Shown here piece by piece: positions 1 to 64,000 of a stretch of DNA of 64,000 nucleotides; position 1 is the stretch's first letter; every line of letters starts with the position of its first letter. The stretch spans positions 40,736,001-40,800,000 of the forward strand of contig OU612065.1 of the NCBI GenBank assembly GCA_914767715.1. The letters are read 5' to 3'. The position numbers and the translations under genes were made by a program. The notes under the pieces are model-generated. The model ran no database searches. It was not told where the DNA came from and worked only from the letters and a program-made list of their open reading frames with translations. Source of the DNA: Membranipora membranacea. Taxonomy: Eukaryota; Bryozoa; Gymnolaemata; Cheilostomatida; Membraniporidae.

Positions 1-1246
1 CTGCGCCATTACCTTCATCTACAGTAGTAAGATGTGGAGATTTATATACGATAACAGGAGAACAGTGCTTGGGTAAAGGAAGATTCTCTTCCCTACACAG
101 ATTAGAGAGAGGTAGGATGTCCACCTCAGCTTCCACAGATACATCTAACCAGGAAAGGTTACAATCACACAACAGAGGGTTTCCTCCGACAGACAATCTC
201 TCTACAGTAGAGTGATTGGTCCAGCTCTGAGATATGACACTAAGGGCGTTATCTCTCAGGTCAATCTCTCTCAAACCGACAGCGCCACTGAAAGCTTCAG
301 GATCTACATACTGAAGGTTAGGATTTCTGCTCATATTGATGGATTTTACAGCGGATTCGATAAAGAGTCCGGGATAGACTGCACTGAGGTGCTTACAGTC
401 AGACATGATCAGTTTCTCGATGATTGCGTTTTTAAAGAAAACACTTGATAGAACATTTATATGATTACCGCTAACATCCAATGTGTCCATCTTTGATTGT
501 CTTTTAGGGAACCATGTGATGTTATCTATGGGATTATTTGTAGCTATAAGTTTGATTGCAGAGTTAGGAAAGAAGATAAAGTCAAGGTTATGGATACGGT
601 TAGCAGCGATAGAGAGCCAGGTTAGCGATCTCATCTGAGATACGAGATCCGAGCTCACACTGGTCAGGTAATTATGAGATAAGTCGAGAGTATGGAGGCT
701 GTCAAGCTGACTGAAGACAGCGACAGGTGGAGTCTCGATGTGATTGTGTGAGAGATTGAGAAGGAGGAGGTTATTTACTCCACTCAGACTATCCTCACTG
801 AGAAACTCCATCTGATTATCAGTCAGCGAGATAGAGAGCAGACCAGCCGATATACGAGACAATGAGTAAGAGGCCAGATAGTGTAGGGTGATACCTGACA
901 CGTCCAGTAATCTCAGCGATATGATGGGAGGAATATAGGCTACGCCCTGCAGTCCTCCTCTGATACTTAGCCCCTTTAGATTGTGAAAACCTCTGTAGAA
1001 TATATTAGAATCAAATACAGCAAATGGATCTGGTTGTGTATATATGAAGTAATCAGCCATTGAGGCATTAGCCATGTCTCTAGCATCACTTGTACAGTCT
1101 ATTATAAATAACTCTCTGGATTCACTTAGAAGTGGAATCATCTCCATAGAGCAATCACAAGTAGGAGAACAGACTCCGCTTGTAACACCGCGCACACAGA
1201 GCAGTATAATCATTAATATAGAGCGGTAAACTGTCAGCCCCTCCAT
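1..1246 (-). CDS. LRR ectodomain protein, 5' part (runs off the window)
   Basis: An open frame of 415 codons starts at the ATG at 1246 and runs off the left edge without a stop, so this is the N-terminal part only. The first ~23 residues (MEGLTVYRSILMIILL...) form a hydrophobic signal peptide. A Cys-rich LRR cap follows (CSPTCDCSM), then about ten leucine-rich repeats of the type L..L.LS.N.I (for example LLLLNLSHNHIE and LHTLDLSHNYLTSV). An LRRCT-like block then holds GNPLLCDCNLSWLD. The last residues seen (CSPVIVYKSPHLTTVDEG) could begin an Ig-like domain, as in LRR-Ig receptors of the LINGO/LRIG/Toll-like kind; that is inference. The protein should be extracellular or membrane bound. Its binding partner cannot be told. 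The start is the first Met and is directly followed by the signal peptide. Confidence 0.85.
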   Translation of the reverse strand, partial: MEGLTVYRSILMIILLCVRGVTSGVCSPTCDCSMEMIPLLSESRELFIIDCTSDARDMANASMADYFIYTQPDPFAVFDSNIFYRGFHNLKGLSIRGGLQGVAYIPPIISLRLLDVSGITLHYLASYSLSRISAGLLSISLTDNQMEFLSEDSLSGVNNLLLLNLSHNHIETPPVAVFSQLDSLHTLDLSHNYLTSVSSDLVSQMRSLTWLSIAANRIHNLDFIFFPNSAIKLIATNNPIDNITWFPKRQSKMDTLDVSGNHINVLSSVFFKNAIIEKLIMSDCKHLSAVYPGLFIESAVKSINMSRNPNLQYVDPEAFSGAVGLREIDLRDNALSVISQSWTNHSTVERLSVGGNPLLCDCNLSWLDVSVEAEVDILPLSNLCREENLPLPKHCSPVIVYKSPHLTTVDEGNGA

Positions 1247-2405
1247 TACTCTGCCACTTCTCTATCTGACGCTAATAAAACATGAAATAGCTTAACTAAA
1301 ATCTCAGCACGGCAGCACATGCACGTGACGCAGGAGAGATGAAGCGTTCTCTGCTCGCCGTGTCTCGCTGGTAATAATGTCCTCAAGTCAGCAGCAGTAC
1401 GTTGTGTTCTGCTGCCGTGTCACAAAGTGTACACAGTCTATATACAGAAGCCAATTCTATCATCAGTAATCAAATTAGACACATAATTATATCAACAACA
1501 CCATAACATAATATTGGACTGGATCAATACGTCAGTTTGTCAGCATGGAATTTTCAACAGCTTTTGAGACTTGGTCATTAAGGACATGATGACATATATA
1601 GTTCACTTTCTGACATCCAGCTAATCAATACAAATTAAAATTCAAGCTGCCATCCGGCAATTCATCAACTGAAGAGAGGCTGCATAAAAACCAGGAAATC
1701 ATTAGCAAAACAATCAACAAATACTTAGTGGGAAGTGGATAGAGCTGACATAAGCTAAGGTAAATAATACACCAGAGGGGAGAGATAGGGGGGGGCATCA
1801 GAGTCCCTTTGGTTGGCCCCGTGGAAAAGATCAACAAATCTAATCAACTAAATCTGTACTAAGTAATCACAAAATCAATGAGATTACACCAAGCATCAAA
1901 GATTGCGAAGGCTGTTCAAAGGAGAATTATATTGGTCTTGTCCGGTATCCAAATTGGATGAGAAGCTCATTGCTTGTATATTTTATATGTGATATTATAT
2001 TCAGAGAAAGGTTTTAAAATGGACTGGAGTTTATTTACTGAGCAGTGATTGGCTGAAGTATAACAAAGAAAGTTCATCCAAACATAAATCTTATTGTCAT
2101 CATTAACTTACTGATTTATAAGCTGCCTTCATGGAGAAAGTCATCTGATTTATATCATCATGTTATTAGACAAGGCACTTCCGTCCCTGTGTATTTACTA
2201 TAGTGCCCAGGCTCATAACTGACAGTTCTTTCACTTTGACGCTGTTACTTGCACCCAACTGTATTCTCGTTGCGCTTTATTCAGTATTTTTGATAACCTT
2301 ACGGAGTCTCATTATCAGCTCCATGATTTAACTCACTGAAGATGAAGTGATAGACTGAGTGACAGAGAGCATCATAGTCTCACATCACTGTCTGTACTTA
2401 TATCA
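1247..2405. other. Intergenic spacer, LRR gene to DEDD-like gene
   Basis: Upstream side of the LRR gene and downstream side of the DEDD-like gene, both on the minus strand. It holds only short ORFs with no recognisable domain. I see no RNA gene and no transposon ends. Confidence 0.5.
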
Positions 2406-5177
2406 CTATCTCTCTATTCTAGCTGTGTTTGCTCGACTTCTCACAGGTATGGATCGAGCTTTCCTACCTCCACCATTAGAGAGATTTTCGATGAGTATAC
2501 CTTGACCTTTGAGGAAGTCATTCTCGTCTATACTGACAAACAGATCAAGCTGTTCATCTCCGGCTGTCTGTCGCATCATCTCTATAAGAAAGTAAGAGAT
2601 AAATGATATACAAGATGGCTGACACCAGCTATCAACAATTAAAACCTGAACATCCTGAATAAGTGGAAAAAATACATCCTTATACTGATGACCAATAATC
2701 TAATTTCACTGTAATGATAGATAGTTGCCTGCCTATGTCCCAAGATGATTGAGTGAGAGGGAGACAACTTCTACAATGAACAGCAGATAAGGACGCATTA
2801 TAGAAGGCGTTATCTGACTAGGACTCAGTTTCTTAGTTGGATGTGTAGAGTACTGCTGCTGCTGCTGCTGCTAGCTCTGATAGTATAACAGGCTGCAGAC
2901 GACTTACCTGTAAGGAAGACGGCTCTCAGAGCTTCCTGTAACGATCCGTTAGTATAATCTCTCCAGAAAGCACCTAGATAAGTTATATCAGTGAATGATA
3001 TATCACAGACTACGCTGCCGGTATCTCTACTTCTCATTATACTGGCAGCCTGGAAGTATTTATCAAACTGTCTCTCCTCCTGACTTGCCTTTACACTATC
3101 TATATTAGACAGGACATGACTGTGAGATTTATACTGTATCCTCACTCGCATCTTTACATCTAAATAACAAACAGCCAAAATAACCATACATCAGCTGAGA
3201 GGTCAGAACTCGAGTTTGTAGATATTGTTATCAAAGAATTAAATGTTCTTCGATATGAAATGAGAAATAAAACGCTTGTCTGGCGGGACAGTAATTATTA
3301 TATTATCCTCGGTATGACTTACACTGCATGTCTGCAGCAGTGCAGTACAGAACACCCCACACATCTCAGTACAGAACACCCCACACATCTCAGTACAGAA
3401 CACCCCACACATCTCAGTACAGAACACCCCACACATCTCATAATATATCATAAAGCGGCTACTAATTTTATATTATATTACTGTCACAGTGTAGGCCTAA
3501 GAGGCTTTTCATGTAATTTTATGACCAACAAGCAGATTCAGATCCCCTCGCACAAACTGATACTCAGAATCTTACATAATCCATCCAGCACAGAAATCTC
3601 AGGTTATAGAGGACAGGCTTACTAAGTTGAGGTCAGGACCATATTATTGTTACATTGCACTTAGACTCTGGCATAATGACTATTATAACTTTTCTCAGTT
3701 CTCAGGCTATGATGGGTAATGTACACGGTTGTCTCTGGTCAGGTACATGTATGTATCTATCCATACAAGTGAGACAAGTATGATAACGAGTGAATGGGTG
3801 AATGAATGGCTGTTATTACTAGCCTTATCTCAAAGGCCTCTTTTTTTCAAAGAGGCCTTTGAGATAAGGTTAGATATTTTATTACCACATGATTTTGGTT
3901 CTGATACTTTGTGTGGTATCTCTGCTGAGTTCAGTGCTTGTTGAGCTTTTCTAGACTGACTTCTTAGCACTGGACCTTCCCGGCCGTTCCTGCTCGTCTG
4001 GGCTGACTGTGAGTAGTAGAAGTTTTCCACAGGGTCTTTATGTACTAAAACAGTAGAAATCTTTGATTATATCATCTTAACACTACTGCTAACTTTCTCA
4101 ACATCTACGTAGGCCTAACATATTGGCTCTAGAAAGGATGGCATGTGACGCTCTACTGAGGTAATAATGTATGGAGTATTTTTATAGACCCCATATATTA
4201 TTATCTCAGTAGAATGTCACATGCCATCCTTTCTAGAGCCAGTATATTTGTGGAGAGTGAGGAAGGACTACAATATAGTATGAGAGGAAGTTACAGGGTT
4301 CCTGTGACACTCTCAGCCAATCCACAAGGTCTGCATGTTTGCCGATGATAGTTAGATTTGGCCCAGTAGGGTTATTAATCCCCTCACAAAACCGGCACAC
4401 TATAATATCAGTAAACGACAGATATATAGCATGTTATGCAGGACTTTGTGAACTGGAGAGGTATGAGCCTCAGCTCACTTAGCACTCACCTCTGGATGTC
4501 CCGTGATTTCTAGTCAGCATAGGAAGCAGATCATACCTCTGTAGTCGTTTTATCAGCTCAGATATTTGTTCTCGATAACTCTCCATGGTGAGCCGTGCGT
4601 TGTGATCGGAGGATGAGTTGAGCTCTAAAAATGCATGAGCACCATTTTTCATTGCCGCTAAACCATTATTAGATTTAGAATCGTGTATCCTTTTAGCAAC
4701 TCTGGACCTTTCCCACTCTTCGTTTAATTGCTCATCTTTGTTTGGTGTGTTTTGGTGTTCTGTGTATGACTGAATCCTCTCAGACATTGAGTATGATGTG
4801 GATGATTCTCCCCTCCCTGATAGTACAGTTCTATGACTGTCCTGCTCTGCTGACAATGACAGCCTCACTGTTTTAGTAGGTGGCGTATGATAGTAGTCAT
4901 TTGATTCCTCAGCTGCAGTCAGAGATGTGTTTAATAGCCTTTTTCTGTTCAGAAATGCATTTATGAGAGAACATTGGACTTGATCTTTTCTTGAATTTCT
5001 ACTATTATTATTATAGTTATTAGTAATACTAGCTTTGTTGTTGTGAGTTGTTGTCCTGCAAGACTCATGGCTAATTCCATCATAACTGAAGTAGGAGCCA
5101 ACATAGCCAAGTGTCTCAATGATTCTGTTTGCTTTCCCCTTAGACTTCTTCTTGTGAGAGCTAGTTCCATCTGCCAT
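2406..5177 (-). CDS. DEDD: DEDD/DEDD2-like death-effector-domain protein
   Basis: Three exons (5177-4490, 3159-2908, 2581-2406) join with GT-AG introns in phases 1 and 1 into 371 codons. The start ATG sits in a strong context (GAAGCCATGG). Exon 1 holds a split DED: residues ~18-37 resemble helix 1, and residues ~169-222 resemble the C-terminal half, with MKNGAHAFLEL and then LIKRLQRYDLLPML. Exon 2 begins the DEDD-specific C-terminal domain (MRVRIQYK, EERQFDKYFQAASIMRSRD, DITYLGAFWRDYTNGSLQEAL). Exon 3 finishes it (GDEQLDLFVSIDENDFLKGQ). In vertebrates DEDD proteins are nuclear or nucleolar, bind DNA and modulate caspase-8/10 signalling and transcription; that role is inferred here. The odd point is about 130 Ser/Asn/Thr-rich residues inside the DED. 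Intron 1 holds foldback elements and a 24-bp array. A CATACAG acceptor-like site just upstream of the ATG suggests a 5'UTR intron. Confidence 0.88.
2853..2874. repeat. CTG/CAG trinucleotide run
   Basis: Six to seven CTG triplets lie in intron 2 of the DEDD-like gene, about 35 nt inside the intron from the exon 2 donor. Confidence 0.8.
3344..3439. repeat. 24-bp tandem repeat, 4 copies
   Basis: Four identical 24-bp units containing CAGAACACCCCACACATCTC lie in DEDD intron 1. They create short ORFs on both strands (STEHPTHL and GVFCTEMC repeats) that are not genes. Confidence 0.95.
3823..3869. repeat. Perfect 21-bp hairpin
   Basis: Inverted repeat: a left arm starting CCTTATCTCAAAGGCCTC and its exact complement, separated by 5 nt. 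It lies in intron 1 of the DEDD-like gene. Confidence 0.95.
4121..4245. mobile_element. Foldback (MITE-like) element
   Basis: Arms of roughly 50-55 nt fold back on each other. The outer part, GGCTCTAGAAAGGATGGCAT on the left, is matched exactly in reverse on the right, with minor mismatches further in. It lies in DEDD intron 1 and has no coding capacity. Confidence 0.8.
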
Positions 5178-5929
5178 GGCTTCACCTCCTCTGTATGAAA
5201 AATCCAAAAACTAAATTTTACACACACTGACTCACGAAACAATTAACCAACCAAATTCATCCATAGATTTGGAATTAGGTCAGGTTTAAAGGTAAAGTGA
5301 AAGTAATCAACAATGCACGTGTGTCAGTTTCGTTTTGTGTTTTGATGCCATGCTGGCCAATGTGTTGCTGCTCCCAGTCACAGCCACAAACACCATAAAG
5401 AGTTATTATTATGTGTATATATAGTATATAGATAGTATATAATAGCTCAATGGCCAAAACGCATTGACTAAGATGGTGTCAAAACACGACGCAAAACTGA
5501 GTGAGCTGAGCTGAGCAGATCCTAAAATATTATTAAAGAACAGGCCCATATTTCAAAAGGGGACAGCAACATGGAGTCACTTGTGCCAAAGCCGAGTCCC
5601 CTAGAAGGCTGTATAAAAAGTGGTCTTCATTTTCTTAATTTCAGCCCTACGCAGAACAATTGGTCATAGTTCGATTAATTTGTTAATGGAACAAACAAGT
5701 AACAACTTGTAGCAGGGATTAACTATTTGTTCTGCAGAAACCTTGAATTTCAAGAGATTTGAAATTGGAACATGTAAGGCAGCAGAAATTTGGCGTCAGA
5801 CTATCTGGACAAAAAAACTGAGTGTTCTAATTGCGATGGTTAACCCTCCATGCACACCGAGTTCGCAGTCAGATTTTTGTGCAATTTGCAACTATAATTT
5901 AAACAGAATATACATGAACCTACCACAAT
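5178..5929. other. Upstream region of the DEDD-like gene, no gene seen
   Basis: Probable promoter and 5'UTR side of the minus-strand DEDD-like gene. Short ORFs only, with no recognised domain. Confidence 0.4.
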
Positions 5930-6700
5930 CAAGTATTCATGCGTAAGGAGAAGTCGTCTGACCTCATTAGAATTGTTGATGAAACAACGCTGGACAAACG
6001 GTTTGAATTGTTTCTAGCATCCCTGAATAAAAAGTTTTCCTGCATCATTTTATCAGAGACATGGTTCTTGTGTGATACATTTTTACCTCAGTATTATATC
6101 GATGGTTGTAATTTGTTTTCCAATTCCAGATCCAACAGAAATGGAGGACGGCATTGCTATTTATGTGAGTCAGATGTTTGAGGCTAGTGTGACGGACATC
6201 CCTTTGGCTGGTTGCGAGGCACTGCGTGTGCGGATTGGTGAGTCTGGACGGGATGTGTGCACTGTGCTCGCTGTCTACCGGGCGCCCAAAATTGCAGACA
6301 TCCACATCTTAATACAGACTACATGTAAGAATTTAAGATTGATACTCCATGGCCCCTCCCGTAGAGTTGAAAATTTGGTATTTTGTAAATATTCGAAAAC
6401 AACTATTGACCTAAGTTTCACGGACCGCCCTCCAAATCGCATTCAAGTGCGTCAAGGCGCAAAATCAGTGATCACTAGTGAATTCCTGCTTAATATAGAA
6501 AACAAAATATACTTTATTTCATTTTTTACGATGTGAGATTTGAGAATTTGGCGAATAGGAGTTATTTGAAACAACTAAATAAATTCAATACAATAGAATT
6601 GAGTATTCTTGTGGTCGGCGAGATTAGATTATTAGAGACAAGCATATGTTCTGACGGATCTGTTTGTGGTATTTGAAACTCGAAAATTCAGAAGCGAAAA
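5930..6700 (+). pseudogene. Decayed non-LTR retrotransposon endonuclease (EEP) fragment
   Basis: Two overlapping frames read like the apurinic-endonuclease domain of a LINE. The first frame holds FSCIILSETWF and a Tyr-Arg-Asn-Gly-Gly run. After a frameshift near 6145 the second frame continues with DGIAIYVSQMF, CTVLAVYRAPK and, further on, TIDLSFTDRPPN. This order (LSETWL, then R.GGG..IYV, then YR.P, then ID..F) is the usual order in Jockey/CR1/RTE-type endonucleases. In-frame stops and frameshifts show it is dead. The reverse transcriptase part is not found. Flanking ends are not defined. Confidence 0.7.
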
Positions 6701-7528
6701 TTCAATCTGCTGGACACTTGTCAAAGAAGGAGGCAAACAAGGCACAGGCATTTCAAAATTACATTAATTCAGGCTTTGGGTTTGAGCTTGCGGGTTTATG
6801 TTTTTCCGAGTATACTTGGTCATTTATATGGCTGTCAGATAAGAATTGAAATACAATCAGTGGTTAATATTAAGATTGACCCATCTGGAAACGAGTATAA
6901 TAAGGCAGTTTTCTCTCATCTGATCTACCTCTACATCTACCTGATGTTAATTTCTCCATAAATTTGTTAATCCATTGGTCATAATCAGATAAATACGCAT
7001 TATATACATTTTGCTTTCACCGTCAATTTTAGCATCCATTTTTTTTTCACATCTGCACCAATCTGATTGCTGATTTGAAATGATATTTTTACTGATACTA
7101 TAAGATTTGGGTATATAACAGAAATACAATAAAACAAAAAGTTGGAACAAAGATATTTTAAAATGTTGTGTGCCAAGCTTCTTATTAGCACCCCCACCTA
7201 GAGAACTAAATATTGCCTAACCACATACATTCTTGTGTTATCAAATCATCAACATATTGATGACATGAAGCCTATCATCTACTGTTTCCACTCTATGTTA
7301 TACAAATGTAGGAGTTTTGGGTTTGATACACTGGATTGAATATAAAAAATCATAAGTATTTGGCTAGATTCAGAAGTAGATCGTTAGGGGCACATAATTG
7401 GGCTATGCTGCTAACCTCCTCAAAGTAGGACTTATTATCATTAACTGCGCCAGATATATAAACCAGGACAACAGTATTATTACCAGACGACAGATATTGT
7501 CCGTAGTTTTGTTGTTATAAAGCAAATG
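6701..7528. other. AT-rich intergenic DNA, nothing recognised
   Basis: Possibly the tail of the LINE fragment. No ORF with a recognisable domain. Confidence 0.35.
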
Positions 7529-7581
7529 TTTTGGCTCTGATTGGTGGCAGCAACCCACCCACCCACCAATCAGAGCCAAAA
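7529..7581. repeat. 19-bp perfect hairpin
   Basis: TTTTGGCTCTGATTGGTGG at 7529-7547 is matched by its exact complement at 7563-7581. The loop is C-rich (CCCACCCA). Confidence 0.9.
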
Positions 7582-7788
7582 TATAGGTGGTGGTAGGTGG
7601 TGAATAATACAAGGTTCTGCAGGCTGTACTCTGAGGTGTTGCAGTGTCCGTAACCAGCTTATTGGTTATTGATGTTAGATTGGTTTTGGCATCTTTTATT
7701 TTTTCGGATAAAAATATCAGATGTTACCTTCTGGTCAGGATGTCATATACATGGGAGAAGTTGTGAGACAGTTACTGTGTAAAACACT

Positions 7789-7870
7789 GAACCGGAGTGG
7801 ACACCGAACCGGAGTGGACACCGAACCGGAGTGGACACCGAACCGGAGTGGACACCGAACCGGAGTGGAC
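7789..7870. repeat. 17-bp tandem repeat, about 5 copies
   Basis: The unit is ACCGGAGTGGACACCGA, nearly invariant. The short ORFs across it are artefacts of the repeat. Confidence 0.95.
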
Positions 7871-8187
7871 AAACAGGCAGTGCTTGTTCATACCATAGTG
7901 TACATTTTATTAACAAAGTAATGGAGAGGTAGATGAGACGGTTTGTTGTTAGTGATTGACACGTAATGATGTACATGATCTCTGAGGCTCTGTTATTTAA
8001 CTGTCACATCAGCACCAGTTAACACTTTTACACGCATTGCTGAATTAAACCAAGGAGCTGACACCTCACTAAAAATCATGGGTGGGTCTTTAATATGTGG
8101 TAAATTATTGTTTAGGTATACCAAGGAGTTACAGCTCGTATATTCTTATTCTATACTATACTGCATCAATGTGTTAGTAAGTTAAAT

Positions 8188-8219
8188 CCATAGACTTATA
8201 GATCACTATAAGTCTATGG
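8188..8219. repeat. 14-bp hairpin
   Basis: CCATAGACTTATAG is followed after 4 nt by its exact complement. A shorter, similar hairpin lies near 8636-8660. Confidence 0.85.
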
Positions 8220-8917
8220 TTAAATCTTATTCGAGATTAAACAAAGAAAAATAAAATTGCCTGTATTTGCAGGCATAATGTTCATTGCAAGTTAGTTTTT
8301 CTGTTTGCAGGCATATTATGAGTAACAATGAAGATCAAAACTTGGAAAACAAATTATTATACAAATTATTATCTAACTATATCTATGAGCCTTTGCGGTG
8401 ATCATGTGCATAATGATGGCTGTCTTGAAGACAAACTCCCTGTTGTAGATAGCCATGCAAACAAATTGCATTCATCAATGGTAGTTATCTTCTCAACAAT
8501 CTGAACCTGTGTATATTATATAACATGATAAAAATCTCTGATTCGATTGGTCTACCAGTCCATCAGCAAGTCAAATTTAATTGGCTGACCTAATTCAGTA
8601 ACTTTTGGAAATTAGCATTTACATAGAACTTATAGACCATAGAGTTATAACTCTATGTTAGAGACTGATGCAAGACTGAAAATATTGTATCTACAAACTA
8701 TGCCCTTGGTATCTATAAGTAAGTATATAAGCTCATATGAGTGATTACTCAATAGTATTTTGTCTGAGGCTCAGCTAGCCGATGTGACTGTTAGCACTAC
8801 CTTGGCTCTACCTTATCTTTAGGTGGCCCTTTTTTTGAGATAAAAAGGGGCTGCTGACTATATATAAACAGACTCTACAAGAAGTTCAAGCTGCAAGTCC
8901 AGTCTGATTTTATTACT

Positions 8918-9916
8918 ATTAAAGGGCAACCAAGGTTTCAAACAAGTTCTCATCGATTGATAGCAGATTGCACCATCTGCATCGGGAAAAAGACAAAAAT
9001 CTAATTCTGATGTGATGATTATTCAGTCAGAATTCTTGTGAAACAAGTCATCCATCAGGTACTTGAGCTAAAATAGAATACCACAGAGCAGTTTCCTGTT
9101 CCTGTTATTATTTAGCCTGTGCTCTATCATTATTACCGTAAGGTCGCGTATTGTAGCTGCATGGTTAATGTCCATGAGTGGTTAAAACTTAGTCAAGCAT
9201 ACCGCAGTTGTAATAAGGGCATTGTAACTGTTTCCAAATTCTATAGGCAGGTGGCTAATGAGCTAGCAGCGACTATATATCTCTTATTTTTATTAACAAT
9301 ATCCGACCTCAGAAGAGACATATAAAATTGTTGAGCTCAATGTAGTGACCTTGACCTCAGGCAGTTGTTTGCCTCATTACAACTACATAAGACTATCATC
9401 CAATTAGAAACGATCTGACCAATAGTTAACCAATCAGCATTCTTCTTCTCCAACCAGTCGATGCAATGCTTATTATTATGGTAGACAGAAATGTATCATA
9501 ATGTTTTGTTTTGATGAAGTAAGTAGGACAGCTGTGGGCTGTGGTCAGGTCTGTGCAGTGTGGTGGGAGGGCATTAGCATGTAACACATAGTGTGCACAT
9601 TTCTTAATCATTATATTGCCTGGGCGGCTAGATATTGTGGTTAAATGACAGTGGGCTTGCTGGTGTGATATGGCTAAAATCTGTGTTTTGTTTCCTAAAT
9701 TAATCCAGGCCTGTTCACCAACAAGCCACGTGGTTACAATACGCGACCTTACGGTACAGCAATGTTTTGGAACCTCCCCTAAACTGAGGTGTTATCCAGC
9801 TTAAAGTCGGCAACTACTTTGAGTTTTGCGTTGCGTCATGCACAAAGCTGATGCTGCCTAACACATTATTTACTACCCACTAATGCATTGCTGCTAAACC
9901 TTGGTTGCCCTTTAAT
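8918..9916. mobile_element. ~1-kb TIR element (MITE), with inner TIR pair
   Basis: Perfect 21-bp terminal inverted repeats begin ATTAAAGGGCAACCAAGG at 8918 and end at 9916. A second perfect 22-bp inverted pair (core ACCGTAAGGTCGCGTATTG) lies inside at 9134-9155 and 9735-9756, which suggests a 623-bp element nested in the outer one. No transposase ORF is present. A clear target-site duplication was not seen. Confidence 0.75.
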
Positions 9917-10770
9917 TATGTTACTGTATGTACTCAATGAACTAAACCTAGTTCATTGCTGTACTGGTCTGTATTAGGCTTCTTTGACTCACTATCGAGT
10001 AACTTACTTTGTTAGTTAGTAGCCATGCTATACATTTTGGCTAAGAAAAAGAAAAGCCCTCTCTGAGCCTGCTGAGACTTTGAGGCATGAGCTGACTAGC
10101 ATGACAAGCTTCGTTGTGCCCTCCACCAACAACAAGCTCAGCGAGTGACTACCACATCAGTCAATACTCTGCAAGACATGGGGAGGGCATACTTACTCTA
10201 ACAATAGTGAACTTACTCCCTGCATCAGCAGTTCCCTAGTACCACATAGTCATGTGCCCCTGGGACTTAATTCTTACATCGATGAACTTCCTCTCATTGC
10301 TTATATGCCTCTCTTTGCCAATGTCCAGTATCAACCGCCGGACAGTGTCTGGCTAGGTTTTGCACAATGCCCATACCTGTTGATGACTGGACTATTTATC
10401 TACAAGCGATTCCTTGTCATATCGCGATTATCTTGTAAGTAGTAAGTATGTGTAGTGAAAATGAATATCTCTATTGGTTTGCACTAACCTCTCTCAGTTT
10501 CTCTGACCGTCCACTTTTTCTCAGGATTGATCGGATCATCTCTTTCCTGTACGTAGGACACCAGCACAACCGTATATCTCACATATTCAGCAGTTGACTT
10601 TAAGGTACTCAGGCATAGTCAAAGAGCGCCCAGTCAGTCAGTGGTCAATTCCACTACAGGTCTACGCCATGACCTCGGGTTCTGGCAGGCCACAATGTTT
10701 GACATCCATCACCCCCTCCCCTTCTCCCCACTGCAAGGACAAGCATGTTCCATCTGGGAATGCGGAGGAA

Positions 10771-10836
10771 GTGCCTAAGGGCTGTGTATGAAGTACCTAA
10801 GGGCTGTGTATGAAGTGCCTAAGGGCTGTGTATGAA
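10771..10836. repeat. 22-bp tandem repeat, 3 copies
   Basis: Three copies of a unit with core CCTAAGGGCTGTGTATGAAG and one base difference among them. Confidence 0.9.
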
Positions 10837-12183
10837 GCGGAAACTGACACTCAGCACTGAGCACGCAGACAAGGAACAAACTACCCCTTCTCAGATTGGT
10901 TATGTTTATGTTGTTATGTTGAATATAACTCAGTGGGGCCTGTCAAACATTGCTCGAGGCCCCGGTTTTTGGTGGAGGCCTGTGCTGTGTTCGAGGCCTT
11001 ATCTGATGCAGTAAAACCCTCTTGATTGCCCACTATTTGTATATTGTGTACTTTGCCCACCATGGGCATGATCATCAACCACTTGGTGTAGAAGAGGAAA
11101 GAGAAAAATTTGCATGCCCAACCAACATATGACCGAACAGCTGAGAAACCACCAACAGCAGCACCCGAATTAGGACACCAAATCAGCTTCGTGAGGCATA
11201 TAGAAAAAAATCGAGATGTGTAAGTTGGTGGTAGACGTGTAGTAGACGGATTGGTGGTACCGTTTAGGTGGCGTGCTTAGACCGCATACCAGAAAACGTC
11301 CAGTTCTATTTGGGCAGTAGCCACTTTTATGTTAAGTTGAAAAGCAATCATAGAGGGCTCATTGGTACAGCCAATGTTGCATATTATATGAGTATTTTAG
11401 GTTCACGGTCTAAATGCAACACTCATGCTTCATCCGGCTATGCCTCATCACTACACAAAGTTGTAAACAAAAATCCTACAATTTTGGTTGCTCCCAATGA
11501 TTGTTGATATAGAAGAAAAATCTCTTTGAGATATCTGTCCAAATAGTTAGCAGTGTAAATACAGCTAAACATGTCAGCCTGAAATTTGAGAAATAATTAC
11601 TCAACTGTGTGTTGATGTATATTAAGGTATAGCAGGTACTGTAAATATATATTGAGTTGTCTGCATGTCACCAGTATGATCAATAAACTGTGGTGCCAGT
11701 GTTGTCTTCTACTATAATGATGAAGCTCACTGAACTATTTCTGACTAAGAATACATTTGCAGAGCAAAAACCTAAGTTGTTTTCCAGATGCCTAGCCAAT
11801 TGTCAAAAAACTAATGCCAGAAAGAAACTAGGCCTATATATGAATTAGCTGATTGATGATTCATACCCTTCATATCATGTACATATACTGCTCGATCCAT
11901 GGAAATTCCTCCCAGTTTGCGCTGAGCTCGACGGTTCACTAGCTCGCCGAGTGGATATCAAGGCTTGCTGTCAGACTAAACTTATTTGCAGACAACATAT
12001 TAACATATCAAGTTCAACAAAAAAGAGGGCTCCTCATGTTGCTGGCGGTCAATATTGTCCAAAAGTGAGAATAATCCCAGTCTCCCCTAGTAGCCCGCCC
12101 AGACTACTCCCGTAGGTTAGCTTAGTGGGTACAGATATTATTATTAACCGGTTTGTGTCTCTTGTAGTTGAGATAATACTGAG
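10837..12183. other. Intergenic DNA upstream of FDXR
   Basis: Short ORFs only. The last part should hold the FDXR promoter, but no clear TATA or initiator element stands out. Confidence 0.35.
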
Positions 12184-15100
12184 ATGCTGAAGCGATTATG
12201 TGTTTTGGCTGTACAGAGTCATGTGAATTATTCTCATACTCAGAGAGCTGCTAGTTCTGTATCTGCGTGTGTAGTAGGGGCCGGACCAGCTGGGTATTAT
12301 ACAGCTCAGAGGCTACTCAAAGTAAGTCAGTGTAGGTGTGCCAGATGATAATGTATAATATTCACTTTATAATGCCTCGATCGCCAAGTCCGTAGATTCT
12401 TAACTTGGAGGATATTAATGCTACCCAACAGTTTTGTTGCAACAAGCCATCTAAAGATATTCAGCTTTTACACGCACTCGATTCCCTGCCTCCCCTGTGC
12501 AGACTTAAACATTAATAGTGAGCTATTTTTGAGTCCACCCTTGTGATCTATACGGGGGGGGGGAGTTTTCTAGACTATCATTACATAATGCGAAGCACCT
12601 GCAGGTAAAACATTCAGTTTGGGTAATGACTACACCTATTTTTCCTGTAATAGTTTGCAATATCTAGTTGTATATATGGAAATACCGTACATATTTATAA
12701 TTGTGTTGTCGGTTTTTAGAGTGATGAGCCCCTGACTGTAGACCTTATAGATAAGCTCCCTGTGCCGTTTGGTCTCGTCAGATTCGGCGTGGCTCCGGAT
12801 CACCCTGAGGTCAAGGTTAGTTCAATATCTCTTCTTATGATTATTTTATTCTTAAATATTTCAATTGAACAAATCATACAAATATGATTTCAGCAAAAAT
12901 AAGAATTTCTGCACTGCGGACAAAACAAGTCTGGTTTGAAAACCAGACATCGTTGTGTTAATGGTATGTTTATGTTTTAGAATGTGATAAACACTTTCAC
13001 ACAGACAGCTACTAAATACGGAGACAGATGTCGGTTCATTGGTAACGTAGAAGTAGGAGAAGATATCAGTATAGCTAAGCTCACTCAGTGCTATGATGTC
13101 GTAGTATTGGTATGTATACCTCTATGATATCATGTAGTAGTATTGGTATGTAAAGCTTGGTGTTACCATGTAGTAGTATTGGTATGTTTAGCTCGGTGTT
13201 ACCATGTAGTAGTATTGGTATGTATAGCTTGGTGTTACCATGTAGTAGTATTGGTATGTATACCTTTATGATATCATGTAGTAGTATTGGTATGTATAGC
13301 TCCGTGTTACCATGTAGTAGTATTAGTATGTATCCCTCCATGTTACCATGTAGTAGTCTTGGTATGTTTAGCTCGGTGTTACCATGTAGTAGTATTGGTA
13401 TGTATACCTCAATGTTGCCATATTAGTATTGGTATATATATATATATATCTGTGTTACCATGTAGTAGTATTGGTATGTATAGCCCCGTGTTACCATGTA
13501 GAAGTAAAGTTATGTATCATGTAATGTTTCATGAGCAGCAGACGAAAGACCTGATAATGATATAAGACCATAGCCGAGCTCTTTGCCTCAGCTTGTCTGA
13601 GGAGCAGGGTCTGAGTATATTAGTTCTCATCTATAGAGTAGATGGTCAGTAACACAAAACCTAAGATCTAATGAGATTATTTTCTGGTAATCTGTAGAGT
13701 TATGGAGCTGAGAATGACAGAAAATTACAAATACCAGGTGAGGTACGTTACTCATAAGTTATCTTACTAAACAAATTGATGTAACTGATAAGTGGAGATT
13801 AATACTTGGGGGGTCAGCCCATGTTTACATTTTGTACACCGTTAGAAAGCTGCTGATCTAAAGAAACCATTTTTTTATTTAAGAATTGAGGAAGAAGAGG
13901 CTGTTTTTTTATCAAAGTTAAAAGCGGAGTCAAATTGATGGCAATAAATTTTAAAGCAAGTGACTTTGGCTCAAAGAAAGCTAGGTCATCATATTGCATG
14001 TATGTAAAAGTCTAAAGTGACTCTTATCTTCATTCTATATGACTTGTCTCTACCTTTTCATATTTATGCTCTGTTGTACTTTGTCTCTCTGATTCTCAGT
14101 ATATGGAGTGAGCAATTTGAGCTGCTCAAGCTGCTATCGCTCCTCTATGGTATGATATCCTGCTGTGGTGACATTAAGTTATCATTATTATGTCACAGTA
14201 ACTAAAATGTCTTCATGGCGTTTATCCATTCATGATGGTTATTTTACAATTTGTTGATGCAGATAATAATAGTTTAAAGGGTCAGTCCTATTAGAAAAGT
14301 GGACATATTACCCCAGTAAATCAAATATTGTGAATTCATAGGGCAAAAAGAAATAATAAAAAATTAAAAATTGTGGAAAAAAGAAATTAGTTTTTTTTAA
14401 ATATTTCAGCAAGGATCATAGTGGATCATAGTGGTCAGGGGGAGACAATAAATCACTATGATCCACTATGATCCCAATTTTCAGACTTTGCAGCATTTTT
14501 ACTGCAATTAGGTCCACAGGCTGCTTTATTTCATTTGTCCTAATGAATTTTCAGCCTGAGAACTTTAAAACCGTACCAAACATGGCCTAGTAGGAGTTAC
14601 TCCTTGGTATAATCATATTAATATTGTGGGAAACTTTTCCTAATTACTATGTACATGACCACTGTAACGTACCCTGTCTTATTACTGTGCTGCCTATTGT
14701 TAATTTTAGTCAGCTGATGGGGTTTACTCTGCCTGTCAGTTTGTCGGATGGTATAACGGTGTACCTGAATACGCTCAGGTGAGAATAACTCCCAACATCA
14801 CATCAGTGTCCAACTCATATGTTTAGAAGAGAATTAACTGCCGTTATTGTGATGCTGACTAACCTTGGGTTTATCTCATGTCACATCTACTGTGACAGAG
14901 CTGAGAGAGCTGAGGGAGCCATGCAAAGTCATATACTAGACTCTGAAAAGGGTTCCATTCTAAGTCCAGACCTGGAGCCGGTTATTTAAATTCGCATCTA
15001 CAATTAATTAATTTATTGAGAATGCTCTCTTGGATCAGCAATGAATGCAAATTTTAACTTACGGTAACTTGTTATTATAACAGACAGATGTGCAACTTGA

Positions 15101-18100
15101 TATATTTAGTTGAGGAGATAAACGGTATATTGTGTGGCTGTTAATGGTAATGTAAGGGATGATAGGCTCAGCTGAAGTAGAGGAATAGTTTTAACAGAAC
15201 ATTCACGTCAAACATCACGCTCTTTTCTAGGTTGATTTAATGCGAGCGTTTTTTGGTAAGGCCTCTACTGTGATAGGTATATAATACACTTAGAGTAGGC
15301 CTTCAGGGAAGAATCAGAAAATAATGTGATGCATAAATAATCTTGAGCCACCTAGTGGTTTAAATCATACCAAGGCGGACTCCTAGCTCTTATCGCTCAT
15401 ACTCGCTCATACTCGCTCATACTCGCTCATACTCGCTCATACTCGCTCATACTCGCTCATACTCGCTCATACTCGCTCATACTGGTATATCTATCTCTTA
15501 TATTGTTCAGCTGAATCCTAACTTATCTGGAGAGTCATGTGTTATACTCGGTCAGGGTAATGTAGCTCTGGATATAGCAAGGCTTCTTCTTATGCCCATA
15601 CAACAACTCGCTGTAAGTATCATAAATATAACTGTAAGTATAAAACACATACTGGGTCATGTGTCAGACAATCTGGCTCTGCTGAGTAACCAGAACATGA
15701 TCGGAGTGAGGGCTGTTTGAGAGCTGAGTTTGCTGAATTGTGGAAATCTTATAATTATGTATTTATTACTGATAATTTGGACATCTTGAAAGTTAAAAAG
15801 AGAATATTTGTATCCTGACTTATGAGAGTGCTGTCGGTCAGGTTGTTTGAGACACCTGTTTGAGACACCTGACATACGGGAGAGCCTTGAGCCAGGACAT
15901 GTATACATCACACTGGATGGCATGCTGTTTTAAACTCAGCTTTCACCTATTTTTACTTAGAATATTTTACAGAATATTGTGCCCCTTAATCTGTGTGCTG
16001 ATGTTAGTAATCAATCTACCTGTCACACTTAATGACATTCCTGTGAATACTTAGATGCATTTACCCTTTTACTCCTTGATTTATATTCAATGAGAATAAA
16101 GAGCTAAAGCCATGAATTTCAGATTCAACTCAAACTCGCGGCGGACATGGAACAGAGCCTGAAAATGTTCCTTATAGTTTGTTACTTATTCTACAGAAGA
16201 CAGATATATGCCGTCACGCCCTCAGAGCTATAGCTGACAGTAAGATCAGACATGTATATATAGTAGGTCGTAGAGGACCACTTCAGGCAGCTTTTACTAT
16301 AAAAGAACTAAGGGAGCTTACTAAGTTACCTGGTGTTAGAGCTGATGTACTACCTGAACATGTGAAGGGGATTAATATAAACGGTAAGGTGATAATCATT
16401 TACTGCTGCTCCTCCTCCCTTCCACCTCCCGGCCTCTACCTTCTACCACCTCTACCCTGGGACAGTGATAGTATTATTGTAGTCATGCTTGTTAGATAAT
16501 TGCCAACGGTTATATTTTGTGATATACACCATCACATAAACTCACTGTTCAGTCACCTGATCAATACTTCAGACAAGTCTTATGTAGTGAGATATACTCC
16601 ACACCACATGTTCTATTCACGGTTCAGATTTGTCTGTATTATGAGTTATTATACAGATTTACCTCGGCCCAGGCGCAGACTCACAGATCTTATAGTGTCT
16701 AGTTCTAAGTCTATCTCAGAGGAGGAAAGATCGGTGGAGGAGGAGAGATCATGGAGACTCAGATTCTTATTGACACCCTCAGAGATTTTGACAAACGATA
16801 ACAAAGTCCGAGCTGTCAGATTCTACAAGAATACACTAACAGTAAGTTTTAATAGCTTTTAACAGTAAATACTAAAGTACACAGTAAATAATATTTACTC
16901 CTTATCATAATATGATATATTTATATGTATGAATATAAGAGTTATCTGCTCGATGATAAATATGATCAGTGGGAGGATGATTCTTACTTCTAATTAACTA
17001 CTTTGATTGTATTGTTGTGAAGTTTGGATGAAACTTTCACCTTGCTTTCACATACTGATGTTTGATTTCAGGGAGATGATATAGTATCTCAGAGAGCGGT
17101 AGCTACAGAGGAGATATTAGACATTCCATGTTCTATGGTAGTCAGGTAGGATCTAACACAACGTCTGACTAAATCATACAATATAATCATCCTATTATAC
17201 TGTGTCGTATAGCCATTATTCTTATTATTACTAGTACGGCTTAGCTGACATTTTCATGCATTTGGGTGTTCTATAACCGATGCTTTCCTTTTATTGTTTT
17301 TAGGAGTATAGGATACCAAAGTATGAATATCGCAGCTAATGATAAAATTCTACCATTCGATGAACAGAAGTGCATAATTCCGAACAACAAAGGGAAAGTG
17401 CTCGGCAAATCTGGTAATAATTTGTAACTGGATCGGATTAATTGCTGCCTGTTCTTGTTGATATAGTAGATGCTCAGTGTTATTATGCTCAATGTGACTA
17501 AGGTGATGATTGATTCGTAACTGCCTGAATCAGAGGTTTCAGGCTGACTTTATGCTGCAATATGTGTATATTATTATAAAATAGTTGATTTTGTGGGTGA
17601 TCGCTCCATCATTTATTAGGTAGTTTTTGGCTGTGGAAAATCATTATGGGCTGGAAAAGGAGAAACCATATGCATAAATTTTCTGGTCCTCAGAGATAGT
17701 TGATGTGCTCTTTGAATTATTAGATATAGGATTGTTTTGTAGTGTCACAGAGTGCTAGGGTATTTTATGGATTACTCTCTCAAATGCCGGAATAGGGAGG
17801 GTGTTAACTCCAAATGATCTGGCACATAGGTCTCTTACCATGTAATTGATGCATAGATTTTAAAAACCCATTCATGACATCATCAGGAAAACTCCTCTAC
17901 TTCATTAAAATATATCAAATAGGTGACTCATTGTGCCAAGTTCTTATCTTTTGTAAATATATCACTCAGGCATCATATTAGGTTTTGATCCGCCCAGTGG
18001 ATTTTATGGCATTTCACTCCCATTTCAACCTGTGTTAATTTTTTTACTGACATAGCCCCCTAAATAAGCCCTTGGGTTTTGAAATTCTAGATTCTGAACT

Positions 18101-19100
18101 ATATAATCTGTGACTTGGTGACTTACAGGTTTATACTGCAGTGGCTGGGTGAAGCGAGGTCCTATAGGTGTCATCGCCACTACAATGAATGACGGCTTTG
18201 AGACGGCAGATACCATCATATCAGATATCAAATCAGGTCAAATAAAAGCTAAATTGGAGTCAGAAAGGTCAGAATGGTTAGAGCACTTAGGTAAGCAGCA
18301 CTGATTTGGAATCTATGGTGTCACTTCTGGGTTTGTGATGTTAACTAGGTTAAAGCAATATGGCGATTCTCATACCAATAATCATATCTATCAACGATTT
18401 TCCCCTACTTCAGGGGACCATGATCTGAATTTGAAGCATTCCGCTGATAATTATATTTCTAAGAGGGGACAACTTTAGTGGTTGAGAAAATTTGAGCATT
18501 TTCTTTCCAGTAAATATTTTCAACTGCGTCCAGGCAGTCTGCGCATGTGCGAACTGTTGAGGCATACGTTCGTCTCTGCAGCATAGGGCTTTAACTAATT
18601 CACCTAGTCTGAGTACCAAAATTGGGAAAACAATGGAAACCCATATTTTGGATATATTTGAGCCTAAATGGAACACTGGTTTTGATATCTCATAACCTTG
18701 AACCCTGGGAGTTGCCTTTCTTGATGGAAGGCAGCGCCACCACTGCTGTGCTGCAGAGATAGACTATGTCACAAGGCTATCCTGCAAGCAGAATGGCGTC
18801 CAGGGGCTATTTAAAAGGTTGCAACAGCGCTGGGACCTTCAATATGATAAATAAATACATACATATATGGCCTTATATTTCTGTCCTTAGTTCAGATTCC
18901 CCATATTACTCAGTGTAAAGCTTGTGAATTTTTAGTAATCACGTCATTTTGCAGGTAAACCTACAGTAAGCTTCTCAGAATGGGAGAAAATCGATGCTGA
19001 GGAGATAGCAAGGGGAGGAAATAAAAAGCCTCGAGAGAAAATTGTGAATATTGACGATATGATACGCACAGCTAAATCAACCTCATCATATAAAAGCTGA
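12184..19100 (+). CDS. FDXR: NADPH:adrenodoxin (ferredoxin) oxidoreductase, mitochondrial
   Basis: Twelve exons: 12184-12321, 12720-12815, 12981-13109, 13698-13737, 14714-14778, 15511-15612, 16197-16383, 16657-16841, 17072-17145, 17304-17413, 18129-18290 and 18955-19100. Together they give 477 residues, close to the ~490 of the vertebrate enzyme. It moves electrons from NADPH via FAD to ferredoxin for Fe-S cluster, heme A and steroid pathways. The N-terminus ([11 protein letters not shown]...) is basic with no acidic residue, as expected of a mitochondrial presequence. The FAD motif [12 protein letters not shown] is at ~31-41, then [20 protein letters not shown], the NADP motif [13 protein letters not shown] at ~168-180, [24 protein letters not shown] and the C-terminal FAD-contact block [17 protein letters not shown]. 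All junctions are GT-AG and frame-consistent. Intron 3 begins with a minisatellite of its own donor junction, and intron 5 ends with a 10-bp array. INTS2 is convergent downstream. Confidence 0.95.
13089..13500. repeat. 36-bp array of the FDXR exon 3 donor junction
   Basis: About 11 units with period 36. Each contains GTAGTAGTATTG followed by GTATGT, which copies the end of FDXR exon 3 (...GTCGTAGTATTG) with its donor. Each unit therefore carries about 21 nt of exon-like sequence, a donor and about 15 nt of intron start. In the exon frame the first unit has a TGA six codons after the donor, so only the first donor gives a productive message. Confidence 0.95.
14413..14474. repeat. Perfect 21-bp hairpin in FDXR intron 4
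   Basis: Arms made of GGATCATAGT repeated twice, matched exactly in reverse across a 20-nt loop. Confidence 0.9.
15395..15484. repeat. 10-bp tandem array in FDXR intron 5
   Basis: About nine copies of CGCTCATACT end 26 nt upstream of the exon 6 acceptor (exon start 15511). Confidence 0.97.
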
Positions 19101-20003
19101 TGAGTAACAGACTGAGTCACATATACTGAGTAACACAGTCTGAATAACCCAGACTGAGTCACACAGTCTGAGTAACACAGTCATATGAGAGACCGTATTC
19201 ATTTAGACCAAATTATCTTATATTTTTCTTATCAGACTCACACGTTGTTGATCATCTCTGCTTGTATAGTCTAAACTTGAAAAACAAACTTTAAATATCA
19301 GAAATCTAGTTACATTGCACTATCAGGGTAATGATAATTGGATTCGGACATATTTTTAAAGGTTATTTATAATTTATGGTTGTATCGATAAGATGTCTGT
19401 ATTTCTCAATTTCTGCAGCATGTAGCAGCAAATCTTCATCTTCATGTTAGTGCCAAATGTTTGGTCTTCTGTTTCACCTCATCTGAAGTACCTGTAATAA
19501 ATGTGAAAAAGTGCTCTATACAAAAGTTATCTCATCTTAGGAGCGATAGAGTGTACGCTAATCATGACATTAAAATGATGTCATATATTAGTGAATATCT
19601 GTATATCTGTATATCTGTATGTGTGTATATTACATTATATCAGTGTGATTGGGTATTTGTCCCAAACTGCCTGTTTACATAGTGGAGGCTTCAGATAGGC
19701 TACAGTCTGACTGTATAATTGGGAGAAAATGGGGACGGATATGGCACCCTTTGCCCTTGAGGCATCTTAATTGTTCAGTCTTCGGACAAACGTAATACCC
19801 GACTCAGTGTTTCTGTATCTTGACAAACCAATAAACAGGGCTGTAGGAAATTAGAATTAGCTTATTACCCCCATACTCATGTATCAATGTCCCTATAAAA
19901 CTTAACCGACCCTCATAACTAAACTTGCCCTTATAACTCACTAACTCATAACTAATATATATTATATATATATATATAAATTATATATACATAAATATAT
20001 ATA
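19101..20003. other. 3'UTR/intergenic region between convergent FDXR and INTS2
   Basis: Directly after the FDXR stop are short degenerate repeats of CAGTCTGAGTAACA (to ~19185). An AATAAA at 19496-19501 is a candidate FDXR polyadenylation signal. An AT dinucleotide tract lies at ~19950-20000. No further gene seen. Confidence 0.4.
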
Positions 20004-23000
20004 TTACGACTTACTCTGGAAGGCAGATAATACAGGTAATATCTTAGATAAGAGTCTCATCCAGTCATCATATAGAACAGGCATATTATTACAGAGCTCT
20101 AACATCTCCGGCAGTACAGGAACAATACTCCTAATCAGGGTTCTCACCGGCAATACTAATAATATACATATAATATAATACATATAATATAATCAAGTTA
20201 TCACAGCTAGTGAGGGAAGGTGAGTAAACGAATTCATCCACTTATAACCATTTAAGTCAGAGCTCTAACATCTCCGGCAGTACAAGAACAATACTCCTAA
20301 TCAGGGTTCTCACCGGCAATACTAATAATATACATATAATATAATACATATAATATAATCAAGTTATCACAGCTAGTGAGGGAAGGTGAGTAAACGAATT
20401 CATCCACTTATAACCATTTAAGTCAGATAATCGTACATCTATTCTGCAGTAAGTGATGCGTGCTATGATAGGAGATTGGTACATGCGGGGATGGGGAGAT
20501 AGGCATGACAGGAGTTTGTGTGAGTACATTAGGATTAAGGACCGGAAGGGAAAATGTAGGGGACAAGTTTGGACACGTAGTGGGGAGGGGGACAGGTACA
20601 GGAAGGGAAGGGAAAGAGATGGAGTATATGTGTAGGTAGGATAGGTCGGATAGTTACTCTGGGCTCACCTCCTATTAGTGTAATCAGTGTATTGATACAA
20701 AGTTTAGCCATAGTGAATGTCTTATGTACTCCATATTGTCTACTTAGTGAAGCTGTCAGTCTCACTGCAAATACCTGTATCATCAATAACACACATCTAG
20801 GGAGTATATGGACAATGTAAACATCGACATGAAATAAACTGAGGGGTCAGTCAGGTAGGATCTACTGTATTAGGAAGTTTATATTTAGCAGCATCAAATC
20901 AAGATATTATCAATGAAACTGGATATGTAGTTATGTTACATGATCAGGGTAGTCATCGGACGGGCGCGATTAGCCAATCTTAGATCGCCTTACAAACATT
21001 CAGTACAGCCCACTTTTACTCTTTGGGTCTCACATTTAAGAGGACAGATAAATCCTGAGGTATTGGCGAGTGATGTGATTAAAGCTGACCTGTTTATTGG
21101 TATCAGGTTGAGCGAGTAGTTCAGGTATATAATCTAGACATATATGCATAGAAGGTACACCACATATAGCTATAGGTATAACACGTCTGTCATATCCCTA
21201 CAATGATAATTATAACTGTATATAACATTCACAGGTGTTTAACTATACAGGTTAGTTACTCTGGAAGGTCTCTACATTTAATTGGGCTGACATTGTGATC
21301 TTTTTGAAGAGATGGATCTCTCCAGATCTCTCCAGATCTCTGGCAGTGATGCCTTAACTCAGAAGTGCACCAGAGGACAACTTTTGCAAAACTTAATCAT
21401 AATACCACGACTCGTTCCCTGCGTGATTAAACTGTTTAAACTCTTCATCACAGGTCAGCAAGGTGTTGTCCCATGCGGGTTTTCTGCCATAATCACTTGC
21501 TGCTCGCTGAGTGGGTAAGACCTACTAAGAGTCCTGTTCCCAAATCGCTCACTCATTGATGGGACTATATGCATTTAGAGTGAACAAATAGCAAATGAAT
21601 CTGTTTTATTAAAAGACCGAATTATCAAGAATTTTGAGTGAAGTAGAAGCAATAAATTGGCTCAAAAAGCGTCGCTCATTCTTATCGAAGGACACCTCCA
21701 GATCACAGCTGTATGGATAGTATGAGTTGAGTAAGTACAGACAGACATGATTACCTGGAATGAGATGAGTTTAGCCTGATACGGATTCTCTATAATAATC
21801 TTATGTACATCAGAACATATCAGTGTTTGTATCTCTCTCTGATTACATAATATACTCTCATCTCTCTGTAAAAGGAGGCAATAAAAGTCACTCAACATAC
21901 AGAACTCTGTTTGATCTGAGGATGCTGCTGCCTGGCTGCCTGACTGACTGACGATCTATTAGAAGTTATGGGAGGAGCTCCAGAGTGTCAAGAGGACAAA
22001 ATAATATTATCACCTCAGCTTCGTTAAAAGAAGGAATTATATTCTGAAGATGCCTAATTCACATAGTCTCGACTGGTATTAAACCATAGACTATAACCAT
22101 ATTACTTTGACAATTACTGTAACAATTACTAAAACTATGATCTAACCTGTATATCAGGGAGACAATGCTCCAGTAGGATCTGTAGTGTAGCGCTCTCTTG
22201 AGCTGACATCAGACTATAGCATATCTCCTGAGCGTCGGTAAGGCCAGACTGCTGACCCCCCGAGGAGGCTGAGTTTCCTGTGGCGGGCCCCGTACGCTGC
22301 TGTGAGTGTAGAGTGAAGTGCCGATTAGAAGCTCTCGAGTACACACTGATCAAGTGTAGGATTATAGTAAGCAGGTCGGGCTGCCTGTAGAGAGATAAAT
22401 CATCGAGAGGGTAACATCAGGGGAGTAACGTCAGGGGAGTAACGTCAGGGGAGTAACGTCAGGGGAGTAACATCAGGGGAGTAACATCAGGGGAGTTACG
22501 TCAGGGGAGTAACGTCAGGGGAGTAACATCAGGGGAGTAAGGTCAGGGGAGTAACATCAGGGGAGTAACGTCAGGGGAGTAACATCAGGGGAGTAACATC
22601 AGGGGAGTAACGTCAGGGGAGTAACATCAGGGGAGTAACATCAGGAGAGTAACATCAGGGGAGTAACATCAGGAGAGTAACGTCAGGGGAGTAACATCAG
22701 GGGAGTAACATCAGGGGAGTAACGTCAGGGGAGTAACATCAGGGGAGTAACATCAGGGGAGTAACGTCAGGGGAGTAACGTCAGGGGAGTAACGTCAGGG
22801 GAGTAACGTCAGGGGAGTAACGTCAGGGGAGTAACGTCAGGGGAGTAACATCAGGGGAGTAACGTCAGGGGAGTAACGTCAGGGGAGTAACATCAGGGGA
22901 GTAACATCAGGAGAGTAACATCAGGGGAGTAACGTCAGGAGAGTAACGTCAGGAGAGTAACATCAGGGGAGTAACGTCAGGGGAGTAACGTCAGGAGAGT

Positions 23001-26000
23001 AACATCAGGGGATATGTGTGGTGATTATGAGTATGGGGCTGGTAACTTAGACCATTAGGCCCATAGATAGACAATAGAGCGGCCACTATATGGAAAATTA
23101 GTATTGAGGCACTGACTCATGTAATTTGGATTATTTACGACTGGATTAGGATTACGACTGGATTGTCTACGAGCATTGGTGTCCTGATTGATATTCAGTC
23201 TACATATCAGGTCTGCATTTGATTACTGCATAATTTTCAATCGGATTTTGAGCTTGAAAATTGTGATTGATTGAGCAGCTTCTCGTGATTAGTTTGATAT
23301 TAACTTTCACCTCAAGATATTTGTCATACAAACAATACAGGTACACAGTGACGTCATACCTGCACGCTGGGAGACATTGTAATACCAGAAGTGGATCTAT
23401 AACCATCTGCTCCTCTGTTACGGAGTTGTTCTCACCTCGTAGTATATTCACTGTAGCTGGATATAAACTGAAGAGAGAACAATTACAGGTGAGTAACTCG
23501 AGTAGCTAATGTGATTAGTTATCAGACAGTGAAATCTTAGATCTGTTTGGCTCTATTTGCGTATGCGTATGAGCTAGTAGTCTGTAGCCTTGTCACACAG
23601 CCATGTGACAAGTGACTAAGTGGTCACTATAACAAACTAAATATCTCGTCACACAGACAAGCTGACTGTATACTGTATACTGTATACTGGTATACTGGTA
23701 TACTGTATACTGTATACAGTATACAGTATACTGGTATAATGACTGCCGTGTAGTGTGCAGTTATAATTACCGTTCAGGTGAGATTCTACTGTAAGCTAAC
23801 CATGTCTCAGATAGTACCATAGTCATATGTCTGGGTATAGTATCTATAGGAGATGTATGTACGAGTCTGATAGACTCTAGTAACACATCCAGAGATGTGA
23901 TATCAGTCAGACACTCAGCTATAAGTCTCAGCTTTATATACTGTCTGTGTATAATGTCTTCTCTATTAACTGTAAGGGAATATAATAATAGGAGATAACT
24001 ATGACTTGTCTTCTCATTGTAACATTTACTGGCCAATCATATCATTACATGAGCTACCCAGACAAGGGGAGAGTATACCACCAGCCTAGATATTACACGA
24101 ATATAATATACTACTGTTTGATTCATATATTCAGCCATACCATACCACCAGCCTAGATATTACACGAATATAATATACTACTGTTTGTTTCATGTATGAT
24201 GCAGAAGTTAACTACTAGTGGACAGTGTACAGGTATTTTATTAGCTGCCAGGGGTTGTATGATTTGATTTATAAACTACCTTTAGCCATAATACAAAAGT
24301 TGATGTGTATGCTTGTGATCTGTTTATACTACTGCTAGACCAGGAAATGGTGCTTCTATATAAAAATTTCATCCTTCCATAGTCCTGAATAGAAGGAAAG
24401 AGTTTTACTACCAAACCAGATCTGTTGGTTTTGTAGACTGAGCCACCTTTGGCCGTGTTGTTTTCTAATTTAGTTCACATTGTAAACTACCCGAACAATG
24501 ACAGTTAGAGTTTACCTTTAGTTGACCGCGACGAAGGCTCAGATTTAGAGAAGAGTGTTAGGAGCTTATTATGCCTGCGATGATTATATACCTCTGGTAG
24601 CCACATATTAGCTTTACACATGTGAGGTAGATTTGTGTACATCAGCCTGTAATATCACACATCAGATAGTAAGATAAGCTCAGTCTGGATAGTATAGGAG
24701 GCTGAGACTATGTGGTATAGGAGAAGCAAGGCAATGCTCAAGTCTAACAGAGGATCAATCTATAAACATAACACCCCCTCTAACACCAAACTTGGAAGCT
24801 CACTGTCTGATATAAGGTTATGGAGATTACTTACTTTATAAGGGAGAGGTATATATATTACTTACTTTATAATAGAGGGGTAGAAAGATTACTTAATTTA
24901 TAATATAGGAGTAGATAGGTTACTTAATTTATAAGAGATGGGTAGATATATAACTTACTTTATTATAGAGGGGTAGATACATTACTTACTTTATGGGAGA
25001 TGTGGTAGATACATTACTCACTTTATTATAGAGGGGTAGATACATTACTTACTTTATTATAGAGGAGTAGATATTTTACTTACTTTATGGGAGATGTGGT
25101 AGATACATTACTTACTTTATTATAGAGGGGTAGATACATTACTTACTTTATTATAGAGGGGTAGATATATTACTTACTTTATTATAGAGGGGTAGGTACA
25201 TTACTTACTTTATTATAGAGGGGTAGATACATTACTTACTTTATTATAGAGGGGTAGATATATTACTTACTTTATTATAGAGGGGTAGATATATTACTTA
25301 CTTTATTATAGAGGGGTAGATACATTACTTACTTTAATATAGAGGGGTAGATATTTTACTTACTTTATTATAGAGGGGTAGATACATTACTTAATTTATT
25401 ATAGAGGAGTAGATAGGTTACTTACTGTATGGGAGATGTGGTAGATATATAACTTACTCTATTATAGAGGAGTAGATAGGTTACTTACTGTATGGGAGAT
25501 GTGGTAGATATATAACTTACTTTATAAGAGAGGGGTAGAGAGATGCACATTTATGCCTGAGCTCATACGCTTTACTCATCAGACGTTTAGTTGGTAAACT
25601 GGATATAAGTGAGCTACTATAAGATTGAGTTGTCTTTCGTCGAGCTGATCCTACAGAAAACAGACACCTGTACAATTCCACTTGCTGTATAATCACGCTT
25701 ATACAGTATAATCACACTTATACTGTATAATCACACTTATACTGTATAATCACGCTTATACTGTATAATCACGCTAATACTGTATAATCACGCTTATACT
25801 GTATAATCACGCTTATACAGTATAATCACACTTATACTGTATAATCACACTTATACTGTATAATCACACTTATACTGTATAATCACACTTATACTGTATA
25901 ATCACACTTATACTGTATAATCACACTTATACTGTATAATCACACTTATACTGTATAATCACACTTATACTGTATAATCACGCTTATACTGTATAATCAC

Positions 26001-29000
26001 GCTTATACAGTATAATCACGCTTATACTGTATAATCACACTTATACTGTATAATCACACTTATACTGTATAATCACACTTATACAGTATAATCACGCTTA
26101 TACTGTATAATCACACTTATACTGTATAATCACACTTATACTGTATAATCACGCTTATACTGTATAATCACGCTTATACTGTATAATCACACTTATACTG
26201 TATAATCACACTTATACTGTATAATCACACTTATACTGTATAATCACACTTATACTGTATAATCACACTTATACTGTATAATCACACTTATACTGTATAA
26301 TCACGCTTATACAGTATAATCACGCTTATACTGTATAATCACACTTATACTGTATAATCACACTTATACTGTATAATCACACTTATACTGTATAATCACA
26401 CTTATACTGTATAATCACACTTATACTGTATAATCACACTTATACTGTATAATCACACTTATACTGTATAATCACACTTATACTGTATAATCACACTTAT
26501 ACTGTATAATCACACTTATACTGTATAATCACACTTATACTGTATAATCACACTTATACTGTATAATCACACTTATACTGTATAATCACACTTATACTGT
26601 ATAATCACACTTATACTGTATAATCACACTTATACTGTATAATCACACTTATACTGTATAATCACACTTATACTGTATAATCACACTTATACAGTATAAT
26701 CACACTTATACTGTATAATCACACTTATACTGTATAATCACACTTATACTGTACAGTCCAATTTACATTTTAATTTTATTTACAGCACAAGCCCATTTAC
26801 AGCATTATCCCATTTACTGTACAGTCCCACATACTGTACAATCTCACTTACTGTACAATCCCATTTACGTTTTAATTCCATTTACAGCACAAGCCCACTT
26901 ACATTTTTATCCCACTTACAGTACAACTTGACATAAAGACTTACCTGGCTCAGAGTGTACAGACTCCTGATGACTCAGTATATAATATAGGAACACTAGC
27001 TGTGAGGCAAAGTTATCCCCACCGCCTCCTCCCTCTGCTGGGTTATCTCCCCTGTCGACTGATGAAGGAGGAGGAGATGTAAAGTGTTGTTTGATCCTGT
27101 CCTCGTTTAGTTGTGGGTTAGCTGATCTGACGTTGTGCTGTTGAGGCATAGTACTGGATACATAGAGTGATATCATCTGAGTTATCATAGGGTGGAGAGG
27201 CAGAGACACGCTGCCTAACTGTAAATATTATATGAGCACATTCTCAGACTAAAGGAGAGCACATTCTCGGTCTATACCCACATTCTGATGTTAGAGTCTG
27301 ATATAAGGCATTTAGGTATATTTGAAAATACGAAATTGCTCCATGCTACCACTTTCCCTAATTGAAGAGTGTAATTGTTATACCTCTGCGGACCTTGGGC
27401 ATCTTGATACAGCACTACAATTCCAAACGAAATACATGAAAAAACTTGACACAAACACACCAAATATAGCACACTTATCTCGTAGGTTTAGTTTTAGTTA
27501 AAAGCTTTAGAAGGACTAAAGCAATATATGGTCTGGCAGCTAGTTCTGCAGTAGCTGTGCAATATTTCGACACTTGAACAAGTCATAGCTCTCTTCTGAG
27601 TAAAAATGATGTGTAGTTTTAGAAATTGCCCCCTTTTCTCATCTATCAAAATCAGATATAATTTTATACATTAGTCGCATGTTTCTCTTGTTTGTTATGC
27701 AGTCCCTTACTCAATCTTCTTTATATCGCTGTTTGTTATGCAGTCGCTTACTCAATCTTCTTTATATTGCTTTTTAAAACTTTTTAATATTGTATTGGTG
27801 ATTATGTCTAATAGTTATTTTCACAGTTTAAACCTCCCAAATATTTGACGTTGAGTGGCAGCGACCTCTGGATGTTCATTTTGGGGCAAAAAGTGCCCTT
27901 TTTAATTGTGCTCTCTGTGCCTTGTTTTTGAGGTATTTGATTAGTTTATGCTTTCACCATATAGAGGAGGCATGGCACTAACTGGAGGAGTGATATTTTG
28001 GTGAAACTTTATGATTTTAGGCCTCCTGTCTTCGAGACTTGAAATTGATTTTTGCAATAGTAATAGGGCCATTTCTGACCCCTCATTACACGCGACCCCA
28101 ATAATGAAGAAACTAAAATTTCCAATTCATTATACCATTTTGGTCTTGTACTGTCATTTCAAACAATAATCTTACCAGCTTACAGATCCTGGTTGTCACA
28201 ACTGTAACAGATAATAACCCAAATTTTAACTAATTTAGGTCAAAATTTTCCAGCCAAAAATCAGAAATTCAGAAAGATGTCAGTCAAATTTGTTGTCAGC
28301 ATGATGAACAACAGGAGATTGTCTAGGTTTTGATCGAAGCGATTGTTGATTATGGCTTTACATCTTGAGTTATTTGGATTTTTGTGGCTAAACCAGCTTT
28401 ATTTGGTCCAAAACATGCACTTTTTTCCAGCCAAAAAACTGAAAATAGGTTAAACAACATGTTATACACACTAGCTTCCATTAAACTAGAGAGTATTTCC
28501 GAGGTTTTGATCGAGGCGTTTGATGATAAATTCAGTTGTAGAGAAGTTATGAGCATAAGCATTTCTCTTTCCATGCTAAACAATCACCCAAAAAAGGTGA
28601 TCCATTGTTGTACACAATGTGCTTTGCATGTAATACTGCTTAGATTTTCATCACACTTTTGCATAACGTAATTTACTGCATCATTTTGCCCATTGCTGCC
28701 TATATGTATTCAATGTATTTTAGTTTATGTACAATTAATCAAGTTAGGAAAATGCGGTTTGAAAAAATTTGCGATATTCAACACAAGTCAGACTACTAGC
28801 AACGTGTCAGTGAAGGAAATTTTGAAATGGGACAAGTAGTTCCTGAGAAACTGAAAAGGCGATATATCACGTTAGGAGATATATCACATTAGGCGATATA
28901 TCACGTTAGGCGATATATCACGTTAATGATAGTTAGCACAATAATATCCTAAATGAATAAATAATGATATCAACACCGAGATTTGGTCATTTTATTAGGG

Positions 29001-32000
29001 GTTTTAAACAGACTCTACAATCACTCAGACCTTTCTGTTCCCTCATTACTAACCTGATTAGTGACCCATTCAGCTATAGAAACGTTGTGTTTAGAGAAGG
29101 CGCGGCTCTTAAGTAGCTGACATACACAATGTATAGGTAGATAACCTGTCATATTAGCATTCAGATTCTTAGTGACAGATAAGAGTACCGTCAGCTGAGA
29201 TATCACCTGTCAACATACATCTACTTATATAACTCTGGCTCTGGTCTAGAGTCTACCAACGCAATAATATGGCAGAAGTAGGCCAGTTAATAACCTGCTC
29301 TACTTGTGTAATCTACCCTCAAACACGTAGATACTTTCAACAGACCTAAAGTTCTGCAAGCTTCATGATGAGAATTCCAGTCATCGACTTACCCGAATCT
29401 AAGCCTAAGATAATTGATATGATCGCCGAGGGACTTACTGATATCATGGCTATATATATGACATTAAAAAGGACTCACCGGTTCTGTGAACACTTCATAT
29501 GTAATGATTTGTTTCAGGATTGTGTTGGATAGCTTCACTGTCGATGGCTTAAAATAAATAGGTCAGACAATTTAGTAACCTCATTTTAATCACATAAATA
29601 CATACATGTTGTGAATGGTCTATTTCCTCGGCGAAAGCAATTAAAACAAGATGAGAAACATGGCTCAGAAAGAATAAGGTAAAATCGCAATGTAGTTAGC
29701 TAAAGTAAGCCAAGTAATGCAGTACTATGTAATATGGTATTATGTAATATATTAGTACCTTGATAGAGAGATAGTTAGAGATCATCTCAGAGATAGTAGT
29801 CAGCTGATTACTATGATAATGTATGGCTATCAGCAGCAGAAACTGTCCTATACTTGTATCGTTACAACTGTAATTATATAATCATATATTATAGTTTAGT
29901 ATTATGTGTGAGTCTTACCATGTATATAGTTTAATATTATGTGTGAGTCTTACCTTGTATATAGTTTAGTATTATATGAGAGGCTTACCTTGTATATAGT
30001 TTAGTATTATATGAGAGGCTTACCTCGTATATAGTTTAGTATTATATGAGAGGCTTACCTTGTATATAGTTTAGTATTATATGAGAGGCTTACCTTGTAT
30101 ATAGTTTAGTATTATATGAGAGGCTTACCTTGTATATAGTTTAGTATTATATGAGAGGCTTACCTTGTATATAGTTTAGTATTATATGAGAGGCTTACCT
30201 TGTATATAGTTTAATATTATATGAGAGGCTTACCTTGTATATAGTTTAGTATTATATGAGAGGCTTACCTCGTATATAGTTTAGTATTATATGAGAGGCT
30301 TACCTTGTATATAGTTTAGTATTATATGAGAGGCTTACCTTGTATATAGTTTAGTATTATATGAGAGGCTTACCTTGTATATAGTTTAGTATTATATGAG
30401 AGGCTTACCTTGTATATAGTTTAGTATTATGTGAGAGGCTTACCTTGTATATGGTTTAGTATTATATGAGAGGCTTACCTTGTATATAGTTTAGTATTAT
30501 ATGAGAGGCTTACCATGCGTATAGTTTAGTATTATATGAGAGGCTAACCTTGTATATAGCTTAGTATTATATGAGAGGCTTACCTTGTATATAGTTTAGT
30601 ATTATATGGGAGGCTTACCTTGTATATAGTTTAGTATTATATGAGAGGCTTACCTTGTATATAGTTTAGTATTATATGAGGGGCTTACCTTGTATATAGT
30701 TTAGTATTATATGAGAGGCTTACCTTGTATATAGTTTAGTATTATATGAGAGGCTTACCTTGTATATAGTTTAGTATTATATGAGAGGCTTACCTTGTAT
30801 ATAGTTTAGTATTATATGGGAGGCTTACCTTGTATATAGTTTAGTATTATATGAGAGGCTTACCTTGTATATAGTTTAGTATTATATGAGGGGCTTACCT
30901 TGTATATAGTTTAGTATTATATGAGAGGCTTACCTTGTATATAGTTTAGTATTATATGAGAGGCTAACCTTGTATATAGTTTAGTATTATATGAGAGGCT
31001 TACCTTGTATATAGTTTAGTATTATATGAGAGGCTTACCTTGTATATAGTTTAGTATTATATGAGAGGCTTACCTTGTATATAGTTTAGTATTATATGAG
31101 AGGCTTACCTTGTATATAGTTTAGTATTATATGAGGGGCTTACCTTGTATATAGTTTAGTATTATATGAGAGGCTTACCTTGTATATAGTTTAGTATTAT
31201 ATGAGAGGCTAACCTTGTATATAGCTTAGTATTATATGAGAGGCTTACCTTGTATATAGTTTAGTATTATATGGGAGGCTTACCTTGTATATAGTTTAGT
31301 ATTATATGAGAGGCTTACCTTGTATATAGTTTAGTATTATATGAGGGGCTTACCTTGTATATAGTTTAGTATTATATGAGAGGCTTACCTTGTATATAGT
31401 TTAGTATTATATGAGAGGCTAACCTTGTATATAGTTTAGTATTATATGAGAGGCTTACCTTGTATATAGTTTAGTATTATATGAGAGGCTTACCTTGTAT
31501 ATAGTTTAGTATTATATGAGAGGCTTACCTTGTATATAGTTTAGTATTATATGAGAGGCTTACCTTGTATATAGTTTAGTATTATATGAGGGGCTTACCT
31601 TGTATATAGTTTAGTATTATATGAGAGGCTTACCTTGTATATAGTTTAGTATTATATGAGAGGCTTACCATATATATAGTTTAGTATTATATGAGAGGCT
31701 TACCTTGTATATAGTTTAGTATTATATGGGAGGCTTACCTTGTATATAGTTTAGTATTATATGAGAGGCTTACCTTGTATATAGTATAGTATTATATGAG
31801 GGGCTTACCTTGTATATAGTTTAGTATTATATGAGAGGCTTACCATGTATATAGTTTAGTATTATATGAGAGGCTTACCTTGTATATAGTTTAGTGTTAT
31901 ATGAGAGGCTTACCTCGTATATAGTTTAGTATTATATGAGAGGCTAACCTTGTATATAGTTTAGTATTATATGAGAGGCTTACCTTGTATATAGTTTAGT

Positions 32001-35000
32001 ATTATGTGAGAGGCTTACCTCGTATATAGTTTAGTATTATGTGAGAGGCTTACCTCGTATATAGTTTAGTATTATATGAGAGGCTTACCTTGTATATAGT
32101 TTAGTATTATATGAGAGGCTTACCTCGTATATAGTTTAGTTTTATATGAGAGGCTTACCATGTATATAGTTTAGTATTATATGAGAGGCTTACCTTGTAT
32201 ATAGTTTAGTATTATGTGCGAGGCCCCTGAGCCAGGACGAGAGTTGTTGTGAGTGATGAGACATCTGATGTACCGATGTTATCACAAGGCAGAGAGAGAG
32301 AATCACCAACTGCATATCCTGATCTGTCTTCAGAGGGAGGTGAGGAAACAGCTCATATATACTCTCCAGCTCATAGTCTGCAAACCTGTGATACAGACAT
32401 GATAACGTTATGTTATATATCTGGTATATTTGAGAGCATGTTTATATGGCCCAGTATCACTTCTAACCTCCTCGCAGTTTGTAACAGAAATATAAGGGAC
32501 ATGATACTCCTGATGCGTTTATTGAATGATTGATTTGAAACATTATGACGACATGAGTTGACCAACTGTTTACCTGTTTGGGAATCTCAGTTGGTTCACG
32601 AGAATACCAAACAGTGATGAGAACAAACACTAAGCTTACTTATAAGCGATGATCTCTCTTAGACAGGCGTACAATCTTATTAGGGTAGACATTTTGTTAT
32701 GATCTATCTGACATACTCCAGGTTCTATTATAGCAGACTTGAGCTCACGAGATAATATTTTTCTTATCATAGATAGTAGTGGTGACTCCTCAGTAGGCGA
32801 ACTCTACAATACAGTTAATTATATGGTGGGTTATAGACTACCCAAATACCAATGTATGTTATAGTCAGGCAGTTACTTATGATAAAGTTTTGTCAGATTT
32901 GCATGTTAAAAACATTCAATGCTTTACTTGGCATGAGTTATTGATGGTTGAAGATGTGCCTCCCATAATGGAAGGTAACTACCATTCTCTGCATTATGAT
33001 GTCACAGTCTCCCGGAAGTGCAATACAAATAACAAGTCCTTCCAGGAGATTGAAACATCATAATTCAGAGAATGGGAGTTACCTTCCCTTATTGGAGGCA
33101 CTTTTTCCATCATCAATGATTCATGCCAAGAAGAGCGTTGAATTTTTTACTCACAGCACAATATATATGTATACACATTGTATGCACACTTAGTAAATAT
33201 ACATACTATATATGTATATCTTTAATTGATGCAGTGATCATATTAGGCTACTGGCAGAAATCAGATAACCCACATCAGTGTTTGATCCGATGTATTGAAA
33301 TGAAATGAAAGGGAAATTAAATTTCACGCTCACCCCTTGGCTTCTGGGTACAAGTAACATCTTAGCGATCCTCTTATGAGTAAATATGAACTCAGCTATC
33401 GCATGTAGATTCGGTTCACCGCATCCGACATAAAGCCAAGCTAGTATCTGAGGTAACTTATTCTCTCTTACCTAAACACAATCAATAATAGGTAAGATAT
33501 CGCTGTCAATAATAGGTAAGATATCGCTGTCAGTAATAGGTAAGATATCGCTGTCAATAATAGGTAAGATATCGCTGTCAGTAATAGGTAAGATATCGCT
33601 GTCAGTAATAGGTAAGATATCGCTGTCAATAATAGGTAAGATATCGCTGTCAATAATAGGTAAGATATCGCTGTCAGTAATAGGTAAGATATCGCTGTCA
33701 GTAATAGGTAAGATATCGCTGTCAGTAATAGGTAAGATATCGCTGTCAATAAAGCAATGACGGTCGATTAGTTATAGTGAATGTTAGCATTGCTAACAGC
33801 ATAGAGGACAAAATATAAGCATGTGATGGACAAAGTGTGAGGCCTCATCAGGAGACAGTGTACATATTGAACTTTTCGGTTTCGATTAGGATTTCGTAGT
33901 TTTCCATTGTCAAAAGGACTTTGATTATGAAATTCCACGTTTTGGCCCTTGAAACAAGTCGATGTAGTTATTAAGTAATGACTCACACAGGTTTTAACAG
34001 CTTGTGTAGCAGTAGTAGGGCTTATCTCACATATAAACTTTATCACTTCTGTCCTGCCTTGTTGTATCTTCTCGGAGTCTGTCTCCTTACTGTTAGTTAT
34101 CAGCCAGCAGCAAACTGTCATATCACAAACATATATAACCGATAAAGTCACCACACAAAATAATATACTGTCACATCCCTTCATATATAACCAATAAAGT
34201 CACCACACTACATAATATACTGTCACATCACTATCATATATAACCGATATAGTCACCACACTACATAATATACTGTCACATCACAAACATATATAACCAA
34301 TCAAGTCACCACACTACATAATATACTGTCACATCACTATCATATATAACCAATAAAGTCACCACACTACATAATATACTGTCACGTCACAAACATATAT
34401 AACCAATCAAGTCACCACACTACATAATATACTGTCACATCACTATCATATATAACCGATAAAGTCACCACACTACATAATATACTGTCACATCACTATC
34501 ATATATAACCAATAAAGTCACCACACTACATAATATACTGTCACATCACTATCATATATAACCGATATAGTCACCACACTACATAATATACTGTCACATC
34601 ACTATCATATACAACCAATAAAGTCACCACACTACATAATATACTGTCACATCACTATCATATATAACCAATAAAGTCACCACACTACATAATATACTGT
34701 CACATCACTATCATATATAACCAATCAAGTCACCACACTACATAATATACTGTCACATCACTATCATATATAACCGATAAAGTCACCACACTACATAATA
34801 TACTGTCACATCACTATCATATATAACCGATATAGTCACCACACTACATAATATACTGTCACATCACAAACATATATAACCAATATAGTCACCACACTAC
34901 ATAATATACTGTCACATCACTATCATATATAACCGATAAAGTCACCACACTACATAATATACTGTCACATCACTATCATATATAACCGATATAGTCACCA

Positions 35001-38000
35001 CACTACATAATATACTGTCACATCACTATCATATATAACCAATAAAGTCACCACACTACATAATATACTGTCACATCACTATCATATATAACCAATAAAG
35101 TCACCACACTACATAATATACTGTCACATCACAAACATATATAACCAATCAAGTCACCACACTACATAATATACTGTCACATCACTATCATATATAACCG
35201 ATAAAGTCACCACACTACATAATATACTGTCACATCACTATCATATATAACCGATATAGTCACCACACTACATAATATACTGTCACATCACTATCATATA
35301 TAACCAATAAAGTCACCACACTACATAATATACTGTCACATCACTATCATATATAACCAATAAAGTCACCACACTACATAATATACTGTCACATCACTAT
35401 CATATATAACCAATAAAGTCACCACACTACATAATATACTGTCACATCACAAACATATATAACCAATATAGTCACCACACTACATAATATACTGTCACAT
35501 CACTATCATATATAACCGATAAAGTCACCACACTACATAATATACTGTCACATCACAATCATATATAACCAATAAAGTCACCACACTACATAATATACTG
35601 TCACATCACTATCATATATAACCAATAAAGTCACCACACTACATAATATACTGTCACATCACAAACATATATAACCAATATAGTCACCACACTACATAAT
35701 ATACTGTCACATCACAAACATATACAACCAATAAAGTCACCACACTACATAATATACTGTCACATCACTATCATATATAACCGATATAGTCACCACACTA
35801 CATAATATACTGTCACATCACTATCATATATAACCGATATAGTCACCACACTACATAATATACTGTCACATCACAATCATATATAACCAATAAAGTCACC
35901 ACACTACATAATACACTGTCACGTCACAAACATATATAACCAATCAAGTCACCACACTACATAATATACTGTCACATCACAATCATATATAACCGATAAA
36001 GTCACCACACTACATAATATACTGTCACATCACTATCATATATAACCGATATAGTCACCACACTACATAATATACTGTCACATCACAATCATATATAACC
36101 AATAAAGTCACCACACTACATAATATACTGTCACATCACTATCATATATAACCAATAAAGTCACCACACTACATAATATACTGTCACATCACAAACATAT
36201 ATAACCAATAAAGTCACCACACTACATAATATACTGTCACATCACAATCATATATAACCAATAAAGTCACCACACTACATAATATACTGTCACATCACAA
36301 TCATATATAACCAATTAAGTCACCAAACTACATAACAGACAGTTTTCTGAGCTTTGATTTAGGCCTTCATTCGGAGTTGTCCTCCAGTTTGGTACTTTTA
36401 ACCCAGGAAGCATAGTAAAAAGGAGCTGAAATGGGGGTTATCTTGAAAACCACTTCTAATAGGATAAAAATGTTTTTGATTGAAAATGTGCACCATAGAA
36501 AACTCATAAGGACATAGTTTTGGATATAATAGTGGTATTCGGATAGTCATTTATAGCAATCTCTGCCTGTTTTGCGATTGAGATTAATCACCTCTCAAGC
36601 CCCCAATGATTTGGAAACCCTGACCCAGAGGGGTTTCAATGGTGCAGATTCTGAATCAAAAATCATTTTTATCCTATTGTAAGCGATTTAAAAGATAACC
36701 CCTTTTCAGCTCCTTTTTCCTATGCTTCGTCGGTTAAAAGTACCAAACTGGAGAGAGAACAACTCACAATAAAGGCCTAAATCAAAGCTCTAAAAACTGT
36801 CCATAATCTAGTTAATTAGCTGGTAACATGAAGGGAGTGTAGTGGAGAATGAGTTAGCTCAAATCTGTTAAACTTGTTATCTGTGCACTCAAGTATCCAA
36901 TCAATCACCCAACATGAGGGTATAAATACAGACTGAGCTAACAGACTACACTCCGGCAGCAGAGCTAACAGCAGAGCTAACAGCAGAGCTAACAGCAGAG
37001 CTAACAGCAGAGCTAACAGCAGAGCTAACAGCAGAGCTAACAGATAACACGCCGGCAGCAGAGCTAACAGCAGAGCTAACAGCAGAGCTAACAGCAGAGC
37101 TAACAGCAGAGCTAACAGCAGAGACTGCGGGCTAATTATGTATGGGTCTCAAACTCCCATCTCAACAACGAATAATAAAAAATGACAAAATTTCGATGAG
37201 TTTTTCAAATTATGAAGAGTGAGAAATTAAGCAGCAGATACAAGCTTATTCTCTCTAATGCATGGCGTGAAAAAAACTGCTTATGGTACCTTCAACCAAA
37301 TTACCAGGGATATATTCATTATACTTTTAAAGATCGTCACTGACATAATGTTATCATAAAAGCATCAAGGATATCTTTTCATTGAATATGAAGTTTATAG
37401 GAATCTGGGCAATACATCTGCTTACAAATTAAATTATAACAGTTAATGCATACTAACCTTCATTGACAGACCAAGGACAGTTGAGCAGGACTTTTTTTAT
37501 CATATCTAGAGAGTTATTGATATGTAGAAGAGCACCTATCACTTCTGTAGTCGGCAGCAGGGACGGAAGTTCTACAATATATAAAGTAATAAATGCAATA
37601 TGAGAAAACTTAGGCTGTGTCTCGAATTCATATTGAAGTCACTTGCCAGACAATGTTCTATATTCTATGAGCCTCATTGAAAACCTGAACTTACTAAATA
37701 AGCGATTTCATTGTACATTGAACGCTAACACAGATTAAATTTTTTAGGTGTGTCTCAATCATAAACATATAATTACTTTAGTTATGTGTTTATGGCCACA
37801 ATATACTAGCTGTTGGTGCTTTTTTTCTGGTCGAAGTTCTTGTATGTAGATGATACTTGATAACTTGGATGAGCTGAATGTAGATAAGTAACAAATTCAA
37901 AAATAGGGAGGAGATAACTTCTACTTATCTAATAAATACAAAGTAATCTATGTTTGAGATGATTGGGACAGAGTAGTTCGCCATCGATGGGACTATCTCT

Positions 38001-39024
38001 GTTGCTCCATTACACACAGAGTAGGCCTACTTATTTTATAAAACTCACCAAGTAACGCGATACAAATTAAATTTGTGATAATATCTCTAAACAGTAGAAG
38101 CTGTAGAATCTTTGGGCTCTGTAAGACAGCAGCAGTCTCCTCTGATAACTGAAACCAGTAATCAATCATAGCTTATTATAGGCAGCGTGTAATGTGATTT
38201 GACAGATTCTATAATTAATACATTACTTGGCCTTCCATGATATATTGACAGTTTATAGAAGATACAAAACATAATTGTCGTCATATTCCCGAATTCTGCC
38301 GCATCCAAAACAAAGAACGACAAGAAGGAAGTGTTGAAGATTGGACGCTGACGTTGATTAACAAAGCAGACCTCTCCGGATAACTGAACCATCAGCCACT
38401 TGAGCTCGGTGACGACAGTCCTCAGTTGTTGAGTTGTACTGCTCGTCTCGAAGCTAGTTAGATCCTCGTTCTGTCTTATCTTGTCACCTGATTGAATTTG
38501 CTTCTTTCTGTATGAATAAAACAATAGGCCTATATATAAAATACGAAAATTTCCTAAACGCAGATAATTGATCTTAGGATTGACATGGTGAGTCATCAAT
38601 ACAGCAATAATATGTACGGACATGATCATTCAATTCCTCTCATTTGTCACATAATTATCATAATAAATTCAATTACTGACTGCACGATTTACTTTTTCTG
38701 ACAGCTAGTTCTAAGCTGATCTAACTAAGGTATACAATTTCACCTCAATGAAACTGAGTTCCGGCAATCAGTGTAGACCACATTGAAGTCCGTCGATAAA
38801 GACTCAATCAGAAAATTAACTTCGTTAAAATTCAGCAGCTTCTGCAGCAGAAGTTGCCTTCTTTTCATCCATTCACTTGAAGCTATCCCATCACTTGATG
38901 CACAGAGGGCACATCTTGTGAGAAGAGGAAGGACAACCTTTAGATTCTCATCCTTGTTACTAGTAAGTTTCTTGACATCAAAGCTTTCAAGTTGTTTGAA
39001 AAAAATCTTATCAGTCTGCAACAT
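20004..39024 (-). CDS. INTS2: Integrator complex subunit 2
   Basis: Twenty-one exons: 39024-38744, 38507-38227, 38141-38049, 37571-37458, 34114-33987, 33471-33334, 32803-32640, 32385-32194, 29867-29759, 29547-29479, 29194-29054, 27218-26945, 25650-25521, 24646-24516, 23969-23771, 23467-23360, 22384-22147, 21865-21755, 21197-21090, 20774-20669 and 20155-20004. They sum to 1088 residues with all phases consistent; human INTS2 is ~1200. INTS2 is a helical-repeat subunit of the nuclear Integrator complex, which cleaves snRNA 3' ends and ends transcription of paused RNA polymerase II. Diagnostic blocks in family order: VVLPLLTRCALCA, ELPSLLPTTEVIGALLHI, NANMTGYLPIHCVCQLL, QLVFLYYILSHQES, KTTQSYSSSLISSLPTKRL, MVIDPLLVLQC, SATLQILLEHCLPD, CGVPSMHICLDYIPELLAQP. 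Introns 4, 5, 8, 12, 13 and 16 are mostly minisatellite. The C-terminus is shorter than in human, and AGAGTAAGT near the stop could be a donor to an unseen last exon. The exon 19 donor is GTCAGC (weak). Confidence 0.93.
20093..20424. repeat. 166-bp tandem duplication across the last INTS2 acceptor
   Basis: Two copies (20093-20258 and 20259-20424) differ by one base seen by eye. Each contains the acceptor of INTS2 exon 21 and the first ~63 nt of that exon. Only the copy nearer the stop continues into the rest of the exon; the other lies in intron 20. Confidence 0.95.
22408..23008. repeat. 14-bp tandem array in INTS2 intron 16
   Basis: About 43 units of GGGGAGTAACRTCA, where R is A or G, with a rarer GGAGAG variant. 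The array ends ~24 nt from the exon 17 acceptor. The units do not resemble the splice site itself. Confidence 0.97.
24074..24190. repeat. ~46-bp direct repeat, 2 copies, INTS2 intron 14
   Basis: The segment starting ACCACCAGCCTAGATATTAC occurs at ~24076 and again at ~24145 with near identity. Confidence 0.85.
24815..25540. repeat. 31-bp array of the INTS2 exon 13 donor junction
   Basis: About 23 units. On the minus strand each reads CTACCCCTCTATAATAAA then GTAAGTAAT, copying the end of INTS2 exon 13 (CTACCCCTCTCTTATAAA) and its GTAAGT donor. The array starts at the exon end and fills most of intron 13 (25520-24647). Reading past the first donor gives an immediate TAA. Confidence 0.96.
25682..26752. 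repeat. 19-bp array in INTS2 intron 12
   Basis: About 56 units. On the minus strand each is TATAAGTGTGATTATACAG (some with C for T), so each ends in an acceptor-like ATTATACAG. The array ends ~32 nt before the used acceptor TTTTCTGTAG of exon 13. Degenerate, related short motifs continue to ~26930. Confidence 0.97.
27768..28926. mobile_element. Dispersed TIR element, copy 1 (INTS2 intron 11)
   Basis: About 1.15 kb closely matching 49413-49995 plus 51716-52246. The right end carries three to four tandem copies of GGCGATATATCACGTTA, the terminal inverted repeat. Short ORFs (28350-28583 minus, 28384-28671 plus) are shared by both copies but match no known domain, so the element looks non-autonomous. 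Confidence 0.85.
29892..32222. repeat. 35-bp array of the INTS2 exon 8 donor junction, ~66 copies
   Basis: On the minus strand each unit reads AATACTAAACTATATACAAG then GTAAGCCTCTCATAT. The first 20 nt are exactly the end of INTS2 exon 8 (coding ...NTKLYTR) and the rest is the intron start with its donor. The array fills almost all of intron 8 (32193-29868). Units show single-base variants (CGTATA for TGTATA, GGGGCT for GAGGCT) in higher-order blocks. Reading past the first donor gives AGG TAA. Confidence 0.98.
32956..33101. mobile_element. Foldback element in INTS2 intron 6
   Basis: Arms beginning GTGCCTCCCATAATGGAAGG on the left have a close reverse-complement on the right ending at 33101, with small mismatches. 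The spacer is ~50 nt. Confidence 0.8.
33480..33752. repeat. 24-bp array in INTS2 intron 5
   Basis: About 11 units. On the minus strand each contains CGATATCTTACCTATTATTG and ends with ACAG. The last unit runs directly into the exon 6 acceptor (GATTGTGTTTAG, exon start 33471). The period is a multiple of 3, so an artefactual TAISYLLL-repeat ORF appears. Confidence 0.96.
34120..36335. repeat. 53-bp array at the INTS2 exon 5 acceptor, ~42 copies
   Basis: On the minus strand each unit contains TGATGTGACAG, resembling the exon 5 acceptor TGATATGACAG at 34115. Flanking TATATAACC..AGTCACCACAC is also shared with the real acceptor context. Units alternate in small variants (CTATCA/CAAACA, GATAAA/AATAAA/GATATA/AATCAA). 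The array occupies two thirds of intron 4. Confidence 0.97.
36338..36801. mobile_element. 464-bp foldback element in INTS2 intron 4
   Basis: Long inverted arms (~130 nt, imperfect). The left starts GACAGTTTTCTGAGCTTTGA and the right ends with its near complement. Both arms hold GGTACTTTTAACC and TTTTTATCCTAT-type blocks in opposite orientation. It abuts the 53-bp array. No ORF. Confidence 0.85.
36956..37120. repeat. 12-bp array, INTS2 intron 4
   Basis: Two blocks of AGCAGAGCTAAC units separated by a short spacer with AACACGCCGGC, itself similar to the sequence just before the first block. Confidence 0.95.
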
Positions 39025-40191
39025 TCTGACTAGTACTGATGATGATGAACTTCATTAATTTTTTTTCTTTTCTCAAATTTTTTATTCCGGAAACAGCTGA
39101 ATGTGAAGGTTAATTCAAGTTGAGCGCACTGATATAATGCAAAATCTTAAATTTTCATATTTACAATGGAACCTCTGTTGTTTTCCAACCTCATATATAG
39201 GTGCATGCTACCTTATCTTTCAGAATATTCATATATTTATTTCAGCTGACAGTGTAAACACATTAACATAAACACAAAACATTATGCTTCAATTTCTTGT
39301 GCCCTGTGATTCTATGTGAACAGTCTACATCTTTTCTCATCTGGCGTCGTCTGAAAGAAAGAACGTGCTGCACAACAGAGGACATAGCAGGAGTTTAGAG
39401 AAATAATTGTCTTGAATCCTGGATATACTCTTAGAAGTGAGTCAAAGACTGCACATTACTTCAAACTTTGCCAAGGCTTTTCATGCTTCTATTGTTAAGA
39501 CTTAAGGTATTTATTATTATTGTTTAAATTTAGTCTTTGATGATTAATTAATATGATTATTAGATTTAGTTAGTTAGCTGCTAGTGCTTTGTTTGTTGGT
39601 TTGGCTTATTCATTTTTTTCCAGAAAGAATCATTGACTTGAGTTATTGATATTGGATTAATGTGCTTGATTGATCATATATATTGTAGTTGTTCTGTTGT
39701 TTGATAATAATCTAAGCAAAATTGTGCCATGTATGTATTTTACAGTCTCTTTATTATTGAATTTGATACATTGTATCAAATTCAATAATAAAGAGACTGT
39801 AAAATTTAGTTAAACAAAAAAAAAGGAATGCATTGTCACTTGTGATTGTTGTAACAAGGAGTTTTTACTCCTTGGTTGTAACGCAACAGCAGATTTTCTT
39901 CCATTACCTTACTTACTTTTCTACTTGCTTGCTTACACCTGGCTTACTAACAGTGAGAGTGAATGGAGATATTCACTCATCTGAGCCCTAGGCCAGGGAG
40001 ACTAAGACTTCTATTGAAGGATTGTCCCTCAAATGTCTTGCCCTGCAGTTGGATGAGGTCTGACCAAGCGTTGATTTTGGCCAAACCTTCCTCTTCTCCC
40101 CACCGTGTAAACCATGATCATGGTTGTTATTCGAATAACAAGTGTAAGACCTTATCTTGTGACAGCTTATTCATCTTATTCCAAGTGACTC
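39025..40191. promoter_or_regulatory. Divergent INTS2/CPEB intergenic region
   Basis: 1.17 kb between the INTS2 start (minus) and the CPEB-like start (plus), so it should hold both promoters. It contains the palindrome at 39737-39805. No other element is clear. Confidence 0.5.
39737..39805. repeat. 69-bp near-perfect palindrome
   Basis: 34-nt arms (starting ATTTTACAGTCTCTTTATTA) are exact complements around a single central base. It lies in the INTS2/CPEB intergenic region. Confidence 0.95.
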
Positions 40192-43100
40192 ATGTATTAT
40201 CTAAAATTCCCACTTCATGGTGTTTGTTCAAACTGTTGCAGACTTGTTCAAATGAAAATCACAGGAATGCAGACGGAGGAAGTAAACACATCAGGTGATG
40301 ATCATAAGAGGATTCAACAACAGAGCGTGACTAAGCTGGGTGATGCCACCTCACCTCTATCAGATGTACCCTTAGCATCGGACAGTGTGCTCAGAAATGG
40401 TAACGGAATACACATCGTCGAGTCTGAGATCATAGATAGCAATGACAGAGCTCCTAATGGCAATCAATCTCGTACCTCACCTATTGCTCCTGCCATCATC
40501 GGGGGCGAACATGAACCACCAACAATACTACACAACAACGATCAGCTAGAGCAACCTCTCAACTTTGAACTGGCTCCTGATATGCACTCTAACATGTCAG
40601 TTGGTAACTACTGGCCTGCACAACACCAGGAAGAGCCAGCTATGTTTCAGAATTTTCAACCTATGAATCCACAACAATCTATTCCTACTTATGGGTTAAA
40701 TAATAACAACTCATTTCCACCTCAGATGCAGGCATTCGGATCAATCGGACAGCCCAACTACATGCCAGCTAGTCACGGTCAGTACTCTTCCCCTCCAGGT
40801 ATGCATGGCATGTCAATGATGGGAAATATGGGCCCTATGAACGGGCCAATGGGTAACTTTAGCTATCAGAACGCTCACAATCAAAATCAAAGGAGAGCAA
40901 TAACAGCTCAACATAATTATGGTTCCATGGGCGGTAAGCCAATGAATGCCCGCTACCCGTGGGGTAATCAGCAGAACACATGGCCTAGCAGTAATCAGCA
41001 GACGAGTATGTCACCCTGGACTATGGCTCTACAACAGCAGAAAGCCATGAGTAGGGGACCACCTGTCAACATGCCTCAAAAGAATGGACCACAATCTCAG
41101 ACTAGAAACCAGATGGGTAATCTCAGTATGATACAGCATAAGTTTAACAGTAAGAGAAGCAGCCCCAGTGGTATGATGGGGGCAGGCACTATGAAACCCA
41201 CAGGTTATAGTGCCGGTGCTGATGCTCTAGACCCTTCTTCAGGCTATCAGGTTTGTTCACTGCTTGGTGCTGTTTCTAATTAATTACTGACAATAATAGT
41301 GAGTGAAAAATGAAGCAGTTACTGTTTCATTTCTCACTCACTATTATCGGCCCGTCTTTTGTAATACCTACAAGGCCCATCTGAATTTGCAAATAAGATG
41401 CTACAACTACAACCGAAATCACTCCATTGTTCAGCACAACTTTTGCTATGAATAACTCTGACATGACTGGCTGATCTCCCTTTGTCTGTTTTTCCAGCTG
41501 ATATATAAAGGTATTTTTTGTTTTGTTTTAAGACAAACATGCAAGGTATGCCTGGGGATAGTATGAAGATGGATGCGTTACAAACACAGATATTAGATAT
41601 TATGAGACAATCTGCCCCGCCGTATGAACAAGAGCAAAACAAAGGTGAGAGCAGTGCTGTTATCCTGTCCTATCCTTATTATGTTCTGACAAGTTACTCT
41701 CTCATCACATACAGACATTGTTTACGCAGTGTGTGTGTGTGTGTGTGTGTGACTGAGAGACAGCTTTTTATACTATATTGTGCCCGAGGGCATGTTGTTA
41801 CTTTGTGTGAATGATACAGATAGTGGTTAGCTGCGTGGTGTCATACTAACCACAGGACGGTGTACTCCTTGTCATATCAGTCTACCTTTTATTATATTAT
41901 ACTATTTTTTGACCCTTTGTCCTGAGCATTCTTGTTCTGCCATGTGCCGACTCCACCATAGAACTAATAAGATCATGCAGTGTTATCATGTTTGTAGGTT
42001 ACTCTGATCAGTCGGGATTAGAGTTTGGTTCCGATGATGTCACAGTTGATCAGCAGACAGCGAGTTTGTCAGCGGTGGCTGGAGGCGGCAGCGGTGGGGG
42101 AGCAGCTATGAATGGCTCCTCCTCTTATTCATCATATCCATCATTCAGGCCTGATAGACCTGAGAAGTACTCGAGAAAAGTGTTTGTCGGCGGCTTACCG
42201 CCTGATATAGATGAAGGTAGGACTTGGTCTGTATGAGTGGGTGTGTGATTTGATCGTCTGCTCCGAGCAGTAAGGTTCAGCTGCTTGTCATGATCAATTT
42301 GTCATTTATATCGTTTATTTAGAAAAATAGATACTAGGCCTTTAAAATCAACAGCCTGTACTAGTTTGATCTGAAGAGTGTGCTAATTCTATCAGTGTAG
42401 TTACAGGGAAAATGATATGTATACAACCATATAACCATTCTCCCTGATATAACAGAGAGCCATAATCCAGTGGTAGATAACTGATGCTGATGTTTGAAGC
42501 TTGTGTGATACCCTGATAATATCATTCTCATGCTTTGTATTGGTAGATGAGATATCAGCCAGTTTTAGAAAGTTTGGACCTGTAGTCGTAGACTGGCCAC
42601 ACAAAGCAGAAAGTAAATCATACTTCCCTCCTAAAGGTAAAATAATCATCATCTTGTGACTCTAAATCCTACAATGTATCTCACATATATATATATATAT
42701 ATGTGTGTGTGTGTATGAGGAAGCGCAGAGGGGGATATATATATATGTGTGCGTGTGTATGAGGAAGCGCAGAGGGGGATATATATATATATATATGTGT
42801 GTGTGTATCAGGAAGCGCAGAGGGAGATCACAGCAGCTCATAGAGTTGGTGTTATTGTTATTTTGAGCCAGTTTAATATTAATCCTCAACTCAAGCTGTT
42901 ATAGTCACACTGATTAAATCTGATAAGCTCAAAATTAGACATGACAGCGAATAAGGATAGGATAGATTTCACATTTACGGGTAGCAAACCAAAAATAAGG
43001 AAGATTGAAACCATTATGTAAACAAACTGAATTGAGATGAATATTGATATAAAATTTGGAAAGTCACTGGTGACGATATGTAAATACTCTAGTTTGTGTA

Positions 43101-45893
43101 ATTTATATAACAAGGGGTGGGGGGCTGACCTAGATCAGTTTACAGACTACATTGTGCTGACTGTCAATGATCACTTCAGTTCATGTCTCTTCATTACCAG
43201 ATAATAGTCTACATTGTCCAGCGAGTTGTCACCCACTACTAATGATAGCAAGTGACAGAGGACAAAAATCTATTGGTTTAGTTTAGACTCGGCTTCAACT
43301 GTTTACATTGAATTTGCTCATAATATTTACGTGATATATATCGCCTTTGAAAACTCTTAATTACTGTATCGTCATTTTCAAGGATAAAACCTGCCTAATA
43401 TTTTTTGTTGAATCACAGAGTGACCTCGGAAAGCTCATAAAAGGCAAAAATTTTGAGACTGGGAAGTTGGGAGCATATCAATTTCCGTCTCTATGCTCAA
43501 CAATACCAAAAAAGTGGATCCATTGTTGTACCATTTGATTGATTGATTGATTTTTACCAGGAGTTAACCCCTTGGTTGTACACAATAAACTTTATACTTA
43601 TATGCGTGTAATACTGCATTGATTCTCATCACGCTTTTGTATTACGTAATTTAAGTAGTTTTTTTATGTCTATTTTTCTTTAGTGTACAATGTTCATCTG
43701 ATTAAAAAAAAGTTAGGTATATGAGATCCTAGTCAGAAAACTGCCTACATATCATTGTAGTGTGCACTGTTTATACTGGCTATATTATGTAATACTATTT
43801 TGTTGATGCTATTTTCAGGTTACTGCTTCCTGTTATTCCAAGAGGAGATATCTGTACAATCTCTTATAGACGCCTGTTTGGCTGATGATAATAAATACTA
43901 CTGGTGTGTAACAAGCCCTACTATGAAAGATAAACCGGTAAGTCTCTAGTCCCCCCCCCCTCTGATACCCGACCCCTCAGTAAGTCTCTAGTCCCCTTCC
44001 TCCTACCCCTATCCCCACCCCTCAATAAGCCCCTATCCCCATCCCTTAGTATTCCTCTACTCCCCAACCCCACCCACCAGTAAGTCTCTAGTCCCCTCCC
44101 TCTGGTACCCATCCATCAATAAATCTCTAGTCCCCTCCCCCATATCTCCACTCCTCAGTAAGTCTGTCTCCAGTAGATATTATAGACTGAGTATTATACT
44201 GTATTGAGTATCTATGATGCCGTTTTGTGGAGGAGGAGTATCCAATATCTAGTAAATTCACAAGCTGAGTATTACTGTGTATCTGTGTGAGATCTCTGTG
44301 TGAGATCTCTGTAATGTCTCCACATTTCACAGCTCTATTGTTATAGCCTATGTCAGTCATTGTTACGTTTTAACACATACACTTCTCTATATATATCAGG
44401 TACAAATACGACCGTGGAGTTTGAGTGATTCTGACTTTGTTATGGACGGTTCACAACCTCTCGATCCTAGAAAGACTATATTTGTTGGCGGTGTACCTAG
44501 ACCATTACGCGCAGGTATGTACTCTAGATACTGATACTGGTGTAGTACGGGCGGGCGGGTGGACGGCTGAGAGGTACGCACCTTGTGCCTCAGATACTGG
44601 TGTTGATGCAGTCAGTATTATTGTTGTTATGAGTTACTAGTGAGAGCAGGTTGAAGCCTGTTTATTGTACTTAATACCCTGAGGTAACCACTAGGTCAGT
44701 AACAGGCAGAGCTAACCACACACCAGACCGACACTGACACAGGGTGTAATACTGCAGCAGTACTACAGTATAAGGTCATCACACCCTCCTCTTGTATCAG
44801 ATTACACCCTCCTGCTGTATCAGTGGTGGTGATTCCTTGTTTTAGTTATCTGTAAACCTTAGATACACTGATCATCATTTGTAGATAATCATAATAACAC
44901 CAGGATGGGTGGGCTCATAGGTTATTGACTCGTAGCAAGATTTTCTGTCAGATATGATTAATATAAAGAGTAATGATTCCTGCATAGCACAGTATAGGCT
45001 GCTCTGCTGCTGCTCATGTATACTCACTAGACTATCTATTACTAGACTGTCACACTGTTGAGAAGTTTAATGGATATCGTTTTAGTTGAGCTGGCTATGA
45101 TAATAGATCGGTTATATGGAGGAGTTTGTTACGCTGGTATAGACACAGATCCTGAGCTCAAATATCCTAAAGGTGCGGGGCGGGTAGCATTCTCAAACCA
45201 GCAGAGCTACATAGCTGCCATCAGTGCCAGATTTGTACAGCTACAACACGCAGACATAGACAAAAGGGTATGTGACTAATCGTTACTCACTGTGGACAAT
45301 ATCACCACCTACCATACATAACATAGAATAACTAGATGGTTGTGGGGGGCATCCTCCATCCAACTAATCCTACCATCCTACCCTTAAAAACACATATAAT
45401 ATGTTAATCTGTTTGTGGTATGAACAAGTAAAGCCCAATTCTGATAACATTTAGTTACAATTCATAAGACAGTGACCTCGGACAAGTGCTTCCATATTTC
45501 TCCTTACTGTTTGTGCTTGGTTGAGTCACTCTGATATCCTGTGTTTTCTGAGTATTATATAACTACACACAGCAGAATATCACATATGTCACAGCTTGTG
45601 ATGTTTGACTAGAGTGCATCAGCTATGCCTCTGTATAGTCGGCTATTATTATTATTATGTTACAGGTAGAGGTAAAACCGTATGTGCTCGATGATCAGTT
45701 CTGTGACGAATGCCAGGGAGCGCGATGTAATCAGAAGTTTGCTCCCTTCTTCTGTGCTAACATAACATGTCTACAATACTACTGTGAGCAATGCTGGGCT
45801 ACCATCCACTCAAGAGCAGGAAGAGAATATCACAAACCACTAGTCAAGGAAGGGGCGGACAGACCACGAGCCGTACCCTTCAGATGGTGCTAG
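40192..45893 (+). CDS. CPEB: Cytoplasmic polyadenylation element-binding protein, CPEB2-4/Orb2 type
   Basis: Eight exons: 40192-41250, 41533-41644, 41998-42216, 42547-42636, 43819-43937, 44400-44514, 45086-45267 and 45666-45893. They give 707 residues; a start at 40252 (687 residues) is possible, since an acceptor-like GTTGCAG precedes it. The protein binds U-rich elements in mRNA 3'UTRs and controls polyadenylation and translation, including localised mRNA in neurons of other animals. The N-terminal half is disordered, rich in Asn, Gln, Met and Gly, and holds an RRAITAQHNYG motif. RRM1 starts RKVFVGGLPPDIDE and continues ISASFRKFGPVVVDWPHKAE. RRM2 holds KTIFVGGVPRPLRA and YGGVCYAGIDTDPELKYPKG. 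The C-terminal ZZ-type zinc domain has CDECQGARC, FFCANITCLQYYCEQCW and H residues. These match the CPEB2-4 subfamily rather than CPEB1. All introns are GT-AG and frame-consistent. Intron 5 starts with repeated copies of its donor. Confidence 0.94.
41288..41346. repeat. Imperfect hairpin in CPEB intron 1
   Basis: AATAATAGTGAGTGAAAAATGAA faces TTTCATTTCTCACTCACTAT across ~10 nt, with one mismatch. Confidence 0.75.
42683..42829. repeat. Three ~50-bp repeats in CPEB intron 4
   Basis: Each unit has an (AT)n/(GT)n tract followed by GAGGAAGCGCAGAGGG or a close variant. Confidence 0.9.
43329..43660. mobile_element. Divergent partial copy of the 27.8-kb TIR element
   Basis: It starts with ACGTGATATATATCGCC, near the family's terminal repeat. 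It shares GATCCATTGTTGTAC, TGTAATACTGC and a CATCACGCTTTTG..TACGTAATTTA stretch with copies 1 and 2. It lies in CPEB intron 4. Confidence 0.65.
43938..44165. repeat. Array of the CPEB exon 5 donor, ~6 divergent copies
   Basis: Exon 5 ends ACCG and the intron starts GTAAGTCTCTAGTCCCC. This start recurs as CAGTAAGTCTCTAGTCCCC and decayed versions every ~40-50 bp in a C-rich background. Reading past the first donor meets TAG at the fourth codon. Confidence 0.85.
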
Positions 45894-48800
45894 GTCTACT
45901 CTACCAGTCAGGCTCTCAGGTTAACCACTTTGTAAAATTATCATATAAATATCCCAACCAGTTATGATATCCACATGCGCTGCTGCCGCTGTGTCCTCAT
46001 GTTTATCTGAGCATATCACTAGTTAAGTTTTGTCTCAGCCGCTGCAGCCGATATTATCCATCAATATTATTCACCTAACCTCCTCTGTTGATATTAAGAA
46101 GTAAATATCTCGATGCCAAAGCATTGCCTACGATCTGATGTGAGCTGATCTGATGAGATGTAATGGTAGAACAGTTGATCTGACATGCCGTAGTCCTGTA
46201 GCTTTGTTGTTCTGTTATTGTCGGGTGATGATTTGATGTTATTTAGTGCCATCCTCGTTATTTCTCTCTGAGATGGTGCCATGTCAAACTCTCAACTCGT
46301 CACTATTATAACTTGTCGCTCTATGAAATGATGATTAGATGCAGCTGTATTTCTATGTTTGCTGATTCGGCCCTACTGGTGTATCAACATCCTATTATCT
46401 GTGGCTAATGTGGTATTGTATAGTTGTCCTTGCCGTCGTGAAAACGCAGGCGGCAGCAGATCATAGCCTCAGTGAGCACATAACTTCTATCCTCATAGTC
46501 GATGACACAATGTTCCCCTTCACGTTTTGTTTTTGTGTTTCTTTACTTTGCACAAACTGGCCTTTGAACATTGTGTTCCGACATTTTATTCCAAAAATTC
46601 ATATTTTCTGATGTCAGTTTTTTGTCAGCGTTTTTGACCGTTTTTATTGTTATAATTGATTGATACTAAGTTATGATGAAACTCGTCTTACTGGGAGTGT
46701 GTGGAGCTTAACCCAGGTTCCTTACCTGTTATCATCTCGTAAGTTGGGGCGACTCTATGCCACACCAATATCAGACAGTGTTGTTTATACTTATAGCCAG
46801 TCAAAAAACGTTAGCTCTCCTGTGGTGCTGTTTGTCCATGGTTCCCCCATACAGGTGCGATGATATAAATGTAATAAACAAAATCATCAATTTTTGGTAA
46901 TTTAAAATGAAATCTCACAAATATCGTTAATAAGACAGTTTTATACACCCTCTTTTTTCTCTCCAGTTTTTACCTTGACTGTTTCTCTGATGATGTGCAA
47001 TATCAGTATAACTTAGCTGTAACCTCAGTATCTTAATTATCCAACGAATCTGTTAAAACTATACATAATGAGCAGCTTTATACACTTCCTGCCCCCCCCC
47101 CCCCTCTCCTAAGCATGTCCTGATAAACACAGGCTCAATACTCGGCTTAGTTGAGCAGCATTTGAAGGCTTATTATGCATTTGTTGATCTCGTGATGACG
47201 ATGACACCCACCAATTATATAATCACCTGTGTTGAAAGTATCTGACAGCAGCACCTGAAAGTAGAGTATTAGCTCCCCATGGTACCTCAGAGATCGTAAT
47301 GACCTTCACCTAATAGCCCATGTAACGTTAGCGACTCGGCCGTTGTCCTCGACAGATAGACAGTACACTGTCTGTATAATACTTATGTTGTGATTGATGT
47401 AAAAATGTGATTGTCAAGTTTGTTTCAATTCTTCTATTTTAGATTTTGATTTATTTTCTTTTCATGTCAGCAGTGTTATTATTATAATGTTTTCAGATTA
47501 ATCTGTGGTGTATGTTGAGCGAGTGACAATGTCTGCTAAGTGTATAACTGTGTTATTTTCCTGTCAGTTGGTACTTTGAATTACTTGCCTGCAGTTTGTT
47601 GCTCCTGTTGGTGGTAGCCTCTCTGTTGATAAATGTCTAAACATGGACTCTCTAGAAAATCGCCATCCTATGCCTCCTGTTGTTGCGGCCAATGATAACA
47701 ATCTTATTTGTTGTTCCAGTATTATTTTGTCAATTTCTGTTTTGTAGATAAACTTTTGACTGTTAACCAATCCATATCCAACTTAAGCCGCCGCATTTTG
47801 CATCATAATTTTGTACAATTTTGTTAATAAGAACATAACCAATTCAAACAACTATTTTCTTGAAATGATATGTTATGTTTTGTATGTGGACTTTTTTTTA
47901 GTTTTGTATGTCATCATAGCACACACACACACACACTTATCATTTCCATTTTTTGTAAGTCACATAACCTTTTTACTGGATGCAGTCCATGAGCAAAGCT
48001 TTATTTTCTATTTCATTGGTTTGTTTGTTTTTTTAATTTTTTTTTCTCACTTTGTACCATCACAATTCATCGAATGGCCGCTGCAAACGACAGGCACAAA
48101 AAACTTCTATAGCAATGCTTTTCATTATGACAGTGAATTTTGTGGATGAATGCTTTAGATTATTGTCAATAAACTTTTGCTTCCCAGAAAGATCTTTTTC
48201 CATAAACACATCGAATAATGACATTAGCTTATGAAGTTGCCACCCGCACTAGAAAAAAAGTTAGCTTCCATGGGCAAAATGTAAATAGGTCAATTGGGCC
48301 AGTTTGTGGTACTATTGCTACAGTGCATCGAGTCGATCTGCAAGCAAATTAGGATATTGTTTAGGTTACTGATATATAATATACGGATTAGGGGAACACA
48401 TTTGATTCTGAGGAAGCATCTGGCTATTCTCGTATGGTTGCTGAACCGCATTTCTCGTCTTTGATTGGTCCACAAGTTCAGAATCAATAATAGCTAACCT
48501 TGGTAAACTTTTATCAAGCAGCTTGCCTGAGTTTTTGAAGGTCGTCACTGGGACATCGATCCAGGCATAAGGTAAAAGCTGCCAGATTTATAGTTTTATG
48601 TAGATCCTGACACTAAGTTTTATACTGATGGATTTTCTCCACAAATAGCCATGTTATGCACTGATCAATGATTTCATATCGATGGTTTGCGTGGCCATAA
48701 TTTACAAGCTTGTAATAGTAGGTTAATTCAACAAATAAATGGAGAAGATGCTTCAGTTTGTTTTTGTTTTTTTGATATCATGTTTTTATTGAGGTTTTCA

Positions 48801-49161
48801 TATGTATAAGTATGTCATAAACAAAGGAAAATAACAACTTTTTGACCTCATAAACAAAAAAGAAAGAAAAATATTTATAGATATGGACAGAAATGATAAT
48901 CAGTTGGGAGAAAAAAATTTAACTGTATGTCATTGATTGATATATATTATTACGCTTTACTAAATGAAATGAATTGGTTTAAAAATCTTGTTTTACCATA
49001 TTTAGTCCTATATTTTGGTTTAATTATTCTACGTCCTGACCGCAAGACTCTATTGTGCATTTTGCAGGAATTGATTAGTTTAAGGATGAAAAATGAGGTG
49101 TTCTTGCCAAGAGTGGCATTATTGACAAACCTATCAAAAGTTGCCCTCCTCCTGTCACCTA
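45894..49161. other. CPEB 3' side and intergenic DNA, no gene seen
   Basis: Probably begins with a CPEB 3'UTR. AATAAA at 48168-48173 is one candidate polyadenylation signal, 2.3 kb from the stop. It also holds a poly-C run near 47091-47104 and a CA microsatellite near 47921. Short ORFs (46660-46863, 47811-48149) show no known domain. Confidence 0.35.
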
Positions 49162-49275
49162 GTCTAAGTGCTCAGACTCCAAGGCGCAGGGAGTTACTTG
49201 CGCAAGCTATCAAGGAGAGGAGTTTGATAGCTTGCGCAAGTAACTTCCTGCGCCTTGGAGTCTGAGCACTTAGAC
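49162..49275. mobile_element. Foldback element with 52-bp arms
   Basis: The left arm starting GTCTAAGTGCTCAGACTCCA is matched by the right arm with one mismatch (GGG versus GGA). The loop is 10 nt. Confidence 0.92.
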
Positions 49276-49995
49276 TACCTGTCACCCAGAGTGGAAAGAT
49301 TCAAAATCTCACGACCAGCTGAGATATAAAAAAAATGAGTTGGTACCAAGAATTATCCTGATGGCTCTGTTTTGACAAAGTTCTAACAAGTTAGAGTTGT
49401 AATCAGAAGTATTTAACGTGATATATCGCTTTTAATATTGTATTGGTGATCATGTCTAATAGTTATCTTCACAGTTGAAACCTCCCAAATATTTGACGTT
49501 GAGTCGCAGTGACCTCTGGAAGTTCATTTTGGGGCAAAAAGTGTCCTTTTTAAATTGAGCCCTCTGTGCCTTGTATTTGAGGTATTTGACTAGTTTATGC
49601 TTTCACCATGTAGAGGAGGCATGGCACTAACTGGAGGAGTGACATTTTAGTGAAACTTTATGATTTTAGGCCTCCTGTCTTTGAGACTTATAATTGATTT
49701 TTGCAATAGTAAAAGGGCCATTTCTGACCCCTCATTACATACAACCCCAATAATGCAGAAACTAAAATTTTCACTTTATTCTACCATTTTGGTCTTGTAC
49801 TGTCACTTCCATAAATAATCTTACCAGCTTACAGATCCTGTTGTCACAACTGTAACAGATAATAACCCAAATTTTAACTAATTTAGGTCAAAATTTTCCA
49901 GCCAAAATTGAGGAATTCAGAAAGATATCAGTCAAATTTGTTGTCAGCATGATGAACAGTAGGAGATTGTCTAGGTTTTGATTATTGTTGATTAT

Positions 49996-50525
49996 TGTAA
50001 CGGTCAGCAAATAGCATACCATTACTGATAATTATGACTAGACACGTAAACGAATCCTAAAGCTATCTCATGTAAAACTTACCGTTATAGCATAGTGAAA
50101 GCTTTCTTCATTGTTCATATTTGTACATTGACTACATGTACCATAATTATTTCACTCTTTGCCATGAGCTCCTTCGGAGCAGATCATCACCCAGCTATTA
50201 GCTCATGGCAGATTGTCACATACAAAACATTTAACCTTTACTTTAACTCAGCTGACGTAACGTACTGTGTGCAAATAAGGCTAATAAGGTAAATAATTCT
50301 TCCGACATACTTGATTTTATACGTACTACTATTTGATGTATTGAAACTTTCTCTATTTTGTATGTTATTGAAAAGCTACTTCTCTGCTTTATGATGTGCC
50401 TTTTACCACATAACTTTCACTGAAAATGTCAACTTATTTATCTTTCAATTGTTCTTTACAGTTATTATGAATCGACATGATCCTGTAAAACTACACCTAA
50501 TAAACCTCACACAGTAAATGTTACA
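49996..50525. repeat. LTR (upstream) of the TRIM-like element
   Basis: Direct repeat partner of 51170-51715. It contains an internal inverted pair around GCCATGAGCTCCTTCGGAGC. Confidence 0.88.
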
Positions 50526-51169
50526 GTAATAACTTAGTCTCAACCTGGGAGCTACAACTCTACATCGGAGGGAGTTACAGCTCAACTCTGTTCCTCGGTA
50601 TCTTGAATGCAGTGTGTTAATCGAACACTACTCATCAGTGCTGATCGCTGTGATGTCACAGAAATGACAGCTCTCACCCTGACATCTGGAAAGTCATGCT
50701 GAACATCGGTCAACATTATCTAGTGTAAAACCTAGCTGTGACACCAACACACTCCACAAACAAACTCCACGAACAATGTCATCACCATTGCCTACTTCTG
50801 TAAATTCATTGATTGGATTTGAATAAAGGGATCATTTGCAGTCTTTTGGACGGTAGCGCACTAGGATACAGGCAGGTCAGTTCGTGAAACACAGAACTAG
50901 CTGTCGCTTGGGTTTCGCCCATGATTGACAAAAAGTCACTCAGCCAACTTCCACGCCACACACTGTTAATCGACTCGCATCACATGATCAAATACTCCTT
51001 GCGTATCAGGCTTGTTCTCCAACAGGGAGTTCAACGATATGATCGCATCAACCCATCGGCAATAACTACCTTACTCTCAACAGCTTTGGAGTTGTCTCAT
51101 CTCTACTAGCAGCCTACTACGACAGCGCTGACATCATAACTGGAAAACATCAGCCGTTTTCGGAGGGAG

Positions 51170-51715
51170 TGTAACGGTCAGCGAATAGCATATCATGACT
51201 GATAATTATGACTAAACACGTACACAGATCCTAAAGCTATCTCATGTAAAACCTCCCATTATAGCATAGCATTATAGCATAGTGAAAGCTTTCTTCATTG
51301 TTCATTTGTACATTGACTACATGTACCATAATGATTTCACTCTTTGCCATGAGCTCCTTCGGAGCAGATCATCATCTAGCTATTAGCTCATGGCAGATTG
51401 TCACATTCAAAACCTTTTAACTTTTATTTAAAATCAGCTGACGTAACGTACTGTGTGCAAATAAGGCTAATAACGTAAATAATTCTTCAGACATACTTGA
51501 TTTTATACGTCCTACTATTTGATGTATTGAGACTTTCTCTATTTTGTATGTTAATTGCAAAGCTATTTCTCTGCTTTATGATGTGCCTTTTAGCACATTA
51601 CTTTCACTGAAAATGTCAACTTATTTATCTTTCAATTGTTCTTAACAGTTATTACGAATCATCGACATGATCCTGTAAAACTACACCTAATAAACCACAC
51701 ACAGTAAACGTTACA
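51170..51715. repeat. LTR (downstream) of the TRIM-like element
   Basis: Direct repeat partner of 49996-50525, with small indels (for example a doubled ATTATAGCATAG). Confidence 0.88.
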
Positions 51716-52246
51716 ATTATAGTGTTACTTCTTGAGATATTTGGATTTTTGTGGCTAAACCAGCTTTATTTGGTCCAAAACATGCACTCCTCTCCAGCCA
51801 AAAAGCTGAAAATAGGTTAGAGAACATGTTATACACACCAGCTTCCATTAAACTAGAGAGTATTTCCGAGGTTTTGATAGTGGCGTTTGATGATAAATTC
51901 AATAGTAGAGAAGTTATGAGCATAAACATTTCTCTTTCGGTGCTAAACAATCACCCAAAAACGGTGATACATTGTTGTACACAATGTGCATTGCACGTAA
52001 TACTGCATAGATTTTCATCACACTTTTGCATAACGTAATTTACTGCATCATTTTGCCCATTGCTGCCTATATGTTTTCAATGTCTTTTAGTTAATGAACA
52101 ATTTATCAAGATAGATACATGCGGTTTGAAAAAATTTGCGATATTAAACTCAAGTCAGACTAACTGCTGGCAACGTGTCAGTGAAAGAATTTTTGAGATC
52201 GGACAAGTAGTTCCTGAGAAACGGAAAAGGCGATATATCACGTTAA

Positions 52247-53409
52247 GGTCATGCCTCGCCAAAATTTTTTTTGGGGTTTTCCCAATCCACATGATCAAAG
52301 AAGTTCAAACCCAGAATTTGACGACGTTACGCCATGACGTAACGCCATAGCGCGACGCTGATTTCCAGCAACATGTCAAAACATATTGTCACTATTGTCC
52401 ACATACAAAGACATTGCAAGTTCTTGGAGCTAAAAATGCAGTCAATACATACATACTACCCTTATATCATGCAGCCTTAACAACAATAATGTTCAATGTT
52501 TGATTTGACTTGAAAAAAACGGCATCAAAATTCGAATACTGATAGCTACGCCATTTGTGTTGACAATGCTATAATGTAAGTGAGCTGTGACAATTGTTGG
52601 TCAAGGTGGACAAATGTAATTACCCGAGTGCCCTCGCTAACCCAGTGCTGGCCAGTATTGATGAATAGAAAATGATCTGCCATTTTGCAATTTTAAATTA
52701 TCATACTTCTAAAATAGTCAAAATTTAGACAAAAATGCCCCTTTGCTGTACAAAACTAGAAGTACAAATATGTGAAAACTGTACCGAGACTGAAATATTT
52801 TTTATGATAGGGGCATCCACCAAAGCCTTGGTGAGGGCACTAGGCATTGATTTTGAACCAAATGAAACTTTTGTGTTGGGGAAGGGGTATGATAAGACGG
52901 CCGATCATGCAGTCATCCAGAGGCAGGCTATAAACTTAATATTGATTTTGCCAAGCTAGCTTCCCAGGGGGGGACTCACCAGAAAAAACCCCACCATGCT
53001 AGGCCGACCCACAAAGCCACTACCCCCTAACACTGCTTTGCTTGATTTGACTACATTACCCTTTCCACTGTGTCCGTTGGACTCATATTCACCCCTATTT
53101 TTGCTAATCTAGGCCCCTTACTTCAGCACCCCTTAACACCACCACATGCTGGATGTTTCATTTCTTCAGAGCTAAAGAGCATGCCTGTGAAGATATGGAT
53201 GCATCACAGTATAATTGTTTGAACCAGTATAAAACCATGCATATATTTTTGAGATTTTTATCCTCAGGTTATGGCTATATGTACAAGTACCATTTACATA
53301 TTCTTCAAAAAAAAAGAGAGACAAGCTAGGTACAATAATACTGAAAGAGAAAGTAAGAAAACCTAGCTAAAACAGAGGTTTGTCAATCTAATTAATCAAT
53401 GTAATCTAA
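52247..53409. other. Intergenic DNA, no supported gene
   Basis: A 74-codon ORF (52735-52959, plus) has no recognisable domain. The C-rich segment at ~52960-53130 is similar, in inverted orientation, to ~63690-63920 and is probably a dispersed repeat. Confidence 0.35.
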
Positions 53410-54127
53410 TCAATCATATATAATAGCTCGTCTCTTCCTCTGAGACCGAGCACCTGGCTGTGGTTCAATGTCCACTACTGCCCTACCATCGGCATCCTCC
53501 TGTTCGTCAGGTACAGATTGGTCTTGCCCGTCAATGACCGACTCCACAGCTATCACGTCTTCATCACTTTTCTGAGCAGGTGACTGATTAGCAGCTGAGA
53601 CAACGGCAATGTCTGTGGCTACAGTAGTCTCCTGATAGTAAAAATATGAAGTTTGAGATTACAGTCAGTCAGTGTTACGTATAATATCACATTTGAGACA
53701 ATAATAATATTAGCTTTCCCACGACCGATGGCGAAACAGGTTTTAAGACTTGGTAAAGACAGAACTGTAAGCACAGAGTGGTATGTAGCCGACCGTAAAT
53801 AGACCAGATGCAACATGCATAAAAATGGTAGAAAATTAGACAGAGCATGCTAACCGACTCCCCACTGACATCCTATACTCCGCATGCTCTCACAGAACAT
53901 TACTTAAAGAGATGATCAATTTCCTTGTGATATATGTCCACTCAAGAGCAATACAGAGCACAGGAATCCAGAACACAGACACAACTGTGTGCTTGAATCA
54001 TGTTTCAGTGAGCGCACATGGTTTGAACATCTACCTTCACTTCAGCCCGCAGATCTTTGAGTTTGGTTCTCGCTAGGGCTCTAGCTCCTCTGACTCTTAT
54101 TATGGCCAGTACCTCCTCAACCTCCAT
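53410..54127 (-). CDS. Unknown two-exon gene, 104 residues
   Basis: Exon 1 (54127-54035) begins at an ATG and reads MEVEEVLAIIRVRGARALAR, then 11 mostly basic and helical residues ending in EVK, followed by GTAGAT. Exon 2 (53631-53410) follows an ATCAG acceptor in the same phase (0) and encodes 73 residues to a TGA. The N-terminus is amphipathic and basic. The middle is acidic and Ser/Gln-rich (DEDVIAVESVIDGQD). The C-terminus is basic (RSQRKRRAIIYD), like a nuclear localisation signal. I do not recognise the family. The open frame, clean junction and strong compositional zoning support a real gene. It could instead be the 3' end of a longer gene with further 5' exons. Confidence 0.55.
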
Positions 54128-55266
54128 CCATCATCATTTTCAACGACTGTGCTGTTATCATTTCATCTACAACAGAGGTTATTGATACATAGGCCTATAG
54201 AGTGAACAGAAATGCTACTGCCAGACTGACCGGTTGACTAAACTTACAACAGAAGGTTTCTATACTACTTTTAACTTTACTACAGGGCACCACATGCACA
54301 GTGACAGCAGTATAAATCAAAAAAAGGAAATAAATGTGGTAGAAAACTACCCCTAGTAGCAAACTTGACTGCAAGGTTAAGGTAATAAAACTCCTCCTGT
54401 GGCTGAAAAGGGACTGATATAATATTGGCCATAGTGATACACTTGAAATGGTGCACTTTGGGGTGTACACTAACAACTAGTTAATGGCGGATGCTCAATT
54501 CATATAAATATACAACTCACCGAATTACACTATTCTACCTCTGAATCGACAACCATCAAAGTAATTTAATCCTGATCGACCTGTCCTGTTACGGTGATAT
54601 CGAACCTAGAGATAGACAAAAACATGGGTGAGAGACAACGTCATGATAGAAAACATATACAAATATAAACAGAACAAGATATTAACTCGCAAGCACAATC
54701 ACGCAATCATGTTGTTGTTTGTTGTTGTTTGTTGCTGTTTTTGTTGTTATTTTCTGGTGGTTTTATAAAACTATCTAATACTGAATATGTGGCTAGATAT
54801 CTGGGTCCTGCTGCCACATATTTCAGCTCCAATTAATATTTTTGTTGTGCTCAGCTCTCTCGGTGGATCAAGAGTCCCCGAGCTAAACTCTTTTCTTGCT
54901 ATTAATACCTCACTCACTCTCCCTAATCATCCATGTTCATTCATGTATGAACTAGGGCTTCTCATTCATACTGTTAAACTTATTTGTGATACTTGTAGTT
55001 GTCTTCTCTTGTACACGAGAAGGCAACTAGCAAATGTAATACATAAAATTCCTCATACTCACAATCTCTACTAGGATCCACATTACGCGTAACCACATTC
55101 ATCTAAACTCGTTCACAACAATAGGCAAAGAAAAAATTTAAAGATGGTGAGACTTTTTGATTGTTGTGTGTGACTGTGACTGTGAGTGAACTGACTGGTG
55201 GGTGATGGAGGAGTTACTAAAACTTTTAGCTTCTACCAAATAAATATCATTCATTTCTAAATCTTA
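54128..55266. other. Intergenic DNA, no gene seen
   Basis: Contains a GTT-rich tract near 54713-54750. Short ORFs only. Confidence 0.35.
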
Positions 55267-55271
55267 TTGAT

Positions 55272-55463
55272 TGTAGAGTACTATGTGAGTAATGGTATTA
55301 CCTTAGTAAGAGTAGGCTTGATCCTAGTTCAGCTGTACTTCTCAGGTAATCCCCAGTTACAAGTTGCACCTTCAGGCTCTGCACATAGACTGCCTTCCTT
55401 CCGTATTTGTCCTTCACCTTCTTATGATCCTCATACACAATCACGTGATGTTCTATCACTACA
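55272..55463 (-). repeat. 3' LTR of the Ty3/gypsy element
   Basis: 192 bp direct repeat of 61445-61636. The polypurine tract lies directly upstream on the element's sense strand. Confidence 0.95.
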
Positions 55464-55699
55464 TCTCCCCTTTACTTTTCACCATATAGTAAATCCCCGA
55501 CAGGTGCAACGGCACCATCAAACTGGAACAATCAATCTTCACACCACGCATCAGTATCTTTGTATGTATATAAATGTCCATGCTAACAATGTATGTACAA
55601 TAAGTATATGGGAAAACTAACAAAAATGAACAGAACAATATTTACATTTGGACGAACAGTGGACGAACATTAATAAGAAATTGTCTTTTCTCTCTATTG

Positions 55700-56311
55700 T
55701 TACGTGGTGTATTTCAGGATAACTCGCTGAAATTCCACAGCCCATTCGTCTAATATCTGCTGTGTAACATGTAGTCCGTCTCTTAGGTACCGGTCCCGGA
55801 ATGCATAGTGCTGTTTCTTTCTATGGAAAAGCCTATTATTAAGGCACGGTGCAAGCACATTGTACTTTGTATTGAATCTCATGATGTGGCGATTCTCTGT
55901 CGCAACGTGACCTCTAATCTTAGCATTCCAATCGTTATAAAACGATGTCATTATTGGGCGTCGAGCTGTTAGTCCATTATACATCGTAAAGTTCATGGGG
56001 AATAGCGGACAGACAACTGGAGAAATGTGTAGAAATGACAGCTCGTTATAAAATGGTGCAAATAGTTGATGTACTGTGTGTAAGTTGAGACCACAAAAAG
56101 CAACTTCCCTTCTACTTCTATGGAGAGAGGTAAACCTCAATGGTCCAACTAGAATATACACGTGCTTATCAATGAACAAGCGTCTATTGTCAATCATGTA
56201 CTTCCTGGCCCCCTCCCAATCGAGACCATTTATAGATATTACTTCAACATCTGGTATCGTGAGACGCCTCACTAGAGAGTTACCCAATACAATAAATGTC
56301 CTAGAGTTCAT
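55700..56311 (-). CDS. Extra ORF of the retrotransposon, SGNH/GDSL-hydrolase-like
   Basis: 203 residues from the ATG at 56311 to a TAA at 55700, intact, in the position where some Ty3 elements carry env. The start TFIVLGNSLVRRL resembles SGNH block I (GDSL with the Ser nucleophile at ~12). Near the C-terminus YLRDGLHVTQQ fits the block V Asp-x-x-His dyad (D178, H181). The middle ILVGPLRF sits where block III (GxND) is expected but lacks the Asn. No signal peptide or membrane helix is seen, so it is not an env-like glycoprotein. SGNH domains are known in CR1-like LINE ORF1 proteins. Its role here is unknown. The fold assignment is by motif only. Confidence 0.65.
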   Translation of the reverse strand: MNSRTFIVLGNSLVRRLTIPDVEVISINGLDWEGARKYMIDNRRLFIDKHVYILVGPLRFTSLHRSRREVAFCGLNLHTVHQLFAPFYNELSFLHISPVVCPLFPMNFTMYNGLTARRPIMTSFYNDWNAKIRGHVATENRHIMRFNTKYNVLAPCLNNRLFHRKKQHYAFRDRYLRDGLHVTQQILDEWAVEFQRVILKYTT

Positions 56312-56397
56312 CTGTAAATATAAATGAATATGTGATTGATTGTGTGCACCGATAGAAAAAAGGAACAAAAAATTTGAACATAAACAGGTAGAGTTAG

Positions 56398-57112
56398 CTA
56401 GTATTCTTCATCATAGCGTTTGGGAGCTCTGATGGGTCTGTTACTGCGACTACGTTTGATAGGTGCAATGGCACCTGCATATTGGTTGGCAGCAAAAGCT
56501 ACCTTAGACTGTTTAGTGGCGATGGCCACTTTGGACTGGTTGGCGGCAATAGCTACCTTACATTTACGCCCTACTTCAGGTGCACTAGCACCCAACGAAC
56601 TTGAGGCAACGGCCTCCGTAACTGGTCGCGAGGCAACAGCCCCGTAAACCTGTTGTAAAGGCGCAACAGCACCTTTTGACTGTAGAGGCGCAACGGCACC
56701 TGCGACTTGTTCCGGTGCAAGAGCACCAGTGACTGGTGTTGATGCAACAGTACCAACCGGACTTTGATGCTCGTATCGTTCAGAGGCCACAGCCTCTGTG
56801 ACTGGTGGGGAAGCATAAGCTCCCGCCAAATTATCGGACGCGACTGCTACCTGTACTGCCGATGGTGGAGGTATGAGCTCTTGACCTTCTCTTCTGTTTT
56901 CAGATACTATAAGTGTTGTGGGATCAGGGACCTTGGTGATTTGTGCTCGATTTCTTCATAGAATCGACCCATCTTTCTCCAATAACACTTCTCGTCCATT
57001 CGTTCCCACAACTATAGCTATCTGGGGTTTTCTCTTCGTACCGTCAACAACTCTGACTTGCTGCAACAATCTCAAAGGACTTCTTTCCCTCACAGCGAAT
57101 CTTTTGTTGTAA
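56398..57112 (-). pseudogene. C-terminal tail of pol, Ala/Val-rich repeats
   Basis: The frame after integrase reads NKRFAVRERSPLRLL, is cut by a stop near 56957, and continues in a 143-codon frame (56829-56398). That frame is made of degenerate PVTEAVAS/GAVAPL-type repeats and a basic end RSRSNRPIRAPKRYDEEY, typical of the C-terminus of gypsy integrases. The repeats are unusual for this position. Confidence 0.7.
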
Positions 57113-59643
57113 TTAGTTGCTAGACTTGATTGCAGTATCTTTGGATTTGAATCGATTCACATCTACAGATCTGAAGTTGTTAATTCCCATAGAATTGAGT
57201 CCTCTTCCAAAGAGAAGCATTGCTGGTGAGTAACCATTTTCTAATGGTGTGTCGCGATAACTGCAGAGTGCTGCCTGTAAATTGATGTTTTTGTTCAAAA
57301 ATCCTTTAACTGTTTGTACTGCTCGTTCAGCTTCGCCATTACTTTGTCCTCTATGCGGTGCTGAAGTAATGTGAACTACATCCCATTTAGTAAGAAACTT
57401 CTGGAATATTTCTCCTTTGAAATATGTAGCATTGTCAGTTACGAGTGAGTGAGGGATGCCCAACATACAAAACACGTCTTCTAGCTGTCTGATTATGGTC
57501 TTGGCCTCACAATCTTCAATGCGTCTTGCCACTATATATCTGCTATAAAAATCTACTAGCACTAAATATTGGATAGAATCTTTTTCGCACACATCCGCTG
57601 CCAGACGCCACCATGTCCTATCTGGAAGAGGAGTCTGAGCAATCGGTTCTCTTGCTACATTCCTGAATGGAATACAGCTAGTACACATTTTTACCAACTC
57701 TCGTATTTCCGCTGTCATCCCTGGCCACCATACCAACTCTGTTGCTCGACGAATGCACTTTGATTCTCCTTGGTGACCTTTGTGGATGTCCTCTAACACT
57801 TTATCCCGTTCCATTCTAGGTATGTACACTCTATCCCAATAGTATATAACTCCATCAATCTCCGTGAGAAAGTCCTTGAACGTAAAATACTTCTGCACCA
57901 TTGGGTTGACTTTGACATACACTGGCCATCCCTCACGTATATACTGTAGGAGTATAGTTGACTCTTCGTCTGCTAGTATTGCTGCTTTGATTCTATCTCT
58001 TCTTCTCTGTGATATGGGCAGGGACTCTGCTATTTCGCTTACTACCAGCTCGTTAGTGCTTTCTGAATCCATTCCACCAGGTAATGGAGCTCTGGATAAC
58101 ACATCTGCTAATACTAATTTCTCCTGGCGTGTATGATATCGAGTAAGTATATGCCATCATCCGTAATCGAAATCTCTGCACTCTAATAGGTAGCCTAGCC
58201 AATTCTCTATCTCCTAACACCGATATCAATGGTTTGTGATCTGTCTCTATCCTGAATTTTCTTCCTGCTAGATAGTAATGAAACTTCTCACATCCCCAAC
58301 AAATTGTATAGAGCCTCCTTTTCTATTTGTGCGTATCTCGTTTCAGCCGGATTCATCGATCTTGAAGCGAATGCCACAGGTTTCCAACTGCCTTCCACTT
58401 TTTGCAATATAGCAGCTCCTAGACCATATGAGCTAGCGTCTGTACTTAGCAACGTCTCTGCTTCCAACTGGTAGGGAGTGAGCGTTGGAGCTCTGGCCAG
58501 TTTCCGCTTTAACTCTTCAAATTGACTTTGTTGTTCAGCGTTCCATATCCACTCTCTGTCTTTCTGTAACAGTTGTCTCAACGCTGAAGTGTCTTCTGCC
58601 AATGTTGCTGTGAACTTGCCAATGTAATTCACAATTCCAAAGAATCTACGTAATTCCTTCCTGTTCTTTGGTGCAGCGAATTCTGTGATTGCTTTAGTCT
58701 TCTCTGGATCTACGTGAATTCCTTCATTGTTGATAATGTGTCCCAAGAACTTCACTTCTGGCTTGCTAAATACACACTTATCTGGATTCAACGTAATACC
58801 TGCTGTACTCAATCTCTGTATCACTGCTTCTAACCTAGCATCATGTTCTTCTCGTGTTTCACCACAGATAAGTATGTCATCCATCTGACAGATCACACCT
58901 TCCAACCCTTCCAATACTTTTAGCATTTCACGCTGAAAGATTTCTGGAGCAGATGATATTCCAAATGGTAATCGTCGACAAAAATACCTCCTGAACGGTG
59001 TGATAAACGTTGTCAGTTTCTGGGCTTGCTCGCTTAGTCTTAGCTGCCAATAACCTGAGTTTGCATCCAGTTGACTAAATATTTTCGCACTTCCCAGGGC
59101 ACTTAGCGTCTCTTCTGTAGTTGGTAATGGGTAGTATTCTCTCAACACTGCCTGGTTCAGTCGGGTAAAATCAATGCATACGCGGATACTTTGATTTTTC
59201 TTTGGCACGACTATACAGGGCGCGCACCATTTTGTTGGAGCTTTTATTTTCTGAATAACTCCCAATGACTCCATCCTGTCAAGTTCCTTCTTTAGAGGTC
59301 CACGTCTTGCTGCTGCTATTCTTCTAGGTACAGCCTGTGCAAACGGAATTGCGTCCTCTCTTAGTGTTATATTCACTGATGTTTTCATTGATCCAAGTCC
59401 CGTGAACAGTTTTGGAAACCTATCTACCCAAGTATTCTCACTGACTGAGTTTATGAACTTTATGAGATTCAGCTTCTTTATTGTAGGCTTTCCTAGGAGA
59501 GGAGTTACTAAGCCGTTGACAAAGAATATAGTTTCCTCCACTTCACTGTGTTTAGTCTTCAAGGACACTATAGCTTTTCCAGCCACTTGCAAGAGTTGAT
59601 TCCCAGCTGCCCTCAACTTCTTGTTTGTAGGGGTCAGTTTCAT
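57113..59643 (-). pseudogene. pol: pol: reverse transcriptase, RNase H, integrase (two frameshifts)
   Basis: 59643-58288 holds the protease end (LLGKPTIKKL), then RT blocks VCIDFTRLNQ (~155-164), LDANSGYWQL (~192-201), LPFGISSAPEIFQ (~225-237) and the catalytic QMDDILI (~253-259, Gln in place of the usual Tyr). RNase H starts LLSTDASSYGLGAA. Frame shifts near 58290 and again near 58123. 58102-57113 then encodes integrase: the zinc-binding end of DNA (HKGH...CTSC), catalytic Asp170, Asp223 (VTDNATYF) and Glu259 (SNGEAER) counted from 58102, giving a D,D(35)E spacing. The product copies and integrates the element. In this copy it cannot be made as one protein. Confidence 0.92.
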
Positions 59644-60413
59644 CCTCAGCTTCCTATTAAAGAGGTAGGAATCGAAGGGGGTGCACGGGGATTAATCATG
59701 TGAAGTGACAGGCAAGACCATTGGCTGATCAATGTAATTAGAGGCGGAGAATGGCCTTGGTCTCCGCCTCTAACAGCCAGTCCACGTTGCGTTCTCAAGT
59801 GGTCAAGTGTGTTATATAAGAAATTGTGATTGCAGACACCCATAAATAAAGTTGAATAGAAGCTATGATATAGCTATTGTTGTGTTGGCTCATCACACTT
59901 GGGATTATAGGGTTTAATTACAACGGTCAATTTCAATCTTGACAACGGTATCTAGGCAACCTCTAAAACCATAAATCATAACGTCAAAATTGACCAATAA
60001 GAGCTCATATATTTTGAAGCGGATGATTTGAAATCATCGGAACTGGGCAATTTCGTATGATATTAGTCATATTTTCACCACTTTCCAATGCCATTATTGG
60101 AATGAAAATTTATTGGGCGTGTGTATCACACAATTCCGCATCAGCTTGTATGATTCCCATTAAAAATAATTCACTGCTTCTCCTCTTAATTCCGAAAAAG
60201 CAGGAGGAATTTGAATGCTGCTAACCCCATTTGAATTTGATATGGCTGGGTGATCGCTTTACATTGACTGGCCCTTATATACCGGTCGAGGCACTTTAAG
60301 TTCGGCCGGTATTGCTGTAACTGCTGCTCCTGAATCTACTTATTTATTTTCTTGTTATTGTTGACTGTTATTTCTGAGAACCATGCTGAATCTGTCTCTG
60401 TAACTGTATCTAG
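59644..60413 (-). pseudogene. Protease region interrupted by a ~610-bp insertion
   Basis: Downstream of gag, in another frame, the retropepsin active-site motif VDSGAAVTAIPAEL can be read (~60325). The frame is lost near 60262. The protease C-terminal part resumes at 59643. The DNA between (~59646-60262) has no ORF. ATG flanks both borders on the sense strand, possibly a short duplication. It may be a MITE or a solo LTR. Confidence 0.65.
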
Positions 60414-61271
60414 TCATAAATCATCTGCTAGAAATAGGCTGTCAGTTTCCTCGACCAAGTGATCCGTCATTCTTGAATTGAGTTCACTTATCGATTTACC
60501 CTTCTTTTTACACACTACTGACTTCGCCCAGTGTCCTTTCTCACTGCAGACTTTGCACATTGTGTGTTTGGCTGGACAGATCTTTCCTCTGTGAAATGAT
60601 TTCAGACAGAATTTACATGGACTATCTGCTGAAGGATATGCTGCTGATGAATATTCTGCTTTCTTCTTGTAGTCTTGTCTGCTACTAACATAGTCGATGT
60701 TCTCATCATTCCCTTCATTGAATTTTGATGTCTGCTGATGGTTGCTGACCCATTGTTTGGCCTTTTGTATGCACTTGTGGAGATCCAAATCATCTAAGTC
60801 GATCAGGTATTCACGTAGTTTACTATCACGCACTCCTACTACAATTCGATCCCTCACCAAGTCGCCTTTGACCGTACCATATTCACACTGATCTGCTTGG
60901 TTCTGCAGCTCCACGATATATTGATGAATGCTTTTCTCGCCTTGTTTCATCGTGTTGAACTTCGCTCTTTCGTATATAACGTTCTTGACTGGTTAAAAAT
61001 AGTTATCAAACATACGGATAGTGTTTGCTAATGTTTCCTTCTTATTCTCTACTGACTCATCATATTCAAACTGAGCATAAATTGGCACACTCTCATTACC
61101 CATTTGCACCAGCATGTTAGATATTTGTTCAGGCTCAGACATAGCAGCATATTTCTTAGCAATCTTATAAATGTCAAATTGCATCTTGAATGTCTTCCAG
61201 GCAGCGGATAAATTACCACTGGAAAAGTCTATTCTCTTACAGAATTTGTCGTCTTTCAATCCTTCTGCCAT
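60414..61271 (-). pseudogene. gag: gag of the Ty3/gypsy element (in-frame stop)
   Basis: The frame begins at the ATG at 61271 and runs to a TGA at 60414-60416, with one in-frame TAA at 60993-60995. Both halves share the frame, so a single nonsense change splits it. The N-terminal half is a capsid-like helical region. The C-terminal half ends with zinc knuckles: one canonical CX2CX4HX4C (CKFCLKSFHRGKIC) and one variant CX2CX4HX6C (CKVCSEKGHWAKSVVC). Gag forms the particle and packages element RNA. The second knuckle's spacing is unusual. Confidence 0.88.
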
Positions 61272-61444
61272 TCTCTATTAGTCAATATATACCTTGTTGA
61301 TAGGGATCAATGTTCTTCTAATCATAAACTGAGTTACGGTCACTTTTTCTCATGAAAGAAAATTTACCCGCCAAATTTTTCTAAGAGTAATTGGCCTCTG
61401 TATCTATTCAAGTATTTCCAGAATGACTTTGACTTCTGGCACCA

Positions 61445-61636
61445 TGTAGAGTACTATGTGAGTAATGGTATTACCTTAGTAAGAGTAGGCTTGATCCTAG
61501 TTCAGCTGTACTTCTCAGGTAATCCCCAGTTACAAGTTGCACCTTCAGGCTCTGCACATAGACTGCCTTCCTTCCGTATTTGTCCTTCACCTTCTTATGA
61601 TCCTCATACACAATCACGTGATGTTCTATCACGACA
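61445..61636 (-). repeat. 5' LTR of the Ty3/gypsy element
   Basis: 192 bp; the only difference from the other LTR that I see is one base near the outer end (CACGACA versus CACTACA on the plus strand). Confidence 0.95.
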
Positions 61637-63089
61637 TTGATGTTTCTGTGACCTTTTTAATCACTTTTTACACTTTCACTTACCTTTAAACAGCTTCTTC
61701 TGCACATGTAGAATTACCTAAAATTGATCTCAAAATAACCTCCATTTCTTCCAATTTTCCACACGCCAATTGCAGATGACAAATTGAAGGAAGGTTGTAT
61801 GAAGGTATAGTCTGAAATCATACCAGAGACTATAGATGTAGAGACCTTCCACTTGCGCATAAAATGCGAATAGCCAGTCAGCGTTATTTGACGGTCACGC
61901 CCACTTCTGGTTGTAAAGTAAGCGCTGCTGCCTTGGACAGCAATGGGTTTCTCAATCAAATTTCAGGTTTTTCACCTGAGTTATTTGAGGCAAAATAACC
62001 ACAATTTTGATGACAAAACCAGATCAGACAGCAACAAAGTCACTATCAACTTGTTGTTGCATTCTTAGCCAGAGATTTATATTATACAGGCCTGTATTTT
62101 TGTAAGAAAGTAAGGGGGCTGTGCAGTAAAATCCATCATTGTTGCCCACTGCGATGTAATGATGGCCTGACATAGGTTAGCTGTTGTGATGAGATTCATG
62201 GACAAAGTTTTCATGTGTGAGGACAAGAGGAAGAGGGCTCCTTTTTGTTTGTTAATATATGCTCTAAGATTAATATAAAAAAAATTAATCATGGTGACTA
62301 GTACCAACCATACACACACATTCAAAACTGAAGTAAGAATGGCATCAGAGTAAAGTGCATCGTCAACAGATTCATACTGACAATTCGATGCTGACAAATG
62401 TAAAGAATTCACTGCATTGAGAGATAGAAGATCTCCCTGTCTGCCTCAAAGTTATTGTGGGATGGTTGGGGCTATGAAAAGCTTTTATTTACAAATCGCC
62501 TTGAAAACTTGTTTGGGCTTCATAGACAGATTCAGAGCAGTTCAAAGCACATATCTTCAGGCAACAATCAGCAATATGCTGACTTTAAACGGGAAAACTT
62601 TTTGAGGATGATACTTTTCTCAGACCTATGCTATAGAAAGTTTCTGTGCTGGCCTAACTGATGAATTCAATTCAGTCACCGGTACTGGAGAATATAACAT
62701 CAGTGCTTGTTCACATTCAACTATTTTCACATTGAATATTCAATTTTCTATACATATGGGGGCTACATTACGAAAAAAGTTTTATCATCCACCATGTATT
62801 TTGTTTCCTTGATGCCTTTATTTTATATAAAAGTCACATCTTAGATTTCATTTGTCCGAGTTGATATTATTGAGAGTTTTGTGTGAATGTACTTATAAAA
62901 TAAACAACTAAATCATTCACCTTGTCAATTTTTGATAGTAAATTCATAGCACTGGGTAGCTTACCTCCAAGCGATTACCACCAGAAAGGGGCGGAGCCCA
63001 ATCTTCAATGTGTTCGCATTGGTTATATACGTTATCATGGCAAGTGGAAGGTCTCTACATCTATAGTCTCTGATCATACTGCAAGCAGT

Positions 63090-63540
63090 ATGATAATATC
63101 ATTCTGCGCATGCTCAGCTCTGGGCATGCCCAGTCAGATCACGAGAGTCAGTATGTGATAATCATACTGACTCTCGTGATCTGACTGGGTATGTAGATCA
63201 CTGATAAACTAGGCTATCATTACCACAAAGCAGGTGTCGTAAGGCTAAGTATGCATCATGCGTGACTTGAATTTGCGCATGTGCAAGAACAATGAGTTTA
63301 GTTTGGGTTCTTATTGCAACTTTGGAAAAGGGAAATGGGATACCCCCTGCATAAACTGTCAATAAAAAGCAGCTAATAAAGACAAGAGAGGATAACTACC
63401 AATAACAAATCCGCACGCCTTGGGGAGTAAGTCACCAGAGCAGGTAGCCAATCAGATGGCTTCGGAATTCCGAGACTCAATTTTGCAGAGATCAGCTCAT
63501 GCCCAGAGCTGAGCATGCGCAGAATGTGTGATAATATTAA
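63090..63540. mobile_element. ~450-bp foldback/MITE with 28-bp inverted ends
   Basis: ATTCTGCGCATGCTCAGCTC (arm 63101-63128) is matched exactly in reverse at 63498-63525, and GATAATAT flanks both sides. Confidence 0.8.
63129..63189. repeat. Perfect 27-bp hairpin
   Basis: CCCAGTCAGATCACGAGAGT and seven further bases pair exactly with the right arm across a 7-nt loop, inside the foldback element at 63090-63540. Confidence 0.92.
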
Positions 63541-64000
63541 TACTTTTTGAGTTATATTTACCTGTAGATGTTTATGGTCCTATATCCGTTTTCTGAGGTC
63601 GAGGGGAAGAAAAGATTGTTCCCTGGTTATGTGTAAACATCTTCAGCTCATAAACTTGTCATCAATCAGATTGGTTAGGTTCCCATCCAGCAACTTGACA
63701 ATATAGGGGGCCTTATCACTCTGAATAGCACAGGATCTACCCCCTTTTCACTAGCACTATAAGCATACATTGATCCTAGCCCTTTGCACTTGGTGTGTTG
63801 TGCACAACTACCCCTTATTTATAGATAGATTTCACTGTGCAGCTCTAACTCTCCAAAACACCCCCTTAAACGTGTTTTTAGGCCGAGCATGGTGGGTAAA
63901 TTTTGGTGAGCCCCCCCCCCCTGGGGCTAGCTTCAAATAAAACATATGTCAAGTGAACAACTGCATTGGAATTATCTAAAAACGTATCCTTTTTGTATAT

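Follow-up and report, generated by a model that had tools for sequence, protein, structure and literature searches.

The window, by which we denote the whole 64,000-nucleotide stretch of DNA analysed here, is part of chromosome 1 of the bryozoan Membranipora membranacea (C1:40,736,001-40,800,000) and sits near the right end of that chromosome, at a distance of about 272-337 kb. The assembly comprises 339,339,785 bases in 18 contigs; tzMemMemb1.1 is described as built from 66-fold HiFi reads, with a longest scaffold of 41,072,641 (PMC10290214). Three genes were rebuilt in the window: FDXR (12 exons, + strand) and CPEB (8 exons, + strand), both open from start to stop, and INTS2 (20 exons, - strand), which is partial at its 3' end and open throughout. 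In searches against PDB the FDXR model matches adrenodoxin reductase (1cjc_A, E 1.9e-135), the CPEB model matches CPEB4 in 2mki_A (E 2.6e-120) and INTS2, queried as an earlier join without exon 13, matches 7cun_B (E 1.3e-86). The window is rich in tandem repeats: arrays detected by TRF with a score of at least 100 cover 14.2% of its bases, compared with 0.7% across 18 samples of 10 kb each, of which one likewise comes from near the end of C1.

Three introns of these genes show a common architecture: a tandem array begins within the upstream exon and runs across the 5' splice site, such that its unit is composed of the exon end plus the donor. Exon 3 of FDXR (12981..13109, +) meets its donor at junction 13109/13110 (ATTG/GTATGT), and its last 18 nt constitute the first copy, with 16 identical positions, of the 36-bp unit of an array of 11.6 copies (13096..13517, +; TRF). 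This unit joins the exon 3 end to the donor GTATGT, with GGTATGT retained nine times. The last 31 nt of INTS2 exon 8 (32194..32385, -; donor after 32194, ACAAG/GTAAGC) are likewise similar, at 29 identical positions, to the 35-bp unit of an array of 66.7 copies (29890..32224, -; TRF), in which exon end plus donor GTAAGC is repeated with 61 retained copies of GGTAAG; the array occupies nearly the whole of intron 8 and ends 22 nt short of its acceptor. The third case is INTS2 exon 12 (25521..25650, -; junction 25521/25520, ATAAA/GTAAGT), whose last 19 nt resemble, at 17 identical positions, the 31-bp unit of an array of 22.9 copies (24826..25539, -; TRF) made of exon end plus donor GTAAGT, with GTAAGT retained 19 times. 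Taking minisatellites as head-to-tail units of about 10-100 bp in several copies that vary among themselves, all three belong to this category, with units of 31-36 bp, 11.6-66.7 copies and 81-96% matches (TRF); their GC content is 29-34%.

Two further introns carry repeats of the intronic side only. In CPEB, exon 5 ends after 43937 (ACCG/GTAAGT), and at the start of intron 5 (43938..44165, +) the sequence on the intronic side of the donor, GTAAGTCTCTAGTCCCC, recurs in degenerate repeats, with copies at 43938, 43980 and 44080, the exon itself being uncopied; the corresponding TRF row (43997-44101, period 55, 1.9 copies) begins 60 nt inside the intron. INTS2 intron 11 (25685..26926, -) contains 17/19-bp arrays that begin about 19 nt past the donor and leave about 35 nt free ahead of the acceptor (TRF); some of the copies nearest the donor read TGTAAGTGGG, and here too the exon is uncopied. 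The first-pass annotation had described four intron-start arrays as copying the exon end and/or the donor: both are copied in FDXR intron 3 and INTS2 introns 8 and 12, only the intronic side of the donor in CPEB intron 5. The INTS2 array that it placed in intron 13 is a real array at a donor, but the intron is number 12 in the rebuilt model. Its unit lengths of 31-36 bp are borne out, its similar exon/intron split only in part: the exon shares in FDXR intron 3, INTS2 intron 8 and INTS2 intron 12 are 18, 31 and 19 nt, and the intron shares 18, 4 and 12 nt. The stops it reported within one unit past the first donor (TGA, TAA, TAA and TAG) are correct in all four introns, and three of five further C1 cases behave similarly, the other two reading through one unit. 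However, these stops carry little weight, both because GTAAG in phase 2 gives an immediate TAA and because of these two read-through cases; a stop soon after GTAAG is to be expected, and we rejected it as evidence.

Arrays are also found on the acceptor side. In INTS2, a 24-bp array (33482..33752, -) ends 10 nt before the acceptor of exon 6, a 53-bp array of 41.9 copies (34114..36335, -) reaches the acceptor of exon 5, the exon being directly preceded by GATATGACAG, and a 14-bp array of 43 copies (22411..23012, -) ends 26 nt before the acceptor of exon 16; in FDXR, a 10-bp array (15393..15483, +) ends 27 nt before the acceptor of exon 6 (all TRF). A 166-bp duplication at INTS2 exon 20 (20092..20427, -; two copies, TRF) spans the acceptor, as does no other of the 20 repeat rows tested in FDXR, INTS2 and CPEB. 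Another instance comes from a donor-array gene elsewhere in the genome (L024), which we take to be AHI1-like and which has a WD40 family match: in its next intron a 36-bp unit that resembles an acceptor (TATATTATTACAG directly followed by GG) is repeated at least 17 times over 611 bases. Thus, arrays may sit at both ends of introns, a point absent from the first-pass annotation. Triples of TTTTCAG were tried as a genome-wide acceptor control and set aside as underpowered: they gave 77 matches versus 87 for the reversed motif, and by reading only about one in 37 acceptors of the window models has TTTTCAG.

For comparison with chance we used the 12 arrays of FDXR, INTS2 and CPEB with a period of at least 10 and at least 2.5 copies. 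Three of them span a donor, with 0.45-0.57 expected (P 0.008-0.018) under three nulls, two of which are nearly identical and the third of which collapses introns to one unit (0.45 expected, P 0.008). No acceptor is covered over more than 3 nt by any of the 12 (0.45 expected with introns collapsed, P of zero 0.63), and random placement without intron collapse predicts almost the same number for either site (0.50 donor-spanning, 0.51 acceptor-spanning). The zero for acceptors is accordingly no evidence of asymmetry on its own (0.45 expected), and the two-copy duplication at INTS2 exon 20 does span one. The donor count is 3/10 at a period of at least 14 (P 0.011), and 3/20 with eight weaker arrays added (1.55 expected, P 0.19); nearness to a donor, within 35 nt, shows no excess (3 versus 1.2 expected, P 0.11). 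Six of the 12 end no more than 35 nt upstream of an acceptor (1.0 expected, P 0.0003), where the cut was picked after inspection; the donor array of INTS2 intron 8 counts among them, and without it P is 0.002. Taking both kinds of site, with the same post hoc cut, eight of 12 either cover a splice site or come to within 35 nt of one (2.25 expected, P 0.0002). The P values from the window are optimistic because it was flagged for this very pattern. Scoring the donor-likeness of units against shuffled units was judged too weak to serve as support: at a score of at least 8 the window gave 3/13 (0.7 expected, P 0.03) and the sampled stretches 1/5 (P 0.40), and at a score of at least 6 the window gave 4/13 (P 0.12).

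Beyond the window, a search of the genome for three AGGTAAG spaced 21-51 bases returned 903 matches, while the reversed motif gave 89 and a permuted one 699; the permuted-motif matches listed are mostly blocks of one 10-bp satellite on chromosome 5. Raw motif counts were therefore rejected as proof of enrichment, given the 699 permuted matches and the ability of large satellites to dominate such counts. We instead considered distinct AGGTAAG arrays, drawn from C1 to part of C7. On C1 the matches listed contain 10 of them, against seven for the permuted motif, and six of the 10, including the INTS2 intron 8 array, begin on an exon end; the flanks read here were those of eight single arrays and of two of the 10 listed places of a dispersed 31-bp family, which was counted once. 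On C2, C3, C4, C6 and C7, among the 13 further arrays listed, seven are at an exon end, five are not and one is unassignable, all three of its flank pieces still lying within the array. These 13 have a period of 39-47 or a divisor thereof and were kept from 14 new arrays listed, a 5-bp simple repeat on C7 being left out; no array of such a period was present among the matches listed for C5. Altogether, 13 of 23 distinct arrays among the matches listed start on an apparent exon end, nine do not and one is unassignable, i.e. 13 of the 22 that can be determined.

The 13 exon-end loci among the matches listed lie on five chromosomes and in unrelated genes. Six are supported by a match above a curated family cut-off or by PDB, namely INTS2, the IP3 receptor, an LRR protein, a 7tm_1 receptor (GPCR), a carboxylesterase and a WD40 protein; in the LRR and 7tm_1 genes the above-cut-off match is in the very exon that ends at the donor, and in the carboxylesterase and WD40 genes it is in exons downstream of the junction. 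Three others have sub-threshold family matches (cullin, spectrin and DUF4149), the spectrin-like junction exon finding no match in PDB, and the remaining four (L025, L039, L045 and L051) are supported by a reading frame that stays open up to the donor; a suspected likeness of L051 to SRBD1/Tex found no support in searches. Together with FDXR and INTS2 intron 12 these loci give 15 junction arrays, whose units have an exon share of 6-40 nt and an intron share of 2-31 nt, the latter being at most 8 nt in seven of the 15. Two of the 15 have a unit length divisible by three, where five would be expected by chance, and there is therefore no sign of frame-keeping. In L038 and L039 the unit is almost all exon plus GT, and by eye an exonic AAG or AAGT aligns with the AAG(T) of the donor, which in these two cases would suit an origin by slippage or microhomology. 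As judged from the sequence comparisons, then, donor-junction arrays are a real class extending through the genome, and the suggestion of a genome-wide class made at first pass is upheld.

Whether donors are favoured depends on how often AGGTAAG is a donor to begin with. Exon ends account for 59% of the determinable AGGTAAG arrays listed, against an estimated 19% of AGGTAAG sites that are donors, an estimate that assumes 120,000-150,000 donors, from gene numbers reported for two other bryozoan species and a guessed number of introns per gene. The excess (13/22 among the matches listed) has a P of 4e-5 at this base rate, 0.001 at 26%, 0.004 at 30% and 0.055 at 40%. AGGTAAG itself is about as common as rearrangements of its letters, with 31 occurrences in 180 kb versus 30, 26 and 36 for three of these, and it is present in 3/37 window donors. 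Of the seven AGGTAAG sites lying outside arrays in the window, at least two are donors; hence the base rate near chromosome ends may be high and the excess is suggestive only. A preference for donors beyond chance is thus suggestive, not proven. By the same token, the first-pass argument that independent genes sharing the design speak for a mechanism over chance is not established, considering the 699 permuted-motif matches, the 10 versus seven arrays on C1 and an excess that hinges on the base rate.

The arrays show a marked positional bias. For this count we took the 22 single-locus AGGTAAG arrays listed, excluding the 31-bp family and including the unassignable array: 16 lie within 3 Mb of a chromosome end, where 3.6 would be expected, and for a limit of 1.5 Mb the figures are 13 observed and 1.8 expected. 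Over the range from C1 to part of C7 they thus share the chromosome-end enrichment of subtelomeric minisatellites. Among the matches listed, 10/13 junction arrays and 2/8 non-junction arrays lie within 1.5 Mb of an end. The abundance of minisatellites at chromosome ends explains why the window, itself close to an end, holds so many arrays.

As to which of the repeated donors is used, homology and reading frame point to the first. The join of FDXR exons 3 and 4 (CYDVVVL/SYGAEN) is ungapped in the alignment with 1cjc_A and that of CPEB exons 5 and 6 has no insertion relative to 2mki_A, so the first donor would yield the conserved protein; the junction in the IP3 receptor (DCTPQ/VKCAYI) is likewise aligned without insertion (E 9e-59). 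In all five cases where both flanks were read, visual reading keeps the frame open across the join of the first donor with a downstream exon, the acceptors being chosen by us. The L051/L046 array opens with a GC donor (CAG/GCAAGT in L051) and its GT copies lie deeper in, making use of the first donor less obvious there.

Based on these observations, we are inclined, with moderate confidence, to explain donor arrays by minisatellite formation near chromosome ends, combined with the survival of donor-straddling duplications through continued use of the first donor. Small tandem duplications of 20-50 bp would arise in a genome whose arrays concentrate near chromosome ends. One that straddles a 5' splice site would place copies of exon tail plus donor downstream of the original donor, and were the spliceosome to keep to the first donor, these copies would become intron and the protein would remain unchanged, so that the duplication could survive and subsequently grow by ordinary repeat instability. 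Mirror events at acceptors and duplications within exons would more often be harmful, whereby arrays would stop short of acceptors but might overlap donors. The duplication route, the use of the first donor in RNA and the selective asymmetry are the parts that we infer. Some observations sit uneasily with this explanation: tolerance acting on uniform input predicts 0.45 donor-spanning arrays where three are seen, a gap that may call for a degree of attraction or selection; the arrays hugging acceptors (6/12) are unpredicted by simple donor tolerance; and the permuted-motif arrays of C1 also lean to chromosome ends (3/7 of those listed within 3 Mb).

The foremost alternative, possible but in our estimate rather improbable, is that splice sites actively raise the rate of junction duplication, be it via R-loops or stalled transcription, via occupancy by U1 or the spliceosome, or via microhomology between GTAAGT and an exonic AAGT. 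An active mechanism of this kind, as proposed at first pass, is possible for the donor arrays. It would account for the three donor-spanning arrays among 12 in the window where 0.45 are expected, the concentration of the AGGTAAG arrays listed at exon ends (13/22, P 4e-5 at the estimated 19% of sites), the short intron share of at most 8 nt in seven of 15 units, the exonic AAG or AAGT that by eye abuts the repeat in L038 and L039, and the arrays that abut acceptors as well. Against this, the base rate is estimated and may lie far higher near chromosome ends (P 0.055 at 40%), the AGGTAAG arrays listed on C1 barely exceed those of the permuted motif (10 vs 7), arrays that do not overlap donors show no excess near them, the search pattern AGGTAAG itself limits the intron share, and the window is a single, flagged one. 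A broader form, also tentative and on the doubtful side, would regard splice sites as the places where minisatellites of this lineage preferentially arise: donors would be duplicated with their exon tails and acceptor regions multiplied immediately ahead of the AG, a considerable part of the arrays in introns would consist of splice signals at either intron end, and a first-donor rule would hold past tens of near-identical competitors. There are hints of this in the eight of 12 window arrays at splice sites and the acceptor-like array of the L024 gene.

It is improbable that the arrays are instead kept by selection, with many U1 sites making recognition robust or shielding long repeat introns from premature polyadenylation. 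Most copies do retain the donor (GGTAAG 61 times in the 66.7 units of INTS2 intron 8, GTAAGT 19 times in the 23 units of intron 12), but the homogeneity of the arrays gives equal retention without selection, the 33482-33752 array has AGGTAAG on the antisense strand, as by eye the L036 array seems to have, and the repeats of CPEB and of INTS2 intron 11 are degenerate. Just as improbable is that the arrays are artefacts of the assembly or coincidences: assemblies are prone to err in tandem repeats and some donors would be struck by chance, but the 66-fold HiFi assembly (PMC10290214), the differences among the copies of an array and the recurrence at 13 loci listed on five chromosomes make an artefact unlikely. 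The birth of an intron when an exon segment containing AGGT is duplicated in tandem (the Rogers model), although the units are partly exonic with a donor adjoining exon sequence and although precedents are reported from fission yeast, potato and ATP2A1 (PMC4974935, PMC3629103), is highly improbable and is contradicted for eight introns whose acceptors do not derive from repeat copies: they lie about 180 nt beyond the array in FDXR intron 3 and INTS2 intron 12, 22 nt beyond it in INTS2 intron 8 and, by eye, outside the arrays at five C1 loci.

Several known systems offer partial parallels to the donor arrays. In the human genome, subtelomeric VNTRs with units above 15 bp are described as markedly concentrated in the terminal 5 Mb, present in genes and in many cases variable between people; structural variants in VNTRs are 7.1-fold denser there, and the enrichment is attributed to recombination and faulty repair (PMC7608644). 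The bryozoan arrays resemble them in being end-enriched and in genes, but the relevant passages of that work describe no units copying exon-intron junctions, and the enriched human VNTRs are GC-rich (PMC7608644), in contrast to the 29-34% of the three window arrays. Intron gain by tandem genomic duplication (Rogers 1989; Hellsten 2011; both as cited in PMC4974935) likewise involves a short intragenic duplication with a splice signal; however, that model creates a new intron with both sites (PMC4974935), whereas the bryozoan introns keep their own acceptor and only the donor is multiplied. The 24-nt repeats of the fission yeast genes SPOG_01682 and SOCG_00815, within which an intron starts, also have a unit combining a cryptic splice site (AGGC) with exonic sequence; there, as that report presents them, the introns are themselves repeat copies in two orthologous genes (PMC3629103), whereas in the bryozoan it is exon end and donor that are repeated, at the start of otherwise ordinary introns and in numerous genes. 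The VNTR of USH1C is placed in intron 5, with no statement in the pertinent passages that it spans the donor (PMC1895989), and the earthworm metallothionein minisatellites, considered as a parallel, seemed unrelated (PMC12783039). As a class, minisatellites seeded at donors were not recognised in searches of the PMC literature, an absence that is weak as subscription papers fall mostly outside it. Finally, tandem alternative donors of the GTNNGT type comprise two sites a few nucleotides apart. These are competing donors in a row, as here, but with two sites against about 60 intact ones spaced 35 nt apart in INTS2 intron 8.

The donor arrays thus constitute natural competition experiments, with about 60 intact and near-identical donors in INTS2 intron 8, among which homology predicts use of the first. 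The choice of the first donor in such long tandem sets is testable with existing RNA-seq data, listed as from the same specimen (ERR6464929; PMC10290214). If donors do seed repeats, splicing signals would be tied to the birth of repeats, and introns would have a route by which to lengthen from their ends.

The WD40 gene on chromosome 1 (C1), which we take to be AHI1-like, houses a further minisatellite in the intron that follows its donor-array intron: a 36-bp array of the unit CTGTATACTGATGTATATTATTACAGGGTATGAGAT (C1:272850-274400, sequence pieces L033 and L049), with at least 17 copies in total, 17 of them within the 611 bases of L049 alone. These units are acceptor-like and, by eye, include a branch-point-like CTGAT. 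In INTS2, a two-copy tandem duplication of 166 bp with 99% matches (20092-20427) covers the acceptor and the start of exon 20, indicating that one recent acceptor-spanning duplication exists too. A degenerate 14-bp repeat (19107-19180) starts directly after the FDXR stop codon, and its units echo the sequence around that stop (TGATGAGTAAC).

In the 24-bp array at 33482-33752, the strand that does not encode INTS2 contains AGGTAAGAT, a strong donor-like sequence. The AGGTAAG array at C2:37.24 Mb (piece L036) is antisense, as judged by eye, with its end adjoining the apparent acceptor of an other-strand exon. The permuted control motif picked up a 37-bp array at C4:151618-152031, 0.15 Mb from an end, containing TACTTACCCT, which corresponds to the donor-like AGGGTAAGTA on the other strand; this array is a candidate for an additional donor array.

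Among the matches listed for the permuted-motif control search are three blocks of a 10-bp satellite, AAGTGAAGGC (C5:26.70-27.50 Mb). The 31-bp array AGGTAAGTACGGGTTTATATTTGCTTGACTG recurs at no fewer than 10 places across 0.8 Mb (C1:33.57-34.38 Mb; pieces L029 and L030), with near-identical flanks at both of the places read (2 of at least 10). These arrays constitute a predicted mobile or segmentally duplicated family with donor-like repeats.
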